A DNA stretch of 64,000 bases from Ehretia macrophylla. Lineage: Eukaryota; Streptophyta; Magnoliopsida; Boraginales; Ehretiaceae. The DNA is taken from positions 59,159,850 through 59,223,849 of the forward strand of contig CM075770.1 in the NCBI GenBank assembly GCA_037974665.1. Reading direction: 5' to 3'. Numbering within the stretch: the first letter of the stretch is position 1; every line of letters starts with the position of its first letter. Below the pieces are notes generated by a model. The model saw only the letters and a list, made by a program, of their open reading frames with translations, had not been told where the DNA came from and made no database searches. Positions 1-64,000 of the stretch are shown piece by piece. The position numbers were made by a program, and so were the translations under genes.

Positions 1-166
1 GAGATATTGACGTGTTGTAGGGCCCTCTAATGTCCCGCGAGTAAGGTTGTCGTCCTCTTAACAGCGCATGACGTACAATCCAGGATGGAAAAACAGAGCA
101 AAAGAAGAAAAGTGGCACGAAACTGATGAAAACGTTCGATTTTGGGCTCCAAAAACGGGCAAAGCG

Positions 167-178
167 AGCAAGCTTGCT
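167..178. repeat. Spacer palindrome AGCAAGCTTGCT (representative)
   Basis: A 12-bp self-complementary stretch just before the AGCTCTC palindrome. In many right-hand units it is replaced by AGCTAGCTAGCT, also self-complementary; others have imperfect forms such as AGCAAGCTAGCT. Confidence 0.6.
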
Positions 179-191
179 GCCCCTTTCGTAG

Positions 192-206
192 AGCTCTCGG
201 AGAGCT
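192..206. repeat. Spacer palindrome AGCTCTC-G-GAGAGCT (representative)
   Basis: Perfect 7-bp arms around one base. Present in most spacers; the middle base alternates G/A (CTCGGAG, CTCAGAG) without harming the arms. Confidence 0.75.
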
Positions 207-426
207 TTGCAATGGTATGCTGTGCGCCGCGTAACTCCTTACCAATCAAAAGTTATGGGCACCGGAGCGACAGAGACCTAGTCACAAGCCCTACGCCCTC
301 GGTTTGCTGGCCCAGCCTCCACGTGAAGCGAAGTTGTCTTGCCCAGGGTGCCGTGGGATTCGATAATACAAATGTGGTGGATAAAGTATCTTGGCAACCC
401 TAACCGGAGCAAACAAAATTGAAAAG

Positions 427-546
427 GGGGGTGCAACACGAGGACTTCCCAGGGGGTCACCCATCCTAGTACTACTCTCGCCCAAGCACGCTTAACGTCG
501 GAGTTCTGATGGGATCCGGTGCATTAGTGCTTGTATGAATGCATCC
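427..546 (-). rRNA. 5S rRNA: 5S rRNA gene, copy 1
   Basis: Reading the minus strand gives a 120-nt plant 5S sequence, the small RNA of the large ribosomal subunit. Landmarks are the A-box core (AAGCGTGCTTGGGC), the C-box region (GGATGGGTGACC) and a 3' end GTTGCACCCCC that pairs with the 5' end GGGTGC (helix I). The start was set at the G-run that pairs with the 3' C-run and at the conserved -1 C. This copy is consensus in its 3' half but carries substitutions near the 5' end (nt 3, 7, 8 and 15) and at nt 50, so helix I is weakened. The T-run downstream is interrupted by one C on the plus strand. Confidence 0.96.
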
Positions 547-608
547 GTCATGTTAAGGGCACAATTCCATTATGTGTTAACGGTTCATAGTCCCAGCCGA
601 GAGAGATG

Positions 609-632
609 GCCCATTCAGAAGGCCCAATGGGC
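609..632. repeat. Inverted repeat with TGGGC motifs upstream of 5S genes (representative)
   Basis: GCCCATT and AATGGGC form 7-bp arms around a 10-bp middle (CAGAAGGCCC), at about -63 to -86 from the start of copy 1. The sequence holds overlapping TGGGCC/TGGGCT motifs on the gene strand. It is present in most units with small changes, for example GGTCC in the middle. Confidence 0.7.
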
Positions 633-1105
633 TTTGGGACAACCCATCCACTTCAACAACGCACCATCCTCACAACACGTGATATCGACTCGTTGTTGGG
701 CCTATAATGTCCCGCGAGTAAGGTTGCCGTCGTTTTAACAACTCATGACGTACAATCCGGGACTAAAAAATATAGTAAAAGAAGAAAAGTATCCCGAAAC
801 TGATGAGACTGTTCAATTTTGGGCTTGGAAAATAGGCGCAGCCAAGCAAGCCTGCTGCCCCCGTCGTAGAGCTCCCAGGGAGCTTTGTAACGGTATGCTG
901 TGCGCCACGTAACTCCTTACAGATCAAAAGTTATGGGCACCGGATCGACGGAGACCTGGTCACAAGCCCTACGCCCCCGGTTTGCGGGCCTAGCCTCCAC
1001 GTGAAGCGTAGTTGTCTTGCCCAAGGTACCGTGGGATTCCGATAATAGAAATGTTGTGGATAAAGTATCTTGGTAACCCTAACCGGAGCAAAAAAATTTG
1101 AAAAG

Positions 1106-1210
1106 GGACTTCCCAGGGGGTCACCCATCCTAGTACTACTCTCGCTGAAGCACGCTTAACTTCGAAGTTCTTATGGGATCCGGTGCATTAGTGCTGGTAT
1201 GATCGCACCC
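1106..1210 (-). pseudogene. 5S rRNA gene, copy 2, 3'-truncated
   Basis: Consensus 5S from its 5' end to about nt 105, but the last 15 nt, which form the 3' strand of helix I, are missing. The plus strand goes straight from the A-rich terminator region to GGGACTTCCC. The promoter side is intact, so it could be transcribed, but the RNA could not close helix I. Confidence 0.93.
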
Positions 1211-1768
1211 ATCATGTTGAGGGCATAATTCCTTTATGTGTTAACGGTTCATAGTCGCAGCCTAGAGAGATGGCCCATTCAGAAGGCCCAAAGGGCTTAA
1301 CGACATCCCATCCTCTTCAACAACGCAGCATCCTCACAAGACGTCATATTGACACATTGTAGGGCCCTCTAATGTCCCACGAATAAGGTTGTCGTCCTTT
1401 TAACAGCTCACGACGTACGATCTGGGACGGAAAAATAAAGCAAAAGAAGAAAAGAGTCTTGAAACTGATGAAAATATTAGATTTTGGGCTCTGAAAATAG
1501 GCGTAGCCAAGGAGGCTAGCTGACCCCGTCATAGAGCTCTCGGAGAGCTTTGCAACTGTATATTGTGCGCTGCGTAATTCCTTACGGATCAAAATTTATT
1601 GGCGCCGGAGCGACGGAGACCTGGTCACAAGCCTAAGGCCCCGGTTTGCGGGCCCAGCCTCTACGTGAAGCGAAGTTGTCTAGCCCAAGGTGCTGTGGGA
1701 TTCGATAATAGAAATGTGGTGGATAAAGTATCTTGGAAACCCTAACCGGAGCAAAAAAAATTGAAAAG

Positions 1769-1888
1769 GGGGTTGCAACACGAGGACTTGCCAGGGGGTC
1801 ACCCATCCTAGTACTACTCTAGCCCAAGCATGCTTAACTTCGGAGTTCTAATGGGATCCGATGCATTAGTGCTAGTATGATCACACCC
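1769..1888 (-). rRNA. 5S rRNA: 5S rRNA gene, copy 3
   Basis: Full length, consensus-like. Private changes include nt 99 G to C, nt 58 G to A in the A box and nt 6 C to U (still able to wobble-pair with G113). Confidence 0.95.
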
Positions 1889-2446
1889 ATTATGTTGAGG
1901 GCACAATTCCTTTATGTGTTAACGGTTCACAGTCCCAGCCTAGAGAGATGGTCCATTCAGAAGGCCCAATGGGCTTAACGACAACCCATCCGCTTCAACA
2001 ACACAGCATTCTCGCAAGACGTGATATCGACTTGTTGTAGGGCCCTCTAATGTCCCGCGAGTAAGGTTGTCATCCTTTTAACAGCTCACGACGTACGATC
2101 CGGGACGGAAAAACAGAGCAAAAGAAGAAAAGTGGCCCAAAACTGAGGAAAATGTTCAATTTTGGGCTTCAAAAAGGGGCACAACGAGCAAGTTGGCTGC
2201 CCCCGTCGTAGAGCTCTCGGAGAGCTTTGCAACAGTATGCTGTGCGCCGCGTAACTCCTTACATATCAAAAGTTATTGGCACTAGAGCAAGGGAGACCTG
2301 GTCACAAGCCCTACGCCCTCGGTTTGCTAGCCCAACCTCCACGTGAAGCGAAGTTGTCTAGCCCAAGGTGCCGTGGGATTCGATAATAGAAATGTGGTGG
2401 ATAAAGTATCTTGGCAACCCTAACCGAAGCAAAAAAAATTGAAAAG

Positions 2447-2566
2447 GGGGGTGCAACACGAGGATCTCCAAGGGGGTCACCCATCATAATACTACTCTCG
2501 CCCAAGCACGCTTAACTTCGGAGTTCTGATGGGATCTGGTGCATTAGTGCTGGTATGATCGCACCC
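2447..2566 (-). rRNA. 5S rRNA: 5S rRNA gene, copy 4
   Basis: Full length. The 3' part is unusual (ATCTCCAAGGGGG on the plus strand and CATCATAATACTAC across the C-box side), so the C-box region is altered. It is followed by an uninterrupted T8 terminator on the gene strand. Confidence 0.95.
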
Positions 2567-3129
2567 GTCATGTTCAGGGCACAATTCCTTTTTGTGCTAA
2601 CGGTTCACAGACCCAACCTAGAGAGATGGCCCATTCAGAAGGCCCAATGGGCTTAACGACAACCCGTCCATTTCAACAATGCAGCATCCTCACAAGACGT
2701 GATATCGACGCATTGTAAGGACACCTAATGTCCCGCGAGTAAGGTTGTCGTCCTTTTAATAGTTCACGACGTATGATCCGGGGTGAAAAAATAGAACAAA
2801 AGATAAAAAGTGGCCCGAAACTGATGAAAACGTTTGATTTTGGGCTCCAAAAATGGGCACAGTGAGAAAGCTCACTGCCCCTGTCGTAGAGCTCTCGAAG
2901 AACTTTGCAACGGTATGCTGTGTGCCGCGTAACTCCTTACAGATCAAAAGTTATGGGCACCGGAGCGATGGAGACCTGGTCACAAGCCCTACGCCCTCAG
3001 TTTACTAGCCCAGCCTCCACGTGAAGCGAAGTTGTCATGCCCAAGGTACCGTGGGATTCGATAATAGAAATGTGGTGGATAATGTATCTTGGCAACCCTA
3101 ACCGGAGCAAAAAAAATGGAAAAGGGGGG

Positions 3130-3237
3130 GGGGGTGCAACACGAGGACTTCCCAGGGGGTTACCCATCCTAATACTAATCTCGCCCAAGCACGCTTAACT
3201 TCGGAGTTATGATGGATCTAGTGCATTAGTGCTGGTA
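3130..3237 (-). pseudogene. 5S rRNA gene, copy 5, 5'-truncated and promoterless
   Basis: A deletion of about 101 bp removes the first 11 nt of the gene and the whole upstream promoter region; the plus strand jumps from GCTGGTA to CGACAACC, which normally lies about 100 bp upstream. A one-base deletion sits near nt 32. A run of 11 G lies at the 3' end. The unit is shortened to 575 bp. It should be inactive. Confidence 0.94.
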
Positions 3238-3704
3238 CGACAACCTTTCTGCTTCAACAACGCAGCATTCTTGCAAGATGTGATATCGACGCGTAGTAGG
3301 GCCCTCTAATGTCACGCGAGTAACGTTGTCGTCCTTCTAACAACTCACGACATACGATCCAGGACAGAAAAACAAAGCAAAAGAAGAAAAGTGGCCCGAA
3401 ACTGATGAAATGTTTAATTTTGGGCTCCAAAAATGGGATTTGCAAGCAAGCTAGCTGCCCTCATCGTAGAGCTCTCGGAGAGCTTTGCTACGGTATGCTG
3501 TGCGCTGCGTAACTCCTTACGGATCAAAATTTATGGCCACCGGAGTGAGGGAGACCTGGTCACAGGCCCTACGCCCTCGGTTTGCTGGCCCAGCCTCCAC
3601 GTGAAGCGAAGTTGTCTTGCCCCAGGTGCCGTGGAATTCAATAATAGAAATGTGGTGGAAAAAGAATCTTGGCAACCCTAACTGGAGCAAAAAAAATAAA
3701 AAAG

Positions 3705-3824
3705 GGGGGTGCAACACGAGGACTTCCCAAGGGGTCACCCATCCTAGTACTACTCTCACCGAAGCACGCTTAACTTCGGAGTTCTAATGCTATCCGGTGC
3801 ATTAGTACGGCTATGATGGCACCC
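3705..3824 (-). rRNA. 5S rRNA: 5S rRNA gene, copy 6
   Basis: Full length, consensus C-box side. Scattered changes include CTCACCGAAGC near the A box and ATGCTATCCGG and TACGGCTATGATGGC toward the 5' end, so it is likely a decayed copy. Confidence 0.95.
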
Positions 3825-4381
3825 GTCATGTTGAGGGCACAATTCCTTTATGTGTTAACGATTCACAGTCCCAGTCTAGAGAGATGGCCCATTCAGAAGG
3901 CCCAATGGGCTTAACGACAACCCATCCGCTTCAAGAACGCAACATCTTCACAAGACGTGATATCAACGCATTGTAAGGCCCTATAATTTCCTGCGAGTAA
4001 GGTAGCCATCCTTTTACCAGCTCCCGACATACGATCCGGGAAGAAAAAAAAGAGCAAAAATAGAAAAGTGGCCCAAAACTGATGAAAACGTTCGATTTTG
4101 CGCTCCAAAAATGGGCAAAGCGAGCAAGCTCACTGGCCCTATCGAAGAGCTCTCGGAGAGCTTTGCAATAGTATGCTGTGCGCCGCGTAACTCCTTACGA
4201 ATCAAAAGTTATGGGCACCGGAGCGACGGAGACCTGGTCACAAGCCCTACGCCCTCGGTTTGCTGGCCCAACCTCCACGTGAATCGAAGTTGTCTTGCCC
4301 AAGGTGCCATGGGATTCGATAGCAGAAATGTTGTGGATAATGTTTATTGGTAACCCTAACGGAGCAAAAAAAATTGAAAAA

Positions 4382-4501
4382 GGGGGTGCAACACGAGGAC
4401 TTCCCAGGGGGTCACCCATCCTAGTACTACTCTCTCCCAAGCACGCCTAACTTCGGAGTTATGATGGGATCCGGTGCATTAGTACTGGTATGATCGCACC
4501 C
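4382..4501 (-). rRNA. 5S rRNA: 5S rRNA gene, copy 7
   Basis: Full length and close to consensus. Changes are few (CTCTCTCCC and CGCCTAAC around the A box, GTTATGATG toward the 5' half). Confidence 0.96.
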
Positions 4502-5059
4502 GTCATGTTAAGGGCACAATTCCCTTATGTGTTAACGGTTCACAGTCCCAACCTTGAGAGATGGCCTATTCCGAAGCCCCAATGGGCTTAACGACAACCC
4601 ATCCACTTCAACAATGCAGCATCCTCGCAAGATTTGATATCGACGCGTTGTAGTGCCCTCTAATGTCCCGCGAGTAAGGTTGTCATCCTTTTAATAGCTC
4701 ACGACGCATGATCCGGGACGGAAAAAAATAGCAAAACAAGAAAAGTGGCCCGAAACTGAAGAAAACGTACAATTTTGGACTCCAAAAATGGGTACAGCGA
4801 GCAAGTTGGCTTCCCCCATCGACGAGCTTTCGGAGAGCTTTCCAACGGTATGCTGTGCCCAGCGTAACTCCTTACGGATCAAAAGTTATGGGCACCGGAG
4901 CGAGACAGACATAGTCACAAGCCCTACGCACTCGGTTTGCTGGCCCAACCACCACGTGAAGCGATGTTGTCTTGCCCAAGGTGCCGTGGGATTCGATAAT
5001 AGAAATGTGGTGGATAAAGTATCTTGGCAACCCTAACCGGAGCAAAAAAAATTGAAAAG

Positions 5060-5180
5060 AGGGGTGCAACACGAGGACTTCCCCTGGGGGTCACCCATCC
5101 TAGTACTACTCTCTTCCAAGCACGCTTAACGTCAGAGTTCTGATGGGATCCGGTGCATTAGTGCTGGTATGATCGCACCC
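5060..5180 (-). rRNA. 5S rRNA: 5S rRNA gene, copy 8 (+1 nt)
   Basis: One extra base in the helix IV/loop D region (CTTCCCCTGGGGG on the plus strand) makes it 121 nt. It shares this and CTCTTCCAAGC with copies 9 and 10, so the three descend from one variant unit. Confidence 0.95.
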
Positions 5181-5739
5181 GTCATGTTGAGGGGACAATT
5201 CCTTTATGTGTTTTCGGTTCACAGTCCCATCCTAGAGAGATGGCCCATTCAAAAGGCCCCATGGGCTTAACGACAACCCATCTGCTTCAACAACACCGCA
5301 TCGTTACAAGACGTGACATCGACGCATTGTAAGGCCCTCTAATATTCTGCGAGTTAGGTTGTCGTCCTTTTAACAGCTCACGATGTACGATCTGAGAAAG
5401 AAAAACGGTGCAAAAGAAGAAAAGTAGCCTGAAACTGATGAAATTGTTCGATTTTGGGCTCCGAAAATAGGCACAGCCAAGCGAGCTTGCTGCCCTCGTC
5501 GTAGAGCTCTCGGAGAGTTTTGCAACGCTATGCTGTGCACCGCGTAACTCCTAATGGATCAAAAGTTATGGGCACCAGAGCGACGGAGACTTGGTCACAA
5601 GCCCTACGCCCTCTGTTAGCTGGCCCAGCCTCCATGTGAAGCGAAGTTGTCTTGCCCAAGGTGCCGTGGGATTCGATAATAGAAATGTGGTGGATAATGT
5701 ATCTTGGCAACCCTAACCGGAGCAAAAAAAATAGAAAAG

Positions 5740-5860
5740 AGGGGTGCAACACGAGGACTTCCCCTGGGGGTCACCCATCCTAGTACTACTCTCTTCCAAG
5801 CACGCTTAACGTCGGAGTTCTGATGGGATCCGGTGCATTAGTGCTTGTATGATCGCACCC
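5740..5860 (-). rRNA. 5S rRNA: 5S rRNA gene, copy 9 (+1 nt)
   Basis: 121 nt, same extra base and linked changes as copies 8 and 10. The spacer to its left is close to that of copy 10. Confidence 0.95.
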
Positions 5861-6418
5861 GTCATGTTGAGGGGACAATTCCTTTATGTGTTAATGGTTC
5901 ACAGTCCAACCTAGAGAGATGGCCCATTCCGAAGCCCCAATAGGCTTAACGACAACCCATCCATTTCAACAATGTAGCATCCTTGCAAGACATGATATCG
6001 ACGCGTTGTAGTGCCCTCTAATGTCCTGCGAATAAGGATATTGTCCTTTTAACAGCTCACGACGTACGATCCGGGACGGAAAAACAGAGCAAAAGAAGAA
6101 AAGTGGCCCGAAACTGATGAAAATGTTTGATTTTGGGCTCTAAAAATAGGCACAGCCAAGCGAGCTTGCTGCCCTCGTCGTAGAGCTCTCGGAGAGTTTT
6201 GCAACGCTATGCTGTGCACCGCGTAACTCCTTATGGATCAAAAGTTATGGGCACCAGAGCGACGGAGACTTGGTCACAAGCCCTACGCCCTCTGTTAGCT
6301 GGCCCAGCCTCCATGTGAAGCGAAGCTGTCTTACCCAAGGTGCCGTGGGATTCGATAATAGAAATGTGGTGGATAATGTATCTTGGCAACCCTAACCGGA
6401 GCAAAAAAAATTGAAAAG

Positions 6419-6539
6419 AGGGGTGCAACACGAGGACTTCCCCTGGGGGTCACCCATCCTAGTACTACTCTCTTCCAAGCACGCTTAACGTCGGAGTTTT
6501 GATGTGATCCGGTGCATTAGTGCTTGTTTGATCGCACCC
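6419..6539 (-). rRNA. 5S rRNA: 5S rRNA gene, copy 10 (+1 nt)
   Basis: 121 nt, third member of the +1 group; further private changes toward the 5' end (GATGTGATCC, TTGTTTGATC). Confidence 0.95.
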
Positions 6540-7099
6540 GTCATGTTGAGGGGACAATTCCTTTATGTGTTAATGGTTCACAGTCCCAGCCTAGAGAGAT
6601 GGCCCATTCAAAAGGCCCAATGGGATTAACGACAACCCATCTGTTTCAACAGCGCAGCATCCTCGCAAGACGTGACATCGACGCATTAGAGGGCCCTCTA
6701 ATGTCCTGCGAATAAGGATGTCATCCTTTAAACAGCTCACGACATATGATCCGGGACAGAAAAACTGAGCAAAAGAAGAAAGGTGGCCCGAAACTGATGA
6801 AAATGTTTGATTCTGGGCTCTGAAAATAAGCACAGCCAAGCGAGCTTGCTGCCCTCGTCGTAGAGCTCTCGAAGAGTTTTGCAACGCTATGCTGTGCACC
6901 GCGTAACTCCTTATTGATCAAAAGTTATGGGCACCGGAGCGACGGAGACTTGGTCACAAGCCCTACGCCCTCTGTTAGCTGGCCCAGCCTCCATGTGAAG
7001 CGAAGTTGTCTTGCCCAAGGTGCCGTGGGATTCGATAATAGAAATGTTGTGGATAAAGTATTTTGGCAACCCTAACCGTAGCAAAAAAAAATTGAAAAT

Positions 7100-7219
7100 G
7101 GGGGTGCAACACGAGGACTTCCCAGGGGGTCACCCATCCTAGTACTGCTCTCGCCCAAGCACGCTTAACTTCAGAGTTCTGATGGGAGCCGGTGCATTAG
7201 TGTTGGTATGATCGCACCC
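7100..7219 (-). rRNA. 5S rRNA: 5S rRNA gene, copy 11
   Basis: Full length, near consensus, with a T9 terminator just downstream. Changes: ACTGCTCTC, nt 47 C to U, GGGAGCCGG. Confidence 0.96.
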
Positions 7220-7778
7220 GTCATGTTGAGGGCACAATTCATTTATGTGTTAACAGTTCACAGTCCCAGTCTAGAGAGACGGCCCATTTAGAAGGCCCAA
7301 TGGGCTTAACGACAACCCATCCACTTCAACAACACAGGATTCTCGCAAGAAGTGATATCGACACATTGTAGGGCCCTCTAATGTCCCACAAGTAAGGTTG
7401 TCATCCTTTTAACAGCTCACGACGTACGATCCGGGATGGAAAAACAGAACAAAAGAAGAAAAATGACCTGAAATTGATGAAAACGTTCGATTTTGGGCTC
7501 CAAAAAAGGCACAGCGAGCAAGCAACCAGCCCCCCTCATAGAGCTCTAGGAGGGCTTTGCAACGGTATTATGTGCGCCGCGTAACTCCTTACGAATCCAA
7601 AGTTATGGGCACCGTAGTGACAGAGACCTGGTCACAAGCCCTACGACCTCGGTTTGCTGGCCCAGCCTCCACGTGAAGTGAATTTGTCTTGCTTAAAGGT
7701 GCCGTGGTATTCGATAATAGAAATTTGGTGGATAAAGTATCTTGGCAACCCTAACCGGAGCAAAAAAAATTGAAAAGG

Positions 7779-7898
7779 GGGGGTGCAACACGAGGACTTC
7801 CCAGGGGGTCACCCATCCTAGTACTACTCTCGCCCAAGCACGCTTAACTTCAGTGTTCTGATGGGATCCAATGCATTACTGCTGGTATGATCGCACCC
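7779..7898 (-). rRNA. 5S rRNA: 5S rRNA gene, copy 12
   Basis: Full length, consensus 3' half and A box; changes at nt 47 and its neighbours (CTTCAGTGTTC) and in GATCCAATGCATTACTG. Confidence 0.96.
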
Positions 7899-8456
7899 GT
7901 CATGTTGAGAGCGCAATTCCTTTATGTGTTAACGGTTCACAGTCTCAGCCTAGAGAGATGGCCCATTTAGAAGGCCCAATGGGCTTCACGACAACCCATC
8001 TGCTTTAACAACCCAGTATCCTCGCAAGACGTGATATCGATGCATTGTAGGGCCCTCTACTATCCCGCGAGTAAAGTTGTCATCCTTTTAACAGCTCACG
8101 ACGTACGATTCGGGGCGGAAAAACAGAGCAAAAGAAGAAAAGTGACCCAAAACTGAAGAAAATGTTCGATTTGGGGCTCTGAAAATAGGCGTAGCAAACA
8201 GGCTTGCTGCCCCCGTCGTAGAGCTCTCGGAGAGCTTTGCAACAGTATGCTGTGCGCCGTGTAACTCCTTACGAATCAAAAGTTATGGGCACCGGAGCGT
8301 GGGAGACCTGGTCACAAGCCCTACGCCCTCGGTTTGCGGGCACAGCCTCCAAGTGAAGCGAAGTTGTCTTGCCCAAGGTGCCGTGGGATTCGATAATAGA
8401 AATGCGGTAGATAAAGTATCTTGGCAACCCTAATCGGAGCAAAAATAATTGAAAAG

Positions 8457-8576
8457 GGGGGTGCAACACGAGGACTTTCGAGGGGGTCACCCATCTTAGT
8501 ACTACTCTGGACCAAGCACGCTTAACTTCGGAGTTCTGATGGGATCAGGTGCATTAGTGCTTGTATGATAGCAACC
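8457..8576 (-). rRNA. 5S rRNA: 5S rRNA gene, copy 13
   Basis: Full length. The 3' side reads CTTTCGAGGGGG and the A-box edge CTCTGGACC; nt 4 to 7 also differ (GATAGCAACC on the plus strand). Confidence 0.95.
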
Positions 8577-9136
8577 GTCATGTTGAGAGCACAATTCCTT
8601 TATGTGTTAACGGTTCATAGTCCCAGCCTGGAGAGATGGCCCATTCAGAAGGCCCAATGGGCTTAACGACAACCCATCCGCTTCAACAACGTAGCATCCA
8701 GGCAAGACGTGATATCGACGCGTTGTAGGGCCCTCTAATGTCTCGCGAGAAAGGTTGTCGTCCTTTTAACATCTCAAAACGTATGATCCGGGATAGAAAA
8801 ACAGAGGAAAAGGAGAAAAGTGGCCCGAAACTGATGAAAATGTTCGATTTCGGGCTCCATAAATGGGCACAACGAGAAAGCTCGCTGCCCCTGTAGTAGA
8901 ACTCTCAGAGAGCTTTGCAACGGTATGCTGTGCACCGCGTAACTCCTTACGGATCAAAAGTTATGGGCACCAGAGCGACAGAGACCTGGTCACAATCCCT
9001 ATGCCCTCGGTTTGTCAGCCCAGCCTCCACGTGAAGCGAAGTTGTCTAGCTCAAAGGTGCGGTGGTATTCGATAATAGAAATGTGGTGGATAAAATATCT
9101 TGGCAACCCAAACCGGAGCAAAAAAAAATTGAAAAG

Positions 9137-9256
9137 GGGGGCGCAACACGAGGACTTCCGAGGGGGTCACCCATCCTACTACGACTCCCGCCCAAGCACG
9201 CTTAACTTCGGAGTTCTGATGGGATCCGGTGCATTAGTATTAGTGTGATTGCACCC
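9137..9256 (-). rRNA. 5S rRNA: 5S rRNA gene, copy 14
   Basis: Full length. The helix I 3' strand has A115 to G (GCGCAAC on the plus strand), and the middle reads TACTACGACTCCCGCC. Confidence 0.95.
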
Positions 9257-9812
9257 GTCATGTTGGGGGCACAATTCCTTTAGGTGTTGATGGTTCACAA
9301 TCCCAGCCTAGAGAGACGGCCAATTCAAATGGCCCAATGGGCTTATCGGCAACCCATCTTCTTTAATAACGCAGCATCCTCAAAAGATGTGAAATTGACG
9401 GGTTGTAGGACCCTCTAATGTCCCGCGAGTAAGGTTTTTGTCCTTTTAACAGCTCACGACTACGATCCGGGACGAAAAAACATAGCAAAAGAAGAAAAGT
9501 GGACTGAAACTGATGAAAGCATTCGATTTTGAGCTCCAAAAATGGCAAAGCTAGCAAGCTGGATGCCCCCGTCGTAGAGCTCTCGGAGAGCTTTGCAACG
9601 GTATGCTGTGTGCCGCGTAACTCCTTACGAATCAAAAGTTATGGGCACCGGAGCGACGGAGACCTGATCACAAGCCCTACGCCCTCGGTTTGCTGGCCCA
9701 GCCTCCACGTGAAGCGAAGTTGTCCTGCCCAAGGTGCTGTGGGATTCAATAATAGAAATGTGGTGGATAAAGTATCTTGGCAACCCTAACCGGAGCCAAA
9801 AAAATTGAAAAG

Positions 9813-9932
9813 GGGGGTACAACACGAGGACTTCCCATGGGGTCACCCATCCTAGTTCTACTCTCGTCCAAGCACGCTTTATTTCGGAGTTCTGATGGGA
9901 TCCGGTGCATTAGTGCTGGTATGATCGCACCC
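9813..9932 (-). rRNA. 5S rRNA: 5S rRNA gene, copy 15
   Basis: Full length. Changes in the A-box region (CTCGTCC, GCTTTATTTCGG) and G-run (CCATGGGG). The 5' end is consensus. Confidence 0.95.
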
Positions 9933-10490
9933 GTCATGTTGAGGACACAATTCCTTTATGTGTTAACGGTTCACAGTCCCAGCCTAGAGAGATGGCCCAT
10001 TCAGAAGGCCCAATAGGCTTAACGATAACCCATCCGCTTTAACAACGCAGCATCCTCGTAAGACGTGATATCGACGCATTGTAGGGCTCTCTAATGTCCC
10101 ACAAGTACGGTTGTCATCCTTTTAACAGCTCACGACGTACGATCTGGGACGGAAAAACAGAGCAAAAGAAGAAAAGTGGCCCAAAACTGATGAAAATGTT
10201 CGATTTTGGGCTCTGAAAATAGGCGTAGCAAATAGGCTTGCTTCCCCCGTTGTAGAGCTCTCGGAGAGCTTTGCAACGGTCTGCTGTATACTGTGTAACT
10301 CCTTACGGATCAAAAGTTATGGGCACCGGACCGACGGAGACCTGGTAACAAGCCCTACGCCCTTGGTTTGCGGGCAAAACCTCCACGTGAAGCGAAGTTG
10401 TCTTGCCCAAGGTGCCATGGGATTCGATAATAGAAATGTGGTGGATAAAGTATCTTGGAAACCCTAACCGGAGCAAAAAAAATTGAAAAT

Positions 10491-10610
10491 GGGGGTACAA
10501 CACAAGGACTTCCCAAGGGGTCATCCATCCTAGTACTACTCTCGTCCAAGCACGCTTAACTTCGGAGTTCTAATGGGATCCGGTGCATGAGTGCTGGTAT
10601 GATCGCACCC
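10491..10610 (-). rRNA. 5S rRNA: 5S rRNA gene, copy 16
   Basis: Full length; few changes (CCCAAGGGGTCATCC, CTCGTCC, GCATGAGTG). Consensus -1 C and upstream region. Confidence 0.95.
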
Positions 10611-11168
10611 GTCATGTTAAGAGCACAATTCCTTTATGTGTTAACGGTTCACAGTCCCATCCTGGAGAGATGGCCCATTTAGATGGCCCAATGGGCTTAA
10701 CGATAACCCATCCGCTTCAACAACGCAGCATCCTGGCAATACGTGATATCGACGCGTTGTAGGGCCAACTAATGTCCCGCAAGTAAGGTTGTGGTCCTTT
10801 TAACAGCTCAAGACGTACGATCCGGGACATAAAAACATGAGAAAATAAGAAAGGTGGCCCAAAACTGATGAAAATGTTTGATTTCGGGCTCCAAAAATGG
10901 GCACAACGAGCAAGCTCGCTTCCTTTATAGTAGAGCTCTCAGAGAGCTTTGCAACGGTATGCTGTGCACCGCGTAACACCTTACGGATCAAAAGTTATGG
11001 GCACCAGAGTGACTGAGACCTGGTCACAAGCCCTACGCCCTCGGTTTGCTGGCCCATCCTCCACGTGAAGCGAAGTTGTCTTACCCCGGGTGCCGTGGGA
11101 TTCGATAATATAAATGTGGTGGATAAAGTATCTTGGCAACCCTAACCGGAGCAAAAAAAATTGAAAAG

Positions 11169-11285
11169 GGGGGTGCAACTCGAGGACTTCCCAGTGGGTC
11201 ACCTATCCTAGTACTACTCTCGCCCAAGCACGCTTAACTTTGTTCTGATGGAATTCGTTGCATTAGTATTGGTATGATCGCAACC
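11169..11285 (-). rRNA. 5S rRNA: 5S rRNA gene, copy 17 (-3 nt)
   Basis: 117 nt: three bases are missing in the loop between the A box and helix III (CTTTGTTCTG on the plus strand), a conserved part of 5S, so it is probably non-functional. The remainder is recognisable over its whole length. Confidence 0.92.
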
Positions 11286-11827
11286 GTCATGTTGAGGGCA
11301 CAATTCATTTATGTGTTAACGGTTCATAGTCCCAGCGTAGAGAGATGGCCTATTCAGAAGTCCTAATGGGCTTAACGACAACCCATCCGCTTCAACAAAG
11401 CAGCATCCTCGCAAGACGTAATATCGACGCATTGTTATCGCCCTTTAATGTCCTGGGAGTAAGGTTGTTGTGATTTTAACAGCCCACGACGTACGATCCG
11501 GAACGGAAAAACGGAGCAAAAGAAGAAAAGTGGACCTAAACTGACAAAAATATTCGAATTTGGGCTCCAAAAAGGGCACAACAAACAAGCTGGCTGCCCC
11601 CGTCGTAGACCTCTCGTATAGCTTTGCAACGTTATGCTGTGCACCGCAAAACTCCTTACGGATCAAAAGTTATGGGCACCGGAGCGACGGTGACCTGGTC
11701 ATAATCCCTACGCCCTCGGTTTGCTGGCCCATTCTCCACGTGAAGCGAAGTTGTCTTGCCCAGGATGCCGTGGGATTCAATAATAGAAATGTGGTCGATA
11801 AAGTATCTTGGCAACCTTAACCGGAGC

Positions 11828-11843
11828 AAAAAAAATTGAAAAT
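11828..11843 (-). terminator. Pol III terminator of a 5S gene (representative, copy 18)
   Basis: Just past the gene's 3' C-run the minus strand reads TTTT, then a short gap, then T8. Pol III stops at T4 or longer. Nearly all copies have the double T tract; copy 1 has its long tract interrupted. Confidence 0.85.
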
Positions 11844-11963
11844 GGGGGTGCAACACGAGGACTTCCCAGGGGGTCACCTATCCTAGTACTACTCTCGCCC
11901 AACCACGCTTAACTTCGGAGTTCTAATAGGATTCAGTGCAATAGTGCTGGTATGATCGCACCC
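11844..11963 (-). rRNA. 5S rRNA: 5S rRNA gene, copy 18
   Basis: Full length, with CACCTATCC, CCCAACCACG and TAATAGGATTCAGTGCAATAG as private markers. The gene and its whole unit appear identical to copy 19. The upstream region is of the commonest type and was used for the promoter entry. Confidence 0.96.
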
Positions 11964-11993
11964 GTCATGTTGAGGGCACAATTCCTTTATGTG
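11964..11993 (-). promoter_or_regulatory. Upstream promoter elements of a 5S gene (representative, copy 18)
   Basis: Reading 5' to 3' on the minus strand: a TATA-like ATAAAGG at about -27 to -21, GC at -14/-13 and C at -1. This is the upstream layout known for plant 5S genes. It recurs upstream of nearly every copy; copy 5 lacks it entirely, and copies 50 and 51 carry a variant stretch a little further upstream. Confidence 0.75.
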
Positions 11994-12520
11994 TTAACGG
12001 TTCACAGTCCCAGCCTAGGGAGATGGCCCATTTAGAAGGCCCAATGAGCTTAACGACAACCCATCCGCTTCAACAACGCAGCATCCTCGCAAGACGTGAT
12101 ATCGACGCGTTGTAGGGCCCTTTAATGTCCTGGGAGTAAGGTTGTTGTGATTTTAACAGCCCACGACGTACGATCCGGAACGGAAAAACGGAGCAAAAGA
12201 AGAAAAGTGGACCTAAACTGACAAAAATATTCGAATTTGGGCTCCAAAAAGGGCACAACAAACAAGCTGGCTGCCCCCGTCGTAGACCTCTCGTATAGCT
12301 TTGCAACGTTATGCTGTGCACCGCAAAACTCCTTACGGATCAAAAGTTATGGGCACCGGAGCGACGGTGACCTGGTCATAATCCCTACGCCCTCGGTTTG
12401 CTGGCCCATTCTCCACGTGAAGCGAAGTTGTCTTGCCCAGGATGCCGTGGGATTCAATAATAGAAATGTGGTCGATAAAGTATCTTGGCAACCTTAACCG
12501 GAGCAAAAAAAATTGAAAAT

Positions 12521-12640
12521 GGGGGTGCAACACGAGGACTTCCCAGGGGGTCACCTATCCTAGTACTACTCTCGCCCAACCACGCTTAACTTCGGAGTTC
12601 TAATAGGATTCAGTGCAATAGTGCTGGTATGATCGCACCC
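12521..12640 (-). rRNA. 5S rRNA: 5S rRNA gene, copy 19
   Basis: Same sequence as copy 18, 677 bp away; the second half of a recent exact unit duplication. Confidence 0.96.
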
Positions 12641-13198
12641 GTCATGTTGAGGGCACAATTCCTTTATGTGTTAACGGTTCACAGTCCCAGCCTAGGGAGA
12701 TGGCCCATTTAGAAGGCCCAATGAGCTTAACGACAACCCATCCGCTTCAACAACGCAGCATCCTCGCAAGACGTGATATCGACGCGTTGTAGGGCCCTTT
12801 AATGTCCCGCGAGTAAGGTTGTCGTTCTTTTAATAGCTCCCGATGTAGGATCCGAGATGAAAAAATTGAGCAAAAGAAGAAAAGTGGCCCGAAACTTGAG
12901 AAAATGTTCAATTTTGGGCTCCAATAATGGGCACAGCGAGCAAGCTGGCTGCCCCCGTCGTAGAGCTCTCGGAGAGCTTTACAACGGTATGATGTGCGCC
13001 GCGTAACTCCTTACGGATCAAAAGTTATAGGCACCAAAGCGACGGAGACCTGGTCACAAGCCCTACGCCCTCGGTTTGCTGGCCCAGCCTGCACTTGAAG
13101 CGAAGTTGTCTAGCCCAGGGTGCCGTGGGATTCAATAATAGAAATGTTGTGGATAAATTATCTTGGCAACCCTAACCGGAGCAAAAAAAATTGAAAAA

Positions 13199-13318
13199 GG
13201 GGGTGCAACACGAGGACTTTGCATGGGGTCACCCATCCTAGTACTACTCTCGCCCAAGCAAGTTTAACTTCGAAGTTCTGATGGGATCCGGTGCATTAGT
13301 GCTGGTATGATCACACCT
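13199..13318 (-). rRNA. 5S rRNA: 5S rRNA gene, copy 20
   Basis: Full length; CTTTGCATGGGG on the 3' side, CAAGCAAGTTTAAC in the A box, nt 6 C to U and nt 1 G to A. Confidence 0.95.
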
Positions 13319-13877
13319 GTCATGTTGAGGGCACAAATCCTTTATGTGTTGACGGTTCACAGTCCTAGCCCAGAGAGATGGCACATTCAAAAGGCACAAT
13401 GGGCTTAACGACAACCCATCTGCTTCAACAATGCAGCATCCTCGCAAGATGTGATATCGACACATTGTAGGGCCCTCTAATGTCCCGCGAGTTAGGTTCT
13501 CGTCCTTTTAACGGCTCACGACGTACGATCCGGGACAAAAAAACAGAGCAAAGGAAGAAAAGTGGCCCGAAACTGATGAAAATATTCGATTTTGGGCTCC
13601 AAAAATGTTCACAGTGAGCAACATGGCTGCCCCCGTCATAGAGCTCTCAGAGAGCTTTGCAACGGTATACTGTACGCCACGTAACTCCTTACGGATCAAA
13701 AGTTATAGGCACCGGAGCGACGGAGACCTGGTCACAAGCACTACGCCCTCGGTTTGCTGGCCCAGCCTCCACGTGAAGCGAAGTTGTCTTGCCCAATGTG
13801 CCGTGGGATTCGATTATAGAAATCTGGTGGGTAAATTATCTTGGCAACGCTAACCGGAGCAAAAAAAAAATGAAAAA

Positions 13878-13997
13878 GGGGGTGCAACACGAGCACTTCC
13901 CAGGGGGTCACGCATCCTAGTACTAATCTCGCCCAAGCACGCTTAACTTCGGAGTTCTGATGGGATCCGGTGCACTAGTACTAGTATGATCGCACCC
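13878..13997 (-). rRNA. 5S rRNA: 5S rRNA gene, copy 21
   Basis: Full length, consensus A box and 5' end. Markers GAGCACTTCCC, TCACGCATCC and ACTAATCTC are shared with copy 22, and the first two in part with copies 24 and 26. Confidence 0.96.
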
Positions 13998-14556
13998 GTC
14001 ATATTGAGGGCAGAATTCCATTATGTGTTAATGGTTCACAGTCCCAGCCTAGAGAGATGGCCCATTCAGATGGCCCAATGAGCTTAATGGCAACCCATCC
14101 GCTTCAACAACGTTGCATCCTCACAAGACGTGATATCGACGCGTTGTAGGGCCCTTTAATGTCCCGCGAGTAAGGTTGTCGTTCTTTTAACAGCTCCCGA
14201 CGTAGGATCCGAGATGGAAAAATAGAGCAAAAGAAGAAAAGTGGCCCGAAACTGGAGAAAATGTTCAATTTTGGGCTCTAATAATGGGCACAGCGAGCAA
14301 ACTGGCTGCCCCTGCCGTTGAACTCTCGGAGAGCTTTGCAACGGTATGCTGCGTGCCACGTAACTCCTTACGGATCAAAAGTTATGGGCACCAGAGCAAC
14401 GGAGACCTGGTCACAAGCCCTACGCCCTCGGTTTGCTGGCCCAGCCTCCACGTGAAACGAAGTTGTCTAGCCCAAGGTGCCGTGGGATTCGATAATAGAA
14501 ATGTGGTGGGTAAATTATCTTGGCAACCCTAACCGGAGCAAAAAAAAAATGAAAAA

Positions 14557-14676
14557 GGGGGTGCAACACGAGCACTTCCCAGGGGGTCACGCATCCTAGT
14601 ACTAATCTCGCCCAAGCACGCTTAACTTCGGAGTTCTGATGGGATCCGGTGCATTAGTGCTAGTATGATCGCACCC
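14557..14676 (-). rRNA. 5S rRNA: 5S rRNA gene, copy 22
   Basis: Nearly identical to copy 21, with the same three markers; consensus upstream start. Confidence 0.96.
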
Positions 14677-15245
14677 GTCATATTGAGGGCAGAATTCCAT
14701 TATGTGTTAATGGTTCACAGTCCCAGCCTAGAGAGATGGCCCATTCAGATGGCCCAATGAGCTTAAAGACAACCCATCCGCTTCAACAACGTAGCATCCT
14801 CACAAGATGTGATATCGACGCGTTGTAGGGCCCTTTAATGTCCCGCGAGTAAGGTTGTCATTCTTTTAACAGCTCCCGACGTAGGATCCGAGATGGAAAA
14901 ATAGAGCAAAAGAAGAAAAGTGGCCCGAAACTGGAGAAAATGTTCAATTTTGGGCTATAATAATGGGCACAGCGAGCAAACTGGCTGCCACTGCCATTGA
15001 ACTCTCGGAGAGCTTTGCAACGGTATGCTGCGCGCCACGTAACTCCTTACGGATCAAAAGTTATACGCACCAGAGCGACGGAGACCTGGTCACAAGTCCT
15101 ACGCCCTCGGTTTGTGGGCCCAGCCTCCATGTGAAGCGAAATTGTCTTGCCCAAGGTGCCATGGGATTTAATAATAGAAATGTGGTGGATAAATTATATT
15201 GGCAACCCAAACCGGAGCAAAAAAAATTGAAAAGGGGGGTGCAAA

Positions 15246-15365
15246 TGGGGTGCAACACGAGGATTTCGCAGGGGGTCACCCATCCTAGTACTACACTCGC
15301 CCAAGCAAGCTTAACTTCGAAGTTCTGATGGGATCCGGTGCATTAGTGCTGGTATGATCACACCT
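15246..15365 (-). rRNA. 5S rRNA: 5S rRNA gene, copy 23
   Basis: Full length; just past its 3' end the G/GTGCAA motif is repeated (15235-15255), which puts an extra partial 3' end between gene and terminator. Markers GATTTCGCAGG, ACTACACTC; nt 6 C to U. Confidence 0.94.
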
Positions 15366-15924
15366 GTCATGTTGAGGGCACAATTCCTTTATGTGTTAAC
15401 GGTTCACAGTCCCAGCCTAGAGGGATGGCCCATTCAAAAGGCCCAATGGGCTTAACGATAACCCATCTGCTTCAACAATGCAGCATCCTCGCAAGACGTG
15501 ATATCGACGCGTTGTAGGGCCCTCTAATGTCCCGCGAGAAAGGTTGTCGTCCTTTTAACAGCTCACGACGTACGATCCGGGACGAAAAAATAGAGCAAAA
15601 GAAGAAAAGTGGCCCGAAACTGGTGAAAACGTTCGATTTTGGGCTCCAAAAATGTGCATAGCAAGCAACATGGCTGCCCCCGTCGTAGAGCTCTCGGAGA
15701 GCTTTGCAACGGTATACTGTGCGCCACGTAACTCCTTACGGATCAAAAGTTATGGGCACCGGAGCGATGGAGACCTGGTCACAAGCACTACGCCCTCGGT
15801 TTGCTGGCCCAGCCTCCACGTGAAGCGAAGTTGTCTTGCCCAATGTGCCGTGGGATTCGATTATAGAAATCTGGTGGGTAAATTATCTTGGCAACGCTAA
15901 CCGGAGCAAAAAAAAAATGAAAAA

Positions 15925-16044
15925 GGGGGTGCAACACGAGCAATTCCCAGGGGGTCACGCATCCAAGTACTACTCTCACCCAAGCACACTTAACTTCAGA
16001 GTTCTGATAGGATCCGGTGCATTAGTACTGTTATGATCGCACCC
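15925..16044 (-). rRNA. 5S rRNA: 5S rRNA gene, copy 24
   Basis: Full length; related to copies 21 and 22 (GAGCAATTCCC, TCACGCATCC), with extra changes CTCACCC and AGCACAC in the A box. Confidence 0.95.
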
Positions 16045-16602
16045 GTCATGTTGAGGGCACAATTCCTTTATGTGTTAATGGTTCACAGTCGTAGCCTAGA
16101 GAGATGGCCCATTCAGAAGGCCCAATGGGCTTAACGACAACCGATCCACTTCAACAACGTAGCATCCTCGAAAGACGTGATATCAACGCATTGTAGGGCC
16201 CTTTAATGTCCCGCGAGTACGGTTGTCGTTCTTTTAATAGCTCCCGATGTAGGATCCGAGATGAAAAAATTGAGCAAAAGAAGAAAAGTGGCCCGAAACT
16301 TGAGAAAATGTTCAATTTTGGGCTCCAATAATGGGCACAGCGGGCAAGGTGGCTGCCCCTGTGGTTGAGTTCTCGGAGAGCTTTGCAATGGTATGCTGTG
16401 CCCCGTGTAACTCCTTACGGATCAAAAGTTATGGGCACCGGAGCGACGGAGACCTGGTCACAAGCCCTACGCCCTCGATTTGCGGGCCCAGCCTCCACGT
16501 GAAGTGAAGTTGTCTAGCCTAGGGTGCCGTGGGATTCGATAATAGAAATGTGGTGGATAAATTATCTTGGCAACCCTAATCGGAGCAAAAAAAATTGAAA
16601 AA

Positions 16603-16722
16603 GGGGGTGCAACATGAGGACTTCGCAGGGGGTCACCCATCCTAGTACTACTCTCGCCCAAGCAAGTTTAACTTCGAAGTTCTGATGGGATCCGGTGCAT
16701 TAGTGCTGGTATGATCACACCT
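16603..16722 (-). rRNA. 5S rRNA: 5S rRNA gene, copy 25
   Basis: Full length; related to copy 20 (CTTCGCAGG, CAAGCAAGTTTAAC). nt 6 is U and nt 1 is A; the usual -1 C position also differs (plus strand CACCTCTCAT). Confidence 0.95.
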
Positions 16723-17280
16723 CTCATATTGAGGGAACAATTCCTTTATGTGTTAACGGTTCACTGTCCCAGCCTAGAGGGATGGCCCATTCAAAAGCCC
16801 CAATGGGCTTAACGATAACCCATCTGCCTCAACAACGCAGCATCCTCGCAAGACGTGATATCGACGCGTTGTAGGGCTCTCTAATGCCCCGTGAGAAAGG
16901 TTATCGTCCTTTTAACAGCTCACGACGTACGATCCGGAATGAAAAAACAGAGCAAAAGAAGAAAAGTGGCCAGAAACTGGTGAAAACGTTCGATTTTGGG
17001 CTCCAAAAATGTTCACAGTGAGCAACATGGCTGCCCCCGTCGTAGAGCTCTCAGAGAGCTTTGCAACGGTATACTGTGCGGCACGTAACTCCTTACGGAT
17101 CAAAAGTTATGGGCACTGGAGCGACGGAGACCTGGTAACAAGCACTATGCCCTCGGTTTGCTGGCCCAGCCTCCACGTGAAGCGAAGTTGTCTTGCCCAA
17201 GGTGCCGTGGGATTCGATAATAGAAATGTGGTGGGTAAATTATCTTGGCAACCCTAACCGGGGCAAAAAAAAATGAAAAA

Positions 17281-17400
17281 TGGGGTGCAACACAAGCACT
17301 TCCCAGGGGGTCACCCATCCTAGTACTAATCTCGCCCAAGCTCGCTTAACTTCGGAGTTCTGATGGGATCCGGTGCATTAGTGCTGGTATCAGGGCACCC
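17281..17400 (-). rRNA. 5S rRNA: 5S rRNA gene, copy 26
   Basis: Full length with a mostly consensus body; the 5' segment reads TATCAGGGCACCC on the plus strand, changing several bases of nt 6-11. Confidence 0.95.
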
Positions 17401-17958
17401 GTCATACTGTGGGCACAATTCCATTGTGTGTTAATGGTTCACAGTCCCAGCCTAGAGAGATGGCCCATTCAGAAGGCCCAATGGGCTTAACGACAACCCA
17501 TCCGCTTCAACAACGTAGCATCCTCGGAAGACGTGATATCGACGCATTGTAGGGCCCTATAATGTCCCGCGAGTAAGGTTGTCGTCCTTTTAACAGCTAA
17601 CGATGTACGATCCGGGACGGAAAAATAGATCAAAAGAAGAAAAGTATCCCGAAACTGGTGAAAACATTCGATTATGGGCTCCAAAAATGGGTAAAGCGAG
17701 CAAGCTGGTTGCCATAATCGTAGATCTCTCGGACAGCTTTGCAACGGTATGCTGTGCGCCGCATAACTCCTTACGGATCAAAAGTTATGGGCATCGGAGC
17801 AACGGAGACCTAGTCATAAGCACTACGCCCTCGGTTTGCGAGCCCAGCCTCCACGTGAAGTGAAGTTGTCTTGCCCAGGGTGCCGTGGGATTCGATAATA
17901 GAAATGTGCTAGATAAAGTATCTTGGCAAACCTAACCGGAGCAAAAAAAACTGAAAAT

Positions 17959-18078
17959 GGGGGTACAACACGAGGACTTTCCAAGGGGTTACCCATCCTA
18001 GTACTACTCTCGCCCAAACACTCTTAACTTCAGAGTTCTGATTTGATCCAGTGCATTAGTACTTGTACGATCGCACCA
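17959..18078 (-). rRNA. 5S rRNA: 5S rRNA gene, copy 27
   Basis: Full length; CTTTCCAAGGGGTTACC on the C-box side and CCCAAACACTC in the A box, so both internal promoter boxes are altered. Confidence 0.94.
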
Positions 18079-18634
18079 GTCATGTTGAGGGCACAATTCC
18101 TTTATGTGTTAACGGTTCATTGTCCCAGCCTGGAGAGATGGCCCATTCAGAAGGCCCAATGGGCTTAACGATAACCCATCCACTTCAACAGCATAGCATC
18201 ATCGCAAGACGTGATATCGACGCATTGTAGGGCCCTCTAATGTCCTACGAGTAAGGTTGTCGTCCTTTTAACAGCTCACGACGTACGATCCGGGAAGGAA
18301 AAATAGATTAAAAGAAGAAAAGTGGCCCGAAACTGATGAAAATGTTCGAATTTGGGCTCCAAAAAGGGCACAGCAAGCAAACTGGCTGCCCACATCGTAG
18401 AGCTCTCGGAGAGCTTTCGAACGGTATGCTGTCCACTGCGTAACTCTTTACGGATCAAAACTATGGGCACCGGACCGATGGAGACCTGGTCACAAGCCCT
18501 ATGCCCTCGGTTTGCGGGCTCAACCTCCGCGTGAAGTGAATTCGTCTTGCCTAGGGTGCCATGGGATTCGATAATAGAAATGTGGTGGATAAATTATCTT
18601 GCCAACCCTAACCGGAGCAAAAAAAATTGAAAAG

Positions 18635-18754
18635 GGGGGTGCAACACGAGGACTTCTTACGGGGCCAACCATCCTAGTACTACTCTCGCCCAAGCACGCT
18701 TAACTTCAGAGTTCTGATGGGATCCGGTGCATTAGTGCAGGTATGATCCCACCC
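18635..18754 (-). rRNA. 5S rRNA: 5S rRNA gene, copy 28 (Y type)
   Basis: The first copy from the left with the full Y haplotype: nt 6 G, 47 U, 95 G, 97 A, plus GGCCAACC in the C box. Confidence 0.95.
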
Positions 18755-19311
18755 GTCATGTTCAGGGCACAATTCTTTTATGTGTTAACGGTTCACAGTC
18801 CCAAGCTAGAGAGATGGCCCATTCAGAAGGCCCAATGGGCTAAACGACAACCCATCCGCTTCAACCACGCAGCATCCTTGCAAGACGTGATATCGACGCG
18901 TTGTACTAGCCCTCTAATGTCCCGCGAGTAAGGTTGTCGTCCTTTTAATAGCTCACGACGTAAGATCCGGGACAGAAAAACATAGAAAAAGAAGAATGGT
19001 GGCCGGAAATTGATGAAAATGTTCGATTTTGGGCTCCAAAAAGGGCACAACACGCAAGCTTGCTGCCTTTGTCGTAGAGCTCTCGGAGAGCTTTCCAACG
19101 GTATGCTGTGCATCGTGTAACTCTTTACGGATCAAAAGTTATGGGCACCGAAGCGACGGAGACCTGGTCACAAGCCCTACGCCCCCAGTTTGCTGGCCCA
19201 GCCTCCACGTGAAACGAAGTTGTCTTGCCCAAGGTGCCGAGCGATTCGATAATATAAATGTGGTGGATAAAGTATCTTGCCTACCATGACCGGAGCAAAA
19301 AAATTGAAAAA

Positions 19312-19431
19312 GGGGGTGCAACACGAGGACTTACCAGAGAGTCACCCATCCTAGTACTACTCTCGCCCAAGCATGATTAATTTTGTAGTTCGGATGGGAT
19401 CCGATGCATTAGTGCTGGTATGATCGCACCC
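19312..19431 (-). rRNA. 5S rRNA: 5S rRNA gene, copy 29 (Z-like)
   Basis: Z-like: nt 99 U and 92 U with A-box changes (GCATGATTAATTTTG) and GTTCGG. nt 6 is the consensus C. Confidence 0.94.
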
Positions 19432-19988
19432 ATCATGTTGAGGGCACAATTCCTTTCTGTGTTAATGGTTTACAGTCTCAACCTAGAGAGATGGCCTATT
19501 CAGAAGGCCCAATGGGCTTAACGACAACCCATCCACTTCAACAACGCTGCATCCTCGCAAGACGTGATATCGACGCGTTGTAGGGCCCTCTAACGTCCCG
19601 CGAGTAAGGTTGTCGTCGTTTTAACAGCTCACGTTGTACGATCCGGGACGGAAAAACATAGCAAAATAAGAAAAGTGGACCGAAACTGGTGAAAACGTTC
19701 AATTTTGGACTCCAAAAAGGGCACAGCGAGCAGGCTAGCTGCCCCCGTCGTAGAGCTCTCGGAGAGCTTTGCAACGGTATGCTGTGTGCCGCGTAACTCC
19801 TCATGAATCAAAAGTTATGGGCACCAGTGCGACGGAGACCTGGTCACAAGCCCTACACCCTCATTTTGCTGGCCAAACCTCCACGTGAAGAAATGTTTTC
19901 TTGCCCAAGTTGCCGTGGAATTCGATAATAGAAATGTGGTGGATAAAGTATCTTGGCAACCATAACCGGAGCAAAAAAAATTGAAAAG

Positions 19989-20108
19989 GGGGGTGCAACA
20001 CGAGGACTTCCTACGGGGTCACCCATCCTAGTACTACTCTCGCACAAGCACGCTTAACTTCAGAGTTCTGATGGGATCCGGTGCATTAGTGCCGGTATGA
20101 TCCCACCC
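19989..20108 (-). rRNA. 5S rRNA: 5S rRNA gene, copy 30 (Y type)
   Basis: Clean Y haplotype (CTTCCTACGGGG, CTTCAGAG, GATCCCACCC on the plus strand). C6G leaves a G6/G113 mismatch in helix I. Confidence 0.96.
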
Positions 20109-20664
20109 GTCATGTTGAGGGTACAATTCCTTTATGTGTTAACGGTTCACAGTCCCAGCCTAGAGAGATGGCCCATTCAGAAGGCCCAATGGGCTTAACG
20201 ACAACCCATCCGCTTCAACAACGCAGCATCCTTGCAAGACGTGATATCGACGCATTGTAGGGCCCTCTAATGTCCTGCGAGTAAGGTTGTCTTCCTTTTA
20301 ACAACTCACGACTTAAGATCCGGGATGAAAAAATAGAACAAAAGAAGAAAAGTGGCCTGAAACTGATGAAAACGTTCGATTTTGGGCTCCAAAAAGGGCA
20401 CAGCGAGCTAGCTAGCTGCCCCCATCGTAGATCTCTTAGAGAGCTTTCCAATGGTATGCTATGTGCCGCATAACCCCTTACATATCAAAAGTTATGGGCA
20501 CTGGAGCTACGGAGACCTGGTCACAAGCCCGACACCCTTGGTTTGCGGGCTCAGCCTTTACGCGAAGCGAAGTTGTCTTGCCCAAGATGTCGTGGGCCTC
20601 GATAATAGAAACGTGACGGATAAAGTATATTGGCAGCTATAACTGGAACAAAAAAAATTGAAAA

Positions 20665-20784
20665 GGGTGTGCAACACGAGGACTTCCTAAGGGGTCACCC
20701 ATCCTAGTACTACAATCGCCCAAGCACGCCTAACTTCAGAGTTCTGATGGGATCCGGTGCATTGGTACTTGTATGATCCCTCCC
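20665..20784 (-). rRNA. 5S rRNA: 5S rRNA gene, copy 31
   Basis: Y-like with nt 97 A, 47 U, 6 G, plus nt 4 U to A. Shares ACAATCG with copy 38 and CACGCCTAAC with copy 43, its relatives in later blocks. Confidence 0.94.
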
Positions 20785-21265
20785 GTCATGTTGAGGGCAC
20801 AATTCCTTTATGTGTTAATGGTTCACAGTCCCAGCCTAGAGAGATAGCCTATTCAGAAGCCCCAATGAGCTTAACGACAACCAATCCGCTTCAACAACAC
20901 AGTATCCTTGAAAGACGTGATATTGACGCGTTGTAGGGCCTTCTAATGTCCCACGAGTAAGGTTGTCGTCCTTTTAACAGCTCACGACGTGTGATCGGGG
21001 ATGAAAAAACATAGCAAAAGAAGAAAAGTGGCACAAAATTGAGGAAAACGTTCAATTTTGGTCTCCAAAAAGGGCACAACAACCAAGCTAGCTGCCCCCG
21101 TCGTAGAGCTCTCAGAGAGATTTGCAACGGTATGCTGTGCACCACGTAACTCCTTACGGATCAAAAGTTATGGTCACCGGAGCAACGGAGACCTGGTCAC
21201 AATAATAGAAATTTGGCTGATAAAGTATCTTGGCAACCATAACTGGAGCCAAAAAAGTTGAAAAG

Positions 21266-21385
21266 AAGGGTGTAACACGAGGACATCCGAAGGGGTCACC
21301 CATCCTAGTACTACTCTCGCCAAAGCACGCTTAACTTCGGAGCTCTGATGGGATCCGGTGCATTAGTGCTGGTATGATTGCACCC
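21266..21385 (-). rRNA. 5S rRNA: 5S rRNA gene, copy 32
   Basis: Full length; CATCCGAAGGGG, CTCGCCAAAGC, nt 113 G to A (TGTAAC on the plus strand). Relatives are copies 39 and 44. The spacer on its left carries a deletion of about 77 bp. Confidence 0.94.
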
Positions 21386-21942
21386 GTCATGTTGAGGGCA
21401 CAATTCCTTTATGTGTTAATGGTTCACAGTCCCAGCCTAGAGAGATGGACCATTCAGAAGGTCCAATGGGCTTAACGACAACCCATCCGCTTAAACAACG
21501 CAGCATCCTCGTAAGACGTGATATCGTCGAGTTGTAAGGCCCACTAATATCCCGCGAGTAAGGTTGTCATCCTTTTAACAGTTCAAGAAGTACGATGCGG
21601 GACGGAAAAACAAAGCAAAAGAACAAAAGTGGCTCAAAACTGATGAAAACGTTCGATTTTGGGCTCCAAAAAGGGCACTGCGGGCAAGCTTGCTGCCCCT
21701 GTCGTAGACCTCTCGGAGAGCTTTACCACGGTATGCTGTGTGCCGCGTAACTCCTTACGGATCAAAAGTTATGGGCAACGGAGTGACGGAGACCTGGTCA
21801 CAAGCCCTACACCCTCAGTTTGCTGGCCTAACCTCAACGTGAAGCGATGTTGTCTTGCCCAAGGTGCCGTGGGATTCGATAATAGAAATGTGGTGGATAA
21901 AGTATCTTGGAAACTATAACCGGTGCAAAAAAAATTGAAAAT

Positions 21943-22062
21943 GGGGGTGCAACACGAGGACTTCCTAGGGGGTCACCCATCCTAGTACTACTCTCGCCCA
22001 AGCACGCTTAACTTCAGAGTTCTGATGGGATCCAGTGCATTAGTGCTGCTATGATCCCACCC
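21943..22062 (-). rRNA. 5S rRNA: 5S rRNA gene, copy 33
   Basis: Part Y: nt 97 A, 47 U and 6 G but nt 95 still C. The A box is consensus. Confidence 0.95.
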
Positions 22063-22619
22063 ATCATGTTGAGGGCACAATTCCTTTATGTGTTAACGGT
22101 TCACAGTCCCAGCCTTGAGAGATGGCCCATTCAGAAGGCCCAATGAGCTTAACGACAACCCATCCGCTTCAACAACGCAGCATCCTCGCAAGACGCGATA
22201 TCGATGCATTGTGGGGCCCTCTAATGTGCCGCGAGTAAGGTTGTCATCCTTTTAACAACTCACGACGTACCATCGGGGACAAAAAAACATAGCAAAAGAA
22301 GAAAAGAGGCACGAAACTGATGAAAACGTTCGATTTTGGGCTCCAAAAATGGCATAGCAAGTAAGCTAGCTGCCCCCGTCGTAGAGCTCTCAAAGAGCTT
22401 TGCAACGGTATGTTGTGCGCCGCGTAACTCCTTACGGATCAAAAGTTATGGGCACCGGAGCGACGGAGACCTGGTCACAAGCCCTACGCCCTCAGTTTGC
22501 TGGCTCGGCCTCCACGTGAAGCGAAGTTGTCTTGCCCAAGGTACCGTGGGATTCGATAATAGAAATTTGGCGGATAAAGTATCTTGGCAACCCTAACCGG
22601 TGCAAAAAAAATTGAAAAG

Positions 22620-22739
22620 GGGGGTGTAACACGAGGACTTCCGAAGGGGTCACCCATCCTAGTACTACTCTCGCCCAAGCACGCTTAACTTCGGAGTTTT
22701 GATGGGATCCGGTGCATTAGTGCTGCTATGATCCCACCC
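22620..22739 (-). rRNA. 5S rRNA: 5S rRNA gene, copy 34
   Basis: CTTCCGAAGGGG on the 3' side; nt 6 G together with nt 113 A, so the helix I pair 6-113 is changed on both strands without restoring pairing. nt 47 is consensus. Confidence 0.95.
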
Positions 22740-23295
22740 GTCATGTTGAGGGCACAATTCCTTTATGTGTTAACGGTTCACAGTCCCAGCCTAGAGAGAT
22801 GGCCCATTTAGAAGGTCCAATGGGCTTAACGACAACCCATCCGCTTCAACAACGCAGCATCCTCGCAAGACGTGAAATCGACACGTTGTAGGGCCATCTA
22901 ATGCCCCGCGAGTAAGGTTGTCATCCTTTTAACATCTCAAGACGTACGATCCGGGATGGAAAAACATAGCAAAAGTATAAAAGTGGCCAAAAACTGATGA
23001 AAACGTTCGATTTTGGGCTCCAAAAAGGGCAAAATGAGCAAGCTTGCTGTCCCGTCGTAGAACTCTCGGAGAGCTTTACAACGGTATGCTGTGTGCTGCG
23101 TAACTCCTTACAGATCAAAAGTTATGGGCACCGGAGCGACGGAGACCTGGTCACAAGCCCTACACCTTCAGTTTGCTAGCCCAACCTCCACGTGAAGCGA
23201 CGTTTTCTTGCCCAAGGTGTCATGGCATTCAATAATAGAAATGTGGTGGATAAAGTATCTAGGCAACAATAACCGGAGCAAAAAAATTTGAAAAG

Positions 23296-23415
23296 GGCGG
23301 TGCAACACGAGGACTTCCTACGGGGTCACCCATCCTAGTACTACTCTCGCCCAAGCACGCTTAACATCAGAGTTCTGATGGGATCCGGTGCATTAGTGCT
23401 GCTATGATCCGACCC
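23296..23415 (-). rRNA. 5S rRNA: 5S rRNA gene, copy 35 (Y type)
   Basis: Y haplotype with an additional change at nt 5 (GATCCGACCC on the plus strand) and ACATCAGAG near the A box. Confidence 0.95.
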
Positions 23416-23972
23416 ATCATGTTGAGGGCACAATTCCTTTATGTGTTAACGGTTCACAGTCCCAGCCTAGAGAGATGGCCAATTCAGAAGGCCCAATGGG
23501 CTTAACGACAACCCATCCGCTTCAACAACGCAGCATCCTCACAAGATGTGATATCGACGCGTTGTAGGGCCCTCTAATGTCCAGCTTGTAAGGTTGTCGT
23601 CCTTTTAACAGCTCACGGCGTACAATTCGGGACAGAAAAACATAGCAAAAGAAGAAAAGTGGCCCGAAACTGATGAAAATGTTCGATTTTAGGCTACAAA
23701 AATGGCACAGCGAGCGAGCTAGCTGCCCCCGTCATAGAGCTCTCGGAGAGCTTTCCAACGGTATGCTGTGCGCCGCGTAACTCCTTACGGATCAAAAGTT
23801 ATTGGCACCGAAGTGACGGAGACCTGGTCACAAGCCCTACGCCCTCGGTTTGCTGGCCCAGCCTCCTCGTGAAGCGAAGTTGTCTTGCCCAAGGTGCCGT
23901 GAGATTCGATAATAGAAATGTGGTGGATAAAGTATCTTGGCAACAATAACTGGAGCAAAAAAATTTAAAAAG

Positions 23973-24092
23973 GGGGGTGCCACACGAGGGCTTACCGGGG
24001 AGTCACCTATCCTAGTACTATTCTTGCCCAAGCATGCTTAATTTCAGATTTCGGATAAGATCTGGTGCATTAGTGCTGGTATGATCCCACCC
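23973..24092 (-). rRNA. 5S rRNA: 5S rRNA gene, copy 36 (Z/Y mosaic)
   Basis: Z at nt 92, 99, 51 and 58 (CATGCTTAATTTC) but with the Y base G at nt 6. Counterpart of copy 41 in the next five-unit block. Confidence 0.94.
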
Positions 24093-24648
24093 GTCATGTT
24101 GAGGGCACAATTCCTTTATGTGTTAACGGTTTACAGTTCTAGCCTTGAGATATGGCCTATTTAGAAGGCCCAATGGGCTTAACGACAACCCATGCACTTC
24201 AACAACGTAAAATCCTCGCAAGTATTGATATTGACGCGTTGTAGGGCCCCCTAATGTCCTACGAGTGAAGTTGTTGTCCTTTTAACAGCTCACGACGTAC
24301 AATCCGGGACGAAAAAACATAGCAAAAGAAGAAAAGTGGCACGAAACTGATGAAAACGTTCAATTTTGGGCTCCAAAAGGGCACAACATGCAAGCTAGCT
24401 GCCCCCGTCATAGAGCTCTTAGAGTGCTTTGCAACAGTATTCTGTGCGCCGCGTAACTTCTTACAGATCAAAAGTTATGGGTACCGGAGCGACGTAGACT
24501 TGGTCACAAGCCCTAAACTCTCTGTTTGCTGGCCCAGCCTCTACGTGAAGCGAAGTTGTCTTGCCCAATGTACCGTGGCATTCAATAATAGAAATGTGGC
24601 GGATAGAGTATCTTGGCAACCCTAACTAGAGCCAAAAAAATTGAAAGG

Positions 24649-24768
24649 AGGGGTGTAACACGAGGACTTCCCAGGTGGTCACCCATCCTAGTACTACTCT
24701 CGCCCAAGCATGCTTAACTTCGGAGTTCTGATAGGATCTGGTGCATTAGTGCTGGTATGATCACACTC
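24649..24768 (-). rRNA. 5S rRNA: 5S rRNA gene, copy 37 (W type)
   Basis: W group: nt 93 C to A (CCCAGGTGG), nt 113 A (TGTAAC), nt 2 A (CACTC). Also nt 6 U and nt 58 A. Two or three helix I pairs are lost. Counterpart of copy 42. Confidence 0.94.
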
Positions 24769-25325
24769 GTCATGATGAGGGCACAATTCCTTTATGTGTT
24801 AATAGTTCACAGTCCCAGCCTGGAGAGATGGCCCATTCAGAAGGTCCAATGGGCTTAACAACAATCCATCTGCTTCAACAACGCTGCATCATCGTAAGAC
24901 GTGATATCGACGCATTGTAGAGCCCTCTAATGTCCCGTGAGTAAGGTTGTCGTCCTTTTAACAGCTCACGACGTACGATCCGGGATGGAAAAACATAGGA
25001 AAAGAATAAAAGTGGCCCGAAACTGATGAAAATGTTCAATTTTGGGCTCCAAAAAGGGCACAGCGAGCTAGCTAGCTGCCCCCGTCGTAGAGCTCTCGGA
25101 GAGCTTTACAACGGTATGCTATGTGCCGCGTAACTTCTTACGGATCAAAAGTTATGGGCACCGGAGCGAAGAAGACCTGGTCACAAGCCCTACACCCTCA
25201 GTTTGCTGGCCCAACCTCCACGTGAAGCGAAGTTGTCTAGCCCAAGCTGCCGTGGGATACGATAATAGAAATGTGGTGGATAAAGTATCTTGGCAACCAC
25301 AACCGGAGCAAAAAAAATTGAAAAG

Positions 25326-25445
25326 GGGCGTGCAACACGAGGACTTCCTAGGGGGTCACCCATCCTAGTACTACAATCACCCAAGCACGCTTAACTTCAG
25401 AGTTCTGATGGGATCCTGTGCATTGGTACTGGTATGATCCCACCC
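25326..25445 (-). rRNA. 5S rRNA: 5S rRNA gene, copy 38
   Basis: Part Y (nt 97 A, 47 U, 6 G). Carries the ACAATC marker of copy 31. Confidence 0.95.
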
Positions 25446-26002
25446 GTCATGTTGAGGGCACAATTCCTTTATGTGTTAACGGTTCACAGTCCCAGCCTAG
25501 AGAGATGGCCCATTCAGAAGGCCCAATGAGCTTAACGACAACCAATCCGCTTCAACAACGCAGTATCCTCGCAAGACGAGATATTGACGCGTTGTAGGGC
25601 CCTCTAATGTCCCACGAGTAAGGTTGTCGTCCTTTTAATAGCTCACAACGTGCGATCGGGGATGAAAAAAGATAGCAAAAGAAGAAAAGTGGCACGAAAC
25701 TGATGAAAATGTTCAATTTTGGGCTCCAAAAAGGGCACAACAATCAAGCTAGCTACCCCCGTCGTAGAGCTCTCAAAGGGCTTTCCAACGGTATGCTGTG
25801 CGTCGCGTAACTCCTTACGGATCAAAAGTTATGGGCACCGGAGCAACGGAGACCTGGTCACAAGCCATAAGCCCTCGGTTTGCTGGCTCAGCCTCCACGT
25901 GAAGCGAATTTGTCTTGCCCAAGGTGCCGTGGGATTCGATAATAGAAATTTGGCGGATAAAGTATCTTTGTAACCATAACTAGAGCCAAAAAAGTTGAAA
26001 AG

Positions 26003-26121
26003 GAGTGTGTAACACGAGGACTCTCCAGGGGGGCACCCATCCTAGTGCTACTCTCGCCAAAACACGCTTAACTTCGGAGTTCTGATGGGATCGGTGCATT
26101 AGTGCTGGTATAAGCGCGCCC
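26003..26121 (-). rRNA. 5S rRNA: 5S rRNA gene, copy 39 (-1 nt)
   Basis: 119 nt, one base missing in GATCGGTGC; nt 113 A, GGGGGGCACCC in the C box, CGCCAAAAC in the A box. A decayed relative of copies 32 and 44. Confidence 0.92.
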
Positions 26122-26679
26122 GTCATGTTGAGGGTACAATTCCTTTATGTGTTAACGGTTCACAGTCCCAGCCTAGAGAGATGGCCCATTCAGAAGGCCC
26201 AATGGGCTTAACGACAACCCATCCGCTTCAACAACACAGCATCCTCGCAAGACGTGATATTGACGCGTTGTAAGGCCCCCTAATGTCTTGTGAGTAAGGT
26301 TGTCATCCTTTTAACTATTCAAGAAGTACGAAGCGGGACGAAAAAACATAGCAAAAGAAGAAAAGTGGCTCGAAACTGATGAAAACGTTCACTTTTGGGC
26401 TCCAAAAATGGCACCGTGAGCAAGCATGCTGTCCCCGTCGTAGAGCTCTCAGAGAGCTTTACAACGGTATGCTGTGTGCCGCGTAACTCCTTACGGATCA
26501 AAAGTTATGGGCACCGGAGCGACGAAGAGCTGGTCACAAGCCTTACACCTTCAGTTTGCTAGCCCAACCTCCACGTGAAGCGAACTTTTCTTGCCCAAGG
26601 TGCCGTGGAATTCGATAATAGAAATGTGGTGGATAAAGTATCTCGGCAACCATAACCGGAGCAAAAAAAAATTGAAAAG

Positions 26680-26799
26680 GGGGGTGCAACACGAGGACTT
26701 CCTACGGGGTTACCCACCATAGTACTACTCCCGCCCAAGCACGCTTAACTTCGGAGTTCTGATGGGATCCGGTGCATTAGTGCTGGTATGATCGTACCC
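26680..26799 (-). rRNA. 5S rRNA: 5S rRNA gene, copy 40 (Y 3' half)
   Basis: Y bases at nt 95 and 97 with GGTTACCCACCA across the C box, but nt 47 and nt 6 are consensus: a mosaic of Y and consensus. Confidence 0.94.
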
Positions 26800-27356
26800 A
26801 TCATATTGAGGGCACAATTCCTTTATGTGTTAATGGTTCACAGTCCCAGCCTAGAGAGATGGCCAATTCAGAAGGCCCAATGGGCTTAACGACAACCCAT
26901 ACGCTTCAACAACGCAGCATCCTGGCAAGAAGTGATATCGACGCGTTGTAGGGCCTTCTTATGTCCCGCGAGTAAGGTTGTCGTCCTTTTAACAGCTCAC
27001 GACATACGATCCGGGATGGAAAAACAGAGCTAATCTAGAAAAGTGGCCCAAAACTGATGAAAATGTTCGATTTTGGGCTCCAAAAAAGGCAAAATGAGCA
27101 AGCAAGCTGCCCTCGTCGTAGAGCCCTCGATGAGCTTTCCAACGGTATGCAGTGCGCCGCGTAACTCCTTACGGATCAAAAGTTATGGGCACCGTAGCGA
27201 CGGAGACTTGTTCACAAGCCCTACGCCCTAGGTTTGCGGGCCCAGCCTCCACGTGAAGCGAAGTTGTCTTGCCCAAGGTGCCGTGAGATTCGATAATAGA
27301 AATGTGGTGGATAAAGTATCTTGGCAACCATAACTGGAGCAAAGAAATTTGAAAAG

Positions 27357-27476
27357 GGGGGTGCAACACGAGGACTTACCAGGGAGTCACCCATCCTAGT
27401 ACTGCTCTGACCCAAGCATGCTTAATTTCGGAGTTCTGATGGGATCCGGTGCATTAGTGCTGGTATGATCGCACCC
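27357..27476 (-). rRNA. 5S rRNA: 5S rRNA gene, copy 41 (Z type)
   Basis: Clean Z haplotype: nt 51 A and 58 A in the A box, 92 U, 99 U; nt 6 consensus. Confidence 0.96.
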
Positions 27477-28032
27477 GTCATGTTGAGGGCACAATTCCTT
27501 TATGTGTTAACGGTTTACAGTCCTAGCCTTGAGAGATGGCCCATTCAGAAGGCCCAATGGGCTTAACGACAACCCAAGCACTTCAACAACGCAAAATCCT
27601 CGCAAGTAGTGATATTGACGCGTTGTAGGGCCCCCTAATGTCCTACGAGTGAAGTTGTTGTCCTTTTAACAGCTCACGACGTACAATCCGGGACGAAAAA
27701 ACATAGCAAAAGAAGAAAAGTGGCACGAAACTGATGAAAACGTTCAATTTTGGGCTCCAAAAAGGGCACAGCGAGCAAGCTAGCTGCCCCCGTCGTAGAG
27801 CTCTCAGAGTGCTTTGCAACAGTATTCTGTGCGCCGCGTAACTTCTTACAGATCAAAAGTTATGGGTACCGGAGCGACGTAGACTTGGTCACAAGCCCTA
27901 AACTCTCTGTTTGCTGGCCCAGCCTCTACGTGAAGCGAAGTTGTCTTGCCCAATGTACCGTGGGATTCAATAATAGAAATGTGGCGGATAAAGTATCTTG
28001 GCAACCCTAACTGTTGCCAAAAAATTGAAAAG

Positions 28033-28152
28033 TGGGGTGTAACACGAGGACTTCCCAAGTGGTCACCTATCCTAGTACTACTCTCGCCCACGCACGCTTA
28101 ACTTCGGAGTTCAGATGGGATCTGGTGCATTAGTGCTGGTATGATCGCACTC
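28033..28152 (-). rRNA. 5S rRNA: 5S rRNA gene, copy 42 (W type)
   Basis: W group: nt 2 A, 93 A, 113 A, plus nt 95 U. Its spacer to the left is close to that of copy 37, about 3.38 kb away. Confidence 0.95.
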
Positions 28153-28720
28153 GTCATGTTGAGGGCACAATTTCTTTATGTGTTAACAGTTCACAGTCCC
28201 AGCCAGGAGAGATGGCCCATTCAGAAGGTCCATTGGGCTTAACAACAACCCATCCGCTTCAACAACGTTGCATCATCGCAAGACGTGATATCGACGCATT
28301 GTAGGGCCCTCTAATGTCCCGCGAGTAAGGTTGTCATCCTTTTAACAGCTCAAGACGTACGATCCGAGACGAAAAAATATAGCAAAAGAAGAAAAGTGGC
28401 CTGAACCTGATGAAAACGTTCGATTTTGGGCTCCAAAAAGGGCACAGTGAGCTAGCTAGCTGCCCCCGTCGTAGAGCTCTCGGAGAGCGTTCCAACGGTA
28501 TGCTGTGCGCCCCGTAACTCCTGACGGATCAAAAGTTATAGGCACCGGATCGACGGAGAGCTGGTCACAAGCCCTACACCCTCTATTTGCTTGCCTAACC
28601 TCCACATGAAGTGAAGTTTTCTTGCCCAAGGTGCCGAGGAATTTGATAATAAAAATGTGGTGGAGTTTTCTTGCCCAAGTATCTTGGCAACCTTAACCGG
28701 AGCAAAAAAAATTGAAAAGG

Positions 28721-28840
28721 GGGGGTGCAACACGAGGACTTCCTACGGGGTCACCCATCCTAGTACTACTCTCGCCCAAGCACGCCTAACTTCAGAGTTC
28801 TGATGGGATCCGGTGCATTGGTGATTGTATGATCCCTCCC
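28721..28840 (-). rRNA. 5S rRNA: 5S rRNA gene, copy 43 (Y type)
   Basis: Y haplotype plus nt 4 U to A and CGCCTAAC, as in copy 31. The spacer 3' of it holds a small templated insertion at 28665-28679. Confidence 0.95.
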
Positions 28841-29397
28841 GTCATATTGAGGGCACAATTCATTTATGTGTTAATGGTTCACAGTCCCAGCCTAGAGAGA
28901 TGGCCTATTCAGAAGCCCCAATGAGCTTAACGACAACCAATCTGCTTCAACAACATAGTATCCTCGAAAGTCGTGATATTGACGCGTTGTAGGGCCCTAT
29001 AATGTCCCGCGAGTAAGGTTGTCATCCTTTTAAAAGCTCACGACGTGCGATCGGGGATGAAAAAACATAGCAAAAGAAGAAAAGTGGCACAAGACTGAGG
29101 AAAACGTTCAATTTTGGTCTCCGAAAAGGGCACAACAATCAAGCTAGCTGTCCCCGTCGTAGAGCTCTCAAAGAGCTTTGCAACGGTATGTTGTGAGCCG
29201 CGTAACTCCTTACGGATCAAAAGTTATGGGCACCGGAGTAACGGAGACCTGGTCACAAGCCCTACGCCCTTGGTTTGCTGGCTCAGCCTCCACGTGAAGC
29301 GAAGTTGTCTTGCCCAAGGTGCCGTGGGATTCGATAATAGAAATTTGGTGGATAAAGTATCTTTGCAACCATAACTGGAGCCAAAAAAGTTGAAAAT

Positions 29398-29517
29398 GAG
29401 GGTGTAACACGAGGACTTCCCAGGGGGTCGCCCATCCTAGTACTACTCTCGCCAAAGCATGCTTAACTTCGGAGTTCTGATGGGATCCGGTGCATTAGTG
29501 CTGGTATAAGTGCACCC
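29398..29517 (-). rRNA. 5S rRNA: 5S rRNA gene, copy 44
   Basis: Consensus on the G-run side (CCCAGGGGG) with GTCGCCC in the C box; nt 113 A; GCCAAAGCATGC in the A box. Counterpart of copies 32 and 39. Confidence 0.95.
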
Positions 29518-30083
29518 GTCATGTTGAGGGTACAATTCCTTTATGTGTTAACGGTTCACAGTCCCAGCCTAGAGAAATGGCCCATTCAGAAGGTCCAATG
29601 GGCTTAACGACAACCCATCCGCTTCAACAACACAGGATCCTCGTAAGACGTGATATCAACGCATTGTAAGGCCCTCTAATGTCCTGTGAGTAAGGTTGTC
29701 ATCCTTTTAACTGTTCAAGAAGTACGAAGCGGGACGAAAAAACATAGCAAAAGAAGAAAAGTGGCTCGAAACTGATGAAAACGTTCAATTTTGGGCTCCA
29801 AAAACAGCACCGCGAGCAACCATGCTGCCCCTGTCGTAGAGCTCTCGGAGAGCTTTACAACGGTATGCCGTGTGCCGCGTAACTCCTTACGGATCAAAAG
29901 TTATGGGCACCGGAGTGACGGAGAGCTGGTCACAAGCCCTACACCCTCATTTTGCTAGCCCAACCTCCATGTGAAGCGATGTTGTCTTGCCCAAGGTATC
30001 GTGGGATTCGATAATAGAAATGTGGTGGATAAAGTATCTTGGCAACTATAACCGGTGCAAAAAAAATTGAAAAGGGGGGGGGG

Positions 30084-30203
30084 AGGGGTGCAACACGAGG
30101 ACTTCCTGGGGGGTCACTCATCCTAGTGCTACTCTCGCCCAAGCACGCTTAACTTCAGAGTTCTGATGGGATCCAGTGCATTAGTGCTGGTATGATCCCA
30201 CCC
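30084..30203 (-). rRNA. 5S rRNA: 5S rRNA gene, copy 45
   Basis: Part Y (47 U, 6 G) with CCTGGGGGGTCACTC on the 3' side. A run of ten extra G at 30074-30083 separates it from its T-run terminator. Confidence 0.94.
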
Positions 30204-30761
30204 GTCATGTTGAGGGCACAATTTCTTTATGTGTTAACGGTTCACAGTCCCAGCCTAGAGAGATGGCCCATTCAGAAGGCCCAATGGGCTTAACGACAAC
30301 CCATCCGCTTCAACAATGCAGTATCCTCGCAAGACGTGATATCGATGCATTGTAGGGCTCTCTAATGTCCGGCAAGTAAGGTTGTCGTCCTTTTAACAGC
30401 TTACGACGTACCATCGGGGATGAAAAAACATAGCAAAAGAAGAAAAGAGGCACGAAACTGATGAAAATATTCAATTTTGGGCTCCAAAAAGGGCACAGTG
30501 AGTAAGCTAGCTGCCCCTGACGTAGAGCTCTCAGAGAGCTTTGCAACGGTATGCTGTGCGCCCCGTAACTCCTTACGAATCAAAAATTATGGGCACCGGA
30601 GCGACGGAGACCTGGTCACAAGCCCTACGCCCTCAGTTTGTTGGCCCGGCCTCCACGTGAAGCGAAGTTGTCTTGCCCAAGGTGCCGTGGGATTCGATAA
30701 TAGAAATCTGGCGGATAAAGTATCCTGGCAACCCTAACCGGAGCAAAAAAAAATTGAAAAG

Positions 30762-30881
30762 GGGGGTGTAACACGAGGACTTCCCAGGGGGTCACCCATC
30801 CTAGTACTACTCTCGCCCAAGCACACTTAACTTCAGAGTTCTGAAGGGATCTGGTGCAATAGTGCTGGTATGATCCCACCC
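30762..30881 (-). rRNA. 5S rRNA: 5S rRNA gene, copy 46
   Basis: Consensus at nt 91-99 but Y at nt 47 and 6, with nt 113 A, so pair 6-113 is changed on both sides. Its unit resembles that of copy 34, 8.1 kb to the left. Confidence 0.95.
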
Positions 30882-31437
30882 GTCATGTTGAGGGCACAAT
30901 TCCTTTATGTGTTAACGGTTCACAGTCCCAGCCTAGAGAGATGGCCCATTTAGAAGGTCCAATGGGCTTAACGACAACCCATCCTCTTCAACAACGCAGC
31001 ATCCTCGCAAGACGTGATATCGACACGTTGTAGGGCCATCTAATGTCCCGCGAGTAAGGTTGTCATCCTTTTAACATCTCAAGACGTACGATGCGGGATG
31101 GAAAAACATAGCAAAAGTAGAAAAGTGGCCCAAAACTGATGAAAACGTTCGATTTTGGGCTCCAAAAAGGGCAAAACGAGCAAACTTGCTACCCATGTCG
31201 TAGAGCTCTCAGAGAGCTTTACACCGGTATGCTGTGTGCCGCCTAACTCCTTACGGATCAAAAGTTATGGGCACCGGAGCAACGGAGACCTAGTCACAAG
31301 CCCTAGACCCTCAGTTTGTTAGCCCAACCTCCACGTGAAGCGAAGTTGTCTTGCCCAAGGTGCCGTGGGATTCGGTAATAGAAATGTGGTGGATAAAGTT
31401 TCTTGGCAACCATAACCGGAGCAAAAAAAATTGAAAA

Positions 31438-31557
31438 GGGGGTGCAACACGAGGACTTCCTTGGGGGTCACCCATCCTAGTACTACTCTCGCCCAAGCAC
31501 GCTTAACTTCAGAGTTCTGATGGGATCCGGTGTATTAGTGCCGGTATGATCCCACCC
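31438..31557 (-). rRNA. 5S rRNA: 5S rRNA gene, copy 47
   Basis: Part Y (97 A, 47 U, 6 G), CCTTGGGGG on the plus strand; the A box is consensus. Confidence 0.95.
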
Positions 31558-32114
31558 GTCAAGTTGAGGGCACAATTCCTTTATGTGTTAATGGTTCATA
31601 GTCCCAGCCTAGAGAGATGGCCCATTCAGAAGTCCTAATGGGCTTAACGACAACCCATCCACTTCAACAATGCAGCATCCTCCCAAGACGTGATATCGAC
31701 GCGTTGTTGGGCCCTTTAATGTCCCGCGAGTAACGTTTTTGTCCTTTTAACAGCTCACGACGTACAATCCAGGATTGAAAAACATTGCAAAAGAAGAAAA
31801 GTGGCCCGAAACTGATGAAAATGTTTGATTTTGGGCTCCAAAAAGGGTACAGCGAGCAAGCTCGCTACCCCCATCGTAGAGCTCTCGGAGAGCTTTACAA
31901 CGGTATGCTGTTTGCCGCGTAACTTCTTACGGATCAAAAGTTATGGGCACCGGAGCGACGGAGACCTGGTGATGAGCCCTACGCCCTCGGTTTGCTGGCC
32001 TAGTCTCCACGTGAAGTGAAGTTGTCTTGCCCAAGGTAACTTGGGATTCGATAATATAAATGTGGTGGATAAAGTATCTTGGCAACCTTAACCGAAGCAA
32101 AAAAAATTGAAAAG

Positions 32115-32234
32115 TGGGGTGCAACACGAGGACTTACCAGGGAGTCACCCATCCTAGTACTACTTTCGCCCAAGCATGCTTAATTTCGGAGTTCTGATGG
32201 GATCCGGTGTAGTAGTGCTGGTATGATCGCAGCC
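32115..32234 (-). rRNA. 5S rRNA: 5S rRNA gene, copy 48 (Z type)
   Basis: Clean Z haplotype with two A-box changes; private change GTAGTAG, and nt 3 changed (CAGCC). Confidence 0.95.
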
Positions 32235-32790
32235 GTCATGATGAGGGCACAATTCCTTTATCTGTTAACGGTTTATAGTCCCAGCTTAGAGAGATGGCCC
32301 ATTCCGAAGGCCCAATGGCTTAATGACAACCTATCCACTTCAACAACGCAGCATTCTCACAAGTTGTGATTTCGACGCGTTGAAGGGCCATCTAATGTCA
32401 TGCGAGTGAGGTTGTCGTCCTTTTAACAGTTCACGACGTACGATCCGGGATGAAAAAACATAGCAAAAGAATAAAAGCGGCACGAAACTTAGGAAAACGT
32501 TCGATTTTGGGATCCAAAAAGAGCACAGCGAGCAAGCTAGCTGCCCCCGTCGTAGAACTCTCGGAGAGCTTTGCAACGGTATGCTGTGCGCCGTGTAACT
32601 CCTTACGAATCAAAAGTTATGGGCACCGGAGCGACTGAGAGCTGGCCACAAGCCCTATGCTCTCATTTTGCTGGCCCAGCCTCCACGTGAAACGAAGATT
32701 TCTTGCCCAAGGTGCCGTGGGATTCAATAATAGAAATGTGGTGTATAAAGCATCTTGGCAACCATAACCGAAGCAAAAAAAATTGAAAAG

Positions 32791-32910
32791 CGGGGTACAA
32801 CACGAGGACTTCCTACAAGGTCACCCATCCTAGTACTACTCTCGCCCAAGCACGCTTAACTTCAAAGTTCTGATGGGATCCGGTGCATTAGTGCTGGTAT
32901 GATCCCACCC
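32791..32910 (-). rRNA. 5S rRNA: 5S rRNA gene, copy 49 (Y type)
   Basis: Y haplotype with CTACAAGG in the helix IV region and CTTCAAAG around nt 47. Confidence 0.95.
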
Positions 32911-33466
32911 GTAATGTTGAGGGCACAATTCCTTTATGTGTTAATGGTTCACAATCCCAGCCTAGAGAGATGGCCCATTCAGAAGGCCCAATGTGCTTAA
33001 CGACGGCCCATCTGCTTCAACAGCGCAGCATCCTCCCAGGACGTGATATCGACACGTTGTAGGGCCCTCTAATGTCCGGCAAGTAAGGTTGTCGTTCTTT
33101 TAACAACTCACGACGTACCATCCGGGACAGAAAAACATAGCAAAAGAAGAAAAGTGGCCCAAAACTGATAAAAATGTTCAATTTTGGGCTCCAAAAAGGG
33201 TAAAGCGAGCAAGCTTATTGCCCCCGTCGTAGAGCTCTCGGAGAATTGACAACACTATGCTGTGCACCATGTAACCCCTTACGGATCAAAAGTTATGGGC
33301 ACCAGAGCGACGGAGACCTGGTCAGAAGCCCTACGGTCTCGGTTTGCCGGCCCAGCCTCCACGTGAAATGAAGTTGTCTTGCCCAAGGTGCCGATGGATT
33401 CGATAATAGAAATGTGGTGGATAAAGTATCTTGGCAACCATAACCGGAGCAAAAAAATTTAAAAAG

Positions 33467-33586
33467 GGGGGTGCAACACGAGGGCTTACCGGGGAGTCAC
33501 CTATCCTAGTACTACTCTCGCCCACACATGCTTAATTGCGTAGTTCTGATGGGATCCGGTGCATTAGTGCTGGTTTGCTCGCTCCC
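33467..33586 (-). rRNA. 5S rRNA: 5S rRNA gene, copy 50 (Z-like)
   Basis: Z-like 3' side (TTACCGGGGAG) and A box (CATGCTTAATTGCG). The 5' end is also altered (TTTGCTCGCTCCC). Upstream it carries the variant promoter patch shared with copy 51. Confidence 0.94.
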
Positions 33587-34143
33587 GTCATGTTGAGGGC
33601 ACAATTCCTTTATGTGTGAACAGTGTACAGTCCCAGCCTATACATATGTCCTATTCAGAAGGTCCAATGGGCTTAATGACAACCCATCCGCTTCAACAAC
33701 ACAGCATCCTCGCAAGTAGTGATATGAACACGTTGTAGGGCCCTGTAATGTCCTGCAAGTGAGGTTGTCATCCTTTTAACCGCTCACGACGTAGGATCCG
33801 GTACGGAAAAACATAGCAAAAGAAGAAAATTGGCACGAAACTGATGAAAACGTTCGATTTTGTGCCGCAAAAAAGGTACAACGAGCAAGCTAGCTGCCCC
33901 CGTCGTAGAACTCTCAGAGAGCTTTGCAACGGTATGCTGTACGCCGCGTAACTTCTTACAGATCAAAAGTTATGGGCACCGAAGCGACGAAGACCTGGTC
34001 ACAAGCCTTACGCTCTCTGTTTGCTGGCCCAGCCTCCATGTGAAAGGAAGTTGTCTTTCCCAAGGTACCGTGGTATTCAATAATAGAAATGTGGCGGATA
34101 AAGTATCTTGGCAACCCTAACCGGAGCCAAAAATTTTGAAAAG

Positions 34144-34263
34144 TGGGGTGTAACACGAGGACTTCCCAGGGGGTCACCCATCCTAGTACTACTCACGCCC
34201 AAGCATGCTTAATTTTGGAGTTCTGATGGGATCCGGTGCATTAGTGCTGGTATGATCACACTC
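34144..34263 (-). rRNA. 5S rRNA: 5S rRNA gene, copy 51 (consensus/Z/W mosaic)
   Basis: Consensus at nt 91-99, Z in the A box (CATGCTTAATTTTG), W at nt 2 and 113. A clear mosaic within 120 bp. Confidence 0.94.
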
Positions 34264-34820
34264 GTCATGTTGAGGGCACAATTCCTTTATGTGTGAACAG
34301 TGTACAGTCCCAGCCTATACATATGTCCTATTCAGAAGGTCCAATGGGCTTAATGACAACCCATCCGCTTCAACAACACAGCATCCTCGCAAGATGTGAT
34401 ATCGACGCATTGTAAGGCCCTCTAATGTCCCGCGAGTAAGGTTATCGTCCTTTTAACAGCTCAATACGTACGATCTGGGATGAAAAAACAAATCAAAAGA
34501 AGAAAAGTTGCCCGAAACTGATAAAAACGTTCGATTTTGGGCTTCAAAAAGGGTACAGCTAGCTAGCTTGCTACCCATGTCGTAGAGCTCTCGCAGAGCT
34601 TTCCAACGGTATACTGTGCGCCGCGTAACTCCTTACGGATAAAAAGTCATGGGCACCGGAGCGACGGAGACCTGGTCACAAGCCCTACGCCCACGGTTTG
34701 CTGGCCCAGCCTCCACGTGAAACGAAGTTGTCTTGCCCAAGGTGCCGAGGGATTCGATAATAGAAATGTGGTGGATAAAGTATCTTGGCAACCATAACCG
34801 GAGCAAAAAAATTTGAAAAT

Positions 34821-34940
34821 GAAGGTGCAACACGAGGAATTACCAGGGAGTCACCCTTCCTGGTACTACTCTCGTCCAAGCATGCTTAATTTCGGAGTTC
34901 AGATGGGATCCGGTGCATTAGTGCTGGTATGATCGCACCC
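34821..34940 (-). rRNA. 5S rRNA: 5S rRNA gene, copy 52 (Z type)
   Basis: Z haplotype, with CCCTTCCTGG changing the C box and nt 40 A to U (GTTCAGATG). The 5' end is consensus. Confidence 0.95.
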
Positions 34941-35497
34941 GTCATGTTGAGGGCACAATTCCTTTATGTGTTAACGGTTTACAGTCCCAACCTAGAGAGA
35001 TAGCCCATTCAGAAGGCCCAATGGGCTTAACGACAACCCATCCACTTCAACAACGCAGCATCCTCGCAAGACGTGATATCGACGCGTTGTAGGGCCCTCT
35101 AATGTCCCACGAGCAAGGTTGTCGTCCTTTTAACAACTCATGACGTACGATGAGGGACGGAAAAACATAGTAAAAGAAGAAAAGTGGCCCGAAACTGATG
35201 AAAATGTTCGATTTTGGGCTCCAAAAATGGCACATTGAGCTAGCTTCTTGCCCCCGTCGTAGAGCTCTCGGAGTGCTTTACAACGGTATGCTGTGTGCCG
35301 CGTAACTCCTTATGGATCAAAAGTTATGGGCACCGGAGCGACGAAGACCTGGTCATAAGCCCTACACCCTCAGTTTGCTAGCCCAACCTCCACGTGAAGC
35401 GAAGTTTTCTTGCCCAAGGAGCCGTGGGATTCTATAATAGAAATGTGGTGGATAAAGTATCTTGGCAACCATAACCGGAGCAAAAAAAATTGAAAAG

Positions 35498-35617
35498 TGG
35501 GGTACAACACGAGGACTTCTTACGGGGTCACCCATCCTAGTACTACTCTCGCCCAACCACGTTTAACTTCAGAGTTCTGATGGGATCCGGTGCATTAGTG
35601 CTGGCGTGATCCCACCC
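35498..35617 (-). rRNA. 5S rRNA: 5S rRNA gene, copy 53 (Y type)
   Basis: Y haplotype with CTTCTTACGGGG and CCAACCACGTTTAAC in the A box. Confidence 0.95.
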
Positions 35618-36174
35618 GTCATGTTTAGGGCACAATTCTTTTATGTGTTAACGGTTCACAATCCCAGCCTAGAGAGATGGCCCATTCAGAAGGCCCAATG
35701 GGCTTAACGACAACCCATCCGCTTCAACAACGCCGCATCCTTGCGAGACGTGATATCGACGCTTTGTAGGGCCCTCTAACGACCCGCGAGTAAGGTTGTC
35801 GTCCTTTTAACAGCTCATGACGTACAATCCGGGACGGAAAAACATAGCAAAAGAAGAAAAATGTTCCGAAACTGATGAAATTGTTCGATTTTGGGCTCCA
35901 AAAAGGGCACAGCGTGCTATCCAGCTGCCCCCGTCGTAGAGCTCTTGGAGAGCTTTACAACGGTATGTTGTGTGCCGTGTAACTCCTTACGGATCAAAAC
36001 TTATGGGCACCGAAGCGACGGAGAGCTGGTCACAATCCCTACACCCTCAGTTTGCTAACCCAACCTACACGTGAAGCGAAGTTTTCTTGCCCAAGGTGCC
36101 ATGGGATTTGATAATAGAAATGTGGTGGATAAAGTATCTTGGCTAACAAAACCGGAGCATAAAAAATTGAAAAG

Positions 36175-36294
36175 GGGGGTGCAACATGAGGACTTCCTAC
36201 GGGGTCACCCATCCTAGTACTACTATCGCCCAAGCACGCTTAACTTCAGAGTTCTGATGTCTTCCGGTGCATTAGTGCTGGAATGATCCCACCC
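36175..36294 (-). rRNA. 5S rRNA: 5S rRNA gene, copy 54 (Y type)
   Basis: Y haplotype; private GATGTCTTCCGG and GGAATGATC toward the 5' half. Confidence 0.95.
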
Positions 36295-36849
36295 GTCATG
36301 TTGAGGGCACAATTCCTTTATGTGTTAACGGTTCACAGTCCCAGCCCAGAGAGATAGCCCATTCAGAAGGCCCAATGGATTTAACGACAACCCATCCGCT
36401 TCAACATCGCAGCATCCTAGCAAGACGTGATATCGACGCGTTGTAGGGCCCTCTAATGTCCCGCGAGTAAGGTTGTCGTCCTTTTAACGGCTCACGACGT
36501 ACGATCCGGGACGGAAAAACATAGCAAAAGAAGAAAAGTGGCCTGAAACTGATAAAAATGTTCGATTTTGGGCTCCAAAAAGGGCACAGCAAGCATTCTT
36601 GCTGCCCTTGTCGTAGAGCTCTCGGAGAGCTTTACAACGGTATGCTGTGTGCCGCGTAACTCCTTACGGATCAAAAGTTATGGGCACCGGAGCGACGGAA
36701 AGCTAGTCACAAGCCCTACACCCTCAGTTTGCTAGCCCAACCTCCACGTGAAGCGAAGTTTTCTTGCCCAAGGTGCCGTGCGATTCGATAATAAAAATGT
36801 GGTGGAAAAAGTATCTTGGCAACCATAACCGGAGCAAAAAAAATTGAAA

Positions 36850-36969
36850 AGAGGTGCAACACGAGGACTTCCTACGAGGTCACCCATCCAAGTACTACTC
36901 TCGCCCAAGCACGCTTAACTTCAGAGTTCTGATGGGATCCGGTGCATTAGTACTGGTATGAACGCACCC
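36850..36969 (-). rRNA. 5S rRNA: 5S rRNA gene, copy 55 (Y/consensus mosaic)
   Basis: Y at nt 95, 97 and 47 but consensus C at nt 6. The 3' C-run is shortened (GAGGTGCAAC on the plus strand), so helix I may lose a pair. Confidence 0.94.
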
Positions 36970-37526
36970 GTCAAGTTGAGGACACAATTCTTTTATGTGT
37001 TAACGGCTCACAGTCCCAGCCTAGAGAGATGGCCGATTCAGAAGGCCCAATGGGCTTAACGACAACCCATCCGCTTCAACAACGCAGCATCCTTGCAAGA
37101 TGTGATATCGACACATTGTAGGGCCCTCTAATGTCCCGCGAGTAAGGTTGTCTTCCTTTTAACAGCTCACGACGTACGATCCGGGATGGAAAAACATAGC
37201 AAGAGAAGAAAAGTGGCCCTAGACTGATGAAAATGTTCAATTTTGGTCTCCAAAAAGGGCACAGCAAGCAAGCTTGCTGCCCTTGTCGTAGAGCTCTCGG
37301 AGTGCTTTCCAACGGTATGCTGTGCGCCGCGTAACTCCTTACGGATCAAAAGTTATGTGCACCGGAGCGACGGAGACCTCGTCACAAGCCCTACGCCCAC
37401 GGTTTGCTGGCCCAGCCTCCACGTGAAACGAAGTTGTCTTGCCCAAGGTGCCGAGGGATTTGATAATAGAAATGTGGTGGATAAAGTATCTTGGCAACAA
37501 TAACCGGAGCAAAAAAATTTGAAAAG

Positions 37527-37646
37527 GGGGTTGCAACACGAGGACTTACCGAGGAGTCAACCATCCTAGTACTACTCTCGCCCAAGCACGCTTAACTTCG
37601 GAGTTCTGATGGGATCTGGTGCATTAGTGCTGGTATAATCGCACCC
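37527..37646 (-). rRNA. 5S rRNA: 5S rRNA gene, copy 56 (Z/consensus mosaic)
   Basis: Z at nt 92 and 99 (TTACCGAGGAG) but a consensus A box, nt 47 and nt 6. Confidence 0.94.
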
Positions 37647-38203
37647 GTCCTGTTGATAGCACAATTCCTTTATGTGTTAACAGTTCACAATCCCAACCTA
37701 GAGAGATGGCCCATTCAGAAGGCCCAATGGGCTTAACGATAACCCATCCACTTCAACAACGCAGCATCCTCACAAGATGTGATATCGACGCGTTGTAGGG
37801 CCCTTTAATGTCCCGCGAGTTAGGTTCTCGTCCTTCTAACAGCTCACGACGTACGATCCGGGAGGAAAAAACATAGCAAAAGAAGAAAAGTGGCCCGAAA
37901 CTAATGAAAATGTTCAATTTTGGGCTCCAAAAAGTGCACATCAAGCAGGCTTGCTGCCCCTGTCGTAGAGCTCTCAGAGAGATTTCCAACAGTATGCTGT
38001 GCGCAGTGTAACTCCTTACGGATCAAAAGTTATGGGCACCGGAGCGACGGAGAGCTGGTCACAAGCCCTACACCCTCAGTTTTCTAGCCCAACCTCCACG
38101 TGAAGCAAAGCTTTCTTGCCCAAGGTGCCGTGGGATTCGATAAGAGAAATGTGGTGGATAAAGTATTTCGGCAACCATAACCGGAGCAAAAAAAATTGAA
38201 AAG

Positions 38204-38320
38204 GGGGGTACAACATGACTTCCTACGGGGTCTACCATCCTAGTACTACTCTCGCCCAAGCACGCTTAACTTTAGAGTTCTGATGGGATCCGGTGCATTA
38301 GTGCTGGTATGATCCCACCC
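38204..38320 (-). rRNA. 5S rRNA: 5S rRNA gene, copy 57 (Y type, -3 nt)
   Basis: 117 nt: three bases are lost near nt 105-109 (CAACATGACTTCC), and the C box reads GGTCTACC. Otherwise Y. Probably non-functional. Confidence 0.92.
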
Positions 38321-38877
38321 GTCCTGTTGAGGGCACAATTCCTTTATGTGTTAACGGTTAACTGTCCCAGCCTAGAGAAATGGCCCATTCAGAAGGCCCA
38401 ATGGGCTTAACGACAAACCATCCGCTTCAACAACGTAGCACACTTGCAAGACGTGATATCGACGCATTGTAGGGCCCTCTAATGTCCCGCGAGTAAGGTT
38501 GTCGTCCTTTTAACGGCTCACGACGTACGATCCGGGACGGAAAAACATAGCAAAAGAAGAAAAGTGGCCTGAAACTGATGAAAATGTTTGATTTTGGACT
38601 CCAAAAAGAGTAAAGCAAGCGAGCTTGCGGCCCATGTCGTAGAGCTCTCGGAGAGCTTTCCAACGATGTGCTGTGCGCCACGTAACTCCTTACGGATCAA
38701 AAGTTATGGGCACCGGAGCGATGGAGACCTAGTCACAAGCCCTACGCCCCCGGTTTGCTGGCCCAGCCTCTACGTGAAACAAAGTTGCCTTGCCCAAGGT
38801 GCCGAGGGATTCGATAAGAGAAATGTGGTGGATAAAGTATCTTGGCAACCATAACCGGAGCAAAAAAATTTGAAAAT

Positions 38878-38997
38878 GAGTGTGCAACACGTGGACATAC
38901 CAGGGAGTCACCCATCCTAGTACTACTCTCGCCCAAGCATGCTTAATTTCGAAGTTCGGATGGGATCCGGTGCATTAGTGCTGGTATGATCGCACCC
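38878..38997 (-). rRNA. 5S rRNA: 5S rRNA gene, copy 58 (Z type)
   Basis: Z haplotype with GTGGACATACC and nt 40 C (GTTCGGATG). Nearly the same as copy 59; the adjacent units are a recent duplicate pair. Confidence 0.96.
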
Positions 38998-39555
38998 GTC
39001 ATGTTGAGGGCACAATTCCATTATGTGTTAACGGTTTACAGTCCTAACCTAGAGAGATGGCCCATTCAAAAGGCCCAATGGGCTTAACGACAACCCATCC
39101 ACTTCAACAACGCAGCATCCTCGCAAGGCGTGATATCGATGCGTTGTAGAGCCCTCTAATGTCCCACGAGTAAGGTTGTCGTTCTTTTAACAGCTCACGA
39201 CGTACGATCCGGGGCAGAAAAAACAGAGCAAAAGAAGAAAAATGGCCCAAAACTGATGAAAATGTTTGATTTTAGGCTCCAATAACAGCACAGTAAGCAA
39301 GCTTACTGCCCATGTCGTAGAGCTCTCAGAGAGCTTTACAACGATATGCTGTACGCCGCGTAACTCCTTACGGATCAAAAGTTATGGGCACCGGAGCGAC
39401 GGAGACCTAGTCACAAGCCCTACGCCCCCGGTTTGCTGGCCCAGCCTCTACGTGAAACAAATTTGCCTTGCCCAAGGTGCCGAGGGATTCGATAAGAGAA
39501 ATGTGGTGGATAAAGTATCTTGGAAACCATAACCGGAGCAAAAAAATTTGAAAAT

Positions 39556-39675
39556 GAGGGTGCAACACGTGGACATACCAGGGAGTCACCCATCCTAGTA
39601 CTACTCTCGCCCAAGCATGCTTAATTTCGAAGTTCGGATGGGATCCGGTGCATTAGTGCTGGTATGATCGCACCT
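39556..39675 (-). rRNA. 5S rRNA: 5S rRNA gene, copy 59 (Z type)
   Basis: Z haplotype, same private markers as copy 58; nt 1 G to A. Confidence 0.95.
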
Positions 39676-40232
39676 GTCATGTTGAGGGCACAATTCCTTT
39701 ATGTGTTAACGGTTTACAGTCCCAACCTATAGAGATGGCCCATTCAAAAGGCCCAATGGGCTTAACGACAACCCATCCACTTCAACAACGCAGCATCCTC
39801 GCAAGGCGTGATATCGACGCGTTGTAGAGACCTCTAATATCCCGCGAATAAGGTTGTCGTCCTTTTAACAGCTCACGACGTACAATCCGGGACGGAAAAA
39901 CAGAGCAAAAGAAGAAAAGTAGCCCAAAACTGATGAAAACGTTCGATTTTAGGCTCCAAAAAGGGCACAACGAGCAAGCTGGCTGCCCCTGTCGTAGAGC
40001 TCTCGTAGAGCGTTACAACGGTATGCTGTGTGCCGCGTAACTCCTTACGGATCAAAAGTTATGGGCACCGGAGCGACGGAGAGCTGGTCACAAGCCCTAC
40101 ACCCTCAGTTTGCTAGCCCAACCTCCACGTGAAGCGAAGTTTTCTTGCCCAAGGTGCCGTAGGATTCGATAATAGAAATGTGGTGGATAAAGTATCTTGG
40201 CAACCATAATCGGAGCAAAAAAAATTGAAAAG

Positions 40233-40352
40233 GAGGGTGCAACACGAGGACTTCCTACGGGGTCACCCATCCTAGTAATATTCTCGCCCAAGCACGCTTA
40301 ACTTCATAGTTCTGATGGGATCCGGTGCATTAGTGCTGGTATGATCGCACCC
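40233..40352 (-). rRNA. 5S rRNA: 5S rRNA gene, copy 60 (Y 3' half)
   Basis: Y at nt 95 and 97, consensus C at nt 6; AGTAATATTCTC replaces AGTACTACTCTC between the C and A boxes. Confidence 0.95.
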
Positions 40353-40910
40353 GTCGTGTTGAGGGCACAATTCCTTTATGTGTTAAAGGTTCACAGTCCC
40401 AGCCTATAGAGATGGCCAATTCAAAAGGCCCAATGGGCTTAACGATAACCCATCTGCTTCAACAACGCAGCATCCTTGCAAGACGTGACATCGACGCGTT
40501 GTAGGGCCCTCTAATGTCCCGCATGTAAGGTTATCATCCTTTTAACTACTCACGACGTACGATCCGGGACGAAAAAACAGAGCAAAAGAAGAAAAGTGGC
40601 CTAAAACTGATGAAAACGTTCAATTTTGGGCTCCAAAAATAGGCATAGCGAGCAAGCTGGCTGCCCCTATCGTATATCTCTCAGAGAGCTTTACAACGGT
40701 ATGCTGTGCGCCAAGTAACTTCTTACGAATCAAAAGTTATGGGCACCGGAGCGACGGAGAGCTGGTCACAAGCCCTACACCCTCAGTTTGCTAGCCCAAC
40801 ACCCACGTGAAGCGAAGTTTTCTTGCCCATGGTGCCGTGGGATTCGATAATAGAAATGTGGTGGATAAAGTATCTTGGCAACCATAACCGGAGAAAAAAA
40901 AATTGAAAAG

Positions 40911-41031
40911 GGGGGTGCAATACGAGGACTTCCTATGGGGTCACCCATCCTAGTACTACTCTCGCCCAAGCACGCTTAAATTCAGAGTTCTGATTGGGAT
41001 CTGGTGCATTAGTGCTGGTATGATCACACCT
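40911..41031 (-). rRNA. 5S rRNA: 5S rRNA gene, copy 61 (Y-like, +1 nt)
   Basis: 121 nt with one extra T (GATTGGG); nt 97 A, 47 U, nt 6 U. Last gene before the first solo LTR, whose insertion lies about 295 bp upstream of its start. Confidence 0.94.
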
Positions 41032-41321
41032 GTCATGTTGAGGGCACAATTCCTTTATGTGTTAACGGTTCACAGTCCCTGCCTAGAGAGATGGCCCATT
41101 CATAAAGTCCAATGGGCTTAACGACAACCCATCCGCTTCAACAACACAACATCCTTGCAAGACGTGATATCGACGCGTTTTAGGGCCCTCTAATGTCCCG
41201 TGAGTAACGTTATCGTCCTTCTAACAGCTCACGACGTACGATCCGGGAAGGACAAACAGAGCAAAAGAAGAAAAGTGGCCAGAAACTATTGACAACGTTC
41301 GATTTTGGGCTCCAAAAAAGG

Positions 41322-41326
41322 CACAG
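41322..41326. repeat. Target site duplication, left copy (CACAG)
   Basis: CACAG at 41322-41326 is repeated at 45160-45164, and together they restore the usual spacer reading GGCACAGC.AGCAAGC. Five bp is typical of LTR-element integration. Confidence 0.85.
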
Positions 41327-44300
41327 TGTGAGGCCCGACCCCGAATAACGTGTATTACCTCGATTTGTATGCCATAGACCAAGAATGATATGAATGACCT
41401 TGGATTATGTGCCATTTCTTAGTTTTCGTGCATGCCTCGTTATACATGCCTTAACCTAGAATTGTGTGCCCTAATCCTCGATATACATGCGATACCTAGA
41501 TAAACATGCCATGACCTTAATTTATGTGCGAGACCTTGATTTGCGTGTGTCTGTTCGTTTTGTGTGCATTAACCTTGAACTGCGTGCCTTAACCTAGGTT
41601 TAAGAGTCGTATCTTGAATTACGTGCATTGCATTGAATTACGTGCCTTATTTTGATCTACATTCATTCACCTAGGGTTGCGTGCGTTAGCATTGGAATCT
41701 GTGCATTAGACTTGAAGTACGTGCCTTAGTCTAGAAGTTCGTGTCTTACCTCGTAGTTCGTGTTTACCTCGTATTTCATGCCCCGTCTTGATTTCGGTGC
41801 GTGCCTCGTAGTACGTACCCTAGACCTAGGAATCCGTGCCACCACGTTAATCAAGAAAGCATCCTACACAAAGAACTAAACTATAAAATAATCCTAATTC
41901 AAATCTCTACAAAATCCATTAACAATAAAGAATTCAATCTACACAAACACCTAAACATTCTTTATTCTTTATTCTCACCCAAAACCAATGCACCTCAAAT
42001 TTCACCCTTATTATAATCCATAATATGTTAAATAGAATCTAAAATTTCAGCAATTTGCAAGCCCTTGGCTGACCACTAAGTGCATTTAGTCTAGCATTGC
42101 ATAATTTATTCATAATCCTAGACAAACTATGACACAAAGGCATTAAAAAATTGCTCAATTCCCCTCAAATCTCCACCATTTTCGACCAGCCCTTGCATGC
42201 CCATGCTAGCATTCAAAAAATAACATTTTGAAGACACAAAAATTAGATTTTGGCTGCCCAAGGCCGACCACACCCTCAAAGGAATTGCAAAGCCATCACT
42301 TTGTCACATTCTCTCATTTCCTTCAACTTCTCTCACTTCCCTCTCATTTCCTCTCTCCATTTCGGTTTTGGCTGAGTTCTCTCCACCTCTTAGCTCATCT
42401 TCATCATCCTATGGTGCATCAAGACAAACCACAAGCAAAGAAACTCACCCAAGCAAGCTAGGATGCAAGAAACACACATGCAAGCATTTTGAGTCACCAT
42501 TTTCGGCCTTGGTGAGTTTTTAAGCTTCCATTTCTTTTATTCTTGTTCTAACCTCATGCATGTGCTAAGAGATTGATCACTAAGCTAGGAAAAATAGAGA
42601 AAAGCTAGTTGGAATCTCGGCTAAGCAAGAAGAAGAAGAGATTTGAGCTTCAACAAGGTTTTGAGCATTTTTTTGGGTTGATTGCAAAGGTGAGGGTTAA
42701 AAGCTTTTGAAAACTCTTCAAAATTTCACATGCATGCTCATAAATGTGTGTATTTGCTTCTGTACTTGAGCTATATGGTCGTTCATAAGCTTACACAACC
42801 ATGCATGGCAAGATCTTGGCTTGAAAATGATGCTAGGTGAAGTCGAAATGGATGACAGCTATCTAACTAGTCTGTTCGAGGTAAGTTTAGCTAAGAAAAT
42901 GATGTTTAAAATGCTTGAAAATTGGTAGGTGACTAGTTTGGACAGTTTTGGACATTTTGCCCAGAAATAGGCCGAAGCTAAGTTTGACTATAAGGTCCTC
43001 AAAATGGCAAACCTTTAAAATGTGACCAAATCTGGAAATCTGGAGAAATGAAGCAGGTTTTGGCAGATGCACTGACCTTGTGGAACGAACCATATTTGAC
43101 TTAGTAAATGATGTCCGAAATGCATGAAAGTTGGTGCGCTGATCGATTTTTCAGTTCTGGACAATTTTGTCAGAAATGGACCAAGGCTAAAACTGACCCT
43201 AAGGACCTCAAAAACGTCAATTTCTGAAAAGTGTGCAAATCTGGACAGTTTTGTGTTGCCTCACTGTTTCGGCCATAACTAATGATTCTGAACTCCAATT
43301 GATGCAAGGTTTGTTTCTGATTTTAGTTAACTTCTTAAGATTTAATTTGACATCTTATTTACTGAATTTGGAGATTGTTTGATTATCCTATTGATTGTGA
43401 GATAACAGCCTATTGCAGTAAAGGTTTTATTTAGCTACATGCTTGGAAAATTATTGTAACTCCTTTTGTGGTTCTAATCGTGTGGAAATGTGGTGTTGGG
43501 ATGTTATGTGGACTGTTTTGAGTACTTGAGGATGCTTGAATGGAATGATGCGTGACTTGAGAATGATTTTGAGTTGACTTAGGGTTTTAATCACACGATT
43601 AAGCATGAAATGGAAACCCTATTGACTAGGTAGTTTTGCTAAGTGTTGATTCTTGGTTATTGTGTGGAAATTATATGCTTAGTGGGCTGCCCGTAAATGT
43701 CTTATAACTTCAAATTTGATTTTGACCATTGCATGTTGTCATATAAGCTTTTCTTGCAACCGAACCCACGTAAATGTTGTTGCATGTTGAATATTCGTAT
43801 CACTTTATTACGTGGACTTCGAAATGAGTTATATGGCTTGACTTGCATGTGTTACATGGCTGCCCGTTTAATGTTCATATGGCTCTATATGCCTTTCAAG
43901 TGAAATTACTTGTCTTATCGTGCCTCGTTTGATTACTTGACATCGTGCGATCTTATAACTGCTCCGAGGCGACCTACTTTGTTGTCCTCCTAATGTGATA
44001 TGTTAAATGTTATAATGTGCATTGCATTCGAGGTGGCAACCTTTCAGTGTAGCATGGTAGTGTTTCAAGCACGCCGGGCGGTATCGGGCTTGCCGGTGTT
44101 ACCGTGACTACCATGGTCCAATTCCCTCTCTCGCTTGGCATTTCACCCTCGAAGAGTTGGGTCGTAGGATTTCGGGGTACATCCGGAGTACACCCACCTG
44201 GCGTGTTTTGGGGATGAATTAAAGTTGGCCGCAACTCCTGTTACTTGACTTGATCTGAGAGCAAATGCTCACCGTATCCTTGAAATGATTGGTAATTGTA

Positions 44301-45159
44301 TCTGTTTCTCAATTTGTTTCTTATAATTGCTTACCATATTATTTGTAATATGTGACATGTTTTACAAAGGGGTTTTCATAAATTGAACCGGAAAATGAGT
44401 TTCAAAACGTATTTCTCGTTCTCCCTCGCTGAGTTCATAAGGACTCACCCTCTTTTTTCATCTCAGGTGAAGAAGATCAAGAACAGGTACCCAAGGACGA
44501 TGTGCCTAACGATGATTCCTTGGAGTGATTGCCTATCCCTACGTGCTTTTGTGCCTTGCCTAAAAGTGGTTGCTATATGGATGTTGTGTTTGATTGCAAA
44601 CTATTCATTTTATTGATGTAAATGACCCCGTTGTAATTTGGGTTTAATTCTGGGATTGTACTATCTATAACCGGACGAACTTTTATTTGGTTGTTTGCTT
44701 TCGTTTTCTTAATTAGTAGTTATCGTAGGCATTCAAACCACTAGATGAATAATCAACTAAGTTAATTCTACCTAATTTCACTTAGGTGCTCATTTGCAAA
44801 CTAAAGGATAATAGGTACTTGCATGATAGGAAATTGACAAATAAACGGGACATAGTTATCATGTTAGGGTTATTAACCAAACGAGACTTTCAAGATAAAC
44901 TAGTAGGCAAATTGGTTGGTGACAAATAGGAGTCCTTAATGGAATTAGGTTAATGATTGGAATAATTGAGGCGTTTAGAGAATTAAGTCAAACAAAATAG
45001 CTCAATTACAGCCGTTATGCTGTCGGTTTACCAAATGATTTTGGATTCTAGGATTAAATATTAAGTGTTAAACCTCCTTGAGCGATTAAGTACGTGAAAG
45101 GACTTGAATGTTTAGTTCACACCCTAGTCTAACCTTATAGGCCGGGTTGTGGCATAACA
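41327..45159. mobile_element. Solo LTR of an LTR retrotransposon, copy 1
   Basis: A 3833-bp non-rDNA block inserted in a 5S spacer. It starts TGTGAGGCCC and ends GGCATAACA (TG...CA ends) and is flanked by the 5-bp duplication CACAG. No gag, protease, reverse transcriptase or integrase-like frame, primer-binding site or polypurine tract is seen inside, so it is read as a single LTR left by recombination between the two LTRs. Parts seen: a degenerate minisatellite at the left end, an AT-rich middle and a GC-richer conserved stretch near 44.1-44.2 kb. The long LTR and TGT-GCCC ends suggest Ty3/gypsy, perhaps Tekay/Del-like, but that is a guess. Strand is not assigned. The intact duplication suggests a fairly young insertion compared with the decay of the rDNA around it. 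Confidence 0.8.
41340..41835. repeat. Degenerate minisatellite inside solo LTR copy 1
   Basis: About two dozen loose repeats of roughly 20 bp built on the pattern 'cgtgccttaacctngaatt' with much drift. The same stretch in the second LTR (63478-63700, opposite strand) is about 300 bp shorter, which accounts for most of the length difference between the two copies. Confidence 0.65.
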
Positions 45160-45164
45160 CACAG
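45160..45164. repeat. Target site duplication, right copy (CACAG)
   Basis: Matches the left copy at 41322-41326; the 5S spacer resumes directly after it. Confidence 0.85.
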
Positions 45165-45426
45165 CAAGCAAGCTTGCTGCCCATGTCGTAGAGCTCTCGG
45201 AGTGCTTTCCAACGATATGCTGTGCGCTGTGTAACTCCTTACGGATCAAAAGTTATAGGTACCGGAGCGACGGAGAACTGGTCACAAGCCCTACGCCCCC
45301 GGTTTGCTGGTCCAGCCTCCACGTGAAACGAAGTTGTCTTGCCCAAGGTGCCGAGGGATTCGATAATAGAAATGTGGTGGATAAAGTATCTTGGCAACCA
45401 TAACCGGAGCAAAAAATTTTGAAAAG

Positions 45427-45546
45427 GAGGGTGCAACATGAGGACATACCTTGGAGTCACCCATCCTAGTACTACTCTCGCCCAAGCTTGCTTAATTTCG
45501 GAGTTCGGATGGGATCCGGTGCATTAGTGCTGGTATGATCGTACCC
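45427..45546 (-). rRNA. 5S rRNA: 5S rRNA gene, copy 62 (Z type)
   Basis: Z haplotype with CATACCTTGGAG and AGCTTGCTTAATTTC in the A box, like copy 66. First gene after the first solo LTR, which sits on its 3' side beyond the terminator. Confidence 0.95.
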
Positions 45547-46103
45547 GTCATGTTGAGGGCACAATTCATTTATGTGTTAACGGTATACTGTCCCAATCTA
45601 GAGAGATGGCCTATTCAGAAGGCCCAATGGGCTTAACGACAACCCATCCATTTAAACAACGCAGCAGCCTCGCAAGACGTGATTTTGACACCTTGTAGGG
45701 CCCTCTAATGTCCCGCGAGTAAGGTTGTCGTCCTTTTAACAGCTCACGACGTACGATCCGGGATAGAAAAACATAGCTAAAGAAAAAAAGTGGCCTGAAA
45801 TTGATGAAAATATTTGAATTTGGGCTCCAAAAAGGGCACAGCGAGCTAGCTAGCTTCCCCTGTCGTAGAGCTCTTGGAGAGCTTTACAATGGTATGATGT
45901 GTGCCGCGTAACTCCTTACGGATCAAAAGTTATGGGCACCGGAGCGACGGAGAGCTGGTCACAAGCCCTACACCCTCAGTTTGCTAGCCCAACCTCCACG
46001 TGAAGTGAAGTTTTCTTGCCCAAGGTGCCATGGGATTCGATAATAGAAATGTGGTGGATAAAGTATCTTGGCAACCAAAACCGGAGCAAAAAAATTTGAA
46101 AAG

Positions 46104-46223
46104 GAGGGTGCAACACGAGGACTTACGAAGGAGTTACCCATCCTAGTACTACTCTGGCCCAAGCACGCTTAACTTCAGAGTTCTGATAGGATCCGGTGCA
46201 CTAGGGCGTGTATGATCCCACCC
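46104..46223 (-). rRNA. 5S rRNA: 5S rRNA gene, copy 63 (Z/Y mosaic)
   Basis: Z bases at nt 92 and 99, then Y bases at nt 47 and 6: the switch lies between the C box and the loop before the A box. CACTAGGGCGTG is private. Confidence 0.94.
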
Positions 46224-46743
46224 TTCATGTTGAGGGCACGATTCCTTTATGGGTTAACGGTTCACAGTCCCAGCCTAGAGAGATGGTCCATTCAGAAGGC
46301 CCAGCATCCTCTCAAGACGTGATATCGACGAGTTGTAGGGCCCTCTAATGTCCCGCGAGTAAGGTTGTCGTCCTTTTAACAGCTCACGACGTACGATCCG
46401 AGACGGAAAAACATAGTAAAAGAAGAAAAGTGTCCCGAAACTGATGAAAATGTTCAATTTTGGGCTCCAAAAAGTGCACATCAAGCAAGCTTGCTACCCC
46501 TGTCGTAGAGCTCTCGGAGAACTTTCCAACAGTATGATGTGCGTCGCGTAACTCCTTACGGATCAAAAGTTATGGGCACCGGAGCGACGGAGACCTGGTC
46601 ACAAGTCCTACGCCCCCGGTTTGCTGGCCCAGCCTCCATGTGAAACGAAGTTTTCTTGCCCAAGGTGCCGAGGGATTCGATAATAGAAATGTGGTGTATA
46701 ATGTATCTTGGCAACCATAACCGGAGCAAAAAAATTTGAAAAA

Positions 46744-46863
46744 GGGGGTGCAACACGAGGACTTACCACGGAGTCACACATCCTAGTACTAATCTCGCCC
46801 AAGCATGCTTAATTTCGGAGTTCGGATGGGATCCGGTCCATTAGTGCTGGTATGTTTGCACCC
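46744..46863 (-). rRNA. 5S rRNA: 5S rRNA gene, copy 64 (Z type)
   Basis: Z haplotype; TCACACATCC in the C box and TATGTTTGCACCC at the 5' end. Confidence 0.95.
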
Positions 46864-47421
46864 GTCATGTTGAGGGCACAATTCCTTTATTTGTTAACGG
46901 TTTACAGTCCCAACCTAGAGAGATGGCCCATTCAGAAGGACCAATGGGCTTAACGACAACCCATCCACTTCAACAACGCAGCATCCTCGCAAGACGTGAT
47001 ATCAACGCGTTGTAGGGCCCTCTAATGTCCTGTGAGTAAGGTTGTCGTCCTTTTAACAACTCACGACGCACGATCCGGGATAAAAAAACATAGCAAAAAA
47101 AGAAAAGTGGACAGAAACTGATGAAAACGTTCGATTTTGGGCTCCAAAAAGGGCAGCAGCGAGCTAGTTAGCTGCCCCCGTCGTAGAGCTCTCGGAGAGC
47201 TTTACAACGGTATGCTGTGTGCCACGTAACTCCTTACGGATCAAAAGTTATGGGCACCGGAGCGACGGAGACCTGGTCACAAGCCCTACACCCTCAGCTT
47301 GCTAGCCCAACCTCCACGTGAAGCGAAGTTTTCCTGCCCAAGGTGCCGTGGGATTCGATAATAGAAATGTGGTGGAAAAAGTATCTTGGCAACCATAACC
47401 GGAGCAAAAAAAATTGAAAAG

Positions 47422-47541
47422 GGTGGTGCAACAAGAGGACTTCCTACGGGGTCACCCATTCTAGTTCTACTCTCGCCCAAGCATGCTTAACTTCAGAGTT
47501 CTGTTGGGATTCGGTGCATAAGTGATGGTATGATCCCACCC
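47422..47541 (-). rRNA. 5S rRNA: 5S rRNA gene, copy 65 (Y type)
   Basis: Y haplotype with CATTCTAGTTCTAC; 3' C-run interrupted (GGGTGGTGC on the plus strand). Confidence 0.95.
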
Positions 47542-48099
47542 GTCATGTTGAGGGCACAATTCCTTTATGTGTTAACGGTTCACAGTCCCAGCCTAGAGAG
47601 ATGGCCCATTCAGAAGACCCAATAGGCTTAACGACAACCCATTCACTTCAACAACGTAGCATCCTTGCGAGACGTGATATCGACGCGTTGTAGGGCCCCC
47701 TAATGTCCCGCGAGTAAGGTTGTCATCCTTTTAATAGATCACGACGTACGATCCGGGACGAAAAAACATAGAAAAAGTAGAAAAGTGGCCTAAAATTGAA
47801 TAAAACGTTCGATTTTGGGCTTCAAAAAGGGGCACAGCGAGCAAGCTTGCTACCCATGTCATAGAGCTATCGGAGATCTTTCCAACGATATGTTGTGCAC
47901 CGTGTAACTCCTTACGGATCAAACGTTATGGGCACCGAAGTGACGGAGACCTGGTCACAAGCCCTACGCCCACAGTTTGCTGGCCCAGCCTCCACGTGAA
48001 ACGAAGTTGTCTGGCCCAAGGGGCGGGGGGATTCGATAATAGAAATGTGGTGGATAAAGTATCTTGGCAACCATAACCGGAGCAAAAAAAATTGAAAAG

Positions 48100-48219
48100 G
48101 AGGGTGCAGCACGAGGACATACCTTGGAGTCACCCATCCTAGTACTACTCTCGCCCAAGCTTGCTTAATTTCGGAGTTCGGATGGGATCCGGTGCATTAG
48201 TGCTGGTATGATCGTACCC
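48100..48219 (-). rRNA. 5S rRNA: 5S rRNA gene, copy 66 (Z type)
   Basis: Same private markers as copy 62 (CATACCTTGGAG, AGCTTGC), about 2.67 kb away. Confidence 0.95.
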
Positions 48220-48776
48220 GTCATGTTGAGGGCACAATTCATTTATGTGTTAACGGTTTACAGTCCCAATCTAGAGAGATGGCCCATTCAGAAGGCCCAA
48301 TGGGCTTAACGACAACCTATCTACTTCAACAACGCAGCATCCTCACAAGATGTGATATTGACACGTTGTAGGGCCCTTTAATGTCCCGCGAGTTAGGTTG
48401 TCGTCCTTTTAACTGCTCACGACGTATGATCCGGGACGGAAAAACATAGCAAAAGAAGAAAAGAGGCCTGAAACTGATGAAAACGTTCGATTTTGGACTC
48501 CAATAAGGGCACAACAAGCTAGCTTGCTGCCCCCGTCGTAGAGCTCTCGGAGAGCTTTACATTGGTAATCTGTGTGCCGCGTAACTCCTTACGGATCAAA
48601 AGTTATTGGCACCGGAGCGACGAAGAGCTGGTCACAAGCCCTACACCCTCAGTTTGCTAGCCCAACCTCCACGTGAAGCGAAGTTTTCTTGCCCAAGGTG
48701 CCGTGGGATTCGATAATAGAAATGTAGTGGATAAAGTATCTTGGCAACCATAACCGGAGCAAAAAAAATTGCAAAG

Positions 48777-48896
48777 AGGTGTGCAACACGAGGACTTCCT
48801 ACGGGGTCACCCATTCTAGTACTACTCTCGCCCAAGCACGCTTAACTTCAGAGTTCTGATGGGATCCGGTGCATTAGTGCTGGTATGATCCCACCC
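48777..48896 (-). rRNA. 5S rRNA: 5S rRNA gene, copy 67 (Y type)
   Basis: Clean Y haplotype; 3' flank reads GCAAAGAGGTGTGC, so the 3' C-run is broken. Confidence 0.95.
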
Positions 48897-49454
48897 GTCA
48901 TGTTGAGGGAACAATTCTTTTATGTGTTAACGGTTCACAGTCCCAGCCTAGAGAGATGGCCCATTCAGAAGGCCCAATGGGCTTAACGACAACCCATCCG
49001 CTTCAACAACGCAGCATTATTGCAAGACGTGATATCAATGCGTTGTAGGGCCTTCTAACGTCTCGTGAGTAAGGTTGTCATCCTTTCAACAGCTCACAAC
49101 GTACGATCCGGGACGGAAAAACATAGCAAAAGAAGAAAAGTGTCCTGAAACTGATGAAAACGTTCGATTTTGGGCTCCAAAAAGGGTACAACAAGCAAGC
49201 TGGCTACCCCAGTCGTAGAGCTCTCGGAGAGCTTTGCAACGGTATGCTGTGCACCCTCATAACTCCTTACGGATCAAAAGTTATGGGCCCCAGAGCGACG
49301 GAGACCTGGTCACAAGCCCTACGCCCCCGGTTTGCTGCCCCAGCCTCCACGTGAAACGAAGTTGTCTTTCCCAACGTGCCGAGGGATTCGATAATAGAAA
49401 TGTGGTGGATAAAGTATCTTGGCAACCATAACCGGAACAAAAAAATTTTATAAG

Positions 49455-49574
49455 GGAGGTGCAACACGAGTACTTACCAGGGAATCACCCATCCTAGTAC
49501 TAATCTCGCCCAAGCATGCTTAATATCGGAGTTCGGATGGGATCCGGTGCGTTAGTGCTGGTATGATCACACCC
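49455..49574 (-). rRNA. 5S rRNA: 5S rRNA gene, copy 68 (Z type)
   Basis: Z haplotype; GGGAATCACC and CTTAATATCGG; nt 6 U. Confidence 0.95.
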
Positions 49575-50130
49575 GTCATGTTGAGGGCACAATTCCTTTA
49601 TGTGTTAACGGTTTATAGCCCAACCTAGAGAGATAGCCCATTCAAAAGGCCTAATAGGCTTAACGACAACCCATCCGCTTCAACAACACAGCATCCTCGC
49701 AAAATGTGATATCGACGCATTGTAGGGCCCTCTAATGTCCCGCGAGTATGGTTGTCATCGTTTTAACAGCTCACGACGTACGATCCGGGACGGAAAAACA
49801 TAGCAAAAGATGAAAAGTGTCCTGAAATTGAGGAAAACGTTCGATTTTGGGCTCCAAAAAGGGCACAGTGAGCAAGCTAACTTCCCCCGTCGTAGAGCTC
49901 TCGGAGAGCTTTACAACGGTATGCTGTGTGCCGCGTAACTCCTTACGGATCAAAAGTTATGGGCACCAGAGCGACGGAGAGCTGGTCACAAGCCCTACAC
50001 CCTCAGTTTGCTAGCCCAACCTCCACGTGAAGCAAAGTTTTCTTGCCCAAGGTGCCGTGGGATTCGATAATAGAAATGTGGTGGATAAAGTATCTTGGCA
50101 ACCATAACTGGAGCAAAAAAAATTGAAAAT

Positions 50131-50250
50131 GGGGGTGCAACACGAGGACTTCCTACGGGGTCACCCATCCTAGTACTACTCTCGCCCAAGCACGCTTAAC
50201 TTCACAATTCTGATGGGATCCGGTGCATTAGTGCTGGTATGATCCCACCC
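50131..50250 (-). rRNA. 5S rRNA: 5S rRNA gene, copy 69 (Y type)
   Basis: Y haplotype; CTTCACAATTC around nt 44-47 is private. Confidence 0.95.
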
Positions 50251-50807
50251 GTCATTTTGAGGGCACAATTCCTTTATGTGTTAACGGTTCACCGTCCCAG
50301 CCTATAGAGATGGCCCATTCAGAAGGCCTAATGGGCTTAACGACAACCCATCCGCTTCAACAATGCAGCATCCTCGCAAGACGTGATATCGACGTGGTGT
50401 AGGGCTCTCTAATGTCCCGTAAGTAAGATTGTCGTCCTTTTAACAGCTCACGACGTACGATCGGGGACGGAAAAACATAGCAAAAGATGAAAAGTGGCCC
50501 AAAACTGATGAAAATGTTCTATTTTGGGCTCCAAAAAGGGAATAGCAAGCAAGCTTGCTGCCTATGTCGTAGAGCTCTCGGAGTGCTTTCCAAAGATATG
50601 TTGTGCGCCGCGTAACTCCTTACGAATCAAAAGTTATGGGCACCAGAGCGACGGAGACCTGGTCACAAGCCCTACGCCCACGGTTTATTGGCCCAGCCTG
50701 CACGTGAAACGAAGTTTTCTTGCCCAAGGTGCCGAGTGATTTGAAAATAGAAATGTGGTGGATAAAGTATCTTGGCAACCATAACCAGAGCAAAAAAATT
50801 TGAAAAG

Positions 50808-50927
50808 GATGGTGCAACACGAGGACTTACCAGGGAGTCACCCATCCTAGTACTAATCTCGCCCAAGCATGCTTAATTTCGGAGTTCGGATGGGATCCGG
50901 TGCATTAGTGCTGGTATGATCGCACCC
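50808..50927 (-). rRNA. 5S rRNA: 5S rRNA gene, copy 70 (Z type)
   Basis: Clean Z haplotype with nt 40 C and a consensus 5' end. Confidence 0.96.
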
Positions 50928-51483
50928 GTCATGTTGAGGGCACAATTCCTTTATGTGTTAACGGTTTACAGTCCCAACCTAGAGAGATGGCCCATTCAGA
51001 AGGCCCAATGGGCTAAACGACAACCCATCCACTTCAACAACGCAGCATCCTCACAAGACGTGATATCGACGCGTTGTAGGGCCCTCTAATGTCATGCGAG
51101 TTATGTTGTCATATTTTGAATAGCTCACGACGTACTATCCAGGACAGAAAAACAGAGTAAAAGAAGACAAGTGGCCCGAAACTGATGAAAACGTTCGATA
51201 TTGGGCTCCAAAAAAGGCACAGCGAGCTAGCTAGCTACCCTCGTCGTAGAGCTCTTAGAGAGCTTTACAACTGTATGCTGTGTGCCGCGTAACTCCTTAC
51301 GAATAAAAAGTTATGGGCACCGGAGCGACGGAGAGCTGGTCACAAGCCGAACACCCTCAGCTTGCTAGCCCAACCTCCCCGTGAAGCGAAGTTTTCCTGC
51401 CCAAGGTGCCGTGGGATTCGATAATAGAAATGTGGTGGAAAAAGTATCTTGGCAACCATAACCGGAGCAAAAAAATGGAAACG

Positions 51484-51603
51484 AGGGGTGCAACACGAGG
51501 ACTTCCTACGGGGTCACCCATCCTTGTACTACTCTCGCCCAAGCACGCTTAACTTCAGAGTTCTGATGGGATCCGGTGCATTAGTGCTGGTATGATCCCA
51601 CCC
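51484..51603 (-). rRNA. 5S rRNA: 5S rRNA gene, copy 71 (Y type)
   Basis: Y haplotype; CCTTGTACTAC between the boxes. Upstream, the inverted repeat is shortened (51660-51680). Confidence 0.95.
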
Positions 51604-52146
51604 ACCATGTTGAGGGCACAATTCCTTTATGTGTTAACAGTTCACAATCCTAGCCTAGAGAGATAGCCCAATAGGCTTAACGACAACCCATCCGCTTCAA
51701 CAACGCAGCATCCTAGCAAGACGTGATATCGACGCATTGTAGGGCCTTCTAATTTCCCGCGAGTAAGGTTGTTGTCCATTTAACGGCTCACGACGTACGA
51801 TCTGGGATGAAAAAACAGAGCAAAAGAAGAAAAGTGTCCTAAAACTGATGAAAACATTCGATTTTGGGCTCCAAAAAGGGCACAGTGAGCAAGCTGGCTG
51901 CCCCCGACGTAGAGCTCTCGGAGGGCTTTACAACGGTATGCTGTGTGCCGTGTAACTCCTTACGGATCAAAAGTTATGGGCACCGGAGCGACGGAGACCT
52001 GGTCACAAGCCCTACGCCCTCGGTTTGCAGGCCCAGCCTCCACGTGAAGCGAAGTTGTCTTGCCAAGGTGCCATGGGATTCGATAATAGAAATATGGTGG
52101 ATAAAGTATCTTGGAAAGCATAACCGGAGAAAAAAAATTTGAAAAA

Positions 52147-52266
52147 GGGGGTGCAACACGAGGACTTACCAGGGAGTCACCCATCCTAGTACTACTCTCG
52201 CCCAAGCACACTTAACTTCAGAGTTCTGATGGGATCCGGTGCATTAGTGCTGGTATGATCGCACCC
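52147..52266 (-). rRNA. 5S rRNA: 5S rRNA gene, copy 72 (Z/Y/consensus mosaic)
   Basis: Z at nt 92 and 99, Y at nt 47, consensus at nt 6, 51 and 58, with nt 57 C to U in the A box. At least two switches within the gene. Confidence 0.95.
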
Positions 52267-52823
52267 GTCATGTTGAGGGCACAATTCCTTTATGTGTTAA
52301 CGGTTTACAGTCCCAGCCTTTAGAGATGGCCTATTCAGAAGGCCTAATGGGCTTAACGACAACCCATCCGCTTCAACAACGCAGCATCCTCGCAAGACGT
52401 GATATCGATGTTTTGTAGGGCCCTCTAATGTCCCGTGAGTAAGGTTGTCGTCCTTTTAACAGCTCACGACGTACGATCCGGGACAGAAAAACATAGCAAA
52501 AGAAGAAAAGTGGACAGAAACTGATGAAAACGTTCGATTTTGGGCTCCAAAAATGGCACAGCAAGCAAGCTTGCTGTCCCTGTCGTAGAGCTCTCAGAGT
52601 GTTTTCCAACGGTATGCTGTACGCCGCGTAACTCCTTACGGATCAAAAGTTATGGGCATCGGAGCGACGGAGACCTGGTCACAAGCCCTACGCCCCCGGT
52701 TTGCCGGCCCAGCCTCCACGTGAAATGAAGTTGTCTTGCCCAAGGTGCCGATGGATTCGATAATAGAAATGTGGTGGATTAAGTGTCTTGGCAACCATAA
52801 CCGGAGCAAAAAAATTTGAGAAT

Positions 52824-52943
52824 GGGGGTACAACACGAGGACTTACAAGGGAGTGACCCATCCTAGTACTACTCTCGCCCAAGCATGCTTAATTTCGGAG
52901 TTCTGATGGGATTTGGTGCATTAATGTTGGTATGATCGCTCCC
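52824..52943 (-). rRNA. 5S rRNA: 5S rRNA gene, copy 73 (Z type, block A unit 1)
   Basis: Z haplotype; TTACAAGGGAGTGACC. Counterpart of copy 77 exactly 2709 bp away. Confidence 0.95.
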
Positions 52944-53501
52944 GTCATGTTGAGGGCACAATTCCTTTATGTGTTAACGGTTCACAGTACCAGCCTAGAG
53001 AGATGGCCCATTCAGAAGGCCCAATGGGCTTAACGACAACCCATCCACTTCAACAACGCAGCATCCTCGCAAGACGTGATATCGATGCGTTGTAAGGCCC
53101 TCTAATGTCCCGCGAGTAAAGTTGGCGTTCTTTTAACTGCTCACGACGTACGATCCGGGATGGATAAACATAGGAAAAGAATAAAAGTGGCCTGAAAGTG
53201 ATGAAAACGTTCGATTTTAGGCTCCAAAAAGGGCACAGCCAGCTAGCTAGCTGCCCCCATCATAGAGCTATCAGAGAGCTTTACAACGGTATGTTGTGTG
53301 CCGCATAACTCCTTACGGATCAAAAGTTATGTGCACCGGAGCGACGGAGACCTGGTCACAAGACCTACACCCTCAGTTTGCTGGCCCAACCACCACGTGA
53401 AGCGAAGTTTTCTTGCCCAAGATGCCGTGGGATTCGATAATAGAAATGTGGTGGACAAAGTATCTTGGCAAACATAACCGGAGCAAAAAATATTGAAAAG
53501 G

Positions 53502-53621
53502 GGGGGTGCAACACGAGGACTTTCTACGGGGTCACCCATCCAAGTACTACTCTCGCCCAAGCACGCTTAACTTAAGAGTTCTGATGGGATCTGGTGCATT
53601 AGTGCTGGTATGATCGCACTC
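53502..53621 (-). rRNA. 5S rRNA: 5S rRNA gene, copy 74 (Y/W mosaic, block A unit 2)
   Basis: Y at nt 95 and 97, W at nt 2 (CACTC), consensus at nt 6; CTTAAGAG at nt 47. Counterpart of copy 78. Confidence 0.95.
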
Positions 53622-54178
53622 GTCATGTTGAGGGCACAATTCCTTTATGTGTTAACAGTTCACAGTCCCAGCCTGGAGAGATGGCCCATTCAGAAGGTCC
53701 AATGGGCTTAACAACAACCCATCCGCTTCAACAACGCTACATCATCGCAAGACGTGATATCGACGCATTGTAGGGCCCTCTAATGTCCCGCGAGTAAGGT
53801 TGTCGTCCTTTTAACAGCACAAGACGTACGATCCGGGACGATAAAACATAGCTAAAGAAGAAAAATGGACCGAAACTGATGAAAATGTTCAATTTTGGGC
53901 TACAAAAAGGGCACAGCAAGCTGGCTAGCTACCCCCGTCGTAGAGCTCTCGGAGAGCTTTACAACGGTATGCTGTGTGTCGCGTAACTCCTTACGGATCA
54001 AAAGTTATGGGCACCGGAGCAACGAAGACCAGGTCACAAGCCCTACACGCTCAGTTTGCTGGCCCAACCTCCACGTGAAGCGAAGTTTTCTTGCCCAAGG
54101 TGCCGTGGGATTCGATAATAGAAATTTGGTGGATAAAGTATCTTGGCAACCATAGCCGAAGCAAAAAAAATTGAAAAT

Positions 54179-54298
54179 GGGGGTGCAACACGAGGACTTC
54201 CTACGGTGTCACCCATCCTAGTACTACTCTCGCCCAAGCACGCTTAACTTCAGAGTTCTAATGGGATCCGGTGCATTAGTGCTGGTATGATCCCACCC
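54179..54298 (-). rRNA. 5S rRNA: 5S rRNA gene, copy 75 (Y type, block A unit 3)
   Basis: Y haplotype with CTACGGTGTCACC. Counterpart of copy 79 by position, though that gene has diverged. Confidence 0.95.
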
Positions 54299-54855
54299 GT
54301 CAAGTTGAGGGCGCAATTCCTTTATGTGTTAATGGTTCACAGTCCCAACCTAGAGAGATGGCACATTCTGAAGGCCCAATGGGCTTAACGACAACCCATC
54401 CGCTTCAACAACGCCGCATCCTTGCAAGACATTATATCGATGCATTGTAAGGCCCTCTAATGTCATGCGAGCAAGGTTGTCGTCCTTTTAACAGCTCACG
54501 ACGTACGATCCGGGACAGAAAAACATAGGAAAAGATGAAAAGTGGCCCAAAACTGGTAAAAACGTTCAATTTTGGGCTCCAAAAAGGGCACAGCGAGCAA
54601 GCTAGCTGCCCCCATCGTAGAGCTCTCGGAGACCTTTACAACGGTATGCTGTGTGCCGCGTAACTCCTTGCGGATCAAAAGTTATGGGCACCGGAGCGAC
54701 GGAGACCTGGCCACACGCCCTCCACCCTCAGTTTCCTAGCTCAACCTCCACGTGGAGTGAAGTTTTCTAGCCCAAGGTGTCGGGGGATTCGATAATAGAA
54801 ATGTGGTGGATAAAGTATCTTGGCAACCATAACCGGAGCAAAAAAAATTGAAAAG

Positions 54856-54975
54856 GGGGGTGCAACACAAGGACTTCTTACGGGGTCACCTATCCTAGTA
54901 CTACTCTCGCCCAAGCACGCTTAACATCAGAGTTCTAATGGGATCTGGAGCATTAGTGCTGGTATGATCCCACCC
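54856..54975 (-). rRNA. 5S rRNA: 5S rRNA gene, copy 76 (Y type, block A unit 4)
   Basis: Y haplotype; CACAAGGACTTCTTACGG, CACCTATCC, TAACATCAG. Nearly identical to copy 80. Confidence 0.96.
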
Positions 54976-55532
54976 GTCATGTTGAGGGCACAATTCCTTT
55001 ATGTGTTAACGGTTCACAGTCCCAGCTTAGAGAGATGGCCCATTCGGAAGGCCCAATGGGCTTAACTACAACCCATCCACTTCAACAACGCAGCATCCTC
55101 GCAAGACATGATATCGACGTGTGGTAGGGCCCTCTAATGTCCCGCGAGTAAGGTTGTCATCCTTTTAACAGCTCACGACATACGATCTGGGACGAAAAAA
55201 CATAGTAAAAGAGGAAAAGTGGATCGAAACTGATGAAAATATTCGATTTTGGGCCCCAAAAATGGCACAGCAAGCAAGCTTGCTGCCACTGTCGTAGAGC
55301 TCTTCGAGTGTTTTCCAACGGTATGCTGTACGCCGCGTAACTCCTTACGGATCAAAAGTTATGGGCACCGGAGCGACGGAGACCTGGTCACAAGCCCTAC
55401 GCCCCCGGTTTGCCGGCCCAGCCTCCACGTGAAATGAAGTTGTCTTGCCCAAGGTGCCGATGGATTCGATAATAGAAATGTGGTGGATAAAGTATCTTGG
55501 CAACCATAACCGGAGCAAAAAAATTTAAAAAG

Positions 55533-55652
55533 GGGGGTGCAACACGAGGACGTACCAGGGAGTGACCCATCCTAGTACTACTCTCGCCCAAGCATGCTTA
55601 ACTTCGGAGTTCTGATAGGATCCGGTGCATTAGTGTTGGTATGATCGCACCC
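55533..55652 (-). rRNA. 5S rRNA: 5S rRNA gene, copy 77 (Z type, block B unit 1)
   Basis: Z at nt 92, 99 and 58 but consensus G at nt 51; AGTGACC shared with copy 73. Confidence 0.95.
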
Positions 55653-56210
55653 GTCATGGTGAGGGCCCAATTCCTTTATGTGTTAACGGTTCACAGTCCC
55701 AGCCTAGAGAGATGGCCCATTCTGAAGGCCCAATGGGCTTAACGACAACCCATCCACTTCAACAACGCAGCATCCTCGCAAGACGTGATATCGACGCATT
55801 GTAGAGCCCTCTAATGTCCCGTGAGTAAGGTTGTCGTCCTTTTAACAGCTCACGACGTACGATCCGGGATGGAAAAACATAGGAAAAGAATAAAAGTGGC
55901 CCGAAACTGATGAAAATGTTCAATTTTGGGCTCCAAAAAGGGCACAGCCAGCTACCTAGCTGCCCCCATCATAGAGCTATCAGAGAGCTTTACAACGGTA
56001 TGTTGTGTGCCGCATAACTCCTTACGGATCAAAAGTTATGTGCACCGGAGCGACGGAGACCTGGTCACAAGACCTACACCCTCAGTTTGCTGGCCCAACC
56101 ACCACGTGAAGCGAAGTTTTCTTGCCCAAGATGCCGTGGGATTCGATAATAGAAATGTGGTGGACAAAGTATCTTGGCAAACATAACCGGAGCAAAAAAT
56201 ATTGAAAAGG

Positions 56211-56330
56211 GGGGGTGCACCACGAGGACTTTCTACAGGGTCACCCATCCTAGTACTACTCTCGCCCAAGCTCGTTTAACTTCAGAGTTCTGATGGGATC
56301 TGGTGCATTAGTGCTGGTATGATCGCACTC
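56211..56330 (-). rRNA. 5S rRNA: 5S rRNA gene, copy 78 (Y/W mosaic, block B unit 2)
   Basis: CTTTCTACAGGG and CACTC as in copy 74; nt 112 U to G (GTGCACCACG). Confidence 0.95.
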
Positions 56331-56887
56331 GTCATGTTGAGGGCACAATTCCTTTATGTGTTAACAGTTCACAGTCCCAGCCTGGAAAGATGGCCCATTC
56401 AGAAGGTCCAATGGGCTTAACGACAACCCATCCGCTTCAACAACGCTGCCTCATCGCAAGACGTGATATCGACGCATTGTAGGGCACACTAATGTCCCGC
56501 GAGTAAGGTTGTCATCCTTTTAACAGCTCACGACGTACGATCCGGGACGAAAAAACATAGCAAAAGAGTAAAAGTGACCCGAAACTTATGAAAACGTTCA
56601 ATCTTGGTCTCCAAAAAATGCACAGCGTGCTAGCTAGCTGCCCCCGTCGTAGATCTCTCGGAGAGCTTTACAACGGCATGTTGTGTGCCGCGTAACTCCT
56701 TACGGATCAAAAGTTATGGGCACCGGAGCGACGGAGAGCTGGTCACAAGCCCTACACCCTCAGTTTGCTAGCCCAACCTCCACGTGAAGCGAATTTTTCT
56801 TGCCCAAGGTGCCGTGGGATTCGATAATAGAAATGTGGTGGAAAAAGTATCTTGGCAACCATAACCGGAGCAAAAAAAATTGAGAAG

Positions 56888-57007
56888 GGGAGTGCAACAA
56901 GAGGACTTCCTACGGGGTGACCCATCCTAGTTCTACTCTCGCCCAAGCACGCTTAACTTCGGAGTTCTTATGGGATCCGGTGCATTAGTGCTGGTATGAT
57001 CCTACCC
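56888..57007 (-). rRNA. 5S rRNA: 5S rRNA gene, copy 79 (Y type, block B unit 3)
   Basis: Y at nt 95, 97 and 6 (plus nt 5 A), consensus at nt 47; GGTGACC and AGTTCTAC. Confidence 0.95.
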
Positions 57008-57564
57008 GTCGTATTGAGGGAACAATTCCTTTTTGTGTTAATGGTTCACAGTCCCAGCCTAGATAGATGGCTCATTCAGAAGGCCCAATGGGCTTAACAA
57101 CAACCCATCCGCTTCAACAACACAGCATCCTTGCAAGACTTGATATCGACGCGTTGTAAGGCCCTCTAATGTCATGTGAGCAAGGTTGTCGTCCTTTTAA
57201 CAGCTCACGACGTACGATCCGGGACGGAAAAACATAGGAAAAGATGAAAAGTGGCCCAAAACTGGTAAAAACGTTCAATTTTGGGCTCCAAAAAGGGCAC
57301 AGCGAGCAAGCTAGCTGCCCCCATCGTAGAGCTCTCGGAGACCTTTACAACGGTATGCTGTGTTCCGCGTAACTCCTTGCAGATCAAAAGTTATGGGCAC
57401 TGGAGCGACGGAGACCTGGCCACACGCCCTCCACCCTCAGTTTCCTAGCTCAACCTCCACGTGGAGCGAAGTTTTCTAGCCCAAGGTGTCGGGGGATTCG
57501 ATAATAGAAATGTGGTGGATAAAGTATCTTGGCAACCATAACCGGAGCAAAAAAAATTGAAAAG

Positions 57565-57684
57565 GGGGGTGCAACACAAGGACTTCTTACGGGGTCACCT
57601 ATCCTAGTACTACTCTCGCCCAAGCACGCTTAACATCAGAGTTCTAATGGGATCTGGTGCATTAGTGCTGGTATGATCCCACCC
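57565..57684 (-). rRNA. 5S rRNA: 5S rRNA gene, copy 80 (Y type, block B unit 4)
   Basis: Matches copy 76 at every private marker, 2709 bp away; the -1 base differs (ATCATG for GTCATG on the plus strand). Confidence 0.96.
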
Positions 57685-58241
57685 ATCATGTTGAGGGCAC
57701 AATTCCTTTATGTGTTAACGGTTCACAGTCCCAGCTTAGAGAGATGGCCCATTCGGAAGGCCCAATGGGCTTAACTACAACCCATCCACTTCAACAACGC
57801 AGCATCCTCGCAAGACGTGATATCGACGCGTTGTAGGGCCCTCTGATGTCCCGCGAGTAAGGTTTTCGTCCTTTTAATAGCTCACGACGTACGATACGGG
57901 ACGGAAAAACATAGCAAAACCAGAAAAGTGGCCAGAAACTGATGAAAACGTTAAATTTTTGGCTCCAAAATAGGCACAGCGAGCAAGCCAGTTGCCCCGG
58001 TCTTAGAGCTCTTGACGAGCTTTCCAACGGTATGTTGTGTGCCGCGTAACTCCTTACGGATCAAAAGTTATGGGCACTGGAGCGACGGAGACCTGGTCAC
58101 AAGCCCTACGCCCTCGGTTTGGCAGCCAAGCCTCCATGTGAAGCGAAGTTGTCTTGCCCAAGGTGTCGTGGGATTCGATAATAGAAATGTGGTGGATAAA
58201 GTATCTTTGCAACCATAACCAGAGCAAAAAAATTTGAAAAG

Positions 58242-58361
58242 GAGGGTGCAGTACGAGGACATACCTGGGAGTCACCCATCCTAGTACTACTCTCGCCCAA
58301 GCTTGCTTAATTTTGGAGTTCTGATGGGATCCGGTGCATTAGTGCTGGTATGATCACACTC
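58242..58361 (-). rRNA. 5S rRNA: 5S rRNA gene, copy 81 (Z/W mosaic)
   Basis: Z on the 3' side and A box (AGCTTGCTTAATTTTG), W base at nt 2 and U at nt 6. Confidence 0.95.
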
Positions 58362-58918
58362 GTCATGTTGAGGGCACAATTCCTTTATGTGTTAATGGTT
58401 TACAGTCCCAGGCTTTAGAGATGGCCCATTCAAAAGGCCCAATGGGCTTAATGACAACCCATCCGCTTCAACAACACAGCATCCTCGCAAGTAGTGATAT
58501 GAACACGTTGTAGGGCCCTCTAATGTCCTACGAGTGAGGTTGTCGTCCTTTTAACAGCTCACGACGTACGATCCGGGACGAAAAAACATAGCAAAAGAAG
58601 AAAAGCGGCACGAAACTGATGAAAATGTTTGATTTTGGGCTCCAAAAAGGGCACAGCGAGCAAGCTAGCTGCCCCCGTCATAGCGCTCTCAGAGAGCTTT
58701 GCAACGTTTTGCTGTGCGCCGCGTAACTTCTTACGGATCAAAAGTTATGGTCACCGGAGCGACGTAGACCTGGTCACAAGCCCTACACTCTCTGTTTGCT
58801 GGCCCAACCTTCACATGCAACGAAGTTGTCTTGCCCAAGGTACCGTGGGATTCAATAATAGAAATGTGGCGGATAAAGTATCTTGGCAACCCTAACCGGA
58901 GCCAAAAAAATTGAAAAG

Positions 58919-59038
58919 GGGGGTGTAACACGAGGACTTCCCAGGTGGTCACCCATCCTAGTACTACTCTCGCCCAAGCACGCTTAACTTTGGAGTTCAG
59001 ATGGGATCTGGTGCATTAGTGCTGGTATGATCGCACTC
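58919..59038 (-). rRNA. 5S rRNA: 5S rRNA gene, copy 82 (W type)
   Basis: W group (nt 2 A, 93 A, 113 A). Its unit resembles those of copies 37 and 42 on the other side of the first solo LTR. Confidence 0.95.
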
Positions 59039-59596
59039 GTCATGTTGAGGGCACAATTCCTTTATGTGTTAACAGTTCACAGTCCCAGCCTGGAGAGATG
59101 GCCCATTCAGAAGGTCCAATGGGCTTAACGACAACCCATCCGCTTCAACAATGCTGCATCATCGCAAGACGTGATATCGACGCATTGTAGGGCCCTCTAA
59201 TGTCCCGCGAGTAAGGTTGTCGTCCTTTTAACTGCTCAAGACGTACGATCCGGGACGAAAAAAGATAGCAAAAGAAGAAAAGTGGCCCGAACCTGATGAA
59301 AATGTTTGATTTTGGGCTCGAAAAAGGGCACAGCGTGCTAGCTAGCTGCCCCCGTCGTAGAGCTCTCAGAGAGCTTTACAACGGTATGCTATGTGCAGCG
59401 TAACTCCTTACAGATCAAAAGTTATGGGCACCGGAGCGACGGAGACCTGGTCACAAGCCCTACACCCTCAGTTTGCTAGCCCAACCTCCACGTGAACCGA
59501 AGTTTTCTGGCCCAAGGTGTCGTGGGATTCGATAATAGAAATGTGGTGGATAAAGTATCTTGGCAACCATAACCGGAGCAAAAAAAAATTGAAAAG

Positions 59597-59716
59597 GGGG
59601 GTGCAACACGAGGACTTCCTACGGGGTCACCCATCCTAGTACTACTCTCGCCCAAGCACGCTTATCTTCAGAGTTCTTATGGGATCCGGTGCATTAGTGC
59701 TGGTATGATCCCACCC
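59597..59716 (-). rRNA. 5S rRNA: 5S rRNA gene, copy 83 (Y type)
   Basis: Y haplotype; CTTATCTTCAG and TTCTTATG are private. Last gene before the second solo LTR, which lies about 400 bp upstream of its start. Confidence 0.95.
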
Positions 59717-60115
59717 GTCATGTTGAGGGCACAATTCCCTTATGTGTTCACGGTTCACAGTCCCAGCCTAGAGAGATGGCCTATTCAGAAGGCCCAATGG
59801 GCTTAACGACAACCCATCCACTTCAACAACGCAGCATCCTCGTAAGACGTGATATCAACACGTTGTAGGGCCCTCTAATATCCTGCGAGTAAGGTTGTCG
59901 TCCTTTTAACAACTCACGACGTACGATCCAGGACGAAAAAACATAGCAAAAGAAGAAAAGTTGCCCGAAACTGATGAAAACATTCAATTTTGGGCTCGAA
60001 AAAGGGCATAGCGAGCACGCTAGCTGCCCCCGTCGTAGAGCTCTCGGAGAGCTTTACAACGGTATATTGTGCGCCGCGTAACTCCTTCGGATCAAAAGTT
60101 ATGGGCACCGGAGAG

Positions 60116-60120
60116 ACGGA
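60116..60120. repeat. Target site duplication, left copy (ACGGA)
   Basis: ACGGA here and at 63708-63712 flank the second insertion; together they restore the usual spacer reading GCGACGGAGACCTGG apart from one substitution. Confidence 0.85.
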
Positions 60121-63100
60121 TGTCACGCCCCAACCCGGCCTATAAAGGTTAGACTATGGTGTGAACTAACATTCAAGTCACGTCTCGTACTTAACCGTTC
60201 ATTAAGATTTGACACTTAACGTTTTGGCCTAAACTCCAAAATTTCCCGAAAAATCTGCAGCATAACGGCTGTAATTGGGCTCTTTGGTTTGGCCTAATTC
60301 TCTAAACGGCTCAAATTTCTCTAATCTCAATTTCATTTCCAACTAGGATTACCATTTAACATCAATTGAAATGCCTATTGGTTATCTCGATGTCTCATTT
60401 GATTTATATCCTAGCATGATACTATGTCTCGTTTGTTTGTTTATCCTCGTTACAAAAGTACCTGTTGATCTTAGCTTAATAGCAAGTACCTGTTCAAGAT
60501 TGGATAGGTTCATTTTCTTAGTCCTTAACTAATACGTCGTAACCTATGATAGATACTAGCGGTAATAATAGCAAAATGATCACAGGAGTGTCTAGTGTCT
60601 GCTTAGCAATATCAGTACAAACCAAAGTTAGACCCCAAATTACAACGGGGGTCTTTTTACATTACAAATAACAAGCAACGTAAAAGAAATAGTCTTCAAG
60701 TAGCATAGAGTTCACAAGTAGCCACTATCACGCAAAGCACACAAGACAGGCAATCACTCCAAGGATTCATCGTTAGGCACACCATCCTCGGGTATCTGTT
60801 TTGGATCTTCTTAACCTGAGATGATAAAAGAGGGTGAGTCCTTATGAACTCAATGAGGGGGGAACGAGAAATAGATTTTGAAATTCATTTTCCGGTTCAA
60901 CTTATGAAATCCTTTTGCAAGCATGAATATAACAATAATATAAGTACAGGAACAGAAATACCATTCTTTCCTCCCCGAGGTTCTCTAGGAACCAAGCGAG
61001 AGTACTTATACACATAGTAAAAGGATACAGTGAGCTTTTGCTCTCAGATCAGTTCCAGAATCAGTTGTTGCAGCCGACTTCAAATCATTCCCCAAACACG
61101 CCAGGTGGGTGTACTCCGGATGTACCCCGAAATCCTATGACCTAGCTCTCCGAGGAAGTCTAGCCCCCAAGCGAGATAGGGAATGGGACCATGGTAGTCA
61201 TGGGTGCACTGGCAAGCCCGATGCCGCCCGGTGTGCGTGATCGCTACCATGCCAACAGGAAAGGTTGCAACCTTGTATGCAGTGCACATTTATGACATTA
61301 ACATATCACGTTAGGAGGTCAACAAAGTAGGTTGCCTCCGGACAGTCATAAGATTGCACATTGACAAGTGAACAGGCAGGGCACGATAAGACAAGTAATT
61401 TCACTTGAAAGGCATATAGAGTTATATGAACATTAAACGGGCAGCCATGTAACACATGTAAATCAAGCCATATAACTCATTTCGAAGTCCATGTAATTAG
61501 GTGATAGGATTATTCAACATGCAACAACATCTACGTGGGTTCGGATGCAGGAAAAGCCTATTTGTCGACATGCAATGATCAAAATTACATTTAAGGTTAT
61601 AAGGGCATCTACGGGCAGCCTACTAAGCATATAATTCCACACAATATCCAAATGATCATCACTTAGCAAGACTACCTAGTCATTAGGGTTTCCATTTCGT
61701 GCATATCCGTGCAATTTAAGCCCCAAACCAATTCAAAATCAATCTCAAGCCATGCATCATTTAATTCAACATCCTCAAACATTCAAAACATCCCACACAA
61801 CATCCCAAAGCTACAATCCCAAGCATTTATTTCAACAAGAGAAGTTACAACAATTTTTCGAAGCATAACACTAAGTGAAACCCTACTGCAATAGGCTGTT
61901 TTCTCACAATCATTAAGATAAGAAAACAATATCCAAATCCAGTGAATAAGATTTCAAATTAAATCTTAAGAAGTGAACTAAAATCAGAAACAAACCTTGC
62001 ATCATTTGGAGTTCAGGATCATTAGTTATAGCCAAAACAGTGGAATAGCACGAAACTGTCCAGATTTGCACACTTTTCAGTAATTGACGTTTTTGAGGTC
62101 CTTAGGGTCAGTTTTAGCCTTCGTCCATTTCTGACAAAAATGTCCAGAACTGAAAAATATATCAGAACACCAAATTACATGCATTTTGGACATCATTTAC
62201 TAAGTCAAATCTGGTTCGTTCTACAAGGTCAGTGCATCTGCTAAAACCTGCTTCATTTTTTACAGATTTCCAGATTTGGACACATTTTAAAGATTTGCTA
62301 TTTTGAGGACATTAGATTCAAAATTATCTTCATCCTATTTCTACGAAAACTGTTTAAAACTGGCAAAACTAGGCACCTACCAATTTTCATGTATTTTAAA
62401 CATCATTTGCCTAGCTAAACTTACCTCGAAACAAACTGGTCAGAGAGCTGTCAACAATCCAACTTCACATATCATCACTTTCAAGCCAAGATCTTGCCAT
62501 GCATGGTTGCAAAAGCTTATGAACGAACATATAACTCAAGTACAGAAGCAAATACATACTTTTATGAGCATGCATGTGGATTTTTGAAGGATTTTCAAAA
62601 GGTTTTAGCCTTCACCTTAGCAATCAACCAAGAAGATGCACAAAACTTGTTGAAGCAAACTTTTCTTCTTCTCCTTTGCCTAGCCGAGATTCCAACTAGA
62701 TTTTCTCTATTTTTCCTAACTTAGTGACCAAGCTCTTAGTACATGCATGGGGTTAGAACAAGAAGAAAAGAAATGGAAGCTTAAAAACTCACCTAGGGCC
62801 GAAATGAAGACTTCAAAGGACATGCATGTGTGATTTTCGTATCCTAGCTTGTTTGCTTGAGTTTCTTTGATTGTTGCTTGTCTTGATGCACCATGAGTTG
62901 ATGAAAATGAGCAAGAGATGGTGAGAGCTCAGCCAAGGCCGAGAGATGGTGAGGAGAATGAGAGGGAGAGAGAGAAGATTGAGGAAGAAATGAGAGAATA
63001 TGACAAAGAATGACAAAGAGTGATGTTTTGCATTGTTTCAAGCATATGGTCGGCCTTGGGCAGCCCATTTTCAGTCTTTTTGTGTCTTCAAGGAGTGATT

Positions 63101-63332
63101 TTAAAATGCTAGCATGGGCAATGGTTGTTTGGTCGAACAAGGAGAGGAAATTGAGGTGGTTTTGAGCAATTTTTTATGCAGTGATAAGTGTTTTTGTGTC
63201 ATGACTTGTCTAGAATCATTTTGAATTAAACAAGCATGCAAAGAAACCACATAGTGGTCGGCCAAAGCTTCTCAATAATCTGAATTTTTTTCATGTTTTG
63301 GATGTTATTTAATTGTGTGTTGGAAGTGCAAA

Positions 63333-63360
63333 AAGAATAAAGAATAAAGAATAAAGAATG
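63333..63360. repeat. AATAAAG microsatellite inside solo LTR copy 2
   Basis: About four 7-bp repeats of AATAAAG. Copy 1 has a shorter version on the other strand near 41956-41976 (ATTCTTTATTCTTTATTCT). Confidence 0.8.
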
Positions 63361-63477
63361 TCTAGCTTTTTGTGTTATTTTGTCTTCTAGTGAGTTGAAT
63401 TAGGATTATAATATTGATAGTGGAGTTTGTAGGATTATTTAATAGCCTAGTGCTCCGTGTAAGATGCTTTCTTGATT

Positions 63478-63700
63478 AGCGTGAGGGCACGCTTTCCTAG
63501 GTCTAGGGCACGCATATGAGGTAGGACACGAACTACGAGACGAACGCACGTTTTTCAAGTAATTGTACGCAACCCTAAATGAATGCATGTAATTCAATGC
63601 ACGGCACATAAAATGAAAACAATTCTTAAACCTAGGTCAAGTTACGCAAATCTAGATTAGGGCACATGAAACGAGGTATCGCACGTAAATTGAGGTTGGG
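63478..63700. repeat. Degenerate minisatellite inside solo LTR copy 2
   Basis: Counterpart of 41340-41835 on the opposite strand, with roughly half as many repeats (GGGCACGC, GGACACGAAC, CGAACGCACG and similar). Confidence 0.6.
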
Positions 63701-63707
63701 CCTCACA

Positions 63708-63712
63708 ACGGA
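63708..63712. repeat. Target site duplication, right copy (ACGGA)
   Basis: Matches 60116-60120; the spacer of copy 84 continues from here. Confidence 0.85.
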
Positions 63713-63864
63713 GACCTGGTCACAAGCCCTATGCCCTCGGTTTACGGGCCCAGCCTCTACGTGAAGCGACATTGTCTTGCCCAAGGTGCCGTGGAATTCG
63801 ATAATAGAAATATGGAGGACTAAGTATCTGGGCAACCCTAACCGGAGCAAAAAAAATTTAAAAG

Positions 63865-63984
63865 GGGGGTACAACACGAGGACTTACCAGGGAGTCACCT
63901 ATTATAGTACTACTCTCGCCCAAGCACGCTTAATTTTATAGTTTTGATGGGATCCAGTGCATTAGTGCTGGTATGATCGTACCC
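63865..63984 (-). rRNA. 5S rRNA: 5S rRNA gene, copy 84 (Z-like)
   Basis: Z at nt 92 and 99 with CACCTATTATAG in the C box and GCTTAATTTTATAG in the A box; both internal boxes are well off consensus. The gene is complete; only 16 bp of its upstream region are in the window. Confidence 0.94.
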
Positions 63985-64000
63985 GTCATGTTGAGGGCAC

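Follow-up and report, generated by a model that had tools for sequence, protein, structure and literature searches.

The two recurrent variant 5S haplotypes, Y and Z, found in the window (the whole 64,000-nt stretch of Ehretia macrophylla contig CM075770.1 analyzed here) are very probably lineages of a repeat unit within a decaying 5S satellite array, spread by unequal crossing-over, block duplication, and gene conversion, with the array itself probably silent. A 5S pseudogene satellite with Y and Z as subfamilies is the preferred reading because their association spans the spacer, all copies are damaged, and gene and spacer have diverged to a similar degree.

By cmscan, alignment, and unit comparison, the window (1..64000) consists of a 5S rDNA-derived tandem array of 84 units of ~677 bp each, all on the minus strand. 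All 84 genes spanned model positions 1-120 of RF00001 at 65-105 bits (cut-off 38), and their column consensus had zero differences from the 119-nt sequence that we take to be the canonical plant 5S gene. The genes sit in tandem units, mostly of ~677 bp, and not inside LTRs, which for these 84 genes speaks against the Cassandra retrotransposon, with its 5S sequence in the LTR. The same array extends in blocks beyond both ends of the window, with breaks, as two nearby loci (L010 and L014) were without any 5S. The linkage and divergence figures below rest on 81 of the 84 units; the first unit, which has no lower neighbor, and two units with insertions were dropped from the alignment.

The Y set comprises nt 6 G, 47 U, 95 G, and 97 A, and the Z set nt 51 A, 58 A, 92 U, and 99 U. 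None of the 27 copies before position 18,636 (428..18078, minus strand) carried more than a single base of either set. Among the 57 copies from there on (18636..63984, minus strand), 26 had at least three of the four Y bases, 16 of them all four, and 16 had at least three of the four Z bases without a linked set of Y bases; the remainder were two mosaics (23974 and 46105), three copies with two Y bases, three with two Z bases, and seven with neither. Counting mosaic 23974, the Z copies with at least three bases number 17, of which 15 are full. The earlier note, which had proposed two linked sets from about 18 kb onward, is thus borne out by alignment and permutation, and its copy numbers (about 23 Y and 20 Z) shift to 26 and 17.

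The full Y copies, all on the minus strand like the others listed here, lie at 18636..18754, 19990..20108, 23297..23415, 28722..28840, 32792..32910, 35499..35617, 36176..36294, 38202..38320, 47423..47541 (plus 58A), 48778..48896, 50132..50250, 51485..51603, 54180..54298, 54857..54975, 57566..57684, and 59598..59716, and those with three of the four bases at 20666..20784, 21944..22062, 25327..25445, 30085..30203, 31439..31557, 36851..36969, 40234..40352, 53503..53621, 56212..56330, and 56889..57007. Full Z copies lie at 19313..19431, 23974..24092 (a mosaic with two Y bases in addition), 27358..27476, 32116..32234, 33468..33586, 34822..34940, 38879..38997, 39557..39675, 45428..45546, 46745..46863 (plus 95G), 48101..48219, 49456..49574, 50809..50927, 52825..52943, and 58243..58361, and three-base Z copies at 55534..55652 and 63866..63984 (the latter plus 47U). 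The other mosaic, with two Y and two Z bases, occupies 46105..46223.

In the 55 aligned units past 18 kb, full Y sets occurred 16 times (permutation mean 3.0, maximum 8 in 5000) and full Z sets 14 times (mean 0.5, maximum 4 in 5000), and only two units had at least two bases of both sets, against a permutation mean of 14.0; the significance of this linkage is inflated, because the permutations ignore the kinship that duplication creates between neighboring units. Chance co-occurrence of the eight diagnostic bases was ruled out by these permutations, and with linkage so far above expectation the suggestion that the changes are real families of common ancestry, and not independent random hits, holds.

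The association of Y and Z with the surrounding unit was assessed in the 39 units of assigned class whose upper neighbor is in the alignment. It begins in the upstream spacer, takes in the gene, and ends near unit position 390, so that the block covers roughly 550 of 677 bp and is mostly spacer. Twelve columns in spacer positions 120-400 were associated with class at r2 > 0.3 (best 0.80), as were three linked columns of the upstream spacer (best r2 0.79), values that 0 of 2000 permutations reached in either case, and at the same threshold no column in spacer positions 401-500 was associated with class. Spacer 120-390 by itself assigned 37 of 40 Y/Z units correctly (permutation maximum 31), and spacer 401-500 by itself just 23 of 40. 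A tree of positions 1-400 for these 40 Y/Z units had as its best split all 14 Z and no Y, with support of 0.97. Because the spacer alone carries the class, selection on the gene alone is rejected as the main cause of Y and Z.

Diagnostic variants thus extend over the unit and are accompanied by duplications of blocks of units, at offsets of 12, 5, 4, and 1 units in the window, as in satellite subfamilies and higher-order repeats. Within 21267..31557 (minus strand), unit comparison showed that 21267-23415 duplicates 29399-31557, 12 units apart and 93-94% alike, and that 24650/28034 and their neighbors are duplicated five units apart and up to 96% alike. A block with a four-unit period, forming a higher-order repeat, occupies 52825..59716 (minus strand), where the pairs 54857/57566 and 53503/56212 are 96% alike. 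Z-Z pairs four units apart numbered 9 vs. 5.7 expected (p 0.04) and neighbors of unlike class 25 vs. 19.4 expected (p 0.04), in both cases among six lags tested with three counts each; a simple Y-Z dimer repeat gave only a weak signal and was set aside. The array is also interrupted by a 3833-bp solo-LTR-like insertion in a spacer (41327..45159), with TG...CA ends and a 5-bp target duplication, CACAG, in which a search for terminal direct repeats found none, and by a 3587-bp solo-LTR-like insertion of the same family in the opposite direction (60121..63707), with the 5-bp target duplication ACGGA.

Relatives of both sets were found next to the window and, in part, elsewhere in the genome. In the adjoining loci L012 and L013, 10 of 23 copies had 6G, 47T, and 97A, none of these 10 with 95G and nine with 1C and 117T; six copies had at least two of 51A, 58A, and 92T, one of the six with 99T. 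In the upstream sample of 41 copies, none had the Y core and one had two Z bases. Of 17 exact 51-mers with 6G and 47T, five lay on C7 and the other 12 on other chromosomes, and a Y relative may therefore exist scattered off C7; 6G and 47T occurred together in 0 of 212 copies sampled there. Exact 25-mers with 51A and 58A were found 65 times off C7 among the first 100 listed of 141. Because exact halves occur off C7, parts of the Y and Z sets are not purely local. Exact Y 3′ halves with 95G and 97A numbered 197, near the ~150 that independent recurrence predicts (from C4 frequencies and 41,562 canonical matches, the C4 gene counts using 95 genes after removal of five L002 genes of the same array from an initial 100), and four fetched matches (the first listed, all on C1) were without 6G and 47U, which argues against Y as a genome-wide family. 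The exact halves of both sets on other chromosomes would also fit an origin of Y and Z in separate parental arrays joined by hybridization or polyploidy and later mixed, as 5S variants at different loci of one plant are often traced to hybridization (PMC12222929); we consider such an origin unlikely.

Every window copy is damaged, with 4-17 changes relative to the canonical gene; no exact canonical gene occurs among the 84, and 2611 occur elsewhere in the genome, among them those of a C1 array listed from 0.86 to 1.5 Mb. The intact internal promoter (A box, IE, and C box) expected of a functional gene is absent from nearly all copies: under exact matching, all three boxes are intact in 2 of 84, and in 27 of 60 copies from C1 loci, which were fetched by exact-gene search and of which three of twelve overlap. 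The C box, which we take to be nt 80-97, is changed in all 26 Y copies, 17 of which retain the A box, and both A and C boxes are changed in all 16 Z copies. In the Rfam structure, Y breaks pair 6-113 and makes 30-47 a G-U pair, and Z breaks pairs 26-51, 20-58, and 78-99 and makes 85-92 a G-U pair. The earlier note had placed a Y change at the tip of helix IV, which proved incorrect, as nt 95 and 97 are unpaired in this structure and lie within the C box. Its proposal that Y and Z may be silent could well apply to the array in its entirety, but not to these classes specially: one or more promoter boxes are altered in 82 of 84 copies, irrespective of class.

The same proposal's other branch, that Y and Z are specialized 5S rRNA classes under selection, for instance with tissue-specific expression, is very unlikely. 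Minor 5S variants do occur in other plants, a terminator-like T run follows the gene in 26 of 26 Y and 16 of 16 Z copies, and C is retained at -1 in 22 of 26 and 15 of 16, respectively; most window copies keep the T run and this C, and often an ATAAAG box, so some transcription is possible. Against specialization stand the changed boxes, the additional changes in every copy, the extension of linkage across the spacer, and the stems, in which pair-keeping single changes showed no excess (77 of 241 vs. ~96 expected from the spacer spectrum). Stems were not less diverged than loops (0.060 vs. 0.044, diagnostic sites excluded), and conserved RNA structure was rejected. C6U and G113A, which together restore a pair, co-occur in two copies (24650 and 34145); G113A is also found without C6U, and we give this no weight.

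Divergence was 7.0% in the gene vs. 7.4% in the spacer (ratio 0.95, 81 units), and singletons were as frequent in both (84/9608 vs. 356/44958, ratio 1.10, p = 0.41). With the eight diagnostic columns dropped from the gene only and context matched, the gene/spacer ratio was 0.71 (95% interval 0.61-0.82), and with the most variable 6.7% of columns trimmed from both it was 0.91; there may be weak constraint on the gene, perhaps inherited from a functional past. Elsewhere the ratio was 0.64 on C1, 0.73 on C4, and 0.93 in the C7 flanks, and in small samples 0.27 on C10 and 0.53 on C8 (four units each) and 0.80 on C2/C12 (11 units). With linkage mostly in the spacer and divergence nearly even overall, Y and Z are supported as families but not as classes kept up for a role, and nothing in the sequence data supports specialized 5S classes.

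Two units off C7 share exact stretches of 133 and 150 bp over the gene with C7 units, with flanks only ~85% alike, in cases that had been chosen by gene patterns. An all-pairs scan for such patches covered 336 units: 81 from the window and 255 of 271 others, after removal of the overlapping units of L002, L030, L031, and L048. No 120-bp interval yielded more than one pair, and the gene did not stand out, so gene-centered conversion was rejected as a general rule, with the reservation that the scan is insensitive because it counts rare variants only and missed the L047/L020 pair. That the haplotypes are partly an artifact of assembly or polishing, with short reads from other copies pasted into conserved gene segments, could account for these shared stretches but not for Y/Z blocks of ~550 bp with spacer markers, nor would it predict the lack of excess patches at the gene in this insensitive scan, and is scarcely credible.

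The lineage interpretation of Y and Z would begin with a window that is part of a long, decaying 5S rDNA array acting as satellite DNA. The nested intermediate haplotypes adjoining the window suggest that a few mutations first arose in single units; the mutated units, comprising the gene and most of the spacer, would then have been multiplied and shuffled along the array by a combination of unequal crossing-over, duplication of local blocks, and gene conversion, the block duplications and mosaics being directly observed and the mechanism of exchange inferred from them. The copies probably kept decaying after their spread, and C-to-T and G-to-A changes make up about half of all changes in window copies, a share that would fit methylated heterochromatin. 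Judged from promoter damage, there is most likely little or no transcription from the array, and cellular 5S RNA is most likely supplied by other arrays rich in exact canonical genes.

Of 60 sampled pieces of the genome, 11 consist of 5S-unit DNA, and a gene-less ~340-bp derivative of the unit has 43,651 exact junctions. We tentatively suggest that the 5S unit could be the main satellite of this genome, at ~1/6 of its DNA, spawning a spacer-only ~340-bp monomer with long arrays of its own, possibly centromeric, and that Y and Z could be a visible step in the turnover of ribosomal genes into structural DNA. High 5S abundance in a genome already has published precedent: 5S rDNA makes up over 15% of the genome of Prosopanche panguanensis, where it is likewise a dominant plant-genome repeat, although Hydnoraceae 5S genes are >15% divergent from other angiosperms, whereas the window consensus is canonical, and the portion of that report available holds no mention of a gene-less derivative such as that present here (PMC12222929). 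Esox pikes also have amplified 5S rDNA, with units numbering in the tens of thousands and distributed over many blocks; there is higher-order structure, and variants of the unit are intermixed in some arrays and kept apart in others, but pike genes are homogeneous and their spacers ~five-fold more variable, whereas gene and spacer decay almost equally in the window, whose units are longer and belong to a plant-type genome (PMC5437419). The two 5S unit families per genome in Rosa, 5S_A and 5S_B, are described as dating to ~30 million years and tending to differ in chromosome position, unlike Y and Z, which are intermingled in one decaying array (PMC7984461). The frog satellite PcP190 is likewise 5S-derived, with a portion resembling the 5S gene, but is described as having units of ~190 bp with a 120-bp 5S-like part, in contrast to the whole 677-bp units and gene-less derivative found here (PMC11675491).

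The Y and Z families themselves represent ordinary satellite evolution. The array that carries them gives an unusually clear record of it, in nested haplotypes, limits of recombination inside the unit, and mosaics, and one genome holds 5S units ranging from the exact gene to a gene-less satellite. Such a genome could help to establish at what point, and by what route, a ribosomal repeat escapes homogenization and becomes structural DNA.

A family-model search of the window (C7:59,159,850–59,223,849) found 84 5S genes, all on the minus strand and in units (gene plus spacer) mostly of ∼677 bp. The consensus by column over these genes is the 5S gene that we take to be the canonical plant one; none of the 84 copies is canonical, each differing at 4–17 positions. 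The top family score in the window was 105 bits; the 47 scored matches obtained genome-wide, none inside the window, reached 118.7 bits. Two insertions resembling solo LTRs (41327–45159 and 60121–63707) belong to a single family and lie in opposite orientations; each has a 5-bp target duplication, and neither contains an open frame >98 aa.

The earlier note had described two linked sets of variant bases, Y (6G, 47U, 95G, 97A) and Z (51A, 58A, 92U, 99U), and copy counts and column permutation bear this out. Among the 57 copies from 18,636 on, 26 had three or four Y bases (the full set in 16) and 17 had three or four Z bases (the full set in 15, including one mosaic that also carries two Y bases). 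A second Y/Z mosaic lies at 46105, and none of the 27 copies before 18,636 had as many as two Y or two Z bases. Column permutation across 55 aligned units gave means of 3.0 full Y copies (16 observed), 0.5 full Z (14 observed), and 14.0 with at least two bases of both sets (2 observed); because the permutation takes no account of kinship among units, this shows linkage, not selection. A third, smaller group of seven copies with 2A (24650, 28034, 34145, 53503, 56212, 58243, and 58920) had 30A in five and 113A in four, and some members also had Y or Z bases.

The Y and Z sets mark whole units. Spacer columns split the classes almost as well as gene columns, for example unit columns 232 and 252, at each of which 24 of the 26 Y units and none of the 14 Z units had T. 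Among 39 classed units, r2 with class exceeded 0.3 at 12 columns of 120–400, at three within 501–650, in the spacer upstream of the gene, and at none in 401–500. Class was assigned correctly for 37 of 40 units from spacer 120–390 alone, and for 23 of 40 from 401–500 alone. Since spacer columns track class at 120–400 and upstream of the gene, but not at 401–500, roughly 550 of the 677 bp is inherited as a block, with exchange breaking linkage in the remainder. In a tree of positions 1–400, the best split set apart all 14 Z units without a single Y unit (support 0.97); in a spacer-only tree it took in all 14 Z units and 1 of the 26 Y units (support 0.85).

Genes diverged from the consensus by 0.070 and spacers by 0.074; C-to-T and G-to-A together accounted for 51 and 52% of changes, respectively, and singletons did not differ (84/9608 vs. 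356/44958, p = 0.41). A gene/spacer ratio of 0.71 (0.61–0.82), obtained with context matched and the eight diagnostic columns removed from the gene only, counts against reading the window as a decaying 5S satellite; the ratio was 0.91 when both were trimmed equally. Elsewhere it was 0.93 in the flanks on contig C7 (77 units) and 0.73 on C4 (85 units); it was 0.64 at C1 loci (44 units), chosen by exact genes, and 0.80 on C2/C12 (11 units), 0.53 at one C8 locus and 0.27 at one C10 locus (four units each), taken as best-scoring 5S matches, so that low gene divergence was favored in these C1, C2, C8, C10, and C12 loci. With box limits that we assumed, all three promoter boxes were intact in 2/84 window, 1/88 C7 flank, 14/95 C4, and 27/60 C1 copies (overlapping C1 loci included). 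Because T runs, a C at −1 and often ATAAAG persist in the window, weak transcription of its copies may be possible.

Units on C6 and C4 matched C7 units exactly for 133 and 150 bp across the gene (pieces L047 with L020 and L045 with L049), sharing 8 and 10 changes in the gene, while their flanks were only ∼85% alike; either inter-chromosome conversion or read-polishing patches may be the cause. Copies with 95G and 97A lay ∼1571–1580 bp apart at C5:24.2155–24.2187 Mb and C4:60.447–60.449 Mb, which differs from the 677-bp period.

In two sampled pieces (C11 and C13), unit position 502 was fused directly to 165 and the gene was absent. Positions 165–502 repeated head to tail in this way make a gene-less monomer of ∼340 bp (L060, L062, L110). 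The 502/165 junction 31-mer has 43,651 exact occurrences genome-wide; the 100 listed occurrences all lie on C1, most of them at 32.02–32.36 Mb, and neighboring ones are often 340–341 bp apart. A 390-bp piece of this C1 array contained one complete gene-less monomer and gave no significant match to the 5S gene. The array is possibly centromeric; a limited literature search found no published description of the derivative.

The assembly (1.58 Gb in 20 contigs, each chromosome-sized at 39–126 Mb) contains 2611 exact canonical 5S genes, of which the first 100 listed lie in an array rich in them at C1:0.86–1.5 Mb (L029–L040) that may be where the plant's 5S RNA is transcribed. The exact canonical 28-mer (nt 84–111) occurs 41,562 times; across five sampled sets, the share of copies that retain it ranged from 7 to 53%, so total 5S copies are probably of the order of 100,000. 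The 5S unit matched 11 of 60 sampled pieces (L059, L060, L062, L063, L073, L083, L092, L093, L094, L096, L109) and 17.8% of their 10,000 bases, the first 20 pieces being one per contig inside its first 60 Mb, with that of C20 placed by hand at the contig start; among length-weighted random pieces, 7 of 40 matched (interval 7–33%), with 16.6% of bases. A dominant 5S repeat already has precedent, at >15% in Prosopanche panguanensis (PMC12222929) and ∼5% by blot in Esox (PMC5437419), and DNA derived from the 5S unit appears to be one of the main satellites in the E. macrophylla genome.
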